Source: Heterotrichella gracilis
Taxonomy: Eukaryota > Sar > Xanthophyceae > Tribonematales > Xanthonemataceae
Assembly (NCBI GenBank): GCA_032358255.1
Contig: JAULBX010011545.1
Coordinates: 1 to 64,000, forward strand
DNA length: 64,000 nucleotides
Direction: 5' to 3'
This document shows positions 1-64,000 of this stretch, one piece after another. The notes beneath the pieces were generated by a model. The model ran no database searches. It was not told the origin of the DNA and saw nothing but the letters and a program-made list of their open reading frames with translations. Each line of letters starts with the position of its first letter. The stretch's first letter is position 1. Made by a program: the position numbers and the translations under genes.

Positions 1-108
1 AGTCACATTCAGGGAGCCAACCCGGGCTCGCGAGACTGTTGGGGGTGCTTGAAAAAGTCACCCCGCTTACTAAATAATAAGCGGCTGCGAGGTGAAACTC
101 GAGGCCAC

Positions 109-147
<39 letters not shown>

Positions 148-170
148 GATACTAATACTAATAATAATAA
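109..170. repeat. TAA trinucleotide microsatellite
   Basis: A run of about a dozen ATA/TAA units followed by imperfect ACTAAT units. It is a simple sequence repeat with no gene content. Confidence 0.9.
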
Positions 171-206
171 TCTAACAACGCAGCCACATACATTGCCCCA
201 GATGCA

Positions 207-275
207 TTAGTTAGTTAGTTAGTTACATGCATTCCAGCAATACAGCCAGATTAGCAGTCAGTCTTGCAGATGCAC
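207..275 (-). repeat. Dispersed (TTAG)n-tailed repeat, copy 1
   Basis: A TTAG tetranucleotide run is followed by ACATGCATTCCAGCAA, then AGCCAGATTAGCAGTCAG and TCTTGCA. The same arrangement recurs at 32071-32143, and a more diverged copy at 26187-26249. Read on the minus strand, the element ends in a (CTAA)n tail, as some non-LTR retroelements or SINEs do. No coding sequence or pol III box was seen, so the class is inference. Confidence 0.6.
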
Positions 276-433
276 TACTTTGGTAAGAAAAGCACATTTG
301 GGAAAGCCAGTGAGCCATGTCTGCGTGTGCTTTGCCCCAGCCTAAGAGCCTAGCTTGGTTGACACACTGTTCCCATTCCAGATAGATACCGTCCCCATCC
401 CAGATAATTACCGTCCCCATCCCAGACACGCAC

Positions 434-2807
434 CCTCATGTGCAGGTCGGTGCGCCTCACATGCACGCCCACCCACTGGTAGGCATCCCAAGGCCCAGCG
501 CTGGCGTCAAACGCATCCAGCTTATCTTGAACACTGCATGCATTTTATTTCAACTACATCAAACCTATTAATTATCTGTTTGTAAAACATCACGTGGGGA
601 GGGCATGCACAGCAATGGCTCATTCCTGCATGAAACCAGGCCATGCAGTTTAAAGATTTATAAGTCACTTGTGATGTCGGCAGCACAGCATGGGTCGGTG
701 TGTGCAGGGCAGGTTCTGAAATTCACCATATAATAAACAAACCAAAAAATGACTACAGCTGAGGCCTGCATGTGCAGCAATGACAAGGAGCCACCCACCC
801 ATGTGCATGCCCATGTGCGCGGATGGGCCAATGCTGTGCATGCATTCAGAGTTCCTTTCGTGAGGATACCGACACAGGGAGACCTGGGATGGGCCATTGC
901 CCACACACACAGGCGCACAGGTGTCACCAGTCAAAACCCTACACCCTAAACCCTCACCCTTTTGAAGGCTGCAGCATGCTGTAGAACCACAGGGTTTCGT
1001 GGACGGGCGCCACTGGCTTGGAGGTCTGCAGGCACAGCGTGAGCTCCCCATCAAGGCTCCTGCAACCAGACGAGGTGCATGCAATGAGATGCCCTCATGC
1101 AATGGCCATGGTGTTAAATTACCAACATAAATGTTGAACTATATTTGATTACTGAAACATTTATTCTACATAAAACGTTCATGCCCAGATGTTGTATTCC
1201 ATTTAAAGCAAATCCATGTGCATTGATTAGATGGTACGAGACATTCTCGTTGGGAGCAGAGAATGATGACTGTACAAGCCAACACCTGTGCCAGCTTCGT
1301 ATCTTTTGTGTTTTTTGTTCACTAAGTGACATCTTGCATTTCCTTTCATCTACAACAACTGATTCATATGTAGTAGATTGGATCTTATGTCCTCAAGATG
1401 CACCTGTGCAACAAAGACTCCCGGTGGTACAGCTTGTCAAAATTAAAAATTAAAATTAAAAAGATTCAAATCAGTGCATTGGATATGTTTTCATCAAGCC
1501 GCACCTGTGCCACGCCGACTCCCCGCGGTACAGCTTTTCAAATTCGAACCTCCCCAGCCGCCACCCCCTCCATGGGAACTCACAGCCCTTGTTGGATTCA
1601 TTAAAACGGGGGAGATCAGTGACGTACGGCAGCGAGGGCGCCGAAAAGAGGTCAGAAAAGGTTGCGTTCATGAGCGATGTTGCCGTCTTGTGGCCCGTGC
1701 GCCACCACTCGTAGATCCTGAGGTTGAAGCCCAGCGTGCGGCTCCTTTCCAGGAAGGAGGCTGCGGCGGTAGGGGCCCAGGGGTGTCAGCCATGGGTGCG
1801 CACACAAGGTTTTGGGGAACAAGCAAACCTCTTGGAGTGCCGCACCATGCATGGAATGCCAGACATGCATGGAACCATGCATGCAATGCCAGACAAGATT
1901 GTCTTGCAGATGCAACGTACTCTCCACCGCAGCAGCATGCTGCATAATAATCTTGATAATTATGGATGATATTCATGATGATAATAATCATGGATAATGA
2001 TAGTGATCTTTGGTGCTGCAGGGCCCGCACCTATGACTCCCAGCTGGTTGGCCACTCCCTCGACCGGCATGAGCACCACAGTCCGGTTGTACTTTGTGTG
2101 CATCCACCACTCCCCTTGCTCCTCCGCAGCACTGCCATTGCCGCTCTCGGGTGCACTGCCACAGGAAAGGAGTGGGAATTATAAAGGGGCTACCCCGATG
2201 TTGTCCCCAGTGGCTCTCCTTCACAGGTGCAAAGCAAGATGCGTTGACATGGGGTAGCTTGCACGACCAACAACTGATATATATAATATATTGTGTAAGG
2301 AACGAAATGCCGGGCGCCGCTTGTGCGTAGCGGGCGGCTCACTCAAAACCCAGCACCTAAACCCTAAACCCAAAATCCAGTGGCACAGGCTTGTGCAAGG
2401 CTGCCTGCTCACCTTAAATCCTACAGCCATACCCTCCACCCTAAACCCAGTGGCGCAAGCTTGTGCAAGGCTGGCTGCCAACATGGCTGCATGCTGGAGT
2501 GCTTGCCACCACTCAAGGTAGTAAAAGCTCTTGGGGCATACCTTGCGTGCTGCAGCGTTGGTTCGTGGCCTGCTGGTTCAGCTCTGGAATCCTGTTGCTG
2601 GGTGCCTGTGCTATTGTGGGGCTTTGAAGCCAGTACTGCCCTGTCGTGTGCACTCCCGTGGTGGTGTTTGCTGTGGCTAGCGCTCTGGAGCCTTCTCAAG
2701 GGCCCAGGTCGAGAGCTGTGGTGCTGGTTCCCCGCTTGGCGTGGTGTCGCACCCACACAGCAGCTGCCCACCAGCAGTGCCACCAACTGGCACAGCCTCA
2801 GTGCCAT
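434..2807 (-). CDS. Fucosyltransferase-like secretory glycosyltransferase, 3' end missing
   Basis: Exons read on the minus strand: 2807-2542, 2155-2031, 1760-1505, 1059-958 and 533-434. Phases join cleanly and give 283 codons before the window ends. The start at 2807 gives a hydrophobic N-terminus (MALRLCQLVALLVGSCC), which fits a signal peptide or type II anchor, then a His/Ser-rich stem. The next two exons contain RTVVLMPVEGVANQLG and a later FSDLFSAP stretch. Exon 5 contains WVGVHVRRTDLHM. A G-x-x-N-x-L motif followed by HVRRTD is typical of the NodZ/FUT8/O-fucosyltransferase superfamily, which moves fucose from GDP-fucose in the ER/Golgi. The exact family (GT23, GT65 or GT68) and acceptor cannot be named. 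Exon 4 could instead run on to a TGA at 954-956, but the GTGAGG donor and the phase match to exon 5 favour splicing. Confidence 0.55.
1397..1444 (-). repeat. Echo of fucosyltransferase exon 3 end
   Basis: The sequence repeats the 3' end of the exon at 1505-1760: the exon encodes KLYRGESAWHR before its donor and this copy reads KLYHRESLLHR. It lies in the downstream intron, about 100 bp from the original. This is a decayed tandem copy that includes the donor site. Confidence 0.7.
2377..2478. repeat. Two-copy 32-bp repeat at 70-bp spacing, with CCCTAAA motifs
   Basis: Two near-identical copies (2377-2408 and 2447-2478) of a unit starting CCAGTGGC and containing GCTTGTGCAAGGCTG. They are separated by sequence with ACCCTAAACC motifs and lie in the first intron of the fucosyltransferase-like gene. 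Confidence 0.75.
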
Positions 2808-4205
2808 CTTGTGTCAACTGTTAGATCATGTTGGCGTGCAATCCAGTTTGGCCATATTGGAGCTTTCGAATTTAAACGTTGCAGCGGTGATGTGGGTATT
2901 GCTGTTTACTGAATGTCGACTTATAAAGCTGCGTGTGTTGATCAGGAGCACCGATTCGCTGACTTGCTTCCGTCGTAGTGAGCGACTGTATATGCATGCA
3001 TTGGCAACCCATGCATGCAGGGCAAGTGGACGTTATCCGTACGTGGCGGAAACTGTTGACGTTATTTCCTAACAGCGTTGTCAGTATTAAGATAGCAACG
3101 TTACGCGCGCCCGTTAAAACAGTGCCCGGGCTTAAACATCTTTGCTCTGTCAGATCAGATGTCAAATCCAGTATCGTGCTGCGGCTAAAATTGAAACGTG
3201 CTTGTAGACGATTCTTGGCGACTAGTCGAGGGAGCAAGTGGCATTGTTGCAAACGTCCGCAACTGTGTGTGTTCTTGTAACGATGTCAACAGTTCAACCC
3301 TGGGCCAGACCGGTTTTGGCGCCAAGTGCTCGTGCCAGGTGGAGCAGCTTCCAGGCTAGACTCGATAACATGTTTTGGTGAAAGCTTTTATTGAGGGCTC
3401 AAACGCTCTCACAGCAAAACAACTTGAAAAGAATAGGATAGGACTGCTTTGAATTGCCGTGCCGGTGAACGTTTTACAAGGCAACCTTTGTAGGCAGAAC
3501 CCCATTGCTAGGTGAAAGCAGCTGCACGCCCTCGACCACCTGTTTGCAAGCCTGTTGCAAACCCAGGCAGAATAGGGAGCCATGCTCCCCTGGATACACT
3601 GAAGACGAGGGTCATGTCAGGCCCTTGAAGATGCCTTGGCAGGGCCCGAAGCGGAGCAGCCGGGGCCCAGTTCTGCGATGGAGGCTGTTTGGTGTATTAC
3701 AGGTGTGGGACGCACGCCGCGTGGCCGTCTGTACTGGTGCCTGGCTGATATTACCTGTCAGCACACGGCTCTGCCTGCTGCTAGGAATCTCAACGATCAT
3801 CAGGCCTTGTCAACTGTGCAAAAAGGGGTGGGGTGTCAGCGGTCCATTGCTTGGCATCTGGTGGAGGGCGCCATCTTGGACTTGGGTACCCAACACACAA
3901 TTGCCTTCCTGTTTTCACCCAGCTACACAATGGGCGTGAGCCCACTTCACTACAAACCCATATCTTCTACCAATCGTTTCTATCGTAGCCCAAACTGCTA
4001 GGGTTTGCGTTCCAGACTGCTGTGCACCCCCGCACACATGTCCCACCAGCCTGTCCCTTCCAGCCTAAATGCAACCCCCACCATGTCCCACCAGCCTAGT
4101 TCTACTGGACGAGTGCTGTGAGGGGAACACATGTAATGTTCCTTTTTCCACTTTTTCCAGCCCAATTGGCTCCACTTACCCCCCTGTTTGCTGCTGTCCT
4201 CGCAG
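2808..4205. other. Divergent intergenic region upstream of two secretory-pathway genes
   Basis: Lies between the minus-strand start at 2807 and the plus-strand protease, so it should hold both promoters. A short repeat of CCACCATGTCCCACCAGCCT type occurs twice near 4037-4098. The first exon of the protease may lie here but could not be placed. The long plus-strand open frame at 2380-3072 is the shadow of the opposite exon. No core promoter element was recognised with confidence. Confidence 0.5.
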
Positions 4206-7200
4206 GCGCTTCTGTTCCTGGCTTGCTTGGGCCAAACCCTAGCCAAGGTAAACACAGCACCCCTACTCGTATGCAGCACTGGGTATTAGAACCCACCTCT
4301 CTGGAAGCTATATTCTTATCACAGGGGCACATGCATGTGATGCGGCTGCTGGTTGGGGTATGGCTTAGGGTAACCCCCCTGAATCAGTGCATGTAGGGGG
4401 CACGTGTCAGGTGGCACTGGCATCTGTTGAGGTTTGGCACGTTTGGGTATGGCTTAGGGTATGGGAGCAGCAAGCAAGGGCTGTGTCTCTGGCCCAGGGG
4501 ACCTTGCCGAATCGTGTGCACCTCGTCTAGTGTCTCCTGCCAATGCATTGTGCCAAACACTGCATGGTGTCCATGTGGACACCAGACCTTGTCCATTTCC
4601 ACCAAGGCATCATATTTTCCTCATAAACGCCTCCAGCTACTTGCATGCCCCTTGCCCCCAGTCATATGGCCAGTGTGGCCGCAGAAAGCCTTCTAACCAT
4701 TTGCTTTCCCCTTGTCCTCAGTCAAATGGCCAGTACGCCACCACGCACATCATGGTGCGGCGCCCGCCTGGCCCCAAGCGCTACTCAACCAAGGCGCTGG
4801 ATGCCATGGGGCTCCAGGAGGGCAAGGCGGTGGGCTCCAAGGGGTGGAAAAAGGCTGAGATCACTGACGGAGGGGACGTGGAGCAGAAGCTGCAGGAGCT
4901 CAGGGCAGAAGGCAAGTATATTGACCAAATTTCGTATATATTTGGTGATTAGTTAACCTAAGAATTTTTTTTATATACTTCTTTTTTGTTTGTCTACACT
5001 TATGTGGTATTGATAAACATCAGTTAAATTGCATACTTCAACTGAGTACACATGGTATACATGTGGGCAACACATCGTATAACAAATGGTGCAATTATGC
5101 TGTTTAGCTTCATCCCTCGTGGTCGTATCCTACCCAGATCCGACCCACACACGCACAATCGAAATAAATATGAAGAAGCATTTTTTTAAACTAAAATGCG
5201 ACGACAGCAATAAAAAAAGAACTGTTGCCGCTTTCCTGCAGGCTACGAGGTCAGTGTTGATGCCTTTGCCCGAGTGGCCACCGACTCTGTTCAGCCCAAT
5301 GACCAGTACATCGGCCTGCAGTGGGGCATGGGGGCCATCGGCGCACAGCAGGTGAGCTACCCTAAACCCTAAACCCTAAATCCTAAACCCTACACGACTG
5401 GTATACACAGCCCCCCCATGACCAGGAGATCGACCTGCAGTGGGGCATGGGGGTGACAGCTACATAGGGCTACATTTTAGGGTTACACAGTTGCAACTAC
5501 AATGACATGCCAGCATCCCTACATCTTCAACGGCAGTTGCAGTTCGCAAATTATCGTGGCCATGCCAGCAGCATGTACCCACTTTGAGTCACCATACTAT
5601 ACGTACACCCACCGCCACCACCACCACCCTAAACCCTTAACCCTTAACCCTAAACATTGACCTAATATGATCTTGACCATCATCTCCACCCCAGTCACCC
5701 ACCCACCACAGCCACTTACCCCTCACACCATCCCCACACACATAGGCCTGGGCAGTCAGCACCGGCAACGCCAGCGTGGTTGTGTGCGTGGTGGACACTG
5801 GCGTCAACTACAACCACCCAGACATCTCCGCCAACATGCACCCCGACAAGGGTGTGTCCATCATCAATGGGGTGACCTCTGCTGATCCGATGGATGTGGC
5901 GGGGCACGGCACGCATGTGGCAGGTGGTTGGGGTGAATTGGTGCTGTGACTGTGTTAGGGACTAGGGTTTAGGGTCACAGGGCATGGCATGCGTGTGGCA
6001 TATGGGTAGCGGGTGGGGTTGGCAGACATGCCCACACACACAATGACCAGGAGTAGTGAGCCGGGGCACCCCTACTGCCCCATCGGCAGCAGTTATTGAC
6101 CTATGCCCCACATGCGCATAAAGAAAAAACCCATAAAAAATGCTTTACCAGGAATCCTGCTCGTGCACTCTGTTCGACGCGCGCCACTGCACCCTCCACA
6201 CACAAGACCAAAACCCCCTTACATCAAGCTTGAAAACCGTAAATTCAAACCCTTGCTGCGCAGGTGGCATGGCCTCTGTGGGCATCAACCGGCATGTGCA
6301 GCCGCTGGCCAAAGATTTACAGTGCTACCTGACAATTACATGCACTATGAACTATATACTTGGATGTAATTGGGGGTGAAGTCTTAGTTTTCAAACGAAA
6401 GCAGTACTACATTGCTTAGTGGCATTTGGGATTTCACACAACCGTGTCTTTGCAGGCGTGATCGGCTCTGTGAGCAACAATAGAATTGGCTCTGCGGGCA
6501 TCAACTGGCAGGTGCAGATCCTGGCCTGCCGCTTCATGGCCTCGGATGGGTCGGGCCTCACCTCGGATGCAGTGCTGTGCCTCCAGTACTGCCGCAGCAA
6601 GGGGGCCTATCTGGTGAACAACTCGTGGAAATCGGACTCGGCGGTCCAGGCGCTGTATGACGAAATCCAGGCGGGGATCACGGGAGGGGGGGGGCTAGGT
6701 ACGCGCGCGACCCAAAACCCAAAACCCTAGACTCTGACCACCGGATGTGGGAAAGGTGGTGCAGCGCTGCTCACGCTGAAGTGGGGGTGGGGAATATTAC
6801 GGTGTGGGATTGTTCCCGCGCCAGGAAATTGGCTGGGGGAGAGGAAATGCTATGCCATACCCCCCCACCCATGACTGCTGTCACACATCCACCTTGCCTC
6901 ACCCCCACGTCACCCCTGCATGCCACCACCCACCCACCACCACCCCCTACACTCCACAGGCGACCTCTACGCGGCAGCCTCTGGCAAACCCTAGACCCTA
7001 CACTTAAATCCGGCTCTACATGGCAAACCCTAAACCCTAAACCCTGAATTCCCTACAGGCGAGCTCTACATGGCGGCCTCAGGCAACAACGGGGTGGACA
7101 TCGACCCCGCCACCGACTTCTTCCCAGCCGCCTACTCCCTCTCCAACATCATCTCGGTGTCAGCAACCTCCCGCCGGGGATCCAGCTGTGGGAACTACGT

Positions 7201-9600
7201 CCCGGAAAAATCGCTCAGCTACTCCAACTTTGGGCGCACGCGGGTCCACCTGGCGGCCCCTGGGGATTGCATCGTCAGCTGCACGGGGCTGTCTTCTCCC
7301 ACCGCCTTTGAGTATGGGTACCGCTCGGGGACGTCCATGGCGGCACCGCACGTCACTGGTACGGCTTGGGTGTAGGGTGGGGGTAGGGTTTTGGTCTCCA
7401 TAAGCGCCCTGCTTCTAGTCAGAAGTATGGGCGCCGTGCGTGTGCATTTTGTGGAGCCAGGAATTTGCATTTTGAGCTGCACAGGGCTGTCTTTGCCCAC
7501 CGCCTTTGAGTATGGGTACCGATTGGGGACGTCCATGGCAGCGACACACATCACAGGTCCGGCGTTGGTGTAGGGTTGGGGTAGGGTTTTGATCCCCATG
7601 AGCGCCCTGCTTAAAGCGAGATTTTGGGCGCGGTCCATGTGCACGTTGCGGCGCCTGGAGGTTCATTGCCAGCTGCAATTCTTCAATTACCGCCTTAAAG
7701 TACATACCCGATCCCTCTTGAAGGTATCCTTGGGCTCACACCTGCTGGGTTCCATTAGTTACGGATGGCGCTGAAAACAATCTAGCCCCTAAATCCTTAA
7801 CCCTAAACATGAGTGTGTGTTGCACCCGCAGGTGCTGCTGCGCTGCTCCGGGCGGTGCGGCCCGATTTGAGTGTGGCACAGCTCAAAGACATCATCTTAT
7901 CCACTGTGGATGTGGTGGACTCCCTGAGCGCTTACCCTACAGTGACGATGGGGAGGCTCAACCTAGGGGCGGCGATGGGGGTGGCGGTGGGTCGGGCGCC
8001 GCCCCCCACGCCCCCACTGCCACCACCGCTACCACCACCACTGCCACCACCTCCAAGGCCGCCACCACCACCGCCCCGCCCACCTCCGCAACCACCATCG
8101 CCACCGCCACCACCATTTCCACCACCTCCTGTTCCACCGCCACCACCACCGACGCCGCCACCACCATTTCCACCACCACCGACGCCGCCGCCGCCTTTGC
8201 CTCCACCAACGCCGCCACCACCGGCACCACCACCAATGCCGCCATCCCCGCCACCACCATTTCCACCACCACCCCAGCCACCTCCGCCGCCTCCTCCACT
8301 GCCCCCACCAACGCCGCCACCCCCACCACCACCGTCGCCACCACCGTCGCCGCCACCACCCCAGCCTCCCAAGCCACCTCTGTCACCTCCCCCTTTGCCC
8401 CCACCAACGCCACCACCACCGACGCCGCCACCCCCGGCACCACCGTTGCCACCACCACCCCAGCCACCTCCGCCACGTCCTCCTTTGCCCCCACCGGCGC
8501 CGCCACCACCGTTGCCACCACTACCACCACCACCATCTCCACCGCCACCATTTCCGCCACCACCGTCGCCGCCGCCACCTACACCACCATCGCCCCCACC
8601 GCCGTCGCCACCGCCACGGCCACTCCCATCACCACCTCCCTTGCCCCCACCGCCGTCCCCGTTCCCCCCACCTCCCACCCCATCCCCGCCACCGCCGCAA
8701 CCACCATCACCAAAGCCGCCATCACCGGGTCCACCACCAACACCACCACCACCACCACCATCGCCATCTCCGCCACAACTTCTGTCGCCATCACCACCAC
8801 CACCCCCATCCCCACTGCCGCCATCATCACCACCACCATCGCCTTCAGCATCGCCGTCACCACCTCCGTCGCCATCACCACCACCGCCTTCACCACCACC
8901 TCTGCCTCCCCCCTCCCCATCACCACCACCACCTAAGCCACTGAAGAGCCCACCGTCACCAAAACCACCACCAAGACCGCCACCAAAACCACCGCGCCCA
9001 CCCCCCTCACCAAGACCACCTCCACCCTCACCCAAGCCACCACCAAAACCAAACTCATCACCACCACCCAGCCCACAGCCTCCACCGCCACCCACGCCCC
9101 CATCACCCAGCCCCCAACCACCACCACCCAGCCCACCGCCACCGCCACCAACACCCCAGCCGCCACCCAAGCCGCCACCACGACCACCCAGACCCCCACC
9201 TCGCCCCCCACCCAAGCCGGCGTCCCCCAAACCACCCCCAAGACCACCACCTCAGCCCCCACCGCGCAAACCACCACCACCATCCCCTGCATTGACATCG
9301 CCCCTGAGCACAACGGGGATGATTCTCAAGAGCAGCAGCAACCCAAAACCGCCACCACCACAACCCCGCAAAAGACCCCCACCACCAGCAGCCCGCAGAA
9401 AACCGCCACCAGCGGCCGGCAAAAAGCCATCACCAGCTCGCAGAAAGCCACCACCACACACAGCCAAGGTGGTCTCCAAGCCGCCGCCGCATACTGTGGC
9501 AAACCGCCGCCCACCGCCGCGAACTTCAGGTTCAACACACCGTCGCCCACCGCCTCGCCGCCGCAGGCCACCACCGCCCCGCCCCCGCCGCACGCTGTAG
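4206..9600 (+). CDS. Subtilisin-like serine protease with a very long Pro-rich C-terminal domain
   Basis: Exons: 4206-4247 (tentative), 4722-4911, 5242-5351, 5746-5923, 6456-6698, 7059-7358 and 7832-9600. Together they make 943 codons plus stop in phase. The tentative first exon encodes ALLFLACLGQTLAK, a signal-peptide-like core; the ATG upstream of it was not located. Residues ~15-110 look like a propeptide. The catalytic triad of the S8 family is complete: VVDTGVNYNHPD (Asp), GHGTHVAG (His) and GTSMAAPHVTG (Ser); the oxyanion-hole Asn is in AASGNNG. From about residue 395 the chain is almost entirely Pro-rich PPPSPPPP-type repeats, ending in a basic Pro/Arg/Lys tail. Such domains are typical of hydroxyproline-rich extracellular-matrix proteins of volvocine-type algae, so a secreted or wall-anchored protease is likely. 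The intron after 4911 starts with GC. Decayed exon copies sit in several introns. Confidence 0.9.
4645..4681 (+). repeat. Echo of protease exon start (4722)
   Basis: A copy of the acceptor and first exon bases, CAG followed by TCATATGGCCAGTG, about 60 bp before the real CAG and TCAAATGGCCAGTA. It carries a usable-looking acceptor but diverges at once afterwards. Confidence 0.65.
5354..5391. repeat. CCCTAAA telomere-like tract after a splice donor
   Basis: Four successive CCCTAAA-type units, one of them TCCTAAA, begin seven bases after the donor of the exon ending at 5351. They separate that exon from its echo at 5413. Confidence 0.85.
5413..5453 (+). repeat. Echo of protease exon 5242-5351 end
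   Basis: Repeats CCATGACCAGGAGATCG and CTGCAGTGGGGCATGGGGG from the exon end (DQYIGLQWGMGA), about 90 bp downstream and beyond the CCCTAAA tract. It is a decayed partial duplicate. Confidence 0.75.
6261..6310 (+). repeat. Echo of protease exon 6456-6698
   Basis: GCGCAG followed by a stretch readable as GINRHVQPLA, resembling GINWQVQILA of the exon starting at 6456. It has its own acceptor-like AG and lies in the upstream intron. Confidence 0.6.
6950..7026 (+). repeat. Two echoes of protease exon start (7059) fused to CCCTAAA
   Basis: The exon start GCGAGCTCTACATGGCGGCC is imitated at 6960 (GCGACCTCTACGCGGCAGCC) and again at 7011 (GGCTCTACATGGC). Both copies break off at GGCAAACCCTA and pass into CCCTAAA-type repeats. 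This is one of the clearest cases of an exon copy ending in a telomere-like junction. Confidence 0.8.
7387..7562 (+). repeat. Second copy of the catalytic-Ser exon end
   Basis: Duplicates the last ~130 bp of the exon 7059-7358, including its donor region. It reads ILSCTGLSLPTAFEYGYR then GTSMAATHITG in one open frame and has a possible acceptor at CTAGTCAG. The residue two after the Ser-Met-Ala-Ala run is Thr where the functional exon has Pro (GTSMAAPH). It could be an alternative exon or a dead copy. Confidence 0.8.
7573..7700 (+). repeat. Third, decayed copy of the catalytic-Ser exon region
   Basis: Shares the leader ATGAGCGCCCTGCTT with the second copy (ATAAGCGCCCTGCTT) and traces of the exon beyond (GGGCGCGG, GCGCCTGG, CATTGCCAGCTGCA). 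The frame is broken. The unit repeats at about 190 bp. Confidence 0.6.
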
Positions 9601-10819
9601 CCAGGACGTGAGGGTGCTCAACAAACCGCTGCAGGGGTGGGCTTATAGACGTGGACCTCCTAAAAACCATGTTGAACTGTGGTTGGCGCATCTGGTGGGG
9701 TGCATTGGGGGTGGGTTATGGCCTTTTGGAGCATGTGATGGGGAGCAAGGAGCGTTGACCGGTGCAAACTAGTAGATTTTGTAGTTGATAGAGAGTTGCA
9801 ACTAGTTGCCAGGAATGATAGCGTTTTCACATCATGCAAAGACTGATTCTAGTTGGCATGCACATTTTTTCTTTGTGTTTTTTCCGTGAAGTTTGTGTAT
9901 ATCGTCATCGTTGATGAGCTTGAGGTTCCGAGCTTGACCAGGCAATGCCTGCCATGCTGAAATTGTAGTTACAGTAAAATTTCACGTTATTTTTTGTGTT
10001 ATGAATGCAATCCCTATCCATTGTGGCCAAAATCAGAGTCTTACAGCCGTTGAATTTCATGAATGCATCTTCTTTCAAATTTGTAGGGCCCTGAGGGTGA
10101 TCAACGATTTTGCGCCCGATGTTTTGCGCCTGACCCAAGTCTTGGAGGCTGTTTCTGCTCCACGTATCTTAGGTTACCCAGCTACTGTGGGCCAGCCTGG
10201 CTGCCACCAGGTCCTGACACCTGCAAGTACTGCTTTAGGTAGATTCCATGGTCGGACCAAGGACTCCTTGATCCTAGCTTGCTATGAAGAGCAGGCTTGT
10301 TCAGCCTCAGCACAGCCTCGAGGTCACCAGTGTAATAAATTATATGAGCTCAGCTGGCTGGTCACGATTCTCCAATGGCATTCAGTGTGTCTCAGTGAAG
10401 GGGGGAATAGCAGACACCAATATCAACGGGGATGGCACAGCCTGCAAGTGCACTCGCAGGCTGCACTTGCTAGAGTGGCTTCTATTTGTACTCCTTCCAG
10501 AAGTGATTGAGGTCCATGAGCTTAGATTCAGGTTGGGTAAACACAACACCGTGCCCAGTTATCTTTTGAAGGAGTCTACCAGGCAGGTCCTGCAATGAAG
10601 TCACTTCAGCTTGCCGCTTGAAGCCATACGGTATGACTCATCCTGTGACAGTTTCCATAGACTGCTAAGCAAGGCACTAGGACGTGCAGTGACCTGCCTT
10701 TTAAAACTTCACACACATCGTGATTGGAGTTTGGTAGTGGAGCTGCCGCTTGGGAGCCTCCAACAACTGAGTTTTCTAGGCTAAAATCGTTTGCCGGATA
10801 GGGGTTGGTTTGGATCACC
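9601..10819. other. Intergenic region, protease 3' side to SOUL gene 1
   Basis: No gene recogn­ised. An open frame at 10001-10510 on the plus strand has no recognisable motif and no splice-supported neighbours. The stretch before 10820 should hold the SOUL promoter and 5' UTR. Confidence 0.5.
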
Positions 10820-13800
10820 ATGCGTGCTGCTATCGCAGTCCTGCTGGTTGTTTCAGCCTCTGCCATCGCCAGAGCTGACTTCACCCCACCAGGCTTCTAC
10901 CATGGCAAGGATGGGCCTCGCTTCGAGGTGGTGGACGACCTAAAGCAGTACCAAGTCAGGAAGTACGAGGAGGGTGAGTGGCTGCCCAGGGCCTGAGTTT
11001 GGTTGCAGTTGCGATTTCCATGCCTCCTCTGCAGCTGAGGTCATTTGAGCTGTGTCAATAAATAGCTCTGTCATTTGAGCAGAGGAGGACCATATTTTGC
11101 AGCCAGAGGCTGCAGGTTGAGTGCTGCCTACTTCCACTCAGGAACTTAGGTGTTAGACCTGGTGACGCTGTCATAATATGCAGTGCTACCCTCAGGCTGT
11201 ATTGTAGGAAGCAGCACAGCTTAGGGTAATTCTATACGCTGTAGCTAAAGGTTTTTTGTGGGAAAGCCCCGGTTCCCTCCAGGAGGACCTCAGGCTGATA
11301 CTACCGTATATATTTCCAAAAAGGCTTCAGCCGTCCATGTTGCCTGGAAGTGTTGCAGTTAATTCAAGGTTCTAAGTTGGATTACATTCAGTAGTTGGGT
11401 AGCATACTGGGTAGCATACCTCTCTTGATGTAATCATCATCAATCATGGCACCTGCCACGCATGCATGTTGCGCAGCTGAATTGCGTAGTGCTCAGCAGT
11501 CTAGAAATCCAGCTGGCAGGGTATCCTAATCTGCCTGTGCCTGTACCTGTACCTGTCATATGGGATGTGGTACCGTCCAGTGGCAAGGATTATGAGGGCA
11601 TGTGGGCTACAAATCCTGGTGAAATGTGCACGGGGCTTAAAATGGCTTGTTAGCCATTAAAGTATGCATGCGCATGCGCTGGTGAGGTACATTGTTGATA
11701 CGCGTGATGCTGCAAAGCACTGTGCAATGTCTCCGCACATTTTATTGCTTTTCTGCTTACTACTTTCTTCCCTTTTCCAGCCAAGTTTGCGGTGGCACGC
11801 GTGACCACCTGTGACATTGCGGAAGGAGAACTGAAGGCAGTTGCGGTAAGGATTCAAATTTTATTGAATATGTGTGATTGCCCGGGATTGAATCATATTG
11901 CATGTGGTATCATGACACATTGTGCATGCATGCCGGACCTTGCCATGGCCCATAGGTCACAGAGTTTGTCCCACCAGTGTGTGCCATGCATCTGCGCCAT
12001 GTGATGGAGTGCTTGGCAGAAGCACAAAGTGTTGTCAGTTCACAACAACTTGATGTTGATCACTGGTAGTTGATGCATGTACTCAGAGCCTACCTTTGGC
12101 TTTGACTAGTCAGCCTTTTGTAACTTGCACCCGCAGGTGGTGGACCACTGACCGCACGAAAAACCCTAAGGGCATTTGCTTACAAATAACCTTCAAACCC
12201 AATGACCTCTAAACTCTCCTAACCACAAACACCCATGTGCAGCTCCTTGCCAACTACTTCCTTGGCGCTAATGAGCGCTCGGAAAGCATTTATTTCACAG
12301 TGCCCCTACTGATCAGGCGCACCTACAGCGATGCCATCCCAGGCAGGGGGGACGAAGAGGATGGTGCCGGTTGGGAAGGGAGCCTGGGCGATGCTGATAA
12401 CGCCACCCGCCTGGTTGAGGTTCTCCTGCTTGATCTGGCTGAGCCAGCGGGTCTGGAGGAGGGTCTGGTGGGAGGAATTGGAGGGGACCGTGTGAGTGAA
12501 GCATCAGATAATGGCTCAAATCAGCTGGGAAGGCCGGACAAGGGTGCTGCTGAAAAGAAGCGCAGAGGAGAGGGTGACCTACTTTCTGCCAACTCTGATT
12601 TGCTGGAGACAAGCGGTGGGTCTGGCAAGGGTGGCGGGGAGGAGCAGGGAGACAAGTCCAGTCCTGGCGCCTACGATGCTGCCTACATCCCAAGTGGCTA
12701 TGAAGGCGCCTACATCCCTAGCAGCTACGAAGAAGCCTACATCCCAAGTGGCTCTAAGGATGCCTACATCCCTAGTGGCTATGATGATGCCTATCACTAT
12801 GATGAGGCTGATGAACAGGCTCAAGATCACCCTGGTGCTCCTGAACCCTGTGGGCCAGCTGAGTGTGGGAAGGATACGAGGGGTCATGATCGCCACCGCC
12901 CCAAGGATTTCACTGTCGAGGCCTGGCTGTACCTACCCTACAAGTACCAGGTAGGCCCTAGGGGTTTAGGGTTTTAAGGTTGTCATGGGCACCATGGCGA
13001 TAACCATTACCGCCTCCTCCAAGTTTGCTGTCAAGGCCTGACTGCTGTTGCCCTGTAATACATACTATGAGGTGATAGGTGTATATGACCATGCATGACA
13101 TGGCGCAGGCTGTACTACTTAGTTCAAATCTAAATCTTGATTACCATGCATGTGTCACCCTGCAGGATATGTTTTCCTCCAACAACCCTAGACCTGCTAA
13201 AATGTGTCACATCCTATAACACCACTCTGGAAGTTCAACCCTGAACATGTTTCCTGTGGTCTTGCAGGTGGGAAGTGAGGCTGAGGCCCCCAAGCCAAAC
13301 TCCACCAAGATGAAGATTGAGACTGTGCCTGAGTCTGTTGTTTATGTGCGCTCCTTCAGCGGGTTCCCATCCCCGGGTGCGTTCATCGACAACCTGCGCG
13401 CGCTGACTGATGCCCTGGATGACAACCATGAGGCTTACAATGACACCGATGTGGCATTTGCCATGTACGAGCCGCCGATCCAGTTGGAGAATCGCCACAA
13501 CGAGATCCACATCCCACAGGTATAGCAGTGTAACAAAACAAAATCTGATTTTTTGTATATAAAATCTTGTAATCTTGTACAGCCTGGTCATGTTTAAAAA
13601 AAAAATCAAAGTGTTTTTTGTGACGTCGGAGGTAGCTTGGGCAGTTGTGGTTATGGAATTCTGCTGAGCATGGCAATTATGCGCCTGGCTTTCAAATTGG
13701 CTGGATGCCTGCTGTATAAAGCATTCACACTGCATACATATGTTTTCAATTGCAGCTTAGCCTGGCAAGTCACGGTAGTCGTGAGCTTTATTCATTGCCT

Positions 13801-14040
13801 ATTGTGCAGGGTAACGGCAAGAAGCCGCGTCAGCATGGGGGTAGCGGTGACCGCCGTTACAGGAGGGCAAATCTCCGGGAGGATGACCTGCGCAAAACAC
13901 ATATGATTGTGCACAGGCTGGATGACTCACTGATTTCCAATGTTGTGATATCTCCACTGTCTGAATTGATTCCAGCCATTACGGCGCAGAGGATCATTGA
14001 AGTTGTGAGATACATCAAAAGGGTACTCAACCTGTCATAG
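10820..14040 (+). CDS. Secreted SOUL-domain (heme-binding protein 2-like) protein 1
   Basis: Exons 10820-10973, 11781-11845, 12243-12950, 13268-13519 and 13810-14040 give 469 residues. The ATG in ACCATG context is shared with the tandem copy. A signal peptide is clear (MRAAIAVLLVVSASAIARA). The SOUL pattern follows: PRFEVVDDLKQYQVRKYEE, then AKFAVARVTT, LLANYFLGANE with YFTVP, and later VYVRSFSGFPSPGAF with a closing YEPPIQLENR. The SOUL family binds heme or other tetrapyrroles. The protein is larger than usual because about 190 acidic residues, including a 9-residue tandem repeat, interrupt the domain in exon 3. The signal peptide implies ER/secretory or lysosome-like location, unlike cytosolic HBP1 (inference). 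The C-terminal ~75 residues are basic, then hydrophobic, and not recognised. Confidence 0.85.
12681..12788 (+). repeat. 27-bp coding tandem repeat (AYIPSGYE-type units)
   Basis: Four 27-bp units (starts 12681, 12708, 12735 and 12762) encode AYIPSGYEG, AYIPSSYEE, AYIPSGSKD and AYIPSGYDD, flanked by degenerate AYDA and AYHYDEA. The array is absent from the neighbouring copy of the gene, so it expanded after the duplication or was lost there. Confidence 0.9.
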
Positions 14041-15106
14041 ACAAGGCATGTCTATGCCATGATGCTTTCCAGTGGTTTAGAAAAGGACTGTATTACCATT
14101 TGCATGTTGTACAGGAAAGTCATGTTCTGCACATTCATTTGACCACATAGTAAATGGATTATTGTAAGGATGGATGTGGGGGTGGTCCTCAGGGTGTGCG
14201 ACATACTGGCATAAGAGGTCAGTAACTGCAAGCTAGGATAAATTTCAAATTTTGGTGACCCGGACCCTTGTAAAATGGCCTTGCGCATGCTGCTGCACAC
14301 CAGGTGTGCCTGGCAGTACCCATGCGCATGGGCGCCCCTTGGGCAAGCCTTAGGACAGAGGAAGTTGTTTACTATGTTCTTGATATCAGGCAGGCTTTCC
14401 AGCTTGGGAGGTGACCGTCAAGTCTTGCAATTATGCACCCCAATGGTGGGTTGACATAGGTGTTGCCGCAACACACGAGCTGTGGGTGCAGCCCATCGTC
14501 TGCCTCTGTGTAGTACTTGCTGGCCCCCATTGACACGTTGGCTGTGGTGTCACTGCATGGAATCCAGGTCAACTGCAATGTGCCAAGCACAGCCTGCAGC
14601 AGGGTGATAAAATGTTGAGAACACGTCCACACCTGCGTAGTTTAGGGTTTAGGTTAGGGTTTTGTTGTGTTTCGGAAGGGGGACGCTGCCAAATCAATAG
14701 GAGACATGCCGTGCTGCATGTGATGATCACATGGGCTGCCCATGTGACTGTACTACAAGTTGAAGAGACTGCCACGAGGTACCACGTTTTCCTTCCAGTT
14801 TCGAAAGACACAGCCTGTGGGGGGCCCCTGGCTTCCCTCACAGCATCTTCTCTGAGAGGTTGACCAGCTCGGTGCCCAGTATAAACAGTACACTTGGTTG
14901 GCAAGCTACCTGGTTTTACCGTGGGTTGCAACAAGGGTGCCTAACTTGTTTCCAAGGAATCCCAAGCTTTCCTGTCATCGATAGCACGCTCTAGACATTG
15001 GACCCTGCGCTGGTACAGTCACTGTGACACAAGCACACACATCAACCGCAGTCCTGTGTGGCAGGCACAGAGTTTTGTCTGAAGTGCAAGGCTAGTTTGG
15101 ACCACC
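14041..15106. other. Intergenic region between SOUL genes with coding-like minus-strand stretches
   Basis: Starts with the 3' UTR of SOUL gene 1. On the minus strand 14600-14375 reads, after an acceptor-like CTGCAG, into an open frame with ANVSMGASKYYTEADD and HPQLVCCGNTYVNPP. Around 14880-14770 another frame reads GPPQAVSFETGRKTWYLVAV. They may be exons of an unrecognised gene or remains of a mobile element. A stop or frameshift at 14845 argues for decay. TTTAGGG motifs separate the two. The last ~100 bp should be the SOUL gene 2 promoter. Confidence 0.25.
14163..14167 (+). terminator. Putative poly(A) signal TGTAA
   Basis: TGTAA lies 123 bases after the SOUL gene 1 stop codon. This is the usual nuclear poly(A) signal of volvocalean green algae. 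The cleavage site is not visible. Confidence 0.45.
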
Positions 15107-18100
15107 ATGCTTGCTGTGTTCGCAGTGCTGCTGGTTGTTTCAGCCGCTGCCATCGCCAGGGCTGACTTCACCCCACCAGAATTCTACCATGGCAAGGATG
15201 GGCCTCGCTTCGAGGTGGTGGACAACCTGAAGCAGTATCAAGTCAGGAAGTACGAGGAGGGTGAGTGCCTGCCCTGTGATAATTGTGACAACTGAGGTGC
15301 ACTGGCATGCTTTGACTAACACACCACTAGCCAACTCCTGCAGACCAGGTCCTTCCATGTTGAAGCACTCTAGTAAACAGCATCATGCTAGCAGGTACCA
15401 GTGCGGTATCAGTGGTTCACACCAGCCTGGTTCCTAGGGGCTATCTGTGTGCTTGAAGAGTGGGTACTGTCTAGCTCATGCATGCATGTCATACACCTCG
15501 GGTATGCTGCATGCAGCCATGAGCTAGGCAGTTTTTGAAAGTGGCTTCAAGCGCACAGGTGGCCCCAAGGAATCATTGTATCTCATGGAGGAGTCCCTAG
15601 TGTGTGTGGCATGCATGCATTATGCCAGCTGGATTTCATAGCTGTGCCTTCATTTGCCAACCATATTGAAAGGTGGTCTGCTGTTGATTGCGCTTGCGCT
15701 TGGGCAGATGCAGCATGGTAACCTGTCAGCGCTTGCACCTCAAATAGCATGTGCATGCAGCGCTGCATGCATGCAGGCGCCTCGACGCCGCATCATTTTG
15801 CATTCCTTGGGGTGCATCAACTTTTCGCAGCTGCTGGTGGTGTATTGCATATGCTGTAAATGTTGATGCATGTGATTTTCATAGACAAGGCACTGTACAC
15901 TGTCATTCCTACTGTGGCAGTTTTGCTGACTCAATGACTTCTTTTGCCCCTTTTGCAGCCAAGTTTGCGGTGGCAAGCGTGACCACCCGTGACATCGTGG
16001 AGGGGGAACTGAAGACAATGGCGGTAGGAAAGAGTTTGCTAAATAATAATGAGTTTACTAAATTGTTGCCAGGCGCTGTGTCACACCCTGTCAGATGTGT
16101 TGTGATGCCCATGTGGCTTCTGCCGTTCATTCTGTCATTCACGCCCAGTCGCGTCATCTGGTGCACTGACTAGGCGTCACTGGCAAGTCTGCACTGTCGA
16201 GGCTTCAGAGATATGCGCTGCAAATGCACACACTCTGAACTACATAATCTGCTGGTACTCACCAATGATAACCCCCCTGCTATTACTAGCACCACTGACC
16301 AGGGGCTTTCCCCTGCACAAGGGCATTCCCTCACCCCACGTGTTTTCCTCCCCTGCGCAGCTCCTTGCCAACTACTTCCTTGGCGCAAATGAGCGCTCGG
16401 AGCACATCAACTTCACGGTGCCCTTCCTGAGGCGCATCTACAGCGATGCAGGAAGGACGAGGAGGATGATACCGATGAGGAAGGGTGCCTGGAGGACGTG
16501 CCTGATGGCTCCGACACCCTGGATGAGGTTCCCCTCATTCTTCTTGAGCCACAGCGCCTGGGTGAGAATCTGGTGGAGGTGATGGGAGTGGATGTGGTCA
16601 GTGGCGGTTCCCAGCTGGGTCGCCGTGGGGGTCTCATGGGTGATGATGGGAAGAAGCGCAGCGGGGATGATGGTGAGGATGAGGTGGACAAGGGGCACCA
16701 CGGCTGCCACAAGCACCCCGGCCATGACCGCCACCGCCCCAAGGAGTTCAAAGTTGAGGCTGCGCTGTATTTGCCCTACAAGTACCAGGTAGGCCCTAGG
16801 GCTTAGGGTTTTTAGGGTTCAAGATTATCGTTTTGGATAGCTGTACACGCTGTGACCTGTTTGCCTATTGTGCGGATTGCATGGCGTTCTTGCATTTCAC
16901 AGGTTGGAAGTTTAGTTTCTCATTAAGCAAGCCTTAGGGTGATTTAACCATCAAGTGCTGATTGCGATCGCAAATGCAGCATTGAGGTGTTGCAACAGGC
17001 AAACAGGGAACAGGTGTAGGGTGTAGGGTTAGGCTTTGAAGATACTAGGGTTCCATTCATTCTACTGGGGTTCCATTCACTTAACTGACATGTTATCTGC
17101 TGTGGTCCTGCAGGTGGGAGGTGAGGCAGAGGCCCCCAAGCCCAACTTCACCGAGATTGAGATCAAGTCGTTCCCGGAGGTTGTTGTCCATGTGCGCTCC
17201 TTCAGCGGCTTTCCAACCCCGCGTGCCTTCCTCGACAACCTGGATAAGCTGACTGATGCCCTGGATGACAACGATGAGAATTATGATGACACCTGTGTGG
17301 TGTTTGCCATATATGAGCCGCCAATCCAGCTGGAGAATCGCCACCAGGAGGTGCACATCCCACAGGTACTGTTTACCCTAAGGGTATGTGGTGACGATAA
17401 GGTGTCCCATCCCATTTTTTAACCTTTCAGTCTGACCTTTGGTTAACCCCGCTGATTGTGGAGGTCTCAAAAATCGTTGCTTGCAATGGCTTCCAGTTAG
17501 GGTCAAATAAACTGCAAACAACTCTATGTCGATGACTGTGATTGAAGGATGATTGCATGGTTGGTCACCCACGCGAATCATTCTTCATCTTCAGTGATCG
17601 ACATTGGAGTTGAATGCAGTTCTTTTACCCAAACTAGAAGCCATGATACCGTCATGATGTGTTACCAGGCAATCGATGTTCTGGCACCAGTGCGTGTTAC
17701 CTACAAAGCTTTGGAAAAAGTGGTATATCTCCAAAGCTTTGGAAAAAGTGGAACATGCACCGTGCCAGCTGACATTGATTTTGCCTGGATGCCTGCTGGT
17801 ACATCCACAACGCTCATGTGGCTACCATGCAGCATGTCCTTAGTCCAGTGTGACGGTAGATGAGAGCTATTGCTGTGCTGCCACTTTGTCACCGCATTGC
17901 TGTCATGTCACAACGCATCCATTCGAATAAGATACATGCTATTAAGTGCCGTTGAACCGCAATAACATTATTTTTTGCAGGGCACCGGCAAGCACCGCCA
18001 CCACCGCCACCACAGGAGGGAGGATGAGGACTTGAGCAGTGCACCTATGGTGTATAGCCAGGTGCTGGATGAGCCAATGGTCACCAGCGGTGTGATTACA

Positions 18101-18109
18101 GTGTCCTGA
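15107..18109 (+). pseudogene. SOUL-domain gene 2, tandem copy with a frameshift in exon 3
   Basis: Exons 15107-15260, 15959-16023, 16361-16788, 17114-17365 and 17981-18109 match those of SOUL gene 1 in order, splice phase and, for exons 1, 2 and 4, exact length. It has a signal peptide (MLAVFAVLLVVSAAAIARA), LLANYFLGANERSEHI, VVHVRSFSGFPTP and YEPPIQLENR. In exon 3, just after the codons for IYSD, ten bases present in gene 1 are missing. Exon 3 is 428 bp and does not keep frame; the original frame stops near 16580, while the other frame stays open to the donor. Exons 4 and 5 remain open, so decay is recent, or this is an assembly error. The C-terminus is shorter and His-rich (GKHRHHRHHRRED). 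No intron explains the shift. Confidence 0.8.
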
Positions 18110-18170
18110 AATGGACAGGGCAGGTTTTGCAGCGGTTGTTTACACCGCAGTCTGCTGGGCCTGTGTAGCC

Positions 18171-18175
18171 TGTAA
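18171..18175 (+). terminator. Putative poly(A) signal TGTAA
   Basis: TGTAA lies 62 bases after the SOUL gene 2 stop codon, the common green-algal poly(A) element. The equivalent position of gene 1 also has one. Confidence 0.45.
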
Positions 18176-18699
18176 CAGGGTTTTGACCGGAAAACGTTTG
18201 AGTGATGGGGCATGTAGTACGATTGTATCATGGTGAATCACCATACTGTACGCGTTGTAGGATTGATGAAGGTGGATGGATGGCACTGGGATGGTGGCTT
18301 GCAAAAACAATCTGCATAATGTTTTGGTGTATGGTTAGCTGTTGCTGAACTTGGCGTTAGCTTGATAGACCGTATTGGTTTTATAAACACTAGATTTTTA
18401 CAAGCTTTCCAGTGGAATTCTACTAGTTGGCAAACCTTTGTTTCGTTCTACAGTAATGTTGAAATACAGCAGATAGGATGTGGCAATGTGTCAGTGTGCT
18501 ACAATTAGTTGATGAGGATTGGATAGCCGCCCACTGCAGTGCTTGTCCAACACTTGTTGTGGCTTCGTATGTTGCACACAGAATTGAGAGACGGTTGCTG
18601 TGGATTTCCAACCTTATTACTGGCTGTAAACTGGAATAAGTAGTTGTGCATAGGAATGCATGCTGAGCCTAGATCAATTCTAAGGTTGGCTGTGAACCC

Positions 18700-19062
18700 A
18701 ATGGGCACTCACATGGCATGTGAATGCCGCTTCGATGCCAGTGGCACTGGCATTATAATGCGAAGGCAGTGCCAACGGCGCCAGGGTTTGACACAAACCC
18801 TATACACAGGTTTTGGGCACAGGAACCGAAACATCATCAAGGCAATACAACAACCTTAGCTGCTTGTGAATTTCTAGTTGTCATTTTAAAGAAATACCAC
18901 TCCTTTTCCAATCGGGCCCCACAATGCATGCATACAGGCAAAACACCGAGACTTGAGTTGTTAGGAGTTGAGTTGACGCCTAAACGGTCTAACTTCGGCG
19001 CAACCGCCTCAACCCATTCCTACAACTACTGCACAACACACAAGTGCCCCAAACCCACCAAC
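18700..19062 (+). repeat. Duplicated upstream segment, copy A (before the plastid membrane protein gene)
   Basis: Shares ordered blocks with 22044-22468: an AACCTTATACACAG-like block, GGGCACAGGAACCGAAACAT, a CCTTTTCCA block, and near the end CACAAGTGCCCCAAACCCAC. Each copy lies directly upstream of a gene for an organelle membrane protein, so it may be a duplicated promoter or a mobile element that landed twice. Confidence 0.65.
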
Positions 19063-19251
19063 ACTGCGCACATGCGTGCATATGGTGGGATAGAGAAGGA
19101 AATCAAACCAGTAGCACTCAGCGCTACCAGATCCCAAATAAGTCTTCTCCTTCATTCCTGCTCCAACCTGTTCCCGTATCCAGTGTACTCTCGCTTCCGT
19201 GTGTCCACATCCAAGGTTTTGTGCTGTCCAATACCTATCTGCCTGTGAACC
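19063..19251. other. Probable 5' leader of the plastid membrane protein gene
   Basis: Unique sequence between the duplicated upstream block and the start codon. No exon was recognised. Confidence 0.3.
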
Positions 19252-19872
19252 ATGGCCGCGTATGGGCAATCTGCCAGGTTGAGCAACACCGTTGCCGCAG
19301 CACCTTCCCGGCCTTGTGCCAGGTACCACAGAGGTGCCGTGTCCCCAGAACGCCAAGCACCGGTTTTCCGTGGTAGTGCCCAGCTGCAGCTGAACACAAA
19401 GCGGTTCGTGGCACGAGGTGCTTCAAGGGCTGAGGGGCCCGCATCCAAGCCCAACCCCCCACTGAACCAGTCCCCTGTTCCCGCTGCTGGGTCGAAGGTT
19501 GACAAGCATCTGGGGTGTGTATTCAATCAGATGTGGGTGGGCCGCATGCACACATGGGTCCTCCAGACCAAGGGAGGGTGGGTGCTCTTGCATGTGCGTG
19601 CAGCGTGCGCAGAACCTTTATCAGCTGGAGACTAGACAACCTGTGGGCACACTACTTGCTTCAACCCTGCTGACAGCGGCCTGTGCAACTTGCAGGCCTC
19701 CTCCCTCGATGAGGAGCTACCGGCTTGGGTACCTCAGGTTAATGCCTTCCTGAAGGAAAACAAGACGCTGCTCAGGCTGGTGATCTTACTTGCGGTCTAT
19801 GCTTCTTGCGCCTGGGTTATCTATGCCACGTTCTGGTGGTGCTTGTGGCACCTGATCAATCTCGATAAGTGA
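19252..19872 (+). CDS. Small predicted plastid membrane protein, family not recognised
   Basis: Exons 19252-19497 and 19696-19872 join in phase 0 and encode 140 residues. The ATG is in strong context (GTGAACCATGGCC). The first ~60 residues are rich in Ala, Ser and Arg and almost free of acids (MAAYGQSARLSNTVAAAPSR), as expected for a chloroplast transit peptide. Exon 2 encodes a short acidic segment (SLDEELPAWVPQV), then one long or two short membrane spans (LLRLVILLAVYASCAWVIY followed by ATFWWCLWHLIN) and ends at LDK. It is probably a thylakoid or envelope membrane subunit, but no family was matched. Its upstream region shares a duplicated block with MPC1. Confidence 0.6.
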
Positions 19873-20592
19873 AGGTACGGCTGGCAGTCAAGGGCAGATG
19901 CAGTGCTTGCGGGCTCCCCTTGGGTTGTGTAGCTAGATAGAGGCTTGTTAGCTACAACACTTAGGGGCATCTGTGTTGCTCTCTCACTTGCCCTTGCCGT
20001 AGCACAGGCAGGCTTCACAGGCACACTGCACTGCACTGCCTGACAGAATGTCAACCCTAAACCCTAAACCCTAAACAGTTTGATTTTCTGTTGGTCAGGG
20101 AGTATGCAGCGCCAAAGGAAGCTCATGAAGCTTCATGGTACCTAGGTCAAAGGTACACCGCCGCTGCCTTTCCGCTGCACCGCCTGCACCCGCTGCATTG
20201 GTGACACCTGGCAGCGCTTCAGCAAGGTTGTGTCACTGGCAACACAAGGGAGGGGTGGGGCGGGGTACGAAAGCAGCCTTCCACGACTTTAGGGTTCAGC
20301 ATGCGCTTCAGGGTTTTGTTTTGCAGCTGCAGCTCTCCTCCACAAATCCATTGGCGCCTTCATTGCACGCCTTCCTCCTTGACATGATACCAGTAGCAAA
20401 ACTCACAACCAGGCCATCCCTGCTTGCCAACGGTGCTGACGCGGCCACATTCCAAACTGTGTTACATGTGCAGCCGGGGTGACATGTGCAGCTGGGGTGA
20501 CGTGCATGGCAGCTGGCAGCATGGAATGCAGGCGCGTCAGCACGGTCGCCTCACTGCAGTGCAGGCACCCTGCCGTGCGCAACTAGAAGTTT

Positions 20593-20641
20593 AAGAGGGC
20601 GGCAATAGTGAGGATTGAATCAATGATTGCCGCCCCCTCTT
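20593..20641. repeat. Short inverted repeat (GC-rich hairpin)
   Basis: Arm AAGAGGGCGGCAAT and arm ATTGCCGCCCCCTCTT pair over 14 bases with two unpaired C, around a 19-base loop that itself contains the near-palindrome ATTGAATCAAT. Confidence 0.75.
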
Positions 20642-21327
20642 GGCCATCTAATTGTGTCCGCAGCAGGGTGCCTGCGCCACGGTGAGGAGCAGGGCGTGGA
20701 TGACGCCAAGCGGAGCAGGTATGAAAGCTCCATCAATGGTATTGCTGCGCCATGTATGTAATCATGCGCATTGTACCTCATGTGAGGATTCCATGCTTAC
20801 AGTCACAGCTCAAGGCCTCTCCATGTGCACACAGTGCGGTGTTATAGAAGTCAAGGGACACGCATTGCATGCAGGCTGTCAATAAATTTTTAGGTGGAAT
20901 GTGAGTTGCTATCAACTACTAATGGGCTACTATTGTCTGACAACCATTTTTGCGCTCTCTATTGAGGCTTTGCCAATCTGGCGCTTGCGCTAATGCAATT
21001 GCATACTTCTTTCAAAGTTGTCCCACAAGTACGCAGCCAGGATTGTTTTTTAGCTGATTTTTTGTTTAGGATTTACTTTCTTGATCCAATCTGCAAGTTT
21101 TGCAGCTATCGTCAAGGCAAGAGCTGATTTCAAATGTATCTGTATGCAGGTCATGGCGTCCACAGTTGGTGGCATCCTGGGCACACACTACCTCCTTGTG
21201 GAACATGGCAGCGGACAGGAGAATTGACTCACTCTGGCAGCAACGATTTGCTTTGCCTGCATCAAGGAGGGCATTGATGCAACCCACAAGGATGTTAGGG
21301 GTCAATAGCCAAGGGCTTGGCAGGGTT

Positions 21328-21511
21328 GCTGGTACAGCAAGCACTGCAGAGGCCAGCAGTGCAGAATGCAATCTGTGTATCTCTTGTGTTGCCAAGGAAC
21401 AGTTTCATTTGTGCATCGCTGTTGCTGCCAAGGGACAGTTCCCATGACAAAGACAGAGATTCATGGATGGCGTCCCGCACTGCTGGCCTCTGTATTGCTT
21501 GCTGTACCAGC
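21328..21511. repeat. Long imperfect inverted repeat, 56-bp arms
   Basis: 21328-21383 and 21456-21511 are reverse complements at 47 of 56 positions by my count, with a 72-base loop. The shared core is GCTGGTACAGCAAGCA and CAGAGGCCAGCAGTGC. A transcript would fold into one long hairpin, like small-RNA precursors of green algae or a foldback element. Confidence 0.8.
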
Positions 21512-22043
21512 TGCTGGATTTTGTCAACCTGGCGATACAATACAGCCACAGCACAGCCGCTGCCACAGCCTGAAGAGACAGGTCTGTCGACACAGCAGCA
21601 TCCACAGCAACCTGTTGCAGGACATGATTTGTTACAGAGAAAGTGCGGTACAGTAGAGGGTAGCTTGTACCACTGCGATACATTTTTCCTACAAGCTTTG
21701 CGTTTGAGGCAAGAAATATTTGTAATATTAAAGTAGTGCACTAAAGTGACCAATCCCGCTGGTTATCACGTCATCTATACTATTAAAGTGGCACTGGTAC
21801 TACAGCAATAGCCTCTGAGCTTCACCGTCATGAGGTCCCATCATGATGTCCAACTGCTGGTGACAGCAATCTGATTGTAATCACACTGCTGCTGTGCCTT
21901 TTTAATCCCATGGCTGTGCGCTGCATATTTGAAATAAGGTACAAGGGCATGTCAAGGGCTTGGACCGGAGCTATAATTCGCTTGTGTTGGCAACAGATGC
22001 TGTGAATAATCGTATGTCGCACCCATGGGGGCATGCTTGGGGC

Positions 22044-22468
22044 GTGCATGTGCAAAGGTACCTTATAATTGCCGCTACGATGTCAATGGCATTGGCAGGT
22101 GGCGGTGGCGGTGCAATTTTTGCCAAATGGTTTGAAACAAACCTTATACACAGTTCAACTGACAGAGTCTGGGCACAGGACCGAAACATCATCATCAAGG
22201 CGATTCATCAAGGCGAAAATCGGTCACAATTTTTACTTTTATGTTATCTTATAAACCCACCACATTAATTAACGAAATACCATGCCTTTTCCATCTTTCA
22301 GACAAAACGCATGCATATATTCGTAAGTGGCGCATACGTTGGGCACAACAGCGATACTGAGTTAAGCGGTTGACGCTTCAAAGGACTGTCTAAGTATTGC
22401 GCATCCACCTCCGCCATCATCACCACGACTTCTGCACAAAACACAAGTGCCCCAAACCCACCAACGCT
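22044..22468 (+). repeat. Duplicated upstream segment, copy B (before MPC1)
   Basis: Partner of 18700-19062. The closing block CACAAGTGCCCCAAACCCAC lies about 20 bases before the MPC1 start codon, against about 190 bases in the other copy. Intervening sequence has diverged strongly. Confidence 0.65.
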
Positions 22469-22486
22469 TGGCAGCAGTGGCACACG

Positions 22487-23396
22487 ATGAGCCAAGCGGT
22501 AAAGAAAAGCACGGGGCTTGGCTCCAAGCTAAAAGCTTTCTGGGACTCCCCTCAGGGACTCAAAACTACACACTTCTGGGGACCGGTACGGTTGTCACTG
22601 CATTCTTTTGGCTGTGGCACGTTGCTCCAACCCTCCTCGTGCCAACTGTGTGTCTCCCTTCACTGACCCAAGTCACTAATCCCAACACTGACCCAAGTCA
22701 CTAACGCTGCAGATCGCCAACTGGGGCTTTGTCATTGCGGTACGTGTGTTCCACATGAATGGTTGCATGCGCCTGTCCCATCCTAGCCTGAGCCATGTGC
22801 GATGCAACACGCTGGGTGACTAAGTCGTGGGGGTTGCACTGCTGCAGGGTATAGCAGACTCTCAGAAGGAGCCTTCCGTGATCAGCCCAAACATGACTGG
22901 GGGTGAGGCGCAGAACCTTGAGAGCTGTGGGCACTTCACCATGTCATGCTCCCACTGGCCACTCCACCACCCATCCACTGCACCCTGCCTGAGATTCCTG
23001 CAGCGTCACTTGCACTTTGGTACCAGCAAACGTTGCTAGACACCTTCTAGTTGTTGAGGTTTCCCTTCCTGCTGCAGTCATGTGCGGGTACAGCCTTCTG
23101 TTTATGCGCTTTGCGCTGGCCATCCAGCCCAAGAACTACCTGCTCTTTGCCTGCCACTTGTCCAACGAGGCAGTGCAATTGAACCAGTTGCGGAGGTGGT
23201 ACACATGGCACTCTGCCCAACCAAAGGTAAGTACTCTACTGGATAGTGCAGTGCAGTGCTGGCCAACAGATGACCTGCTTGCCCTGCTGTTTTCACTGGA
23301 CTATGTAGCATCGTTGCACTGGTGTTGAGCTGCATTGTCACACCGCCTACCCACTCAAGACCTCCTTCTGTGTTTCAGGAGATTGCAGCTGCGTGA
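22487..23396 (+). CDS. MPC1: Mitochondrial pyruvate carrier subunit 1
   Basis: Exons 22487-22585, 22713-22739, 22848-22902, 23078-23226 and 23379-23396 give 115 residues, a normal length for the family. The signature is complete: [56 protein letters not shown] and [19 protein letters not shown]1 pairs with MPC2 in the inner mitochondrial membrane to import pyruvate; the KTTHFWGP form marks the MPC1 type. Exon 2 is only 27 bp (IANWGFVIA) and the last exon supplies just five residues and the stop. The upstream region shares blocks with the plastid-protein gene at 19252. Confidence 0.95.
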
Positions 23397-24570
23397 AGGT
23401 AGCTGAATGGAGACCACAAGTTACGTACTTTCTTGCATCAGTACAGAACGTGGAACCGCTCCGTGCAATTATAGGCAGATGGCACTGCAGTCCACTGGTT
23501 TTCATATTGTGTAGGGTGAAGTGTTTTTCTTACTGCAACTGACATCTGATAGAGGGCTGTGCAGCAAATAATGTGCGTTTTCTGTGCGCATGCATGGGTC
23601 TATGGACTGCAGGTTCAATAACAGCGAGGGGGTTGGCGATTTTGAACGGATGGAACGATAGCGCCTTTTCACTTGCTTGCACATTTTGCGCTGTCATTTG
23701 ATAGGGCAGCAGCTAAGCCGGTTGTATGAGTGCATTTTTTTGGGGGTATGCCATCGCTAGGCAGCAAACTGAGGTAGTTGGCTGTGGCTGCCAACAACGG
23801 TAGGTAGAAACAATAGAGCTGGGTCCCAGATCCAACTGACAGTTGCTGCTCAAAATTTTGTTGGTGTAAGTTGGGCAGTACACATGTAATATATGATACA
23901 GTTTATGCCCAGAGCGACAAAGCTGATGTTTGTGGACAGACTACGGCATTCAATGAACTTTAACTTCCACTCCGACTGTCGGATTGTCACAAGAGCATGC
24001 ACTTGGCGTGCAGTGTGATGTGGCTATTGATCTGAGTGGTGCAGGTGGTCATTGGACTGGAAAGTTAGATATGGTCGCCCACTCTAGATCTTTGTGAGCC
24101 TTTGAAACTGTCACCAGAAAATAGTAATACAGATACTTGTGCACAGATACTTGTGCATGCACTGTAGTTGTCTAGTAAATTTGTACCATTAATGTAATGG
24201 TTTAAAACCTGAAAAGGCAAATAGAACAGCGGGAACAGTGAATTTCAAAGACATCAGCGTGGGATCTCTGCCCATCATGGCGATGTTCAGTGATGATTTC
24301 TTGAGACTGACAAACCCACCGGGGTCCATTCAGTGAGAGGGCCACAGTGACTATTGCATGAGCAAAACACAAGCGTCACAACAGAATAAATCGTAATAGG
24401 CTCCTAAAGTAGTGGACCATATAAAATATGCTTTGCCACATTTAATGTAGGCAGAACAGAACGGAAAACAACATACCATTCACTGAGCGATACGCATCAG
24501 AGACCAATTGCCGAGAAATAACACGGTGGCAGGTGACCCATATTACGGCCTGATGCTCACCATGTACTGT
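23397..24570. other. Convergent intergenic region, MPC1 and SLX1 3' ends
   Basis: Both flanking genes end into this stretch. It is AT-richer than the genes, with no open frame of interest and no repeat recognised. A TGTAA at about 23886 is far from the MPC1 stop, so its role is uncertain. Confidence 0.5.
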
Positions 24571-27500
24571 TCAATCTGAGATTTCAATCACTTCCACCTC
24601 CGCACGCGCCCTGCCCCCCTTGCTCTGCCCCTGCTGCCGCCGACCGACGCCCACACTCCCCGCGGGCGATTCCACCATTGGCTGCAACCCTTGGCCACCA
24701 TGGCTACCGATGCATGATGCAGCCTGCATGTTTCCAGGCAGGAGGCCTGAGGGGCCCTCATCAGGGATGGAGAACGGGGCAGGTTGAGAGCCGCTGCTCC
24801 CAGGTGCACAGCCATCAGTCCACAGTTGGTCCCCAGCTGCGCTGCTGTCGAAGCTTGCGTGCAGAGCATGTGGCGCCGCCTCTGTTGCCTCATGTGGCGC
24901 CGCCCCCTGCCATGTAGCAGGTCACCATTTAAAAACCCTCGACTAGGGTTATGATTAGGGCGAAAACCTCGCAATGCGTCATAACTATGGTACCTTCTGT
25001 ACATCCCTGAAGCCACCAGATACGGTTGGACACGCTTGCTCATCTACAGCACATAGCTAGGCAGCATCACTTGCGAACATCTTTCAAAACTTTCTGATTT
25101 TCATTCTAGTTCCTGCTGACTCTTCCGCGCCAGGCGCAGGTGCAGGAATAGCTCTAGTGGGGAGACAGCACGTCAAGCACGCCCAAAATGGTACAACCAA
25201 TGCCAGTATAGGATTGGGTGGCACACGCATGTACAGGCTTGACTGCTGTATGCCTAAATAGACGGAGCGCATGCAAGTAGTATATTTATTTAGTAAACCC
25301 ACCGTTGCACGCTGGCCCTTCTGCGCCAGGCGCTGGTGCAGGGGTAGGGGCGAGGGGGACAGTAGGTCAAGCACGTCCAGCGCATTGTTCAGCGGGGTGA
25401 GCTTGCCTGGGGTGGCACTGGGGCCAAGGGAGGTGGCTGCGCTGTGCTGTGGATCTGTCGCATGTGTTGCCACACTGCGGCGGCTGGCCCTGCGATGCAG
25501 CACGATACATCTGGGTCAGCACTCAATGGCCGCCTACAGCACGCAACCCACTTGATGCCGTAGAAGCACAGCTGTGTACTAGGGGTGTGGGTATCGTACA
25601 GTACTTTTGCCCTGCTTGACGGCACATGATGCGCACAGCGTAATGACACATTTGAAGGAAGTTCATAATAAACAACAAAGGCGGAGCTACAAGGCACAAA
25701 CGCAAGCCGAAAGGCACACACCAACATCACAGAGAACCGATGTCAAAACCCTAACAACCCTGAAAACCTTACACATGCCGGCGCACCTGGACCGCTTGCC
25801 CCGGCTGGTCCAGCTAGCAGACGCGGCCCCACGTGCCTTGCCACCACCACGCGCCGCCAAGCCCCCTCCTCCCCTTTCCCCTCCCACATCCTCTGCCCCA
25901 GCCCTGGCCGACAGCCGCTGGTGCAGGGGGGGGGGCGAGGGGGTACACAGGTCGACAAACACCCCTCCAGCAGTGTCATCATCCACATAATGCGATGACT
26001 CTGGAGCTGATGCCATGGCCCGGCTGGCCCAATCGAGGTAGTGTGAGGGGGACCGGGGTGGGGATGCGTGCCAGGTGTCGTGCTCCGGTGCCTGCTTCAA
26101 TGGGTGCGGACCATTCAAAGTAATGTTCCAATCAATGCATTGAGTACCAGTTTATTGTCAAAGCTTCCATGTGCGGAATTTGCAGGGTAGTTAATTTCAT
26201 GCATTCCAGGGATACAATCAGATTAGCACACAGACTGCAATCTTGCATCAAGCAGTTCTCTCCAGGCACTCTTCATACCATATGTTCATCTTGCGTGATC
26301 TGGTGTCCTGGTGAAGTGGCGGAATCACGTGAGCCCTGGTACGCTGACGTGGCGACATCATAGTGCAGCCCATCAGTGCTGGATGGTCCGGCCTCAACTA
26401 CCGGTGGAACGGCAGCGGCTTTTGAGCCCCCTCGTTTTCCTTTGGCGGTGCCGCCCCCCCTGCCGCGCCGCGCTTTGGCTGGTGGTGGGGCGGCTGCGGT
26501 GCCAGCAGCCTCGCCTGCGGACAAGATTGAATGTGAACGGATGATGTCAGGAATATAAATGACATGATTGCTTGTGTGAAGCATCAAATATGGTTGTGTG
26601 AATCATCAAATATGGTATCAACCCTCCATGCATAGCCCTGCCCGCCTCAAAACAAAGCAGCAGAGGCTCAGCCCACCTTCAGCACGACTGGCAGACTTTG
26701 CACCCCTACCGCCACGCCCCCTGCCCCCCCGCATGCCACGTGCCCCTCGCTTGCTAGGTGTCGCACCACCAGCACCCCCTTGGGAGCTGGCCTCTGCTGC
26801 GGCTGAGGGCACCCGGCTGCCTCCTCGCCGAGTGTGCCTGCATGGAATAACCAATATGGACTTACCAATCACCAACATGGAATTATTATTTTAAACCAAC
26901 TATTTTTTGCATGCCATGAACCACGTCCATGTAGATAGCACACATCACGAACTCTGACAGGCTGACTCCAGCCCCTGACCCCGCTTGCAGGAGCGAGGGC
27001 ACAGCCTCCCACACACCGCTTCTAGGTACTGTGCAGGAGGGTTTCTGTGAGTAGTCAACACTGGTGGATGCACCCCATCGGCACGCACGCATGGTCCTCT
27101 CAACCGCAGCAGACCACATCTAGGTACTATGCAGCAGTATATGGCACCAGCACTGCATGCACCCTATCTGAGGCACGCAGTTGTCTACGCACCTGGCAGG
27201 CTGCCTCCAGCCCTTGGACTCCGCGCGCTGCAGCATGGTGCCCCAGGACCACTGCTTGCCGCACTCTGGGCAGCTGCCCTGCTGCGGTAAGCTGCCGCTG
27301 CTACCCCCGCTGGCCTTGAGAAAGTGCGCTGCCAGGCATGAGATGTGTGTGTGCGACCCGCACTCGCACACCAGCCAGGACCCTGCTGCTGCCTTGGCGC
27401 AGATTGCGCATTGGACCTTGGAGCGCTCGGCTTGGCTCAGGGGCAGGGCCTCCTGCTCCTGGGTGCCCATCTGCACATGTCACCACGATGACTGGGGGGT

Positions 27501-29565
27501 GCAAGCGGGGGGGGCAGATGGAACCATGGTGAGTGGGGGGTGCAAGAGAAACGCTGGCAGAAGACTTGGTGCGGCCATGGGACCATGGCTTGCAGGGTGT
27601 GCGGAGTGTGAATTATGCACTTAAGCAGCTGTACAATTATGTGGTGTATACATTCAAATGGCTCAGGGGCATTGCGTGTCCATCACAAGCAATCATGGGA
27701 GACAGGACGCCTCCGAGAGACGTTTTTTGTCCAGCAAGGACTCGTGATTTGCAGGATGTGCGATCAAATGGTGGCCATGCTCATGCACTCTACCATGCTG
27801 CTTGTTTACTACCATGTGGATGGCATAATTGGGTGTCATATTTTGCCAATGAACATACCAAGGATGCCATGATCGACGTGCTCGGGAGGGTGTCAGCATC
27901 GCTAGGTGCGCCCTCCCCGTCGCTGTCCGAACCACTACCCCCTTGAAGGGTAGTGTCATCATCAGGCTGGCTGCTGTTGGTTGACAAGGGTAGCATCTGC
28001 AGCAATCACAAGCCATCCGTTACACGCCGCAGGAGTCCATTGGAAAAGAATGTACCAAGGTGAGGTGCACTTGCTATACGGTGTATGCACAGATCGCTTT
28101 AGAATGCAACCCCTTTTGATGCAACCTTTCTAGAGGGAGCTGTTGCATGCACATACAACCCTTTGTGTGACCCATGCACCCATCTTGAGTAGCCCATTGT
28201 GTAGTGTTCTAGCGCAATCAAAGCCCAGTGGCTCATGGCGGCCATTGCGACTAGGCCATGAGGCAGCTTGCCCTCTCGTTGGACCCAGAAATGCGCTTTG
28301 ATCCGTATCCTCCCATTTTGCCAAAACAATAATGAGCATTCCCTTGGTGTGATGTACCTACCTCAGGCGGTGCCACGATCACCTCTATGTGGCTAGGCAG
28401 GGGCTTGCACCCTGCCTGCAAGCCGCAGTACTGGGAGGACAACAGCTGCACAGTGAGTGGGTAGTACCTCCAGGGCTCCAGGTTGAGCATCTCGAAGAGC
28501 AGCTTGACCTACAGTGTCAACAGGAGTTGCTCGATCCACGTTTCCATGTTCAAAACATTGTGACTTGGGCACAGGTCTGAAGCCACCATACTGGGCCTGA
28601 TATGCAGATTTACTTACTGCTAGTATTGTTTTTTGTATTTATCGTTTTTTTTGTTTTCATCGATGCGTTGTGCCACAGCAATGACAACGACGCCTTGCAC
28701 CAGAGCATCGGTTTGCGCTCTTGATTAGTACATTCAATATTTTTTGAAGTGCATTCGGCACAAGCAGGGAAATTACCTTTCCACTCAGGCCATACAAGGA
28801 CTTCTTCGTAACCTTTGAGGCTGCCTCCCTCACTGCCACAGACTTGTGCGGGTGCTGCCATGCCCACTCAAACTGCAGCGCCTGGACCTACACCAAAGGA
28901 TTTAGGGTTTAGGGTTTGCCAGAGCCTTGAACCTACACCAAAGGGTTTAGAGTTTAGGGTTTGGCAGCGCCTGGGCACACTATGCTCAGGAGCGGCATAT
29001 GACTGCACAGTGGAAGTAAATCATATTATCAGGCAGCCTCCCGCCAAACACCAGGCTATGCCATGCCATATGCGGTGGGCAAGAACTGAGGGACACCTAG
29101 TTTGTCTGGTGTAGCAACAAAGCGGGTAATTTGGAAGATGATGTATTTTGTCAGCCCTTTACTTACCTGGCTTGGAAAGCCATAGACCACCAGCACCATG
29201 TCCCAGGGCCGTCCCCTGCACAGCGTGCACAGCATGACCCAGCGACATATGCATGCATATTGGGCCAACTGCCAGGTTACCGGTTCGGTGAAACTCAGAG
29301 GTGATTAAGCAAAGACAGCACGTCCCAGTGTCAAGTAGTAGTTTCACAACTCACTTCCTTGTCTTCCATGCCCCGTTGCAGATTTCACCGTTGTGCTGAC
29401 GTATCCTTCTGGGTGGGTTTACAGTGAACCTGCAAGGACCATGCCATTAGTTTCTCGTGCAAAACCCTTTCCTTAGCTCCTTGTAGAGCCGACTCACCCT
29501 ATATACGTCCTTCCTTTCGCTGTTGGGCTCAGGGAGAACAGCAAATAGCACCCAAAAAACTCCAT
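24571..29565 (-). CDS. SLX1: SLX1 structure-specific endonuclease with long C-terminal extension
   Basis: Twelve exons: 29565-29498, 29429-29355, 29215-29167, 28887-28777, 28508-28362, 27996-27859, 27470-27193, 26837-26677, 26514-26279, 26091-25787, 25489-25303 and 24906-24571. All phases agree, giving 696 residues; the family is usually about 270-400. The GIY-YIG nuclease comes first: FGCYLLFSLSPTAKGRTYIG, TVNPPRRIRQHNGEI, RPWDMVLVVYGFPS and QFEWAWQHP (Glu near 71). The zinc-binding RING-like domain is near 217-270 (CAICAK, CECGSHTHISCL, CPECGKQWSWG). It cuts branched DNA such as Holliday junctions with SLX4. After ~290 come RG-rich basic stretches (GMRGGRGRGGRG, ARRGRGGGTAKGKRGG) and three SUMO-interaction-like motifs (VFVDL, VLDLL, VIEI). 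The last exon rests on a weaker acceptor. A longer in-frame N-terminus from 29787 is possible but not family-like. Confidence 0.88.
25108..25180 (-). repeat. Echo of SLX1 exon 11 motif
   Basis: On the minus strand this intron stretch reads CTTGACGTGCTGTCTCCCC and then, in a shifted frame, FLHLRLARKSQ. It resembles the exon-11 stretch LDLLSPSPLPLHQRLAQKG. It is a decayed copy with a stop codon; use as an alternative exon is possible but not supported. Confidence 0.6.
26187..26249 (-). repeat. Dispersed (TTAG)n-tailed repeat, copy 2 (diverged)
   Basis: Resembles 207-275: CATGCATTCCAG, a GATTAGCA core and TCTTGCA in the same order, but the TTAG tail is nearly lost. It lies in an SLX1 intron. 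Confidence 0.45.
28889..28975 (-). repeat. Two echoes of SLX1 exon 4 start joined by TTTAGGG
   Basis: On the minus strand the acceptor TTTGGTGTAG and first exon bases GTCCAGGCGCTG recur twice upstream as GTTCAAGGCTCTGG and CCCAGGCGCTGCC. Each copy ends in CAAACCCTAAACC-type sequence. The structure matches the echo pair at 6950-7026 in the protease. Confidence 0.8.
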
Positions 29566-31052
29566 GTCAGGGTTCCTCGAGGTTGACTGGCCAGCCTCAC
29601 AGGCCGTGAAGCTGGCGTGACGACCAGCGACGCCTGTCCACGGTCTAGTCCTGGCCAAGAATAAAGAGCACACACGCTGTGGTCGTAGCGATGAGGGCTG
29701 CAGGTTGTGAGCTGGAAACCACCTTGCCATGAAGGCCATGCTCCCGTCAGAGAAGTAATAGCGGTTGGCAGCACACCTGTAGCACACGGACCATCATGCT
29801 ATGCTGGACACCGTGTTCAACGTGGTCCATCTTGTGCAAGGCGAGAGGAGGCGACAGGCGAAATGTCCAGCATTTTTATTTTTATTCTATTGATTTTTTT
29901 GTGGTATTCCAATAAAGATAATTATCACGTAATTTCCAGATGGGCAGTGGAGTGGGATGCTGGCAACGGAGTTGCAGGCAAAACGGGGAAGAAGACTCAG
30001 ACCTTGGCCGTTGCGCGCACCCAGAAAGGACAAGGGCCGAGACAATTCAATGCCGTGCAAAGCTTAAAACCTCCAACGCCAACGCTCAGAGATATTGCTG
30101 TTGGGTTGGAGGTGTGTAGTTGACCTAGTATCCGCGCATTTGCCTCCACCGATCAGGGGTAGCTTGGGAACTTCCAAGACTGGGTCCAGAGCAACCATCT
30201 CCCCAGGGTTTCGCCCTCTCAGCACTGTTACGCTTGGCTTGATGATATCTTGATGTGGGTTTTGATCACCGGGGTTACAGTGGTTGTTTGGGCGCTTTCG
30301 GTGGCTGACGCGCTGTACATCCAGGCCTTCTGTTAGGCCTATCCTAGCGAGCCCTGGACTCCCCGCGGCTGGGCGTACCAAGGTCTAACAAGGTATACAA
30401 CGGCCCACGTAGATATTCAGGCCTCACCCACGCAAGTAAAGGTATTGTAACCAGGATTGCACCGCATTGTGGGAGCGAGGTCCCGGGGGTGATGGTTTGG
30501 TGTTGCACCCAGACGCGTCCAACCACCCTCCATCCAACCCACGTGGCAGTCCCAAGATGAGCCCAATCCGCGCCACTAGGTTCGCATACAGCAGTGCAAC
30601 TCGCGTATGTATGATCGTACGCGCTCATTAGCAGCTTAGGCCGTTGTGGGCGACGTCTGTCGGTACAAATCAGCGCATATCAGATCGACCCGTTACCGTC
30701 CTCCCCCCCTCGTCCCCTGCAAGCTCTTTTCATCCCAAACACCAGCAACCCACCTGCCTTTGACACTTTCACCCTTTGTATGGCCAGCGGCAGCCTTCGA
30801 TTCACTTGCAGCGCAAGGATCACGTCCTTGTGGCATGCATCCCGTGTCGGAATTGGACCAATCTGGACACCAGGGGAAGCCAGCTAGGGCACTCCCCTCC
30901 ACTGGATACCATGTTACAACAGCCACCCTTGACCTTGCCTGGCTAGATGTCACACCCCTCAGCTGAGACTTCACGAGGAATGCGCCTAACCCCCTAAGTT
31001 TCCTTCCCCACCCAGGTCTGCAGTGCAAGGGCCACCACCCAGCAACCCAAGC
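29566..31052. other. Divergent promoter region of SLX1 and CDC14
   Basis: About 1.5 kb between the two start codons, transcribed outward on both sides. No CpG, TATA or other core element could be assigned with confidence, and no exon was recognised. An additional upstream CDC14 exon cannot be excluded, because the frame is open to an AG at 31021-31023 before the ATG. Confidence 0.5.
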
Positions 31053-33758
31053 ATGAAGTTTAATGGCGCAGCCCACGAGCTGGAACGAGCGGCAGCCCTG
31101 ATCCCCAACAAGTTCTACCTCCTGCCCCTGTCCCTGGGACGCAAGGACACCCTGCAGCGCCTGGCAGAGGCAGACGTCCTGTGCTACTCCACAGACCACG
31201 AGCTGCGCTATGAGCCCTTCTTCCTCGACTTTGGCCCCCTCAACATGGGCTGCTTGTACCGCTTCTGCGCCAAAACCAAAGCGCTGCTGGCCCAGGGCAA
31301 GACGGTGGTGTACTACTGTGCACAGACGGGGCAGAACATCGCCAACTCAGCGGTGCTCGCGGGCGCCTTCATGGTCCTGTTTGGGAACAAGACTGCGGAC
31401 GAGGCGTACGCGTGTGTGCAATCCCTGGGGCCATTCACGCCCTTCAGGGATGCCTCCTCTGCGCCCTCCATGTTCGACCTCACGGTGCACAGCTGCCTCA
31501 AGGGGGTGGCAAAGGCAATGGAGGTGAGGGGATGGATGAGCGGCTATTGCACTGGCACAGTGTGTGTACCTTTGGGTTTAGGGTTGAGTGCTAGGTTAGA
31601 CCTCATCGCTGCCCCAGGATTTATTTGGCCTGGTAAAAATACTTGCTGGGCATTGTACAGCGCACCACTTCCAAACACCACCCTGCCATTTGCCGTGTAA
31701 ACCCCGATCCCCCCCTGTCAAGGTGGCATTCCTTAACACTGGCAATCCCCACCCCCTTGTAGGTTGGCTTCATCGACTTCCACACCCATGGCAGCAAGTG
31801 GAGCGTGGAGGAGTACGAGTTCTATGAGCGCCTGGAGAACGGCGACCTCAACTGGATTGTGCCCAACAAGTTTGTTGCCTTCAGCGGCCCAGCGGGCACC
31901 GCCTATGACTATGGCGGTGGCTACCGGGCCAAGATCCCCGAGGACTACTGGGCGTACTTCAGGTCGCGAGGCGTGACGTCCATCGTGCGCCTGAACAAGG
32001 AGCTGTATGAGGTATGCTACACTGGGTTTTTTGGTCTCAGATCTTTTTCTTTTTTCTTTTTATATTTTGTAGTTAGTTAGTTAGTTAGTTAGTTACATGC
32101 ATTCCAGCAAAATAGCCAGATTAGCAGTCAGTCTTGCACATGCGGCGCCACGCAGCTCTTTTCATATTCTGTAGTATTGATTTTAATGTAAGGAAAGTAA
32201 AATAACATGCAGTGAATGTTTACAACCCTAAGGTTGCTCCGGTGACAACTGCTGCCTGGTGCAGTGCATGTATGCATGTATGTACTCAGCAGTGCTGAGG
32301 CCGGCGCATGTTGCAACCCCATTATCATGCACTCAACCAAATGGGTACCAGCAAGTTTATCATCCTCCCTCCCCCAAACCTGACAACCCCATCTCCGCTT
32401 GCGCAGGCATCCCGCTTCACCCGCGGCGGCTTCTGCCACCACCACCTCTACTTCCCAGATGGTTCCTGCCCCTCGGACGCCATCCTACTGCGTTTCCTGG
32501 ACATTGCCGAGCGCGAACCAGGGTCCCTGGCGGTGCACTGCAAGGCGGGGCTGGGGCGCACGGGGGTGCTCATCTGCTGCTACATGATGAAGCACTATGG
32601 CTTCACCGCGGAAGAGGCCATGGCCTACATCCGCATCTGCAGGCCGGGCTCGGTTCTGGGACCTCAGGTACGGTTTTGAAGCAATGGGATTAGATTATGT
32701 CATGCGCTGCGTTAACCTGTCGCCAGTGATGCATCGACCCAATGCGCTCATCGTAGCATTTAGGCACCATTTGCGCTGAAGTATGTCAGTAGTGAAAGCA
32801 AGTCCTGCATGCTTGTATTCTATATTGAAATTCGTAGTGCTTTGCAATATAATAAATTTGGTTTTTAATATAATGAAATGAATACTATTTTCCATATGTA
32901 TACCACGCCAAGCAAACCCCTGACATGGACCCCACCCGCGCCCTGCAGCAAAACTTCCTGATGGACAACGAGGCCAAGATGCACAAGGAGGGCGAGCTGT
33001 TCCGCCTGCGCAGGCAGCTGCGGGAGCAAGCACTGCTGGACAAGGACACCCAACAGCAGCAGCAGCAGCAGCAGCAGCCCGGGGCGGCCCGCAGGCAAAT
33101 CAGCATCAACGCCTCCGCCCAGGCCAATGTGCAGCCCGCAGAGCCAGCCGGCGCCACATCCACGCGGGGATCCCCGCGGTCCCGTTTGGGATCGGCGAGC
33201 GCTGCGCCATCCCCAGCGGCACCGGAGCTGGGATCCCTGGCGGGGCGGCGGCCATCGCGCAAGGAGGAGCTGACACCTGGCAGCACCCAGGGGGCGGATG
33301 CAGGGGGTGGTGCTGCGCCAGCGCCACCCAAGCCACAGGGTTTTGGGATGATCACCCGCTCCCGCCTCTTCAAATCACTTAGCACGCGCGGAGGGTCCGC
33401 GCCACCCGCCGCGCTGGCACCTGTGGGGCTGCCAGGTGGCAAGCCGCCAGCGCCTGCCGGCCCCCAGGCCAGCATCGACGAGGCCATGAACGTGCAGAGC
33501 CTGTCACTATCCTCCCGACCGATGTCATCCCATGGGCTGATGTCACATGGCGCCAAGCCCGGGCTGCACTCCTCCCAGTCCGCCACCCTGGATATGAGCA
33601 GCGGGGGCATGGAGACGAAGGTGATCCGCAAGCTGGCGCCCAATGGCCAGCCCCGCAAGGTGCACGCGTGCATGCTGAGCTCCATGTCTGCGCGCACGCT
33701 GGATGACATCCCGCCCGTCAGCCCAGCCCCTGAGTGGACCATCGGCTGCAAGCACTGA
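31053..33758 (+). CDS. CDC14: CDC14-type dual-specificity protein phosphatase
   Basis: Exons 31053-31523, 31763-32011, 32407-32667 and 32949-33758, all phase 0, give 596 residues. The N-terminal half has the pseudo-phosphatase domain ([39 protein letters not shown]). The catalytic domain has [26 protein letters not shown] (general acid near Asp258), [10 protein letters not shown] (Cys285, Arg291) and [16 protein letters not shown]. The family removes phosphate from Ser-Pro sites and acts in mitotic exit, cytokinesis, cilia and DNA repair. Land plants mostly lack CDC14, while flagellate green algae keep it (general knowledge). The ~260-residue tail begins with nine Gln encoded by a pure CAG run and is Pro/Ser/Arg-rich, with possible basic localisation signals ([10 protein letters not shown]). 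The start at 31053 fits the usual short N-terminus. Confidence 0.93.
32071..32143 (-). repeat. Dispersed (TTAG)n-tailed repeat, copy 3
   Basis: Nearly identical to the copy at 207-275: six TTAG units, ACATGCATTCCAGCAA, AGCCAGATTAGCAGTCAG and TCTTGCA. It is inserted in the second CDC14 intron, so its age can be judged from the flanks. Confidence 0.75.
33054..33077 (+). repeat. Coding (CAG)8 microsatellite in CDC14
   Basis: Eight perfect CAG triplets after one CAA encode nine Gln in the CDC14 tail, just after the conserved catalytic region. A pure run is likely to vary in length between strains. Confidence 0.95.
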
Positions 33759-35689
33759 GGAGGGTATCCTATCTTTACGCTCGTAAATGAGACTGGGCCA
33801 TTGCAATCGGCTGCAAGCGCTAAGATTGGCGTCCCAGCAGTCAGCCCATCAGTCCATGATTGGGCCATCAGCAGCTAACACTAAGCCTGGGCCATAGTAA
33901 TGAGACTGGAACCACGTGAGTAGAAACCCAACCTAGAGAACAGGCAAAACCCCGTATGCGGCCAAAAGTGTACCTTTAGCAACCGCCCAGTGCAGAATGA
34001 ACCATGGTGTTTTTACCACAGCCGCTGTTGTTAGCGACGTGCACCCTACCCTTTGAACTTGGAACCTATTGCGCACATCTCTTACCTGACCAATGTCTCC
34101 TCTTTTTAAGGTTTGTGACAGGTAGGACAGTGAACACTTGTGACTTCTGGCAGACCCTGGCCCGGGTTTAGCAGGTTGCAGCGCTTTTTCCTCCTCTTGT
34201 ACCGTAATGGATGAAGTTGAAAGTTTCATGCAGGTCGTGCAGTGTTTCCAGCTGCAGCCAATACCTTTGGGATAAGGTGTTGACACTTATATAGCAATAC
34301 TGAACTCCTTGACTTTACTGACAGTGACCCGCATGTGGCGCACTTATGAATATGGCATTCGTTGACCAGGATTTTGACCAGGTATTTCCCATTGTACATC
34401 ATCACAACACGGCATGCCCATGCAATTATTCCGGCGACGTCACGTTTTTCATCTCATAGCAGGTTGTGGGCCTAGGTTAGGCAGGTGTGCAGGATGTTCT
34501 TGCATAGTGATAGTGGCAGGTGACCTTGTTTTGATCCTTTGAACCTGATTTTGGTCCAGGGCTGAAACTCTCCTTAGGCTGTGTTTATATTTGTCCGTCA
34601 ATTTGAATTGGAGTTGGTGTGGTCATTATCAGTGCTTCCTGAAAATGACCCAAGATTCCTGGAATGCTAAGGTAGCTGAGCTACGCTGGAGCACTCCAGA
34701 AGAATCTTTGAGAGTCAGTGCCCCGGCGAGATGTAGGGTACCTGATTGTCTGGCATTTTTCCCCAGCAATTGTGGGAACACTGAGCAACCGGATGGCCTT
34801 TGACACAGTAACACCTGTACCAAATACGTTGATAGAATCAGGTATAATCGATCATTGGCAATGCTGGACCAACTGGCGTTGACTCAACAGTGGCACTGTT
34901 GTTATGTCCAATTTGGTGTACCAATATGCATATGGCATGGCATTTTATGACGGCATGACATGCATTGAAGTTTACTGTCCAGTAGACTGTTGGCTGGACT
35001 TCAATGCATGTCATGCCGTCATGATAGCGAATAGTCGGGATGCGCATTCTCAGGCTGATAGTCGGGCTACGACTGCGCAGCAGAATTGACTAAAATAAAA
35101 TGGAAGGAACTTTTTACAAAAAAAGGTAATGAGACCTAATCGATGGTAGTCGATAACCAGGTCCTCTGGCCGCCAATTGGCAAATATTATAGCCACTTGT
35201 CAAGCCCATCGGCCCCCTAGGCTGGTGCCTGCCACGGGGCAGTGGGCTCGTGTCCCACAATTCGCAATTTATTTGATATGCTAAGACTGGCAGATTCCAG
35301 TGGCTTGCACCTGCATGAGGCCAACATCTGTACACACAGGTGCACGATTGACACATAAATGCAATTTATTGTAATCACTGAGGCTGTAGGTTGGTTCACG
35401 TTGCTAGACTCTAGGCTATCACAAGAGATGAGGCCTGCAGGATGGAATTCTTCATGGTCTACATACAACTAGTCACTGCTAGGCAGTCTCAGACTTTGGA
35501 ATGCCCTTCAGCTAGCTAGCTGGCTTGAAGTACTCAGTTGTTTAAACAGAATAATTATCTATAAGCACAGCCATGCCCTGCTGAGCATATGGCGTTGAAC
35601 CAAAAGCTGAGGCAGCAGCACACAATGGCACAGTGTCACACTACCGTAATTGCCGGCTGCTGGTAGTCACAAAATCATGGTGGTGACTG
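33759..35689. other. Convergent intergenic region with a perfect hairpin
   Basis: Contains the 3' flank of CDC14 and, further on, the 3' flank of the hydrolase gene. Apart from the inverted repeat at 34947-35022, I see no gene or repeat. Open frames here are short and lack motifs. Confidence 0.5.
34947..35022. repeat. Perfect 25-bp inverted repeat with 26-base loop
   Basis: 34947-34971 and 34998-35022 are exact reverse complements (ATGACGGCATGACATGCATT plus GAAGT). The loop adds a short inner stem, GTCCAG with CTGGAC. It lies between two convergent genes. A microRNA-like precursor, a foldback element or a structured 3' end are all possible. Confidence 0.9.
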
Positions 35690-35885
35690 CCTTGGCAGTC
35701 TGATTCCCCCTGCGCAGCGCTGCATGCTTGCAATGAACCTTCATCCTATCCGGTGGCTCAGCAAATGATTTGCTGCAACACAGCAGCCTACGGATCCCCG
35801 GTCCATTGAGGTGGGCATGCTTCCCCTTAGGAACTAGGTGGTACCTGCCAGGGGCTAACTTTAAGAGGAAAATGCCACAATAGCC
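35690..35885 (-). repeat. Echo of the hydrolase last exon beyond its stop codon
   Basis: On the minus strand the stretch reads HLVPKGKHAHLNGP, matching QVVPEGQHDLLNGP of the final exon. The parallel continues through the former stop region to GCAGCGCTGCGCAGGGG, which is also found just after the real stop. The unit includes exon end and 3' UTR and is offset by about 190 bp. The frame is degraded. Confidence 0.8.
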
Positions 35886-35932
35886 CAATTCCCCTGCGCA
35901 GCGCTGCAGGCATCATGCATGCTCGCGATCAA

Positions 35933-37812
35933 TCACTCATCCGAGGTGGTGCGCCGGGTGACCCAGCGGATGATTTGACGCAGGACAGCAGGTTTTTCGG
36001 GCCCATTGAGCAGATCATGCTGCCCCTCGGGGACCACCTGCAGGGTCTTGTCAGCGCTGGATGACAGGTCAATCAGGCGCCTGTGGGCATACAGGCTGCT
36101 GATCTTGTCCCTCTCACCGTGCACACCCAGGATGGGGATGTACAGCTCGCTCTCGCGGCCCCGCAGCATCTTGTAGCCCCTGGTGCGCTGGTAGTCGGTC
36201 ACAGCAGGCATCTGCACAGCACAGCCTGTTTCAATAGGGAAATGCTGTCGGTTTCAGCCATTACATCAGCCATTACATGCAAAAGAGGGTCTGCAATTTC
36301 ATAATACGCAGGGTGAGTTGCAAGAGGCTGCCAGACGGTGCATGGCATTGCATTTCCGCTGCCAGCTGTAGGCAGTACGCAAGCACCCTGCATGCGCGTG
36401 CCAGACATTATCAAAACAATGCCTTCAAGGGCCCTTGACATTGTGTTGCAGGCACGACCAGCATTTTAGAATGTACACCAGGTACAAAACGTTTTGGGTT
36501 GTATGGGTATGATGTCACATTGCGTGACAATGACTGGTCTTAGTGGCCCTGTACAGTGCACGTGCATTACCTACCTTGCCCAGCATGGTGTGGCGGTCCT
36601 TCATGTAGTCCCGCACCACATGCATGTCCTGGCTCAGATACTCAGGGTTGACCGCCTTGGCAACGCGCATCCTGGGCACAGCGTGGGCCAGAGCCCTAAT
36701 GAAGGGTGCGGTCAGGCGCCTGCCCGCGGTCCACTTGTTGACATCCACGTCGGCAGACAGGAGCAGGAGGCCGTCCCAGCAGGCCTGGTACTCCAGCACC
36801 TGCAACAATTCCAATGAATGCATCAACCGCATGGCGCAGGTATAGATATCATGTGTGGGATGTGCAGACCGGCTACTTCAGTCTACCCAATTTGGTGGTG
36901 ATCACAGCTATGAGAGTGCCATGCGGCATCAGAACTGCAAAGCTGCGCATGCGTGCCAATGGCTGCTTAGAAATGCCTGACGTTCATTGCAGTAGAGCAT
37001 ATATGGAGTGCTATATAGGAAGTGCTTACCACCAGTGCCGCAATCAGCGCGCCCTCCCTGTGCCCCGCCATGAACATGGGCAGGGTGAAGCTGGTGTACT
37101 GGGATGCCACGTCAGCAACAAACAGCTTGGCGTCCTCCACCAGGTGCTCAAAGCTCTTCACCACCTGGCGGTCCCAAAAAACAAGTGAATTCCAATCTCA
37201 ATATCCAATTAATAAATCTCATTGAATTAATACATATTACTATGTATTTATACTGCATAAATCCCATTCAATAATAACATATTAGTCATTAACTACGCTC
37301 CTCATGATACATCTCAAGTATGAGGGCGTTAGTTGAGAAACAGGCTGAGTGAGAAAGATCCAGCCTGGGAGGCTGGTCATCCCCTCAGGGTCCCTACCTG
37401 GCGGTCCATCCTGTTCCTTGGCTGGGAGTTGCCGTGCCCATGGAGGTCAAAGGTGTGCACAGCCACGCCAGCATTGGCCAGCTTTGCGCACAGGTACTCA
37501 AACCTGCCGCTGTGGTCTCCCAAGCCTGGACACATTAAAAAACCCACTATAAAAACATGGGTGTGTTGGCTGACGCCATGAGTGAGCACATGCCAGAATA
37601 TGCACCATAGTACCATGGATGAACACCATGACTGTGATTGGGTCACGGTGCACTGCGGTCCACGTGTTGGTGGACAGTGTCTGGTAGCGGTTGTTCTTGA
37701 TCATCCCGCTGCACTGCTTCACTGTATTGAGGTCAATATGGTCCATGATGGACATGCTCCTTTGTTGGAACTGGGACGCAGAGTGACCTGTGTTGGCAGC
37801 ATGAAAGGACAA
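35933..37812 (-). CDS. Monoacylglycerol-lipase-like alpha/beta hydrolase, catalytic Ser replaced by Arg
   Basis: Exons 37812-37614, 37525-37398, 37164-37030, 36799-36575 and 36211-35933 give 321 residues, a normal length for the Hydrolase_4/MAGL family. Fold motifs are clear: VMVFIHGLGDHSGRFEYLC (oxyanion HG), TFDLHGHGNS, ILGVHGERDKIS (acid Asp264) and PEGQHDLLNGP (His294). At the nucleophile elbow, where MAGL has GHSMG, the sequence is MAGHREGALIAAL: the Ser codon position is AGG, Arg145. As written it cannot use the normal Ser mechanism, so it is a pseudo-hydrolase, or AGG is a single-base change from AGC/AGT. The other triad residues are intact. Start alternatives are Met at 37812 (MSFHAANTG) or a later Met in the same exon. 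Confidence 0.88.
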
Positions 37813-39599
37813 TTTGAATTGGATGCTGCCCTGTGAGGTAGGTACTTAATCAACCAAGCCAGGCTACTCGTGTGTTCCCACTGTGACGTAGATCTCATCA
37901 TGGTGTCACCAGAATATGGGGCCACCAGAACATGCACGGCATTCTGATGCCACCAAAATTCTGTCCATGGCATGCAAGTGTATGGTGCATGGCGCATATT
38001 CTGGCAACAGCTCAGTATCAACATGCTCCAACTTGGCTGATGGGCTTGAAATTCAGATTAGCTCTTGACAAAGTGAGCTCAGTTGTTGGAGCCACTGTCA
38101 ATACCTTTGGGACAGTGTCCTCCAAGAGTGCCACAGCAAACTTTGAGGCAAGCCCTGGCCTATCAGCAGTGTGATCAACTCTGAGTCAGTGACAGTGCTC
38201 ACTAGTGATGGGTACTCAATATGCCACCACGGTCTCAGGTATAGACCTCCTGGAGAATCGTTTCATTCCAGAACTTTGCCAGTCGCTGTTGCTGCCAGTT
38301 TCCACTGGGACAAAGACGAAGGTTACGCACCTGGGGGCTTGCAGGTCTCGAGCTGCGCTGCAAGGCAGCAGCCGCTATTGTAGTAAGGACGGATGAGAGG
38401 TCTAGAGGTCTAAGGGTTACTCACTGGGCTGGTTCCCAGGTGTAATGCTTCCAGTAAACCATTGGGAGGCTCAGCCGACAAGTTGCAGAATCTGATGTAA
38501 CAGCAGCCAAGTGGGTACGAACTATTTTGGCCGTGATGGGGCTCTGGCTGCTGTACTCCAGTGTGCTGTACCCAACTGTAACGTTGCAACAAATAAGCAC
38601 CAGTAAGCACAGGGGCAAGCAGATTTGACTGTGTTGAAGCTTCTGGCTTGTTATAACCAATAGCTGATGCTTTTGAAGAGTCTCTCCTCAAAATCAACTC
38701 GTCCGAAAGATCCTGGGACTTGGGCAATTTGGAAATTTGGCAGCAGGGCACAGGCACAGGGATCCCCATGGAGCTTCTCTATTCATTTCGAATAATTGGC
38801 AGAAATTTTACACTCGATGGACTGCCATCATTGACCTGCCAGGGGGCAAGTCATCCCACCGTGGATGGCTAGCATTGGAAACATCCTCACTTAGTGTCTT
38901 TGTCAAGTCTTAGACTCTTGCGGCATGCATGTTGTCCAGCTGGTAATCATTGAGCTATTTGCAACAGCAAGCCACAATCTGAGCCTGCATGGGCCCAGTG
39001 TGCGAGTAATGATGTATTATGGACTTATGCACATGTGCCAGGTACGTGTGGCAAATGGAAAACCCCAAAAGATGTCAGACTCTGGGAACCACCAGGATTG
39101 CAGATGTCCCTGCAACAACGGAAAAAAAGAACAAGAATGGGCTTGTGTCTGAAATAAATGGATCCATGTTTGCTCTTGATAATGCTCTCTCAGTGCTTGG
39201 CCAAAACCAGCACCTCATAAACCCGCAGCACCCTCGCTCATTGTCCGACAGAAGGGTGCTGCAGCTAACTACCTGGTGAAACCCCCAGCCTTGTCTGCCT
39301 CAGGACATCACTCCCGCATCACCCCGAACCTGCCACCAGCCCTGTGCCGCAGTCCTCGTCATGCAAGGCTGAGGGAGCGGCGAGCTGCTAGTTGTCATGG
39401 CTGTCTACAGCATTGCATCTCCAGCTGCCCCACGCTGCCCTGGAAGGTAAGTGCGCGCAGCATCCATAGGCCCAACCGCAGTGACCAGGCTCTCGGTGCC
39501 CACTCCCACCAGCACCTCATATCCCTGCAGCCTCCCTCGTAAGTCCAGCTGTAGCTGCTGGAGTGCTGACTGTTGGGGAGATGTCTAGCTCCACCGCTG
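37813..39599. other. Intergenic region between two minus-strand genes
   Basis: Contains the hydrolase promoter side and the glycosyltransferase 3' flank. Around 37911-38013 there are short inverted copies (CCAGAATATG and CATATTCTGG). A plus-strand stretch at 38037-38174 reads FRLALDKVSSVVGATVNTFG in an open frame without start or splice support. Nothing here is called as a gene. Confidence 0.4.
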
Positions 39600-42500
39600 T
39601 TAGCTGCCGGGGCTGTCTAGCTCCACCGCGCTGTATGTGCGCACCCGCCTCAGCGCCACCACCACCGCCCGCAGTAATTGCGTCACGTTGGCTTGGTAGT
39701 TCAGCGCACGCCGCATCCACTGGCCATCGCAGTGCGGGTACAGGTCGCCCTGAGGGCAAGTGGCCTCCTCCAGGAGCTTCAGCCGGTCCTCCCTGAGAGC
39801 GGTACGAAATAAAGTTGGAAATCAAAGAGAAGGATAAATAGATATAAAATCAAACAATGATAAAAACAAAAGGGTTGGGCGTGAGCTCCAGGGTCATGTA
39901 GCTGTATACAAGGTGCGTGAGGCTGGGCGTACAGCACCAGACGCTGTGTAAATGTGCGTGAGGCTGGGTGCATGTATTTGTGGTTTCATGGGTACATAAA
40001 CTATGAGCCAGCACGTACGGTTGCATCCCCTTGTAGACTGGGTCCGCCATGACCTGCTTGATGTCCAGCGACACCAGCAGGGGGTTCTCATTCACCACGC
40101 TCACCATGCTGATGTTCCAGGGCCGCAGGTCGCGTAGCTGCACACGGGGGAATCAAATTGGCACTGTTATACATATTTGAGCACGGGGTTACCACACCGC
40201 ACAGCCAATCACCAAAATCAACGGGATCACCGCACTCATGTGAAGTTTTTATTTTTTTGCTTACTACTAATCATACAAATAAGCAACAGAATTATTATCA
40301 AAATATAAGTGTTAGCATTTGTGCAAAATATGGATTGGACACAGGAAGTTTCTTTACACTACCCCATCCTTCCCCCGCACCGCACCATGTCCACAATCCA
40401 CTGCTGGTTGTGGTGGCCCGAGGGGAGGGGCTCAAGATGCACCACCACCGCATGGGCGGGAAGCCACATGAGGTTGGCCAGGGCGCTGCCATGCACTTGG
40501 ATGACCACCGACACGTTGCTGTACATGCGCGTCTGCTGCTCGAGCGTCTTGCCCTGCAGGGGTTGGGAGATTCATGTGCTTGGCATGACATACTGCACAG
40601 CGCGCTTGGTAAAAGGAGCGCAGGGTTGGGACGAGGAGGTTGCATGAGCCAAGCCTGAGCCGAGAACATTGCCGCCATGCACTTGGACCACCACCGGCAT
40701 GCGCGTCTGCTGCTCAAGCGTCTCAGAGCACATCTGGATAAACGGTTGCATACAGGTGTAGATTTGTACAACACAGGCGGACCACATGCGCAACCCCCTT
40801 TTCCTGTTTGGAAAGAGCGACGGTTACAGAATAACAGAATATCGTTAATTTCCCGCCAAGTTTATGTAGTTGCAACCATCTACGTGAAGCTAGAACGTAC
40901 AGTACAATGAAAAAACCTTGAGCACCAAACATATGTGCTTTTGCAAGCTGCGTACCTCCAAATACTCTATATTTATGTTGGCTTGGCTGCTGAAATGGTG
41001 TCGAATCGCCGCCATGACGTGAACGATGTTCAGTATGTGCCGCATGGATTCAAAATACCTGGGGCAGATAAAGAGGTCAAATGTTCAAATAGTAGTATTA
41101 GTGGCGAATGGATTTAAGGTACCTGGGACAGATACAGAGATAAACATATAGAACAAAATTAAAAATCAAGGTGTGAATTGACGCCTTTCACCATGACTGC
41201 AATACTTATTTGACAGGCAGATAATATGGAAAGCATGAGGACTTGAAATACCTGTCCACCACCAGGAGGTTGGGAGGGGACACGGGGGCCTGCGCATGGG
41301 AGTCAAACCCGGTGCACGCCGCCACCTGCTCCCGGAACTTGATCATGTTGCCTGCGCTGATTCGGTCCCGAATGTCCCCCCTGTGGCAGGAGGGAAGGGG
41401 TACTGCCTTGTCAGGCGCGCGGCACAGAGGCAGGCTTAGGGTTCAGGGTTAAGGGCAGGGGTGAATACCAGCAAATGTAGCTGCCAGCCGTGCTTCATGG
41501 AGTGGGGTAGGGTTGGGGGTGGGTGGGGTTATCCTGTAAAAGAGCACTGCTGCAGCTTGTGGCGCAGCACACTCTGCCAAGGGTTTGAGGTTTCATTGGT
41601 GTTACACCTGGCATGCGTACCAGTCAAAATTGCACACCCTGTGCGCTCGGCAGTCCCTCCCTATGCCCGCAAACGCTGTCTTGAATACAATGACCTGCAG
41701 CCACGACCGTTGTTGCAATGAGATGGGCAGCATGTGTGGATGTGGATCAACACGCGTGTCGAACTCGCACTGGCAAGCATCGGTATAACATCAGTAACTC
41801 GCTCCCACATGACAATGTTCAATACTATCAACTCCTCAAATACCTAATTAGGCACAAACACCTGCAATCACAGCTAGAATGCTTAGATACATACGTGGAT
41901 AGAGTTGAAGCCTATCTAGCTGGAATGCATGTGCAACCACGAAAATAACCTTGGCACCAGCAATGCATCCATCTTGCGCTCGACCAGCATGCGATTCGAC
42001 AAGAACACAGATAGGTTGGAGGCCGAGAAGCACGCCTGCAGCTTTGTCTTGGCAGGCTATCCACCACTTACAAAATATACATACTGCATATATGTTAACC
42101 TGGCTGCACGGCTGGAACGCCCCAGCCACGTTCCCCAGGCGCTGGGGACCCTAGGCGTGGGGACTACACATGTGACTTGCATAACATATGTATTTCAAAG
42201 ATGAAAGAAAAAAGACATATAGACAAGGTTTTGCACCAGGATGGCACCCACCTTGTTGTGGAACAGCGTGTGGTTGGACAAAAACACGGGTGGGTTGGCA
42301 GAGAAGCAGCTCCAGGCCTGCAGGATGCTTGGCGCCCGCCAGGGCTGTGCATGCAGGTCTACATCCTTCAGCAGGGCTATGTGGTCCACCCGGGAATCGT
42401 TGGTGCACCAGCCTGTACAGGGCCATGTCCTTTGTTCGCATGGTTGTACAATCCATTTACCCACGGGTAGACAAGAAGCGGATTGCAGCATGTCAACTTG

Positions 42501-44692
42501 AGGCTTTGTGCGGACTACCCACGTGCTTGCAGATTGATGGCGCCTGGTTTACGGTTTAGGGTTTTGGGGTTGAGGGTTGCACACCGGCGAGGCCCTACCC
42601 ATGTGCTTGCAGATTGAATTCAAGGCGTCTGGGCTAGGGTTTTAGTGTCTAGGATTGCAATGGCAATGGCAAACTCATGTGCTTGCAGATTAATTTAATA
42701 GAGTTTGGGTTCAAGGCTTTAGGATTGCAGAGGCGAGGCCCTACCCATGTGCTTGCAGATTGAGTTGAAGGCGCTGGGCAGGACCTCGGAGACGCTGTGT
42801 GCATAGTTGACGCCTGCGCCCTCCGCAATATAAGCTTGTGGGGAAGAAAACACCTGCAGTTGTGCAGTCAGGGGTGCTAAAGTAGGTCTGGTGGCAATCC
42901 TGGTGCACATACTGACACAGTCGTGGTCCATGAAAGGTATGAAACCGGTCTGGAGCTGGATATTTAACATGCACTGGGCTCACACCATTCACGCGTTCTG
43001 TGCTTTTTTTTAACAACCCTTGTAGGGCAACATAAAGAGCACGAAAGTGCGGTGCATACTGACCCTGCCGCAGGCAGTGGATGGGTCCATGCATGCATGC
43101 TGTGACCAAACCCTAAACCTAAAGCCCTAATTCCTAAACAGTGCATGCATGCTGAGTGCAAACCCGCAGCACAGCGGGGTAGGTACCTCAGCCCCTTGCG
43201 ATTGTTCCCGGAACCCCTTAATGGTAATGATCAAGGGCTTGAAGGTAATCTTATCGTCATAGATGCTCAATACTGGCTCGGGCAGGCGTTCTGGTGTGCT
43301 GTCGGCGCCTGCGGCACAGCATTGCCTCATTTCACCCGCCACCCTACAACCTTGCTTACAACACTTTCTGATATGATACAAATTCGTACCAATTGTGAAA
43401 TGATACATATTCCTCCCCGCAGATTGTTTGGATCGGAATGTTGCACAGTGATGCAGACATCGTTCAAGGGTGTAGGGTTTTATTTCACAACGGAGATCAG
43501 GACTGCACATACCTGCGACAAGGTAGAAAAACTTGCTGTTGTGGAACACCAGGTGGTCGTAGTTGCACACTGTGTAGCGAGGCTGTTCCGGTGCCTCCAC
43601 GCACTGCGCACGCCAGTGTTGAAGAAATACTTGACTTTTGTAGTCAGTAAATAAATAAAAATGCAGTTTTCAGTTTGAAATCTCCACCTATGATTTAATA
43701 TGTTAAATACTATATATTTTTAATGAAGTATTATTCCTATTTTGTAAACAATGTGTTCAAACATGGGCAGCTGCGGTGGTTCCTGGTTCAGCATGAGAGA
43801 TCGCATGCATAAAATTAGGGGCGCACAAAAAATAGGGGGCGGATCCATCCGGATGACATGGCGTTGTGCGGAACGACAGAATTGTATGGCATGTGCACTG
43901 CTGGAAGTGCCGCCTTGCCTTATGCTGTGAGGGCTTCAGGTCTTCAGAGTGAGGGTTGAAGTTGTAGATGCTGAACTCCCACTGAGCGCAATGAAACGAA
44001 AAAGCATTAGGGTTCAGGGTGTAGGGTTTTCCCTGGAGGTTGCATCTGCTGGAACCCCACCGAATGCACCAAACGACCAAGCCAGCGGGTGGTTGTTGCA
44101 TTAAGCATGAAGTTAATTAGACAAACCAGACTTGATCAGACATGAATGGCTCCTTAACGTTGGGCGCATTGCCAGTGACTGATCTGGCCAGCTGCAGTGC
44201 ACAGAGCCGCATGGGTTGCTGCTGTCTCGAGGAAGTATAAAAACTAAGGTGCGGGGAGGGCTCGGTGCAGGGGTGGTGTCGGCAGTGCCTGGAAAACGCT
44301 GGTTGGGTGCAAGGCATGGAGGGCAGAGTGCGTCTCGGCTGTTGTGCAGGTAACGCATGTGGCCAACCCAGCTGAGCTGGCACTTTCGAGCCACTCAACA
44401 ACAATTCCTATGGCTCGACAGGTAGAATATCCCTTTTGAAACCCGTCAACCGTTTGCTGCTGTGCATTCCTCCCCAGATGGCCGGGACCCACACAACCCC
44501 TAGGCAGGACACCCAATGCATATGCATGCATATGTGGGTCCCAGCGATGCAGGCCATACAGTACTGTACCTTGGGAAACTCCAGGCTCTGTAAATGTGCA
44601 GTTGCGGCGGGAAACGGCGTGACTGTTGCTGCGCCGCATGACTGAACAGCCAGCCAAAGTAGCTGCCATAGAAGAGCGGTATGGGTGGTCAT
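39600..44692 (-). CDS. GT61-type glycosyltransferase, secretory pathway
   Basis: Twelve exons: 44692-44570, 43981-43919, 43603-43513, 43308-43187, 42853-42745, 42412-42252, 41694-41621, 41380-41252, 41058-40956, 40553-40386, 40137-40019 and 39792-39600. All phases agree, giving 484 residues. The N-terminus is a signal peptide or anchor (TALLWQLLWLAVQSCG). The core resembles DUF563/GT61: CNYDHLVFHNSKFFYL, IVFKTAFAGIGRDCR and, near residue 346, VSVVIQVHGSALANLMWLP followed by VVVHLEP, the family's HG(A/S)-L-x-N-L signature. GT61 enzymes (xylosyl-, arabinosyl- or N-acetylglucosaminyl-transferases) act in the Golgi/ER; donor and acceptor cannot be told. The intron after 43919 uses a GC donor (AAG then GCAAGG). 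The C-terminal ~60 residues are not recognised. Echo copies of at least four exons lie in its introns. Confidence 0.8.
40643..40735 (-). repeat. Echo of the GT61 HG-motif exon start
   Basis: On the minus strand it reads ETLEQQTRMPVVVQVHGGN, against KTLEQQTRMYSN then VSVVIQVHGSA in the real exon at 40553. It lies in the intron just upstream and keeps an open frame across the copy, then loses similarity. Confidence 0.85.
41104..41142 (-). repeat. Echo of the GT61 exon 9 acceptor
   Basis: ATGGATTTAAGGTACCTGGG plus ACAGATACAGAG repeats ATGGATTCAAAATACCTGGG plus GCAGATAAAGAG, which spans the acceptor of the exon starting at 41058. The offset is about 57 bp, in the upstream intron. Confidence 0.75.
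41978..42040 (-). repeat. Echo of GT61 exon 6 end
   Basis: Minus strand reads LQACFSASNLSVFLSNRML, against LQAWSCFSANPPVFLSNHT near the end of exon 6 (42412-42252). The frame stays open through the copy, so it could be used as an alternative exon, but no matching phase partner was needed for the full gene. Confidence 0.75.
42510..42710 (-). repeat. Three echoes of GT61 exon 5 end with TTTAGGG-like links
   Basis: The donor end of exon 5 (plus strand CTACCCATGTGCTTGCAGAT) recurs at about 42517, 42595 and 42673, at ~75 bp steps. Copies start as CTACCCACGTGCTTGC or CTACCCATGTGCTTGC and are followed by GGTTTAGGGTTTTGGGG or similar. Successive copies fade with distance from the exon. Confidence 0.85.
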
Positions 44693-45550
44693 GCTGGGTT
44701 AGCATGGTGTTAGGTCACATCCCGGCTAGGTTGGGTATACGGTGGGTGCCAGGGGGAGGGTGGTTGCCAGCTAGGCGTGTTGCTACCCCGTAAACGTCCC
44801 CATGCGGTTTGCACGTGGTGTTTAGGGAGAGAAGCCCGACAACTACCATGTATGCATGTGTTCAATTTTGGCGAAACAACGATACGAGTTAAATGCGCCC
44901 TCCACAGCCGTATGTCTCCAGTATATGTTGTGGTACCCTTGGCTTTGGCCCGAGTGATAGTACGAAAGTTTGCGCTTTATGCACTGGGGACCCTTTGGCT
45001 TGTACTTACGAGTTGTAGCTGCAGCAGCAACTTCCCGCGGGAACTTTCCCGCGTGCACACGAGGTTCAAAAGTTTTCCGCACCGGCTTGAACGCCACCGC
45101 GGCCTCCTACTTTGACATATATGTTTGCGAGCTCCACATCTGTGAGGGATGTTGTTTTGCAGCAAGTGCTGCGGTCAAGGGTGGTTGGTAACCTCACCAG
45201 GCCCATTCAGCTTTGTACCGATATGCATGCACACAGCACATGCACATGCATGCACCCACAGCGACAGTGCGCTGCGTTCACAACAGCTAACGGCTTTGCC
45301 ACCACGCTAAGACCAATATGCTGCGTGCGTCGGTGGTAGGCAGGGGCACCAGCCTCGGTCAACTATAGCCCTTCCGACAGTTCGTTGTTCACCCAAATCA
45401 CCCACACGGTGATACACATAGCAGCACAGTCCCGAGACTGCTGGAAGGATCAAGGTGGTCACTTGATTTCACTCGTGGGCACGCTCAGCCAGTAGGCATA
45501 CAAGCGCATTGCTGGGACGGTTATTGGAAACCCAAAAGTTGGAGAAAAAG
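44693..45550. other. Divergent promoter region of GT61 and TBC genes
   Basis: On the minus strand, ATG at 45097 opens a basic frame (MAFKPVRKTFEPRVHAG) that reaches a consensus donor GTAAGTAC near 45009. It might be a first exon of an unrecognised gene or an alternative first exon, but no acceptor partner was found. Otherwise promoter sequence. Confidence 0.3.
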
Positions 45551-48500
45551 ATGGAAAGCTGGCTTGGAAAAGCTCTCTCAGAGGCCTGGAAAGCAGCGAC
45601 CATCTGGGACTACGAAGGAGGGAGCGACGATGACGACCTGGGCGACATGGTGGATATCCAAATCGGAGCATTTCACGACATCACCCCCCGCAGCATGCGC
45701 ACCCAGCTGTGGCTCTCTGCCCTGGTGCACCACAAGGGGGTGGGCACCGCCGCTGCACAGGACTACGGGCACTATTTGCGCACGGTAAACCCTAAAACCT
45801 AACCCTACGCCCAGCCCACCTCCCTGTTTGCTGCAACCCGTCTGTCAAGTGCAACCCAGGTGTTGTTGAGTTGGCTGGTGTGACGCTCACCCCCTCCTCC
45901 CTCGTAACTCAGGGCCTGGTGCCGGAGGTGTTCCAGGAAATAAAGAAGGACATTGATCGGACAGCGGTCTGCAAGCCACACAAATCCAGCACACACAGGT
46001 GGGATAAACCCTAAACCCTAGATCCTGAAGTCACTGTGCACTGCCTTTGTTCAAACCCTACTTCATCCGTTTTGTATTTTTGTGAAGCCTAAACCCTGGA
46101 ACCCACAGCCTGGCAGCGCCATACTTGCAAAGCATGCTTGTTGGCCCACTGCACCCTGCGTCCATCTTCCGCAACTGGCCTCGCTGCAAGCTGGCAGTCC
46201 TTAAAACCACTGCTTAGGGTTTAGGGTATGGGATGCTACAGTTGGGGAATCCTGCACCCCCACACAGTGTCTCTGTTGCACAGTGGTGGCTGTTCAGCCC
46301 TGTAACCTGGCTCAGCTGTGCCCCTTGACCAACCCACTTTCATAGCAGACAACCCTGTACAGTTACATATACCATTACAGTAATAGTTTGCCATTCTCTC
46401 AAAATCTGCAGCCAAGGCTACGACCTATCAAGCAACGAGGGCAAGACAGCGCTGGCACACGTGCTGGCAGCATATGCAGCATACGATACCGAGGTGGGGT
46501 ACTGCCAGGGCATGAACTTCCTGGCGGCGCTGCTGCTCAGCTACCTGCCCCAGGTAAGGGTTTAGGGTTTACGGTTTAGGGTGCGTAGGAACTTTCTGGC
46601 GGCGCTGCTGCTGCACTACATTTTCCCAGGGATTTCTTGTGGGATCTCCCGGGTGCATTGTTGCTGCCAAGCCATGTACGGTATCTTGATACAGGATCTC
46701 GCGGATGCACTGGGTGTAGATGGGGTCTAGGTGATCTAATGCAAATGCATCTTTGCTGCCCAAGCCACATGCACATATGAGATATTCCGCATGCGTTCTG
46801 AGTGTCTAGCCCGGCGGTATATAGAACCTGCATTCTCGCTGGCAAGCCATGCAAAGTATGCGCATTGTTGCTGAGCTGATTGGTGTGCTCCCTCCCCCAG
46901 GAGGCGCAGGCCTTTGGTGCGCTGGTTGTGCTCATGCGCGAGAAGAACCTGCGGGACATGTACAAGACAGACATGGGGCTGCTGCAGGTGCGTGGGCCAG
47001 GGGCTTTGGTCAGGGTTTAAGGTTTTGGTTGGGGGTATGCACAATGTTGCCATGGACATCGCCACTTCTGTGGGTGCAAAAGGTGGGAGCCATTGCAGTA
47101 CAGTCAGCAACTTTTAGGTCTTTTATGTTAACATGTTTACAATGGTACTTGTTCGCATGACATATAAGTAAAAAAATAAAAAAGGCATCTCTTATAATGG
47201 TGAATAGAACAACGGAAAAGTATTCAGTGATCAAATGGCAAAAGCCATAAAGTATAACCTCCTCCCCGTAGGTGCGGCTGTGGCAGGTGGGGCGCCTCCT
47301 CCCCCCAAAAGTATCACGCCACCTGGACAACCACGGGGTGCTTTCAGTATTATACGCCTCCTCCTGGCTGCTCACCTGCTTCTCGGCCGACTTCCCGCTC
47401 TCCTTTGCTGCACGCGTGATGGATGCGGTGCTTACCTCGCCCATGCAGGAGCCAATGATGAAGGTGTGGTGGTGGTGTAGGTGGAGGGGGGGGACAGGTG
47501 GGGTTCGTCACATATGGGGTGCTGGGTGGGGGGGATGTGAAAGGGTGGCTTTGCCGCACGCGTGGTGCATGCGTTGCAGACCCCGTGCATGCAGGAGCCC
47601 ATGGTGAAAGTAGGTGGGGTGTGGGTGTGGGTGGAAGAGGGTATGGGGGCTTTCTCTCACACATGGGGTGTCGTGCGTTTCGTGGGATGGGTATGGGGCG
47701 GATGCGATGGCTCTTCTGGAGGAAGCTATGTTCTTACAATCCTTGCCTCCCCTCCCAGGTCTCCATAGCCTATGTTTTAACACCCCTTGCCTCCCCATCC
47801 AGGTGTCCATCGCGCTCCTGCAGCGCTGTGAGTCTGACCTGCTTGAGCTGAATGACATGGAGCACATGGTGGACTATCTGCGCAAGCAGGTGCCCAGGTG
47901 GCCCAGGGACAGGCTGCAGGTGAGGAATCAAACCACATTCAAGCCCATGCGGTGATCGTGGTGGTTTCAGGGGGTTCTGTTTTGGATGAATGCATGGTTG
48001 CAGTGGATTGGATGTGTGAATGCCCATGTGTCATCTTATGTGGCATGGAGCACATGGGTATGTGTGGTGGATTAGCTGCGCAGGCAGGTGCCCAGGTGGC
48101 CTAGGGACAGGCTGCAGGTAAGGAATTGACCCATATCCCTCACATCAGACAGGGAGACCTACACTAGGCCCTAAAACCCTACACCCTATACCAGACCTAC
48201 AACAGACCCTACATGAAACCCTACTTTTCCTGCGCAGGCGGTGCTTGATGAGAGTCTAGCCACGCCCTGGTCCCCGCGAGAGGTGGCCATCCTACAAGAG
48301 GTGGCGGGGGCTGAGTCTGTGGTTGAGGCGGTGCAAAGGGTCAATGCTGCACAGGCCGGTGGGGCTGTGGGGGGCGTGGAAGTGGGTGGGGAGGAGGGGC
48401 AGGTGGCACCGGTGGCTGCTGTGAAGCCAGTGAGGGTGCCAATGCTGCCGCCGCCGCCCCGCGCGGCGGGGGGCAGTGGTGGGTTGGCGCCTGCGGGCGC

Positions 48501-51083
48501 TGGTGGGGCGTGGTGGCCCAGCACCACATCTGCCATGGGCGGCAGTGAGGTAGGGGCTGGGCTGGGGGGTAAGGTGGGCGTGTGGGGTTTAGGGTATACA
48601 AAAGCCATAAACTCTGAACCACGTGTGTTGCATCTGCCACAGAGACATTGCAAACGCGAGTCCCAGGCTGCAAAGCATCCCCATACGCCCCATGGCCCTG
48701 CTGAGTATTCTAAAACTCTGAAACCCTAAAAAAGTACTTACGTCGCATGCCCCAGCCCAAAATCTGGCATCCACAGCCGCTGCAAAAGCCCTAATACCCT
48801 AGACCTCAACCACCTGCGCTTGTCTTGTGCAGCAGCAGCCGCAGCGCAGCGGCAGCAGCGACCTGTGGACTGACCTGCTCCGCTGCCCAAACCCTAAACC
48901 CTGAAACCCTAGACCATAAACCCTCACAGAGCTGGTTGCGCTGCTTATTCCCTGAACCCCAAAACCCTAGACTCTGACCTGTGTTTGCCCCATGCAGCAG
49001 CCCCAGCGCAGCGGCGGCAGCGGCCTGTGGACAGACCTTGTGGCGCGGCTATCGTCGGGTGCCGAGTTGGATAGCCGGGCAGTGGATGGGCCCGCGGGGT
49101 CTACTCATGTGGCCGATTTCTTGGATTTCACATGCCACTCCTCGGGGGTGCGTGACCCGGTTCCATGTGGTCTTGAACCCTTGTCTAGGGTTTATGGGTG
49201 GCCTGTGGGGTCCACTTGCGTGGCTGATTTTCTCGACTTCACCTGCCATTCCTAGGGGGTGCGTGATAGGGTTCCATGTGGTCATGAACCCTTGTCTAGA
49301 GTATGAGTGGCCTGTGGGGTCCATTCATGTGGCTGGACTTCATCTGCCATTTTCCTGGACTTCACCTGCCATTTTTCGGGTGTGCGTTTGGCATTGAAAT
49401 TGTGGATTTCGGCTGTGGGATTTTTTCTTCTTCACCCACCATTCTTCACCAATGGCAAACAGTGTAGATTGTGTTATGTTTTCCTTTATCTGCCCTTTCT
49501 GTGGCTATGCCAGAGGATCAGCCCTCCAGCCCAATGGTCAATGACACCCGCCTTGGCCCTGTTAGTGGAAAAAACATATAATTCTATTTTTTTATACTCT
49601 TGTAATACTTTTACCATACTGTGTCACTGCTGCAGGACCAGCCCTCCAGCCCCATGGTGGCCGAAGCCCGCCCCGCCCCCTTCCTGCTACACACCTTCGA
49701 CCCCTTTGGCTGCCTACCCTCCCAAGGCAGCGGCTCCACCATCTCCGCCATCAGCGAACCACAGCCCGCCACGTCAGCATCCCTCCCCTCGGAACCATCC
49801 GGCGCCATCCCCCTTGCGCCCATCCGCACCAGGGAGTCCCTGCCCAGCACTGCAGCCAGCGCGGTGAGAAGTATGGCGCAAATACTGACAATTAATAATA
49901 ATACAATATCTTTCTTATATTACAATATTTGTGACGAGTGAGTAGTATGGCGCAGTGAGTAGCATGGCGTAACTGGTGGATATTATTGCCATCATTATTA
50001 TTATTATAATAATAAAGCAATCTATCCGACATCACGTTTTCATCTGACAGGTGAGCAGCATGGCGCAAATGCTGCTGACGGGGCTGGAGGGACTGATGAT
50101 TGACGGGGATTACGAGGCCGCACAGGATCCCCAGACCTTCAACATCGAGGCGGTGGCCAGGGCGAGCTTTGACTCAGCTGCAGGTAAGATTTGGATAAGA
50201 TGAGCTTTTAGCTGTAACTAAAACTGCAAAATAATAATAAATAAAGCTTCTTGCTGTTCCACGCCTTCTGTTCCCAGTTGCAAATTGCACGCTCCTAAAT
50301 CTTTTTTGCAATCCGCATGTTTTCCTTCTCCTTGATTTCACAAGCTATCTTCTTTCCCTCTCATCGTGCGCTTCTTTCTCAGGCGCAGAGCTGCGGGTGG
50401 GTGGCGGCCAGGGGGCGGATTTCTCGTGGGACAAGGGGGACGCGGAATTCGGGGCATTGACGGGGTGCGAGAGTCCCCAGGTAGCCCCCCAGCAGCATGG
50501 ATGCCTCAATGGGGATCACCCCATCCTTTCCAGTCCCCAGTTGCTGGCCATGCTGGACGCGCAGCGGGGCGCCTCAGAAACCCTAAACCCTAACCCCGGC
50601 TGCTCGCCATCAGAAACCCTAAACCCTAAACCCAGCCAGGGTGATGGCGGCAACCTCATCATGTTCTCGCCAGGGGGTAAAATTGGCGGAGGGGATGCCG
50701 TGGCGCGCACGCGCCCCACCCGCCCTGTTTCGCCTGGCCCTGCGCCAGGTGGCAGCCCCGCAGCCAGCGCAGCCGATGCGCACATGAGCCGCCACCTGGA
50801 GGCATTCCGGCGCCACTCGGACATCACCCCGGCCTCCCGGGGATCCATGCCGATCCCCGACCCGGAATCGCCGTCGGCACCCGGCAGCGTCGGGAGTGTC
50901 GGGTCGGCGGCGCGGCGGCACACCATCGGCGCTACCAGCGGGGGTGTCCAGGGGTGGGGTGGGGGTGGGGGTGGTGGTGGGGCGCAGGAGGGGAGGGGCG
51001 CAAAACTGGGGACGCCCCGGGAGCGCGAGCCTGACTCCTTTTCTGAGCTGTATATGCAGGCGCGGGTTGCGAAAAGCAAATGA
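45551..51083 (+). CDS. TBC-domain Rab GTPase-activating protein
   Basis: Exons 45551-45784, 45913-45998, 46412-46553, 46901-46987, 47272-47463, 47803-47919, 48238-48549, 48998-49147, 49636-49863, 50051-50183 and 50383-51083 give 793 residues. TBC motifs are in order: [29 protein letters not shown] (Arg finger), [15 protein letters not shown] (Gln finger, near 138), [27 protein letters not shown] and [18 protein letters not shown]. The domain speeds GTP hydrolysis by Rab proteins in vesicle traffic. The second half is low-complexity Gly/Pro/Ser sequence with no domain seen. The last exon contains two in-frame telomere-like segments (SETLNPNP and SETLNPKP). The end of exon 8 is the least certain junction, because a 120-bp tandem starts inside it. 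The ATG follows AAAAAG; an in-frame upstream extension exists but starts without ATG. Confidence 0.88.
46583..46632 (+). repeat. Echo of TBC exon 3 end
   Basis: GGAACTTTCTGGCGGCGCTG and CTGCTGCACTACATTTTCCC repeat the exon end ATGAACTTCCTGGCGGCGCT with CTGCTGCTCAGCTACCTGCC. They are separated from it by GGGTTTAGGGTTTACGG-type repeats. Confidence 0.85.
47556..47612 (+). repeat. Echo of TBC exon 5 end
   Basis: Repeats CGCGTGATGGATGCGGTGCT and CCCATGCAGGAGCCAATGAT of the exon end, as CGCGTGGTGCATGCGTTGCA and CATGCAGGAGCCCATGGTGA. The copy lies in the downstream intron, about 150 bp on. Confidence 0.85.
48036..48118 (+). repeat. Echo of TBC exon 6 end
   Basis: GCATGGAGCACATGGGTATG and then GCGCAGGCAGGTGCCCAGGT with GGCCTAGGGACAGGCTGCAG closely match the exon end (ACATGGAGCACATGG, AGGTGCCCAGGTGGCCCAGG). 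The donor is included. It is one of the least decayed copies. Confidence 0.9.
48832..48972 (+). repeat. Echo of TBC exon 8 start followed by CCCTAAA-type tract
   Basis: The acceptor and exon start CAGCCCCAGCGCAGCGGCGG is copied at 48839 as CAGCCGCAGCGCAGCGGCAG, reads on through CCTGTGGACTGACCTG, then breaks into CAAACCCTAAACCCTGAAAC. A short second copy and more CCCTAGA/CCCTGAA units follow before the real exon at 48998. Confidence 0.85.
49079..49380 (+). repeat. ~120-bp tandem repeat across the TBC exon 8 end
   Basis: Three units share GTGG..GGGTCTACTCATGTGGC, GATTTCACATGCCACTCC and GCGTGACCCGGTTCCATGTG. The first is partly coding ([13 protein letters not shown]); units two and three decay stepwise (first stop at 49252). 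Confidence 0.85.
49506..49556 (+). repeat. Echo of TBC exon 9 start
   Basis: GATCAGCCCTCCAGCCCAAT and GGTCAATG resemble GACCAGCCCTCCAGCCCCAT and GGTGGCCG at 49636, with an AG ahead. The copy lies in the upstream intron. Confidence 0.8.
49861..49970 (+). repeat. Echoes of TBC exon 10 start
   Basis: GTGAGAAGTATGGCGCAAAT at the exon 9 donor, then GTGAGTAGTATGGCGCAG and GTGAGTAGCATGGCG near 49937-49967, all imitate GTGAGCAGCATGGCGCAAAT at 50051. The exon 9 donor itself lies within one of these copies. Confidence 0.8.
49984..50012. repeat. ATT/AAT microsatellite
   Basis: Short run of TTA and ATA units in a TBC intron. Confidence 0.8.
50577..50634 (+). repeat. Telomere-like CCCTAAA units inside coding sequence
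   Basis: Two runs of AAACCCTAAACCCTAA-type sequence lie in the TBC last exon and are read as ETLNPNP and ETLNPKP, without a stop. The segment between them (GGCTGCTCGCCATC) resembles CAGTTGCTGGCCATGC just upstream, as in intronic echo units. Confidence 0.85.
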
Positions 51084-52323
51084 ATATTTATGTATGTGGC
51101 GTGACAGGGACAGTGTCCCTGAACAGGCGCTTTGTGAACTTCACATGTGGTGCTTATTAGTGAATAGTGCGACATCGCAGGTGATGGTTGTTTATGATAA
51201 GTGCACTAAGTGATAGTTTATTAGTGAAGAGGGCCGTTGGACTTGTTCACCCTAAGGGCTTGTCCCTTCCCAATATGCGCGGGTGCCACCCACTGGGTCC
51301 CGTATCATGGTTCAATACAAGACCTTGGCGAGCCTGTGGGGACTCCGATGTCAAAGATTTGATCGTTGGGCCAAGTTTAACTTGAAGTTCACAGTTTGGA
51401 ATAAATCTGCAGGTTAGCTGTGTTGCCTTTTGGTGCCCGGGTGCAAGCAAGTGGCCCCCTAACTACGCCTTTGTGCTTCCCCTTCAAGGGGAAGTTGCTT
51501 TCTTTCTGCCCGCTGCCTTGTGACAGTGTTTCAAGTTGCCAGGGGGCAAACTTTGGAGGCCCTCAAGGAAACGTAGCGCACAGCCTGTGATGTACATGCA
51601 GGGTTTTGCCTAGTTGAAATTGATCAAGCATGATGTATGCATACGTGTCAATCAGCCAATGTTAATTAGCAGTGCACTGCATGCATATGCTTAGAAAGTC
51701 TCACAGTGCACTGGCTGCTTCGTGATGCCAGCATGAGCTGTAGGCATAGGCATACAGTATGCAGCAGAAATGAACACAGTCAGTTTTACAAAGATACCCT
51801 TGAGACAAGTTTCAAACAACATTTATGTTATAACTCTTTCAACGCACCAACCATTGGCAGCCTCAGGCTGCAAGTCTGTATCACAATGAAGTACGGACCT
51901 GGTCCACCAGGACCTGGTGCCTACACTCTGCAAGCTTGGCAAAGCATGCAATATTGATGTTTCACATGCCTGGCAATGCCATTGGCCTTCGCTGCATGGC
52001 ATTACGCTGCCAGCATCAATCAAAATGATTGGTAAGATTTGTAAAGCAAGCTGAGCTGCTCTCGGGGGATGACATATTAGCAATGAGGCCGCATTCAACT
52101 TGCTCTGCCACCTAATTCAGATCCTTGCTGTATGCGCTTGGGAGGGGGGGGGGTTCCAAGCCCATTGTGGAACTTCAGTGGAAGCGCTCAGCTGCCATGG
52201 TGGAACCATGGTGGAAGCGCTCAGCTGCCAGAAGACCCACTGGGTAGTCAACCAAAGCAAGGGATGCCATTAAGCCCAGCCCATGCATGCCACCATATGC
52301 CACCATATGGGAGGCATCATGGC
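51084..52323. other. Convergent intergenic region with MsrA echo
   Basis: Holds the 3' flanks of the TBC and MsrA genes. From about 52048 to 52242 it repeats the end of the MsrA last exon (plus strand CTGCTCTCGGGG, TATGCGCTTGGGA, CCCATTGTGGAACT), with a further copy of the GAAGCGCTCAGCTGCCA block. No other gene was recognised. Confidence 0.6.
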
Positions 52324-54474
52324 CTAGAACCAGCTGCTCTCGGGGCATCCGGTGTCCGAAATGAGACCGCGCTTCTCGGCCGCCTGCTTCAGGTCCTTGG
52401 TGTATGCGCTTGGGAAGGCTTTGCCCAGCCCGTTGTGGAACTGGTGGTAGCGCTCCGCTGGGTAGAAGGGGAGGGCGGTGGAGTCCACCACGTACACGGT
52501 GTTGATGCGGTCGTTCTCGGTGGGCTTGCCGCCTGTGAACGTGTTGCCGCTGCCGGGGACCAGCTTCATGCCGTTGACGTTGCTGGCCTGCGCGGTGGGG
52601 TGCGAGGGGTCAGAGGATGGAGCCTTGCATGGGTTGCATGTGGCTGTACTGCTGGGACGCATGTAGCTAACTAAGGGTTAATCAAACGACAAGGGGAGAT
52701 AGGATAGGCATGATGAGGCGGTAATTGTCGGCGTTTGCCGCATGAACAGGTGTTGCAGCAGCCGAGAACCAGCTTCATGCCATTGACGTTGCTGGCCTGC
52801 ACAGCAGGGTGCATGTGGTGAATGAGGGATAGCGCATTGTGGATAGATAAATAGACATTAAAAAGCGCATTGTGGATATTAAAGCACTCAATAGACGCAA
52901 CACGATACAACACATTTCTGCCACCTTCAATCTTGCTCTACTCCACAACAATTGTTTTTAGACCCGCGCATTTTTCCATGCTTGCGATTGTCATTTGTGT
53001 TTGTAATTGTAACAAACCTTGATAATGTCCATCATGGGAGAGTCCACGCCACCCGGGATGCCAATCACATTGCGGTATCCCGGCCCCGCATCCTGGGGAT
53101 CCTGGCGCAGCATCCCGAAGGGCGTCTTGCGGAACTGGCTGAAGTACACGTCTGCAAACGCCTTCATCTGGCGCTTTGCCTCCGCCATGTCAGCAGCCTT
53201 GACATTCAGCTGGACCACCTCTGCGTGGCCTAGCTTCTCATAGAGGGTGCCCTCAGGGCCGTAGTAGTAGCACACCTTGCCACCAGGACCTGCAAAAATG
53301 AAACCATGAATATTTGAATGATTGGAGTCATAAGGAAGTGAGCCAGGCTCCCTGAATATGAATGTCCATTACGTTCTTGTAAACCTGGTAAATTGATTGT
53401 GGGCCAATTCGAGGTCCTAACGCCAGGAGATCTTTATTATATGTAATATACATTGAAGTCGTCCTGCTGGCGCTGCAAGTATAGGGTCGACTGCTGACCT
53501 TGCTAGCGAGAATAAAGAAGTACACATACCGTATATGAGCTGTTAATGAGCAGGCGTGGTGGACACTGAAGAGGGAGCACGACAAGGAAAGAGCATTGCC
53601 CTGCTGTCAGTGCCACTAGGCCTCACACCAGGCCTTCAAAGTAGGCTCCGCACAAGGATTAAATGTCTAATGTCCGGTATCCAGGTGTGTTTTGAAATTG
53701 CGTACTACCATATTAAAAATGCATATTCATGCATGGCAACGAGCACTGAAGCCTGGCACCCACCTGCTCCATAGCCACCCCCCGCATACCCCACAATCGC
53801 AGAAAAGTCCTCTGGAAGCCTGCCCATGGCAAACTCGGCATCCACGAAGTCCTTCTGCCGCCCCCAGAAGCAGCCGTTGCCAAAGTAGATGGGCATGGCC
53901 ACCTCCTCAGCACTGGTAGAAGCTGCTGATGCAGCCGCCTCGGTACTGGCTGGTTCCGCCTCTGCGGATGCGCTCTGGGGCTTGAGGGTGACTGCGGTAA
54001 TGGTCCATAGGGCTGCAGCCAGGGCGGCTCGTCGGGAGATGGACTGCCTGCGGGGGCGGTGTGGGACTGGTCAGGGCAAGGGCGTGGGATGGCGCGGTTG
54101 CCATCGGGGTTGGCAGGGTGAGGGACAGGTGAGGCCATGGGTATGCGCCACTGAAGTAGATGTGGGTTATGCCCCACAGTGGGGTAGCAAGGGAACTGTG
54201 TGGTGCCACAAGTGCAAGTGTGCAGACGACCCCTGCTTGCTCCATCTAGCTGTCAGCACCGTACAGGAGCGGTGTGAACCACATGGCTGCAAATACAAGA
54301 GCTCAAAATGAAACCGAAGCAAGGTAGGTTGGGCTACTGTATGTGCTGGCCTTACTTGTGGTTGGCAGGGGCTTGTGGTGGGGAGGGGCTGTGGCCCTGC
54401 TGCTGTTTCTTGTGCTTGCTCAGCCCGCCAGCGCTGCAGCACAGGACCGGCTGGGAGGTGACGGCTGACAACAT
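52324..54474 (-). CDS. MSRA: Peptide methionine sulfoxide reductase A, plastid/thylakoid-targeted form
   Basis: Exons 54474-54356, 54047-53764, 53289-53018 and 52587-52324 give 312 residues. MsrA signatures: IYFGNGCFWGRQKDFVD (catalytic Cys near 99), SAIVGYAGGGYG, YGPEGTLYEKLGHAEVVQL and FYPAERYHQFHNGLG. MsrA reduces methionine-S-sulfoxide and repairs oxidised proteins. The leader is bipartite: a transit-peptide-like start (MLSAVTSQPVLCCSAGGLSK), then SISRRAALAAALWTITAVTL and a cleavage-like SASA before EAEP. A twin Arg before a hydrophobic stretch suggests Tat import to the thylakoid lumen, an unusual place for MsrA (inference). The insert around 180-240 (PFGMLRQDPQDAGPGYRNV) is longer than in bacterial MsrA. 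C-terminal Cys in GCPESSWF may act in resolution. Echoes of the last exon lie on both of its sides. Confidence 0.9.
52727..52815 (-). repeat. Echo of MsrA last exon start
   Basis: Minus strand reads ASNVNGMKLVLGCCNTC after a CAG, against ASNVNGMKLVPGSGNTF at the real exon start (52587). It is nearly identical for the first 30 bases, then decays. It lies about 215 bp upstream, in the intron. Confidence 0.88.
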
Positions 54475-55859
54475 ATTGCTGCAGTTGTGTGTATTTCTAC
54501 TGGTTGGATATTACAGGACGCAGGGAAACCCGCAGAACCCCAAGCGATGTCGCAAAACGCGGTGGTCCACAGCTTCCGAGCTGGTATAGCAACCAGCCAC
54601 ACTATTTGAAGCTGCCTGATGTTGGCAATGTTGGTGCTACCGAATAGTATCCCGCGTTTACGGTTGCTATGAGTAGCAAAGAGGGGTCGTCTGTCTATAT
54701 ATGTGCTCGCAGTTTGCATGCATATGGCTGCGCTGCAACGAGACCCCAGATCATGCCACGTGGACGGCTGACCACGCAAAACCCTGCTGCAGGGTTTTTC
54801 GCATCCAAAGGAACTTAGCCAACGACTCGCCTAGCCTGGCAATGGCCATGGCATTCACAAGCACCATATGGCAGGCAATATATTGTATACTCTTGCCCTC
54901 GCGACAATGCTCAAACAAAGGGCATGTGCACGGCATGCACAATGATTGCGTGGTGCACCGCGGATTTACCCTGCACCATAAAGATACAAAGACGGGCGGC
55001 ACCATCGGCACGCCAATCCAATCGTTCTTTAAAATAAAAATTCCATTCAAACGTCGCAGCAACACCCACAGTGATTGCTGTGCCACTATCCTTGGGGTAT
55101 TTGCCTGTCCATCATAAACACTCAAGGCGGAGGTTGCACATTGTGTCAACGCTGGCACCTGTACCTGGTCCTTGGATGTTCATCAGCGCGCACCATGATA
55201 CAACTTATCTACCATCATGCCAGCTGGCACTGTGTGATCAAACCCTCGCAGGTCTTTCACAAATAAACGGGTCCAGGGAAGTGTAGAAAGTATGTCCTAG
55301 AAATAAATGCAAGTGCCAAAGGCGTACAATTTAACACCCTGAGAGTTGCATAGCAACTACGCATAAGTTATGCAACCGTGGTGCTTTTGACGAAAATGAC
55401 GAGCGATTTTTTTGAAGATATTTGAAGGGACTGAAACCAAACAGATGGCAGTCGATGAAATAAAAAAGTGGCCCTGGGAGGTTTTATGCAGCACGGACAC
55501 TGCTCAAGTGGTGGCATGCACGATAAGACAAACAGCAGCAACACTCCTGGTAAACTTCAAGTAATACAGCTCCCTCGAAAATGACTACTGCCTTTGCAAA
55601 TGCTCCCACCTCAACCACCCCAGGGACAGGAGCGTGCAACATCGATGATTTATGCCATATAAATAAGCCGCCGTGGAAAAAAACTCTATACTCAAACCAT
55701 AGAAAACGTCTCCAATAGTTTGCAAACTGTTGGAATGCCTTCTCTACAGCTGCCAGGCCTCTGTTTGAGGGCACGAGCCTGCACACCATTGCCACCCGCG
55801 CCAGCCCATCACAGCGTATTGCATGCAATGCCATGCCCCAGACCCTTCACAGCCAGCAG
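54475..55859. other. Intergenic region between MsrA and OSCA genes
   Basis: Upstream side of MsrA (its promoter) and distal 3' flank of the channel gene. No gene or clear repeat was recognised; open frames are short and motif-free. Confidence 0.5.
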
Positions 55860-56275
55860 CTGCAAAAGCCACACCCTTCCCAGCCCCCCCCCCACATGGA
55901 GTGGCGCATGATGCCATGCTTCTCCACTACCTCCTGGTCCTCAGGCCCTGGACATCGGATGTACGCCCCAGGGCGCAGCGAGGCTAGGCAGCAATCCCGA
56001 GCAAGCATCCCAGGGAGGTGGGCCATCGACAACCAACTCCACACGGACCTCACTCGCTGCTCGCCTGCCCAGACCCTTTACAGGGTGTAGCGCGTGAGGC
56101 CATACTTCTCCCCACACCTTCTGCTGCCCAGGATGCTGTTCCCAGGGCGGAAAGAGGCGGGCAGAAAGGGGCGAGGCCCAGCCAGTAGGCCTGCGCGGCC
56201 ACCCCAGGCTGGGGGCACCCACAAGCAACCCCGCAAGGACCTCACTCCCTGCTCGCCTGCACAGGGCCAGACCCT
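55860..56275 (-). repeat. Two echoes of the OSCA last exon beyond the stop codon
   Basis: The terminal exon and stop region (plus strand ACCCTTTACAGGGTGTAGCG with CCATACTTCTCCCACACCTT) recurs at about 56074-56260 and, more decayed, at 55860-56070 (CCATGCTTCTCCACTACCTC). The step is about 200 bp. Both keep GGGCGCAGCGAGGC or GGGCGGAAAGAGGC and the ACAAGCAACC/ACAACCAACT blocks. Confidence 0.85.
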
Positions 56276-59200
56276 TTACAGGGTGTAGCGCGTAATGCCA
56301 TACTTCTCCCACACCTTCTGCTGCTCGGGGTACCAGCCCACAGCTCCGGGGCGCAGCGAGGCGGGCCAGTATGCCTGGGCGGGTACCTCGGCAGGGGGGG
56401 CATCCACAAGCAGCTCAAGGGGAAGTTCCTTGTCCTGCCTGAAATGGTACGCCGCCCACCTGCACAGAGGGTTTAGGTGTAAGGTTTTAGGGTTGTATTA
56501 CTCACTGAGAGACACACTCACTCCTACACACTCCAGGCTGGGAGTAGAAGGTTAGGGTTTGGGGTTTAGGGTTTGTAATACAATTTAGGGTTGTGTGCAT
56601 CATTAGGGGCAGAGCGTGATCATGGGCAGGGGTCAGGGGTTTGGGATGCTCATTCAACATTTGGCGTAGCCAGTGAAATAGGTAGGGCGTTATCAATGGC
56701 AGGGTTTAGGGTACTCACTGGGGGAAAGAGCGGTATCATTGCGCAGGGTATAGGGTTTAAGGTACTCACTGTGAGTAGAGCGGGATCATCGGCAGCGCAG
56801 ATGAGCAGCATGATTGCCTGCCAGTGGCAGTTTAGGGTTGATGCTTCAAGGTGTAGGATTCAAGGCTTAGGGTCTAGGGTACTCACTGTGCGTACAGCGG
56901 TATCATCGGCAGCGCAGTGAGGAGCAGAATGAGCGCCTGCCAGTAGCCTTGCATGGAGGTGAGCACGCAGGCCGTGAACACCACAAACAGGATCATGCAT
57001 GACACCACCGCCTCGAAAGTGATCTGGAACAGCGCACCACCGGACTCGTAGCTGCGCTCGTAAAAGTACCTGCAGCGCCCAAAAAGGAAAGCGTTATTGC
57101 CGCTTTTTCAATTTTTGTTTTCGTGGCCGGACTCGTAGCTGCTCGTAAAAGTACCCGCGGCATCAAAACGTTAAAACATCATTGGCTTTCTTTTCTACCG
57201 TATGTGTCCTTTTCGCGTCATCTGGAACAGCATGCCGCCGAACATGTACGGTACGCCGATTATGTACAAGTGCATGCGAGTAGAGGGCACAGCATCCACA
57301 CTGACTTCATGCTGCCAGCCCCAGGGGCAACAATATGCGGTAGTGGAGCAAGCACGCTGGCACACGTTCTGCCATCGCCATAACCCTCGTGGCACAAAGG
57401 GCAGGCGGTAGCTAGGGTTGTTAGGGTTTCCACAGGGCGTACAGCTGATGGTGGCTAGGGTTGTTAGGGTTTCTATTAGGACCTTCAGCTGATGGGAGCG
57501 ATGTTAGGGTTTCATTGGGGCTAAGCCTTACAGCTGGTGGTAGCGCCACGTGATCCAGGAGGTCATGAAGTAGAATAGGGTGACGGGGAGGATGATGGGC
57601 GCAATCACTGCATACGAAAGCGCAAATATGAAGCCCTGGTATGCCGCGCCGTAGTGGCGGCCGTAGCGGTAGGAGGGCGTGGTGCGGATCATGGCGCGGT
57701 CCTTGGCGCTCTTGGGCCCTGTGGGATTGGGGTTTCGGGTTCAACTCCTTGTGCAGGAAGCAAGCAGAACATCTCTCATACAATAGAAAGCTGTGTAGGT
57801 CAACACGAACACATTAACTGCTTTGTGTGCCCTTCAAAGAGACACATTTGTCCTTTGAATGTGCCCATCAATATGACAAATGTTTCTTCTCAAGGAGACA
57901 CATTTGCAATGGCATGGCCTTAGCTTTACCAACATCAGTGCCGAACTTGCAGCAAGCAGAAAGGCATTCGCAGCCATACTTACTGTGTAGGCCAATGGCT
58001 CTGAACCCCACAAACAGCACAGTTCCATCGTGTGGCCACACAAATCTGAACACATTTGTGAACAGGCCGCGCACCACCAGGGTGTTGATGAAGAAGTTGG
58101 ATGAGGTGGGGAGAGCGGTGCCGACCAGCTCAAAGATTTGGCCTGCAGGTTGCAAATGATGTACTTTTAGTCCTTTATAACATGATTACTATGGCAAGGC
58201 TTTGATCTAGCAAAGTATTACCAACTCCCAGGGACTGGCTGTCAGGGGATGTTTAGGGTTCGAGGTTTAGGGTGTGAAGAAGAAGTTGGCTGAAGTGGGA
58301 AGGGCGGTGCCCACCAGCTTGAGAATTTGGCTGTCAGAGACTGTCTAGGGTGTGCACACCTGGGGATGCGATCGCCGATCCCAGCTGCCATGAGGGAACG
58401 AGTTTAGGGTTTAGGGTTTTTGGTCTAAGGTGTAGGTGCACACCTGGGGATGCGATTGCCGATCCCAGCTGCTGGAAAATGGCCCCGCCCACTGCTGCCA
58501 AGATGAATGAGTTGAACACATCGTATACGAAGAACCAGTAGGACACGCGCTGGTCGATCTTGCTCAGGGAGAAGCACCTGCGTGCAAACTGCAGCACACG
58601 CACGTGTCGGTATGTCATACATATACTTTGAATATTCATACTGAGGGTTGCCGAATTGCCATTGTATGAGTAAGGTGTAAACTACCAATATACTTTATAT
58701 AATTCATACCGAGGGCTGCAAAACTGCCATTGTATGGGTTGAAGCTGGTACATGCTTTTTGTAACTGTACTCGTTCCCGCACCTGGACCAGGGAGTACAG
58801 CACCATGGGTATGCCACAGGTCTTATAGTCATGTTTGTAATTGCTCCCTATGTGTTACCTATCATTGTCATCCTGCATGATTGTACATTGCACTTGTTGT
58901 GCACCTGAACCATGCAGTAGACTGGCAGTAGAGCGGCACCTTCCAAGGTGTCATACCCAGGTTTTGAAATTTGCCATTGTGTGCGTAGGCTGTAATTTCC
59001 GCACCTGGACCAGGCAGTACAGCACCATGGGTATGACACAGGTGCCGAAGCTATGTTCAAAATGCTCTTTATTTTATTTGTTATATATCACTGCAGAAAT
59101 GCATTTTCCAAATTGTTGATTTGCCCCGCACCTGTACCAGGCAGTAGAGCACCATGGGCATCACAAAGGTGTCGTAGAAGGTGCCGATGATCCCCGGGAG

Positions 59201-62200
59201 GACACCTGTCAGCAGGTCCTTGACAAGCTCCTGCCAGGGGCTGTTGGACTCGCAGAACCAGGGCCAGTACAGCGAGTTGGTCTCAGGGGTCCCGCCACAG
59301 ACCGACACCTGGAGGTTGGTCAGTGCGCCTGCATAAGGGAGAAAAAAATGAACAAGGTACAGTTACAGTTGGGCTACATTATCATTCAGGCAACAAGAGC
59401 GTTTTGTTTCTTGAGATCCCGGGCGATTTGATGTGCAATTGCTGTTACCCCATGACCCAGCCTCAGCATTACATTTACAATTACGATGACAGGTACATTT
59501 TACGGTGATGGCAACGGCATGCACTGGCCCCACCTGTGAAGCTGTACAGGGGGAAGATCATGACTTGAAATACAATGACAATTACAGAGAATACAATAAC
59601 ATTTACAGTTACATCTACGATAATGGCAGTGGCATGCACTTGCCAACCTGTGAAGGCGTACAGGGGGGAGATCATTACGAGGAACATGCAGAGGACCACA
59701 CAGGCAAATTTACAATTACAATGACGACAATGACAATGGCATGCACTGGCCCACCAGTGACGGCGTACAATGACAATTACAATCACATTTATAAAAATCA
59801 CAATTACGATGACATACACGATATTGGCAGAGCCATGCATTGGCCTCACCTGTGAAGGCGTACAGGGGGAATATCATGATGAGGAACATGCAGGGGACCA
59901 CAAAGGCGGTGCGCATGGGCCGCTCCCTGGCCCTGGCCCAGAGCCCCCACCAGTTGATGTCCTCCGGTGATGGCGCCATCTCGATTGAGTACTCGCGCTC
60001 AGAGTCAAGGAGGGCTTGCAGGTGGCTGGCCACATGGGCATCCTTCTGGGAGCTGCAGCAAGTGAAGTACAAATGATGGGAATCGTTCTTGTTCAATGCA
60101 TCTTATTTTTTCGTAAAGGCAAGCTTTATCCATGTTTTGAAACGAATGACAGAGTTTTAGAATAGCACTCGCGCTCGGAGTCGCTCAGAGTGCTTGCAGG
60201 TGGCTGGTCACAGGGGCGTCCTTTTGGGAGCTGCAGCAAATGAAATGTAGATGATGGGAGGCCATTATAGCTACCTAGGGTTTAGGTACCAGGATGAGCG
60301 CAAACAAAACATCGATGTTTGGGGTTTAGGGAACCTGAAAAGAGCAACGAAAGCATTGGGTTTTGGGTTTAGGGTTAGAGTTTAGGATACCTGAACAACG
60401 CAAATAAAGCACCAGGTTGTAGGGTTTAGGCTTTATGGGTTTAGGGTATAGGGTTTAGGGTACCTGAACAGCGCAAAGAAGGCATCGGGCACGGGGTTGT
60501 CCATGGCCTGCTTGCGTGCATCCCTGATCTGACCCTCGATCTTGGAAACCTCCTCCTGCAGCTTGGACAGGCGCTCATCCGCCTCGCTGGGTGCCTTGGC
60601 ACTTGCATCTTGGTCTGTGGTGGCAGGCAGCGTGGCTTTGGCTGCCTCCAGCTTGCCCATGGCATCATCCCACTTGTACATCAGCACATCCACTTCCTGC
60701 AATCGAAGGGATGTTCAAGCTTTGAGGTTTCCATAGCAAAGCCTACCAATTTATTCATCACATGCGGTAAACCTCGACACTACAGCTTCCCTATGGCGTC
60801 GTCCCACTTGTACATCAGCACGTCCACCGCCTGCGATCCCAGGGATGTTGAAAGGAGTGGCCAAATTCTGACAGCAAAGGCTGGCCATGGCTAATTGATA
60901 CACCGAAATACAGCACAACACTTGCAGCCCATCAATGCATGAATGTCGCCTGGTCATAGGCACCACATGTCCACCACTGAGGCACCACCAGCACACGATG
61001 CCGCCGAAAACAAACAAGGCCGACCATTGGCAAACAAAAAAGGCACATTCTCTAGCACAACAAGCGTGCAGCCCTCGACCCAAAGCCCTTCGGGTAACGA
61101 CCCCAACCCTGTAGCCTCACCAGGTGGTTGTACACAGGGACCAGCTGGTCGTAGCCATCCCTTGTCCAAGTGAGGCACCACCAACAAACCCTAACCCTTA
61201 ACCCTGAAACAAAAATGCTGACCAAAGGCACATTCTTTTGCAACCCTCAGCCCAAGCCCCCCAAGCAATGCCGCAACCCCGTTGATCAAATGCAATAGAA
61301 CCCAATCCTGTAAGCTCACCAGGTGGTTGTACACTGGCACCAGCTGGTCGTAGCCATCCGCAAACATGCAGCGCAGCGCGTGGTCGACGTACAGGTGGCG
61401 CCCATCAAACAGCTTCCGGTACTTCTCTATTTTCTCCTGATGCTTATCCCCCTTGTGGCCCTTCTTCCTGGCTGCGTCTGGAATGGCAGCAACAGGGTTT
61501 AGGGTTTAGGGTTTGAGCAGGACTCTATTTACAGTTGAGCAGGTCATTAGGATATGAGCAGTCGCCTTACCAGTGACGGCACCAATAGGGTTTCAGGTTT
61601 AGAAGTTGAGCAGGTCATTTGAGTTTAGGGTTTGAGCAGGTCGTCATACCTGTGACAGCACCATTAGGGTTCATGGGTTAGGGTTTAGGGTTTCAGCATG
61701 TTGCCGTACCTGGTTCAGCAGGGTCCAGCAGCTTGATGGATGTGGCTGCCTCCACGTCTTCAAAGTCCCATGCCCCTGCCTTGATCCTCCTGCTCAGTGG
61801 GTGCTGGAGCCTGCGGAATTCGCCCTTCACCACTTTTTTCCCATCCGCCTCACCCGACTCTTCACCAAACCTTGCAAACAGGGAGCGGGGTTTGTCAGTC
61901 ATTTTGCAGTCGATTGCTGCACTAGATTGCAGTACAGCAGGGGTATTTGATTGTGCGCTACAAAGCATAATTGGTCCCTGCACCCAGCCACTTATGCTGG
62001 CGCCATTTCTGCAAGGGGCTAGATGCAGGAAGAAGCTTGACACAGAGAAACCGTGAATTCACACACAAACCATGGTTGTTACTCACATGACCTCCATCCC
62101 CCGGCTCCTGTCCGGTATGACAGTGGCGTAGTGCTATGCATGCAGCTTCACAGGGGTTGAACCACCAACTTACACTACATAGCACGCTGCACTTGTAAGG

Positions 62201-63967
62201 CAAGTGATCGCAACTGATCACAACTGATCGCACATGCCTTACAAGCGCAGCATGCTGGCCCAGCCAATGAAATGCAAACCCTATACATGATTACTCACAT
62301 GACCTTCATCCCCGGGCCTCTGTCCACGATGAGTGTGGCGTACTGCCTGGCATGCAGCAGCGCAGGGGTTGTGCAAGCAATTTGCAAGCACCAGTATGGT
62401 GCAGAGGCGTATCTTGCAGGCAATGACATGCCTTACAAATGCAGCGTGCCGAGCATTGAAGGCCCCCGCCTGCCGTGGTGCGCATTCACAGCAATATCTA
62501 GTGCACAAAACCTATGAATAGTTATAGTTACTCACATGACCTTCATCCCCGGGCCTCTGTCCACGATGAGGATGGCGTACTGCCTGGCATGCAGCAGCGC
62601 GGGGTGCTGGGTGCCCTTGGCGGGGACCAGCTGGCGCAGCTGAACGTTGCTCTTCCCTGGGAGCAGGGGGCCTCGGTGGAGCAGGTACTCCGGGATCTCC
62701 TCAGGCAGCAGCCACCAGGGCACAACTGTGGGGAAACCTGCAGGTGGCAGATAGGTACTGCTTTTATTGTGTGTTTATTTGTTATTAGCTTATGTAATCA
62801 TGTAATTGTTAGTATTACTTTATTGCACCTGATTACACACATGGGTTTTTTGGGTGCGTATGAAAAGGGCCAGGTGGCAGTAGCTAATCATGCCACAATG
62901 GCCCCGCAAATATTCAGGCTCTTGACATCCCCTGGTCGTTGCCTTTCATGCAATCGTCACACATCCTGCAAACACCCCTTACCGTCAGCTTTCCCATGTC
63001 CCCCTTGCTTGTCAGCATGAGACCCGTCGAAATCGTAGGTGGTTGAGAGGATGTCGTAATCGTAATCGTAGATTTCGTCCACCTGTTCCTGCTCCGATCT
63101 GGGCCGCTGCCCCAGGAGGCCCTTCTGCCTGGCCTTCAGGTTGAGATCAGCCACATGCGCCAGGTCAGCATTCACCATCTGCAGTAAAAAGGGAATGTGT
63201 TTATTTTTTTGTTATTTTATTGTTCATTTCTGCCTGGCCTTCAGGTTGAGGTCAGCCACATGTGCCAGGTCAGCATTCACCATCTGCAACAAGACGCCAC
63301 ACGTTCAGATCTCCATTTCATACCCCTTATAAATATACATGCAGGTTACTGTGCACCCATCAGAGGAAATTTTACTGTGCAGTAGTTAGACTGCATTAGC
63401 AGCTGGATGGATGTGTCCAATATTGTAAGCCTTGTGGAATCCAAAGGGTCAGTGTGCACTCCAATTTTGAATACGATGAACAGCTGGGCCATGATTTCCA
63501 CAAGTCCTAACCCCAAACCCTAAAATCTACCTTGTACGGGACGAACAGCTGGCCCATGATGTCCACAAAGCGCTGCCCCTTGCGCTTGCTCTCAGGTCCC
63601 ACAGCCCCCACCACCTTGACGGCTCCTTGCTGGTGAATGGTTGGGTGGGCGTGGAGCAGGTAGTGGAGGCGCAGCGCGCAGTAGCTCTGAAACCCCACAA
63701 CGTGCTTTAGGGTTTAAGGTTTGGGATCTTGGCATGCGTGGAGAGGAGAGCGAAGTCACAAATTGCCGTCAACCAAGGTCTACAAATCATCACAAGAAAT
63801 AGTACAATAAACTAGGTTGAAGAGAGAGGTTCACAAAGCAACACATGGAAGAAAATGGGGCCTTGCATGACTTGAACAACCTCGATTCCACATGCCTCAC
63901 CTTGTAGTGCCTTGTGAGCACCCATGTGACCCACGCAATGATCACATACACCTCCACGAATGGCAGC
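56276..63967 (-). CDS. OSCA: OSCA/CSC1 (TMEM63, DUF221) osmosensitive cation channel, 5' end missing
   Basis: Fourteen exons are visible: 63967-63901, 63686-63531, 63178-62983, 62737-62536, 61870-61710, 61477-61320, 60696-60464, 60052-59850, 59328-59132, 58588-58444, 58142-57984, 57718-57532, 57069-56887 and 56459-56276, about 810 residues. Diagnostic segments: ARQYAILIVDRGPG, VPDAFFALF, MAPSPEDINWWGLW, MFLIMIFPLYAFTG, YWFFVYDVFNSFILAAVGG, LPTSSNFFINTLVVRGLF, FALSYAVIAPIILPVTLFY and FYERSYESGG. This is the 7TM calcium-permeable channel region of OSCA/CSC1 proteins, which open on membrane tension or osmotic shock. A long charged coiled-coil-like cytosolic loop (EADERLSKLQEEVSKIEGQI) is present. 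Exon 5 may instead start at 61921, which keeps phase. The minus-strand TGTAA overlapping the stop codon could serve as a poly(A) signal. The N-terminal exons lie past 64000. Confidence 0.93.
56700..56835 (-). repeat. Two echoes of OSCA exon 13 end joined by TTTAGGG
   Basis: The donor end (plus strand GGTACTCACTGTGCGTACAG and CGGTATCATCGGCAGCGCAG) is copied near 56708 and 56760; the second copy extends to CATGATTGCCTGCCAGTGG. Each is preceded by a GGGTTTAGGGTA or GGGTTTAAGGTA link. Confidence 0.88.
57115..57240 (-). repeat. Echo of OSCA exon 13 start
   Basis: GGCCGGACTCGTAGCTGCTC and GTAAAAGTACCCGCGGC copy the real ACCGGACTCGTAGCTGCGCT and GTAAAAGTACCTGCAGC; further on TCATCTGGAACAGCATGCCG matches the exon interior. 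Confidence 0.85.
57425..57505 (-). repeat. Echoes of OSCA exon 12 end
   Basis: TACAGCTGATGGTGGC and TTCAGCTGATGGGAGCG copy the exon end TACAGCTGGTGGTAGCG at 57528. Units are joined by GGTTGTTAGGGTTTC links. Confidence 0.7.
58255..58395 (-). repeat. Echoes of OSCA exon 11 start and exon 10 end
   Basis: 58272-58335 copies the exon 11 acceptor side (GAAGAAGTTGGCTGAAGTGG, CGGTGCCCACCAGCTTG). 58353-58392 copies the exon 10 donor side (TGCACACCTGGGGATGCGAT, GATCCCAGCTGCCATG), almost unchanged. The intron thus carries echoes of both flanking exons. Confidence 0.9.
58760..59045 (-). repeat. Echoes of OSCA exon 9 end
   Basis: CCGCACCTGGACCAGGGAGT with ACAGCACCATGGGTATGCC (58779) and CCGCACCTGGACCAGGCAGT with ACAGCACCATGGGTATGAC (59000) copy the real CCGCACCTGTACCAGGCAGT with AGAGCACCATGGGCATCAC. 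A weaker one lies at 58902. Confidence 0.9.
59500..59770 (-). repeat. Tandem echoes of OSCA exon 8 end (~120-bp steps)
   Basis: CACCTGTGAAGCTGTACAGG (59531), AACCTGTGAAGGCGTACAGG (59646) and CACCAGTGACGGCGTACAAT (59751) copy CACCTGTGAAGGCGTACAGG at the exon end (59848). All are linked by ACAATTACA-rich spacer. The 59646 copy runs furthest into the exon (GAGGAACATGCAGAGGACCA). Confidence 0.9.
60155..60250 (-). repeat. Echo of OSCA exon 8 start
   Basis: ACTCGCGCTCGGAGTCGCTC and GCTTGCAGGTGGCTGGTCAC, through GGGAGCTGCAGCAAATGAAA, copy the exon start and its acceptor. It lies about 180 bp upstream. Confidence 0.9.
60285..60420 (-). repeat. Three echoes of OSCA exon 7 end with TTTAGGG links
   Basis: GGAACCTGAAAAGAGCAACG, GATACCTGAACAACGCAAAT and an older ACCAGGATGAGCGCAAACAA copy GGTACCTGAACAGCGCAAAG at the donor of exon 7. 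Each unit of about 55 bp carries its own GGGTTTAGGG. Confidence 0.88.
60780..60850 (-). repeat. Echo of OSCA exon 7 start
   Basis: TCGTCCCACTTGTACATCAG and CACGTCCACCGCCTGCGATC copy TCATCCCACTTGTACATCAG and CACATCCACTTCCTGCAATC across the acceptor. It is very well preserved. Confidence 0.92.
61105..61165 (-). repeat. Echo of OSCA exon 6 end
   Basis: GCCTCACCAGGTGGTTGTAC and CCAGCTGGTCGTAGCCATCC copy the donor end of exon 6 almost exactly. It lies about 200 bp downstream in the intron. Confidence 0.92.
62070..62365 (-). repeat. Two echoes of OSCA exon 4 end (~230-bp steps)
   Basis: ACTCACATGACCTTCATCCC at 62294 and ACTCACATGACCTCCATCCC at 62083 copy the same 20 bases at the real donor (62530), each followed by exon-like CTCTGTCCACGATGA or decayed CTCCTGTCCGGTATGA and the GCATGCAGC block. 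The repeat unit also contains the intron block CATGCCTTACAA. Confidence 0.92.
63222..63290 (-). repeat. Near-identical echo of OSCA exon 3 start
   Basis: CTGCCTGGCCTTCAGGTTGA and GGTCAGCATTCACCATCTGC copy the exon 3 start and acceptor with about three differences in 60 bases. On the minus strand it still encodes MVNADLAHVADLNLKARQ. It is the youngest-looking echo in the window. Confidence 0.95.
63455..63510 (-). repeat. Echo of OSCA exon 2 end
   Basis: GATGAACAGCTGGGCCATGA and TTTCCACAAG copy GACGAACAGCTGGCCCATGA and TGTCCACAAA of exon 2, followed by CCTAACCCCAAACCCTAAAA before the real donor. Confidence 0.85.
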
Positions 63968-64000
63968 CTGCATAGCAAATACAGCAGAATTGCAATGATT
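63968..64000 (-). other. Window edge: intron upstream of the first visible OSCA exon
   Basis: On the minus strand this is intron sequence leading into the TATGCAG acceptor at 63968. The exon that follows starts in phase 2, so an upstream coding exon must exist beyond 64000. Confidence 0.8.

Follow-up and report, generated by a model that had tools for sequence, protein, structure and literature searches.

The introns of the 64 kb stretch of Heterotrichella gracilis DNA analysed here (the window, contig C117 of an assembly totalling 68.5 Mb in 903 contigs) hold sequences that resemble the edges of nearby exons, which raises the question of how such copies arise. The initial annotation had described more than 30 partial copies of exon edges in this window. 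Self-comparison of the window confirmed that these exon echoes are real: ungapped local repeat pairs with a score of at least 15 numbered 98 at 581 offsets of 20-600 bp versus 2 at 581 distant offsets. Counts were extended to 11 further nuclear loci of 3-10 kb (the 12-locus sample, ∼134 kb with the window), where a looser score returned 279 local direct repeats versus 15 in a distant-offset control restricted to loci of at least 10 kb. On gene models from a self-trained HMM, 28 of the window's 130 exon edges have a copy in non-exon sequence, as do 48 of 290 over the 12 nuclear loci (29 distinct exon 3' edges and 19 exon 5' edges), counts that include the first and last edges of gene models. 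The fucosyltransferase region, which has no HMM model, and echoes scored as coding by the HMM (63228-63288, for example) are not in these counts, and the figure of more than 30 is about right. The young pair cited near 63222-63290 was likewise recovered, as 61 bp copies at 63123-63183 and 63228-63288. That most genes carry echoes was too strong a statement: they are concentrated in the protease, TBC, MsrA and OSCA region and sparse at 8-40 kb. Density is uneven elsewhere too, loci L003 and L005 being dense and L029 and L035 almost empty.

Of the 13 HMM proteins of the window, nine were searched against Pfam (two in shortened form), and each matched a family above the cut-off. The models have a GC3 of 0.78, splice sites CAG/GTRAG and TGCAG/G, and a median intron of 308 bp. 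The window contains no tRNA and no Rfam match at the gathering threshold. A whole SOUL heme-binding protein gene is tandemly duplicated (10808-13522 and 15095-17368, matched stretches 73-92% identical), a two-copy repeat to which no kind was assigned lies at 18972-19065 and 22369-22468 (77% identical over 100 bp), and the end of the subtilase gene (7980-9600) is a very long proline-rich CCA/CCG low-complexity stretch with more than one open frame.

An assembly artefact was ruled out by the 25% difference at synonymous sites in 56 exon-echo pairs and by a bacterial-looking contig of the same assembly, which gave 4 pairs in 60 kb versus 91 in the 64 kb window. Contigs C1 (894 kb, 35% GC) and C100 (L034) look bacterial, with dense long ORFs that appear to encode TonB-dependent receptors and secreted repeat proteins; the 68.5 Mb are therefore not all algal.

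The echoes are direct tandem copies of one local unit, as in fill-in duplication. The earlier reading, short tandem duplication centred on splice junctions and ongoing, holds as to the process, which lengthens introns and copies splice sites along, and in part as to its centring. Gapped alignments of 75 exon-overlapping pairs pass the exon edge into noncoding sequence by a median of 29 bp (quartiles 6.5 and 53.5), so the idea that copies end at splice sites was dropped; by eye, similarity extends further into the intron in several displayed cases. The 110 genic pairs spaced 60-260 bp apart, some of which are not independent, comprise 68 that extend to an exon edge, 28 wholly noncoding ones, 7 inside an exon and 7 coding in both copies (15 more pairs lie outside genic sequence). 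This gives 2.4 edge pairs per noncoding pair versus 0.76 by random placement of the observed spacings on the same gene map. Circular shifting of the exon maps points the same way, with 76 of 173 pairs exon-noncoding versus 47.5 ± 9.1, the maximum of 300 shifts also being 76. Exon 3' edges outnumber 5' edges by 50 to 25 as pairs, but by 29 to 19 as distinct edges.

The edge excess is partly a matter of geometry, selection and easier detection, and these are the elements of an alternative explanation: ordinary random short tandem duplication, purifying selection and detection bias, with telomeric sequence (see below) as incidental intron filler. A median intron is short relative to units of 100-200 bp, so that edges would be hit often, as the 0.76 per noncoding pair reflects. 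Exon copies should also decay more slowly; part of the threefold excess is then expected, since the conserved exon copy keeps a pair visible longer, and by our estimate, which is not a computed value, a factor of up to about two should be due to the slower decay of one of the copies.

Intron parts of echo pairs are more diverged than exon parts, which is to be expected if an intron part decays in both copies and an exon part in one. For 62291-62604 and 63123-63288, this contrast appears to exceed twofold, more than such decay would account for; the latter is the youngest acceptor-side pair by identity of the exon part, and its intron part shows no visible repeat. In the 56 exon-echo pairs, pS is 0.246 and pN 0.084, and dN/dS is 0.30 (bootstrap 0.23-0.40; 0.27 without L033). 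The mean synonymous divergence of ∼0.3 gives little support to the view that duplication is ongoing. For a neutral echo of an exon under constraint, a dN/dS of about 0.5 would be expected, or less if synonymous sites mutate faster; the lower value makes mild past constraint or conversion possible, and a ratio of 0.27-0.30 also fits random duplication of constrained exons followed by decay of the copies, given a somewhat higher mutation rate at synonymous sites. A function of the echoed exon parts as alternative splice sites or exons, maintained by selection or gene conversion, is very improbable. A dN/dS below 0.5 and the far better conservation of the exon part in 62291/62528 and 63123/63228 would suit such a role, but the aligned echo codons of the 56 pairs contain five stop codons and most echoes cover part of an exon only.

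The initial annotation missed two features. The first is that spacings fall into two modes, near 100 bp (class A) and at 175-210 bp (class B), with a trough between. Of 119 non-overlapping events of all spacings, 5 lie at 140-175 bp, 26 at 175-210 bp and 5 at 210-245 bp (middle bin P=2 × 10−6, with bins picked after the histogram had been seen). The lower mode spans ∼70-120 bp in the 12-locus sample. Genome-wide, in a tally covering spacings of 71-131 bp, duplicated donors gave 287 matches versus 8 for a reversed-motif control, with spacings peaking at 85-110 bp among the 100 matches listed. Here and below, genome-wide pattern counts are counts of matches, in which arrays and long tracts are scored more than once.

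The second feature is telomeric sequence, which ties one of the two classes to splice donors. Eleven contigs contain arrays of seven TTTAGGG; in 6 the array lies in left-end orientation no more than 200 bases from the contig start, and in the other 5 it is taken as a right end from its orientation alone. TTTAGGG is the organism's own telomere repeat, and its internal copies are interstitial telomeric sequences (ITSs) in that sense. Defining a tract as 12 of 14 matches to TTTAGGG/CCCTAAA unless stated otherwise, we found one in 25 of 48 pairs spaced 60-130 bp, 2 of 6 at 130-170 bp, 2 of 27 at 170-210 bp and none of 8 at 210-260 bp (60-130 versus 170-210 bp, Fisher P=1 × 10−4); random, mostly noncoding windows of 110-240 bp hold a tract in 8-13% of cases. 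Within 60-130 bp pairs, the spacer itself bears a tract in 15 of 44, versus a mean of 4.3 in local permutations, none of 300 reaching 15; flanks of the same 44 pairs have tracts in 9 (left) and 4 (right). Spacers of 130-260 bp pairs show no significant excess (9 of 45 versus 6.1). By source, tracts occur at 60-130 bp in 10 of 14 exon 3' edge pairs, 3 of 7 at 5' edges, 9 of 21 noncoding and 3 of 6 coding in both copies. A telomeric heptamer is present in 46 of 60 genome-wide donor pairs among the matches listed, the corresponding figures being 4 of 21 for such donors in the 12-locus sample and 12% for random noncoding 80-mers (n=3346). When heptamers occurring at least 20 times in the noncoding DNA of the sample are ranked by over-representation, the first four are all telomeric, and all 14 telomere rotations fall in the top 17.

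These associations vary with spacing class and exceed local permutations, and together with the two spacing modes and the edge ratio of 2.4 versus 0.76 they strain purely random duplication where class A is concerned. As an account of all the echoes it is improbable; for class B it may be correct. Individual cases are listed below, with u for the source copy.

Table 1. Positions of individual echoes, their fillers and dispersed repeats; coordinates refer to the window unless a locus is given.
Feature	Position	Strand	Spacing (bp)	Remarks
TBC gene, source copy u (exon 3' end and donor)	46514-46553	+	75	
TBC gene, filler between copies	46554-46588	+		donor gtaag in register into TTTAGGG-type sequence; junction type, no telomeric tract at +/-75
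TBC gene, in-register donor/telomere match	C117:46551-46566			
TBC gene, echo of exon end	46589-46619	+		
OSCA region, whole	63475-63568	-	65	junction type
OSCA region, parts	63540-63568; 63504-63539; 63475-63503	-		exon end; donor and telomere-type filler; echo
Pair 58352-58388 / 58436-58472	58352-58472	-	84	97% identical
Filler of the preceding pair	within 58389-58435			CCCTAAACCCTAAA (sense); loose tract at -84 too
Protease gene, exon end (to 5923) and donor, echo 5980-6005	5902-6005	+	78	junction type
Protease gene, spacer of the preceding pair	5928-5979	+		telomeric tract
Protease gene, exon part 5295-5334, echo 5414-5453	5295-5453	+	119	donor after 5351
Protease gene, donor/telomere match; tract between the preceding copies	C117:5349-5369			(CCCTAAA)3 type; loose tract at +119 too
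Acceptor-side echo 6956-6987 of exon start in 7055-7086	6956-7086	+		telomeric C-rich sequence between copies, reaching the downstream acceptor
Donor-side pair 56744-56800 / 56861-56917	56744-56917	-	117	telomere-like sequence after both donors
Acceptor-side pair, exon start 63123-63183, echo 63228-63288	63123-63288	-	105	97% identical
Echo 61099-61160 of exon end 61298-61359	61099-61359	-	199	∼195 class; similarity extends into intron
Exon end and donor 47867-47938, echo 48065-48136	47867-48136	+	198	∼195 class
Echo 59646-59705 of exon end 59848-59907	59646-59907	-	202	∼195 class
Duplication 7240-7423 / 7438-7621	7240-7621	+	198	∼195 class; across donor at 7358
Acceptor-side pair 60010-60081 / 60188-60259	60010-60259	-	178	
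MsrA gene, acceptor-side pair 52526-52610 / 52735-52819	52526-52819	-	209	
OSCA part, last exon end, pair 56069-56112 / 56267-56310	56069-56310	-	198	echo beyond exon end
Pair 62291-62367 / 62528-62604	62291-62604	-	237	96% identical; exon part much better kept than intron part
SINE-like repeat copies	207-273; 26188-26236; 32077-32161; L030 4438-4515; L032 6944-7018			blastn

Since both donors and telomeric repeats lie in introns, a bare count of their proximity was dropped as evidence on donors and near and far positions were compared. In 97 well-supported introns, 15 of 43 tracts (13 of 14 matches) lie within 30 nt of the donor versus 3.7 expected; at 11 of 14 matches, the excess near donors is significant for G-rich tracts (11 versus 2.5) but not for C-rich ones (9 versus 5.5). 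The HMM may favour donors beside clearly noncoding tracts, and the test was therefore repeated genome-wide without gene models. CAGGTRAG followed by GGGTTTAGGG (G-rich) gave 120 matches at a gap of 0-15 nt versus 40 at 100-115 nt, and CAGGTRAG followed by CCCTAAACCC (C-rich) gave 104 at 1-16 nt versus 31 at 100-115 nt. Telomere motifs are thus about 3 times commoner beside donors than 100 bp away, a contrast possibly understated because some far matches are themselves donor pairs of the ∼100 bp class. Direct, in-register fusion of CAGGTRAG to GGTTTAGG makes up 40 of 195 matches, versus 155 spread over the 15 other offsets (10.3 each); this agreement of bases at the insertion point appears at donors only, and as an excess rather than locus by locus. 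Arrays of at least two successive donor-plus-telomere units are present at C75:85533-85827, C48:49916-50069 and C487:111517-111722.

Of the 60 listed donor pairs, 31 contain the G-rich motif and 20 the C-rich one, compared with 22 G-rich and 45 C-rich tracts in introns overall (Fisher P=0.003, the two sets being scored by slightly different rules). In the last 170 nt before acceptors of the sampled loci, a cut chosen post hoc, there are none of 22 sense-TTTAGGG tracts versus 22 of 45 CCCTAAA tracts, a pattern that selection against TTTAG as a spurious acceptor would produce. Upstream of TGCAGG, a motif not confined to acceptors, the genome-wide difference is modest (1090 CCCTAAACCC versus 799 GGGTTTAGGG).

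How tracts and duplications are ordered in time bears directly on the cause. In the clean cases 46514, 63475 and 5902, an exon end is followed by its donor, a telomeric repeat, a copy of the exon end and then unrelated intron; these three and L005 14-52 have the form u-tract-u' with no second tract. Including 49089, whose spacer is a few bases, 5 of the 15 spacer tracts are of this junction type. The other 10 have a loose second tract one spacing away, at +d or -d (random 50-mers, 19%), and in many cases the tract may therefore belong to the duplicated unit. The tracts could thus predate the duplications: they would lie near donors or at other places in introns and, being fragile or prone to slippage, would later have given rise to ∼100 bp duplications that took the tract along. 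Telomere-like sequence in successive units of the arrays 56744, 60276, 61561, L005 1387, L033 1372, C75 and C48 agrees with such an order, while the five junction-type cases oppose it, and by itself it leaves unexplained both the in-register excess at donors and the mostly tract-free class B. Either order would fit 10 of the 15 tract-bearing pairs, which keeps this alternative in play, although we consider it rather unlikely.

The layout of u, filler and u' also resembles insertion of an element with target duplication. Introners and other intron-generating transposons are a known cause of genome-wide intron change in algae, and an introner-like mobile element inserting at splice sites and leaving long target duplications would produce similar structures. 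Unlike introners, the echo loci show no dispersed family beyond telomeric repeats in the 12-locus sample (all-against-all blastn, E 1e-6, matches within 1.5 kb ignored), and class B similarity continues into the intron in several cases. With no such family found in ∼134 kb of the 68.5 Mb, a mobile element was rejected as hardly credible. All that the same search returned was the SOUL duplication, the match 18972-19065 / 22369-22468, low-complexity or telomeric matches and a SINE-like short dispersed repeat (TTAGTTAGTTACATGCATTCCAGCAA...), which occurs in both orientations with matches of ∼45-78 bp, 82-96% identical.

We propose, at roughly an even chance of being right, that the echoes arise when DNA breaks are repaired: telomerase-type addition would extend G-rich donor ends, overhangs would be filled in, and the extra copy would be kept where it is spliced out. 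The simplest account joins two processes already described, in-register telomeric addition at break ends and fill-in of 3' overhangs. In class A (∼100 bp), a staggered break would leave a 3' overhang, u; a G-rich 3' end, often a splice donor (CAG/GTRAGG), would be extended by telomeric repeats, and filling in of the overhangs, for which CST-Pol alpha is a candidate, followed by joining of the ends would yield u-(TTTAGGG)n-u'. The G-rich terminal bases of a donor such as CAGGTGAGG would fit the telomerase template. A G-rich filler after u would then mean that the upstream end was extended, and a C-rich filler the downstream end. Class B (∼175-210 bp) would arise by tandem duplication of the same sort, with no telomeric addition. 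Its unit is near the size of a nucleosome repeat, and paired nicks one such repeat apart may be its source, the unit size being the one observation that points to this. Duplications within exons would be lost and an extra copy in an intron would survive, so that a conserved edge comes to face a decaying copy. More broadly, we tentatively suggest, at less than an even chance, that telomere-type addition at ordinary breaks is a main force on gene structure here: G-rich donors would be its preferred sites, exon-donor edges would be repeatedly duplicated ∼100 bp apart, introns would be filled with telomeric repeats (branch-point-like CCCTAAAC, G-triplets) and spare splice sites would be supplied.

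If true, two mutation processes that are usually treated apart, short tandem duplication and the insertion of telomeric repeats at breaks, would both be tied to intron growth, in a genome with many repair scars that could be dated against constrained exons. In mammals, short ITSs are inserted during double-strand break repair (PMC2246262, PMC7215372), the 3' bases at the break being in register and the target duplicated in some cases (PMC7215372). Direct duplications occur at a minority of these loci (3 of 66 in horse and, among tabulated loci, 6 of 130 in rodents and 4 of 25 in primates), and about 80 to 250 ITS loci are reported per genome (PMC2246262, PMC7215372). In contrast, under a looser criterion (12 of 14 matches), 35 of the 97 introns sampled here contain a tract, and tracts are linked to ∼100 bp donor duplications. 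CST-Pol alpha fill-in of 3' overhangs produces small tandem duplications which, like the echoes, are short local direct copies with no need for dispersed homology; unlike them, they have no telomeric filler in the portion of the report consulted (PMC8355091), whereas the echoes have such filler, often longer units and two spacings. Intron gain by tandem genomic duplication of AGGT (PMC3443670) is similar in that the tandem copy carries splice-site sequence and is spliced out, but the effect here is to enlarge introns that already exist. Intron sequence follows the echo in all four cases examined (5295, 5902, 46514 and 63475), so that the copy is not immediately adjacent to the acceptor and a new intron need not be assumed.

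Among titles and the beginnings of abstracts in the open-access literature, a body that leaves most subscription journals outside, we recognised no description of telomeric tracts joined with exon-edge duplications; nor did we find there the density seen here, the tie between tract and spacing class or the in-register adjacency to donors. Whether intronic telomeric repeats affect splicing is a question raised in PMC7215372, and one that becomes testable in this alga, given the absence of sense TTTAGGG near acceptors in our sample (0 of 22). Judged by these four reports (PMC7215372, PMC2246262, PMC8355091 and PMC3443670), the parts of the process are known, and it is their scale and combination that are unusual here.
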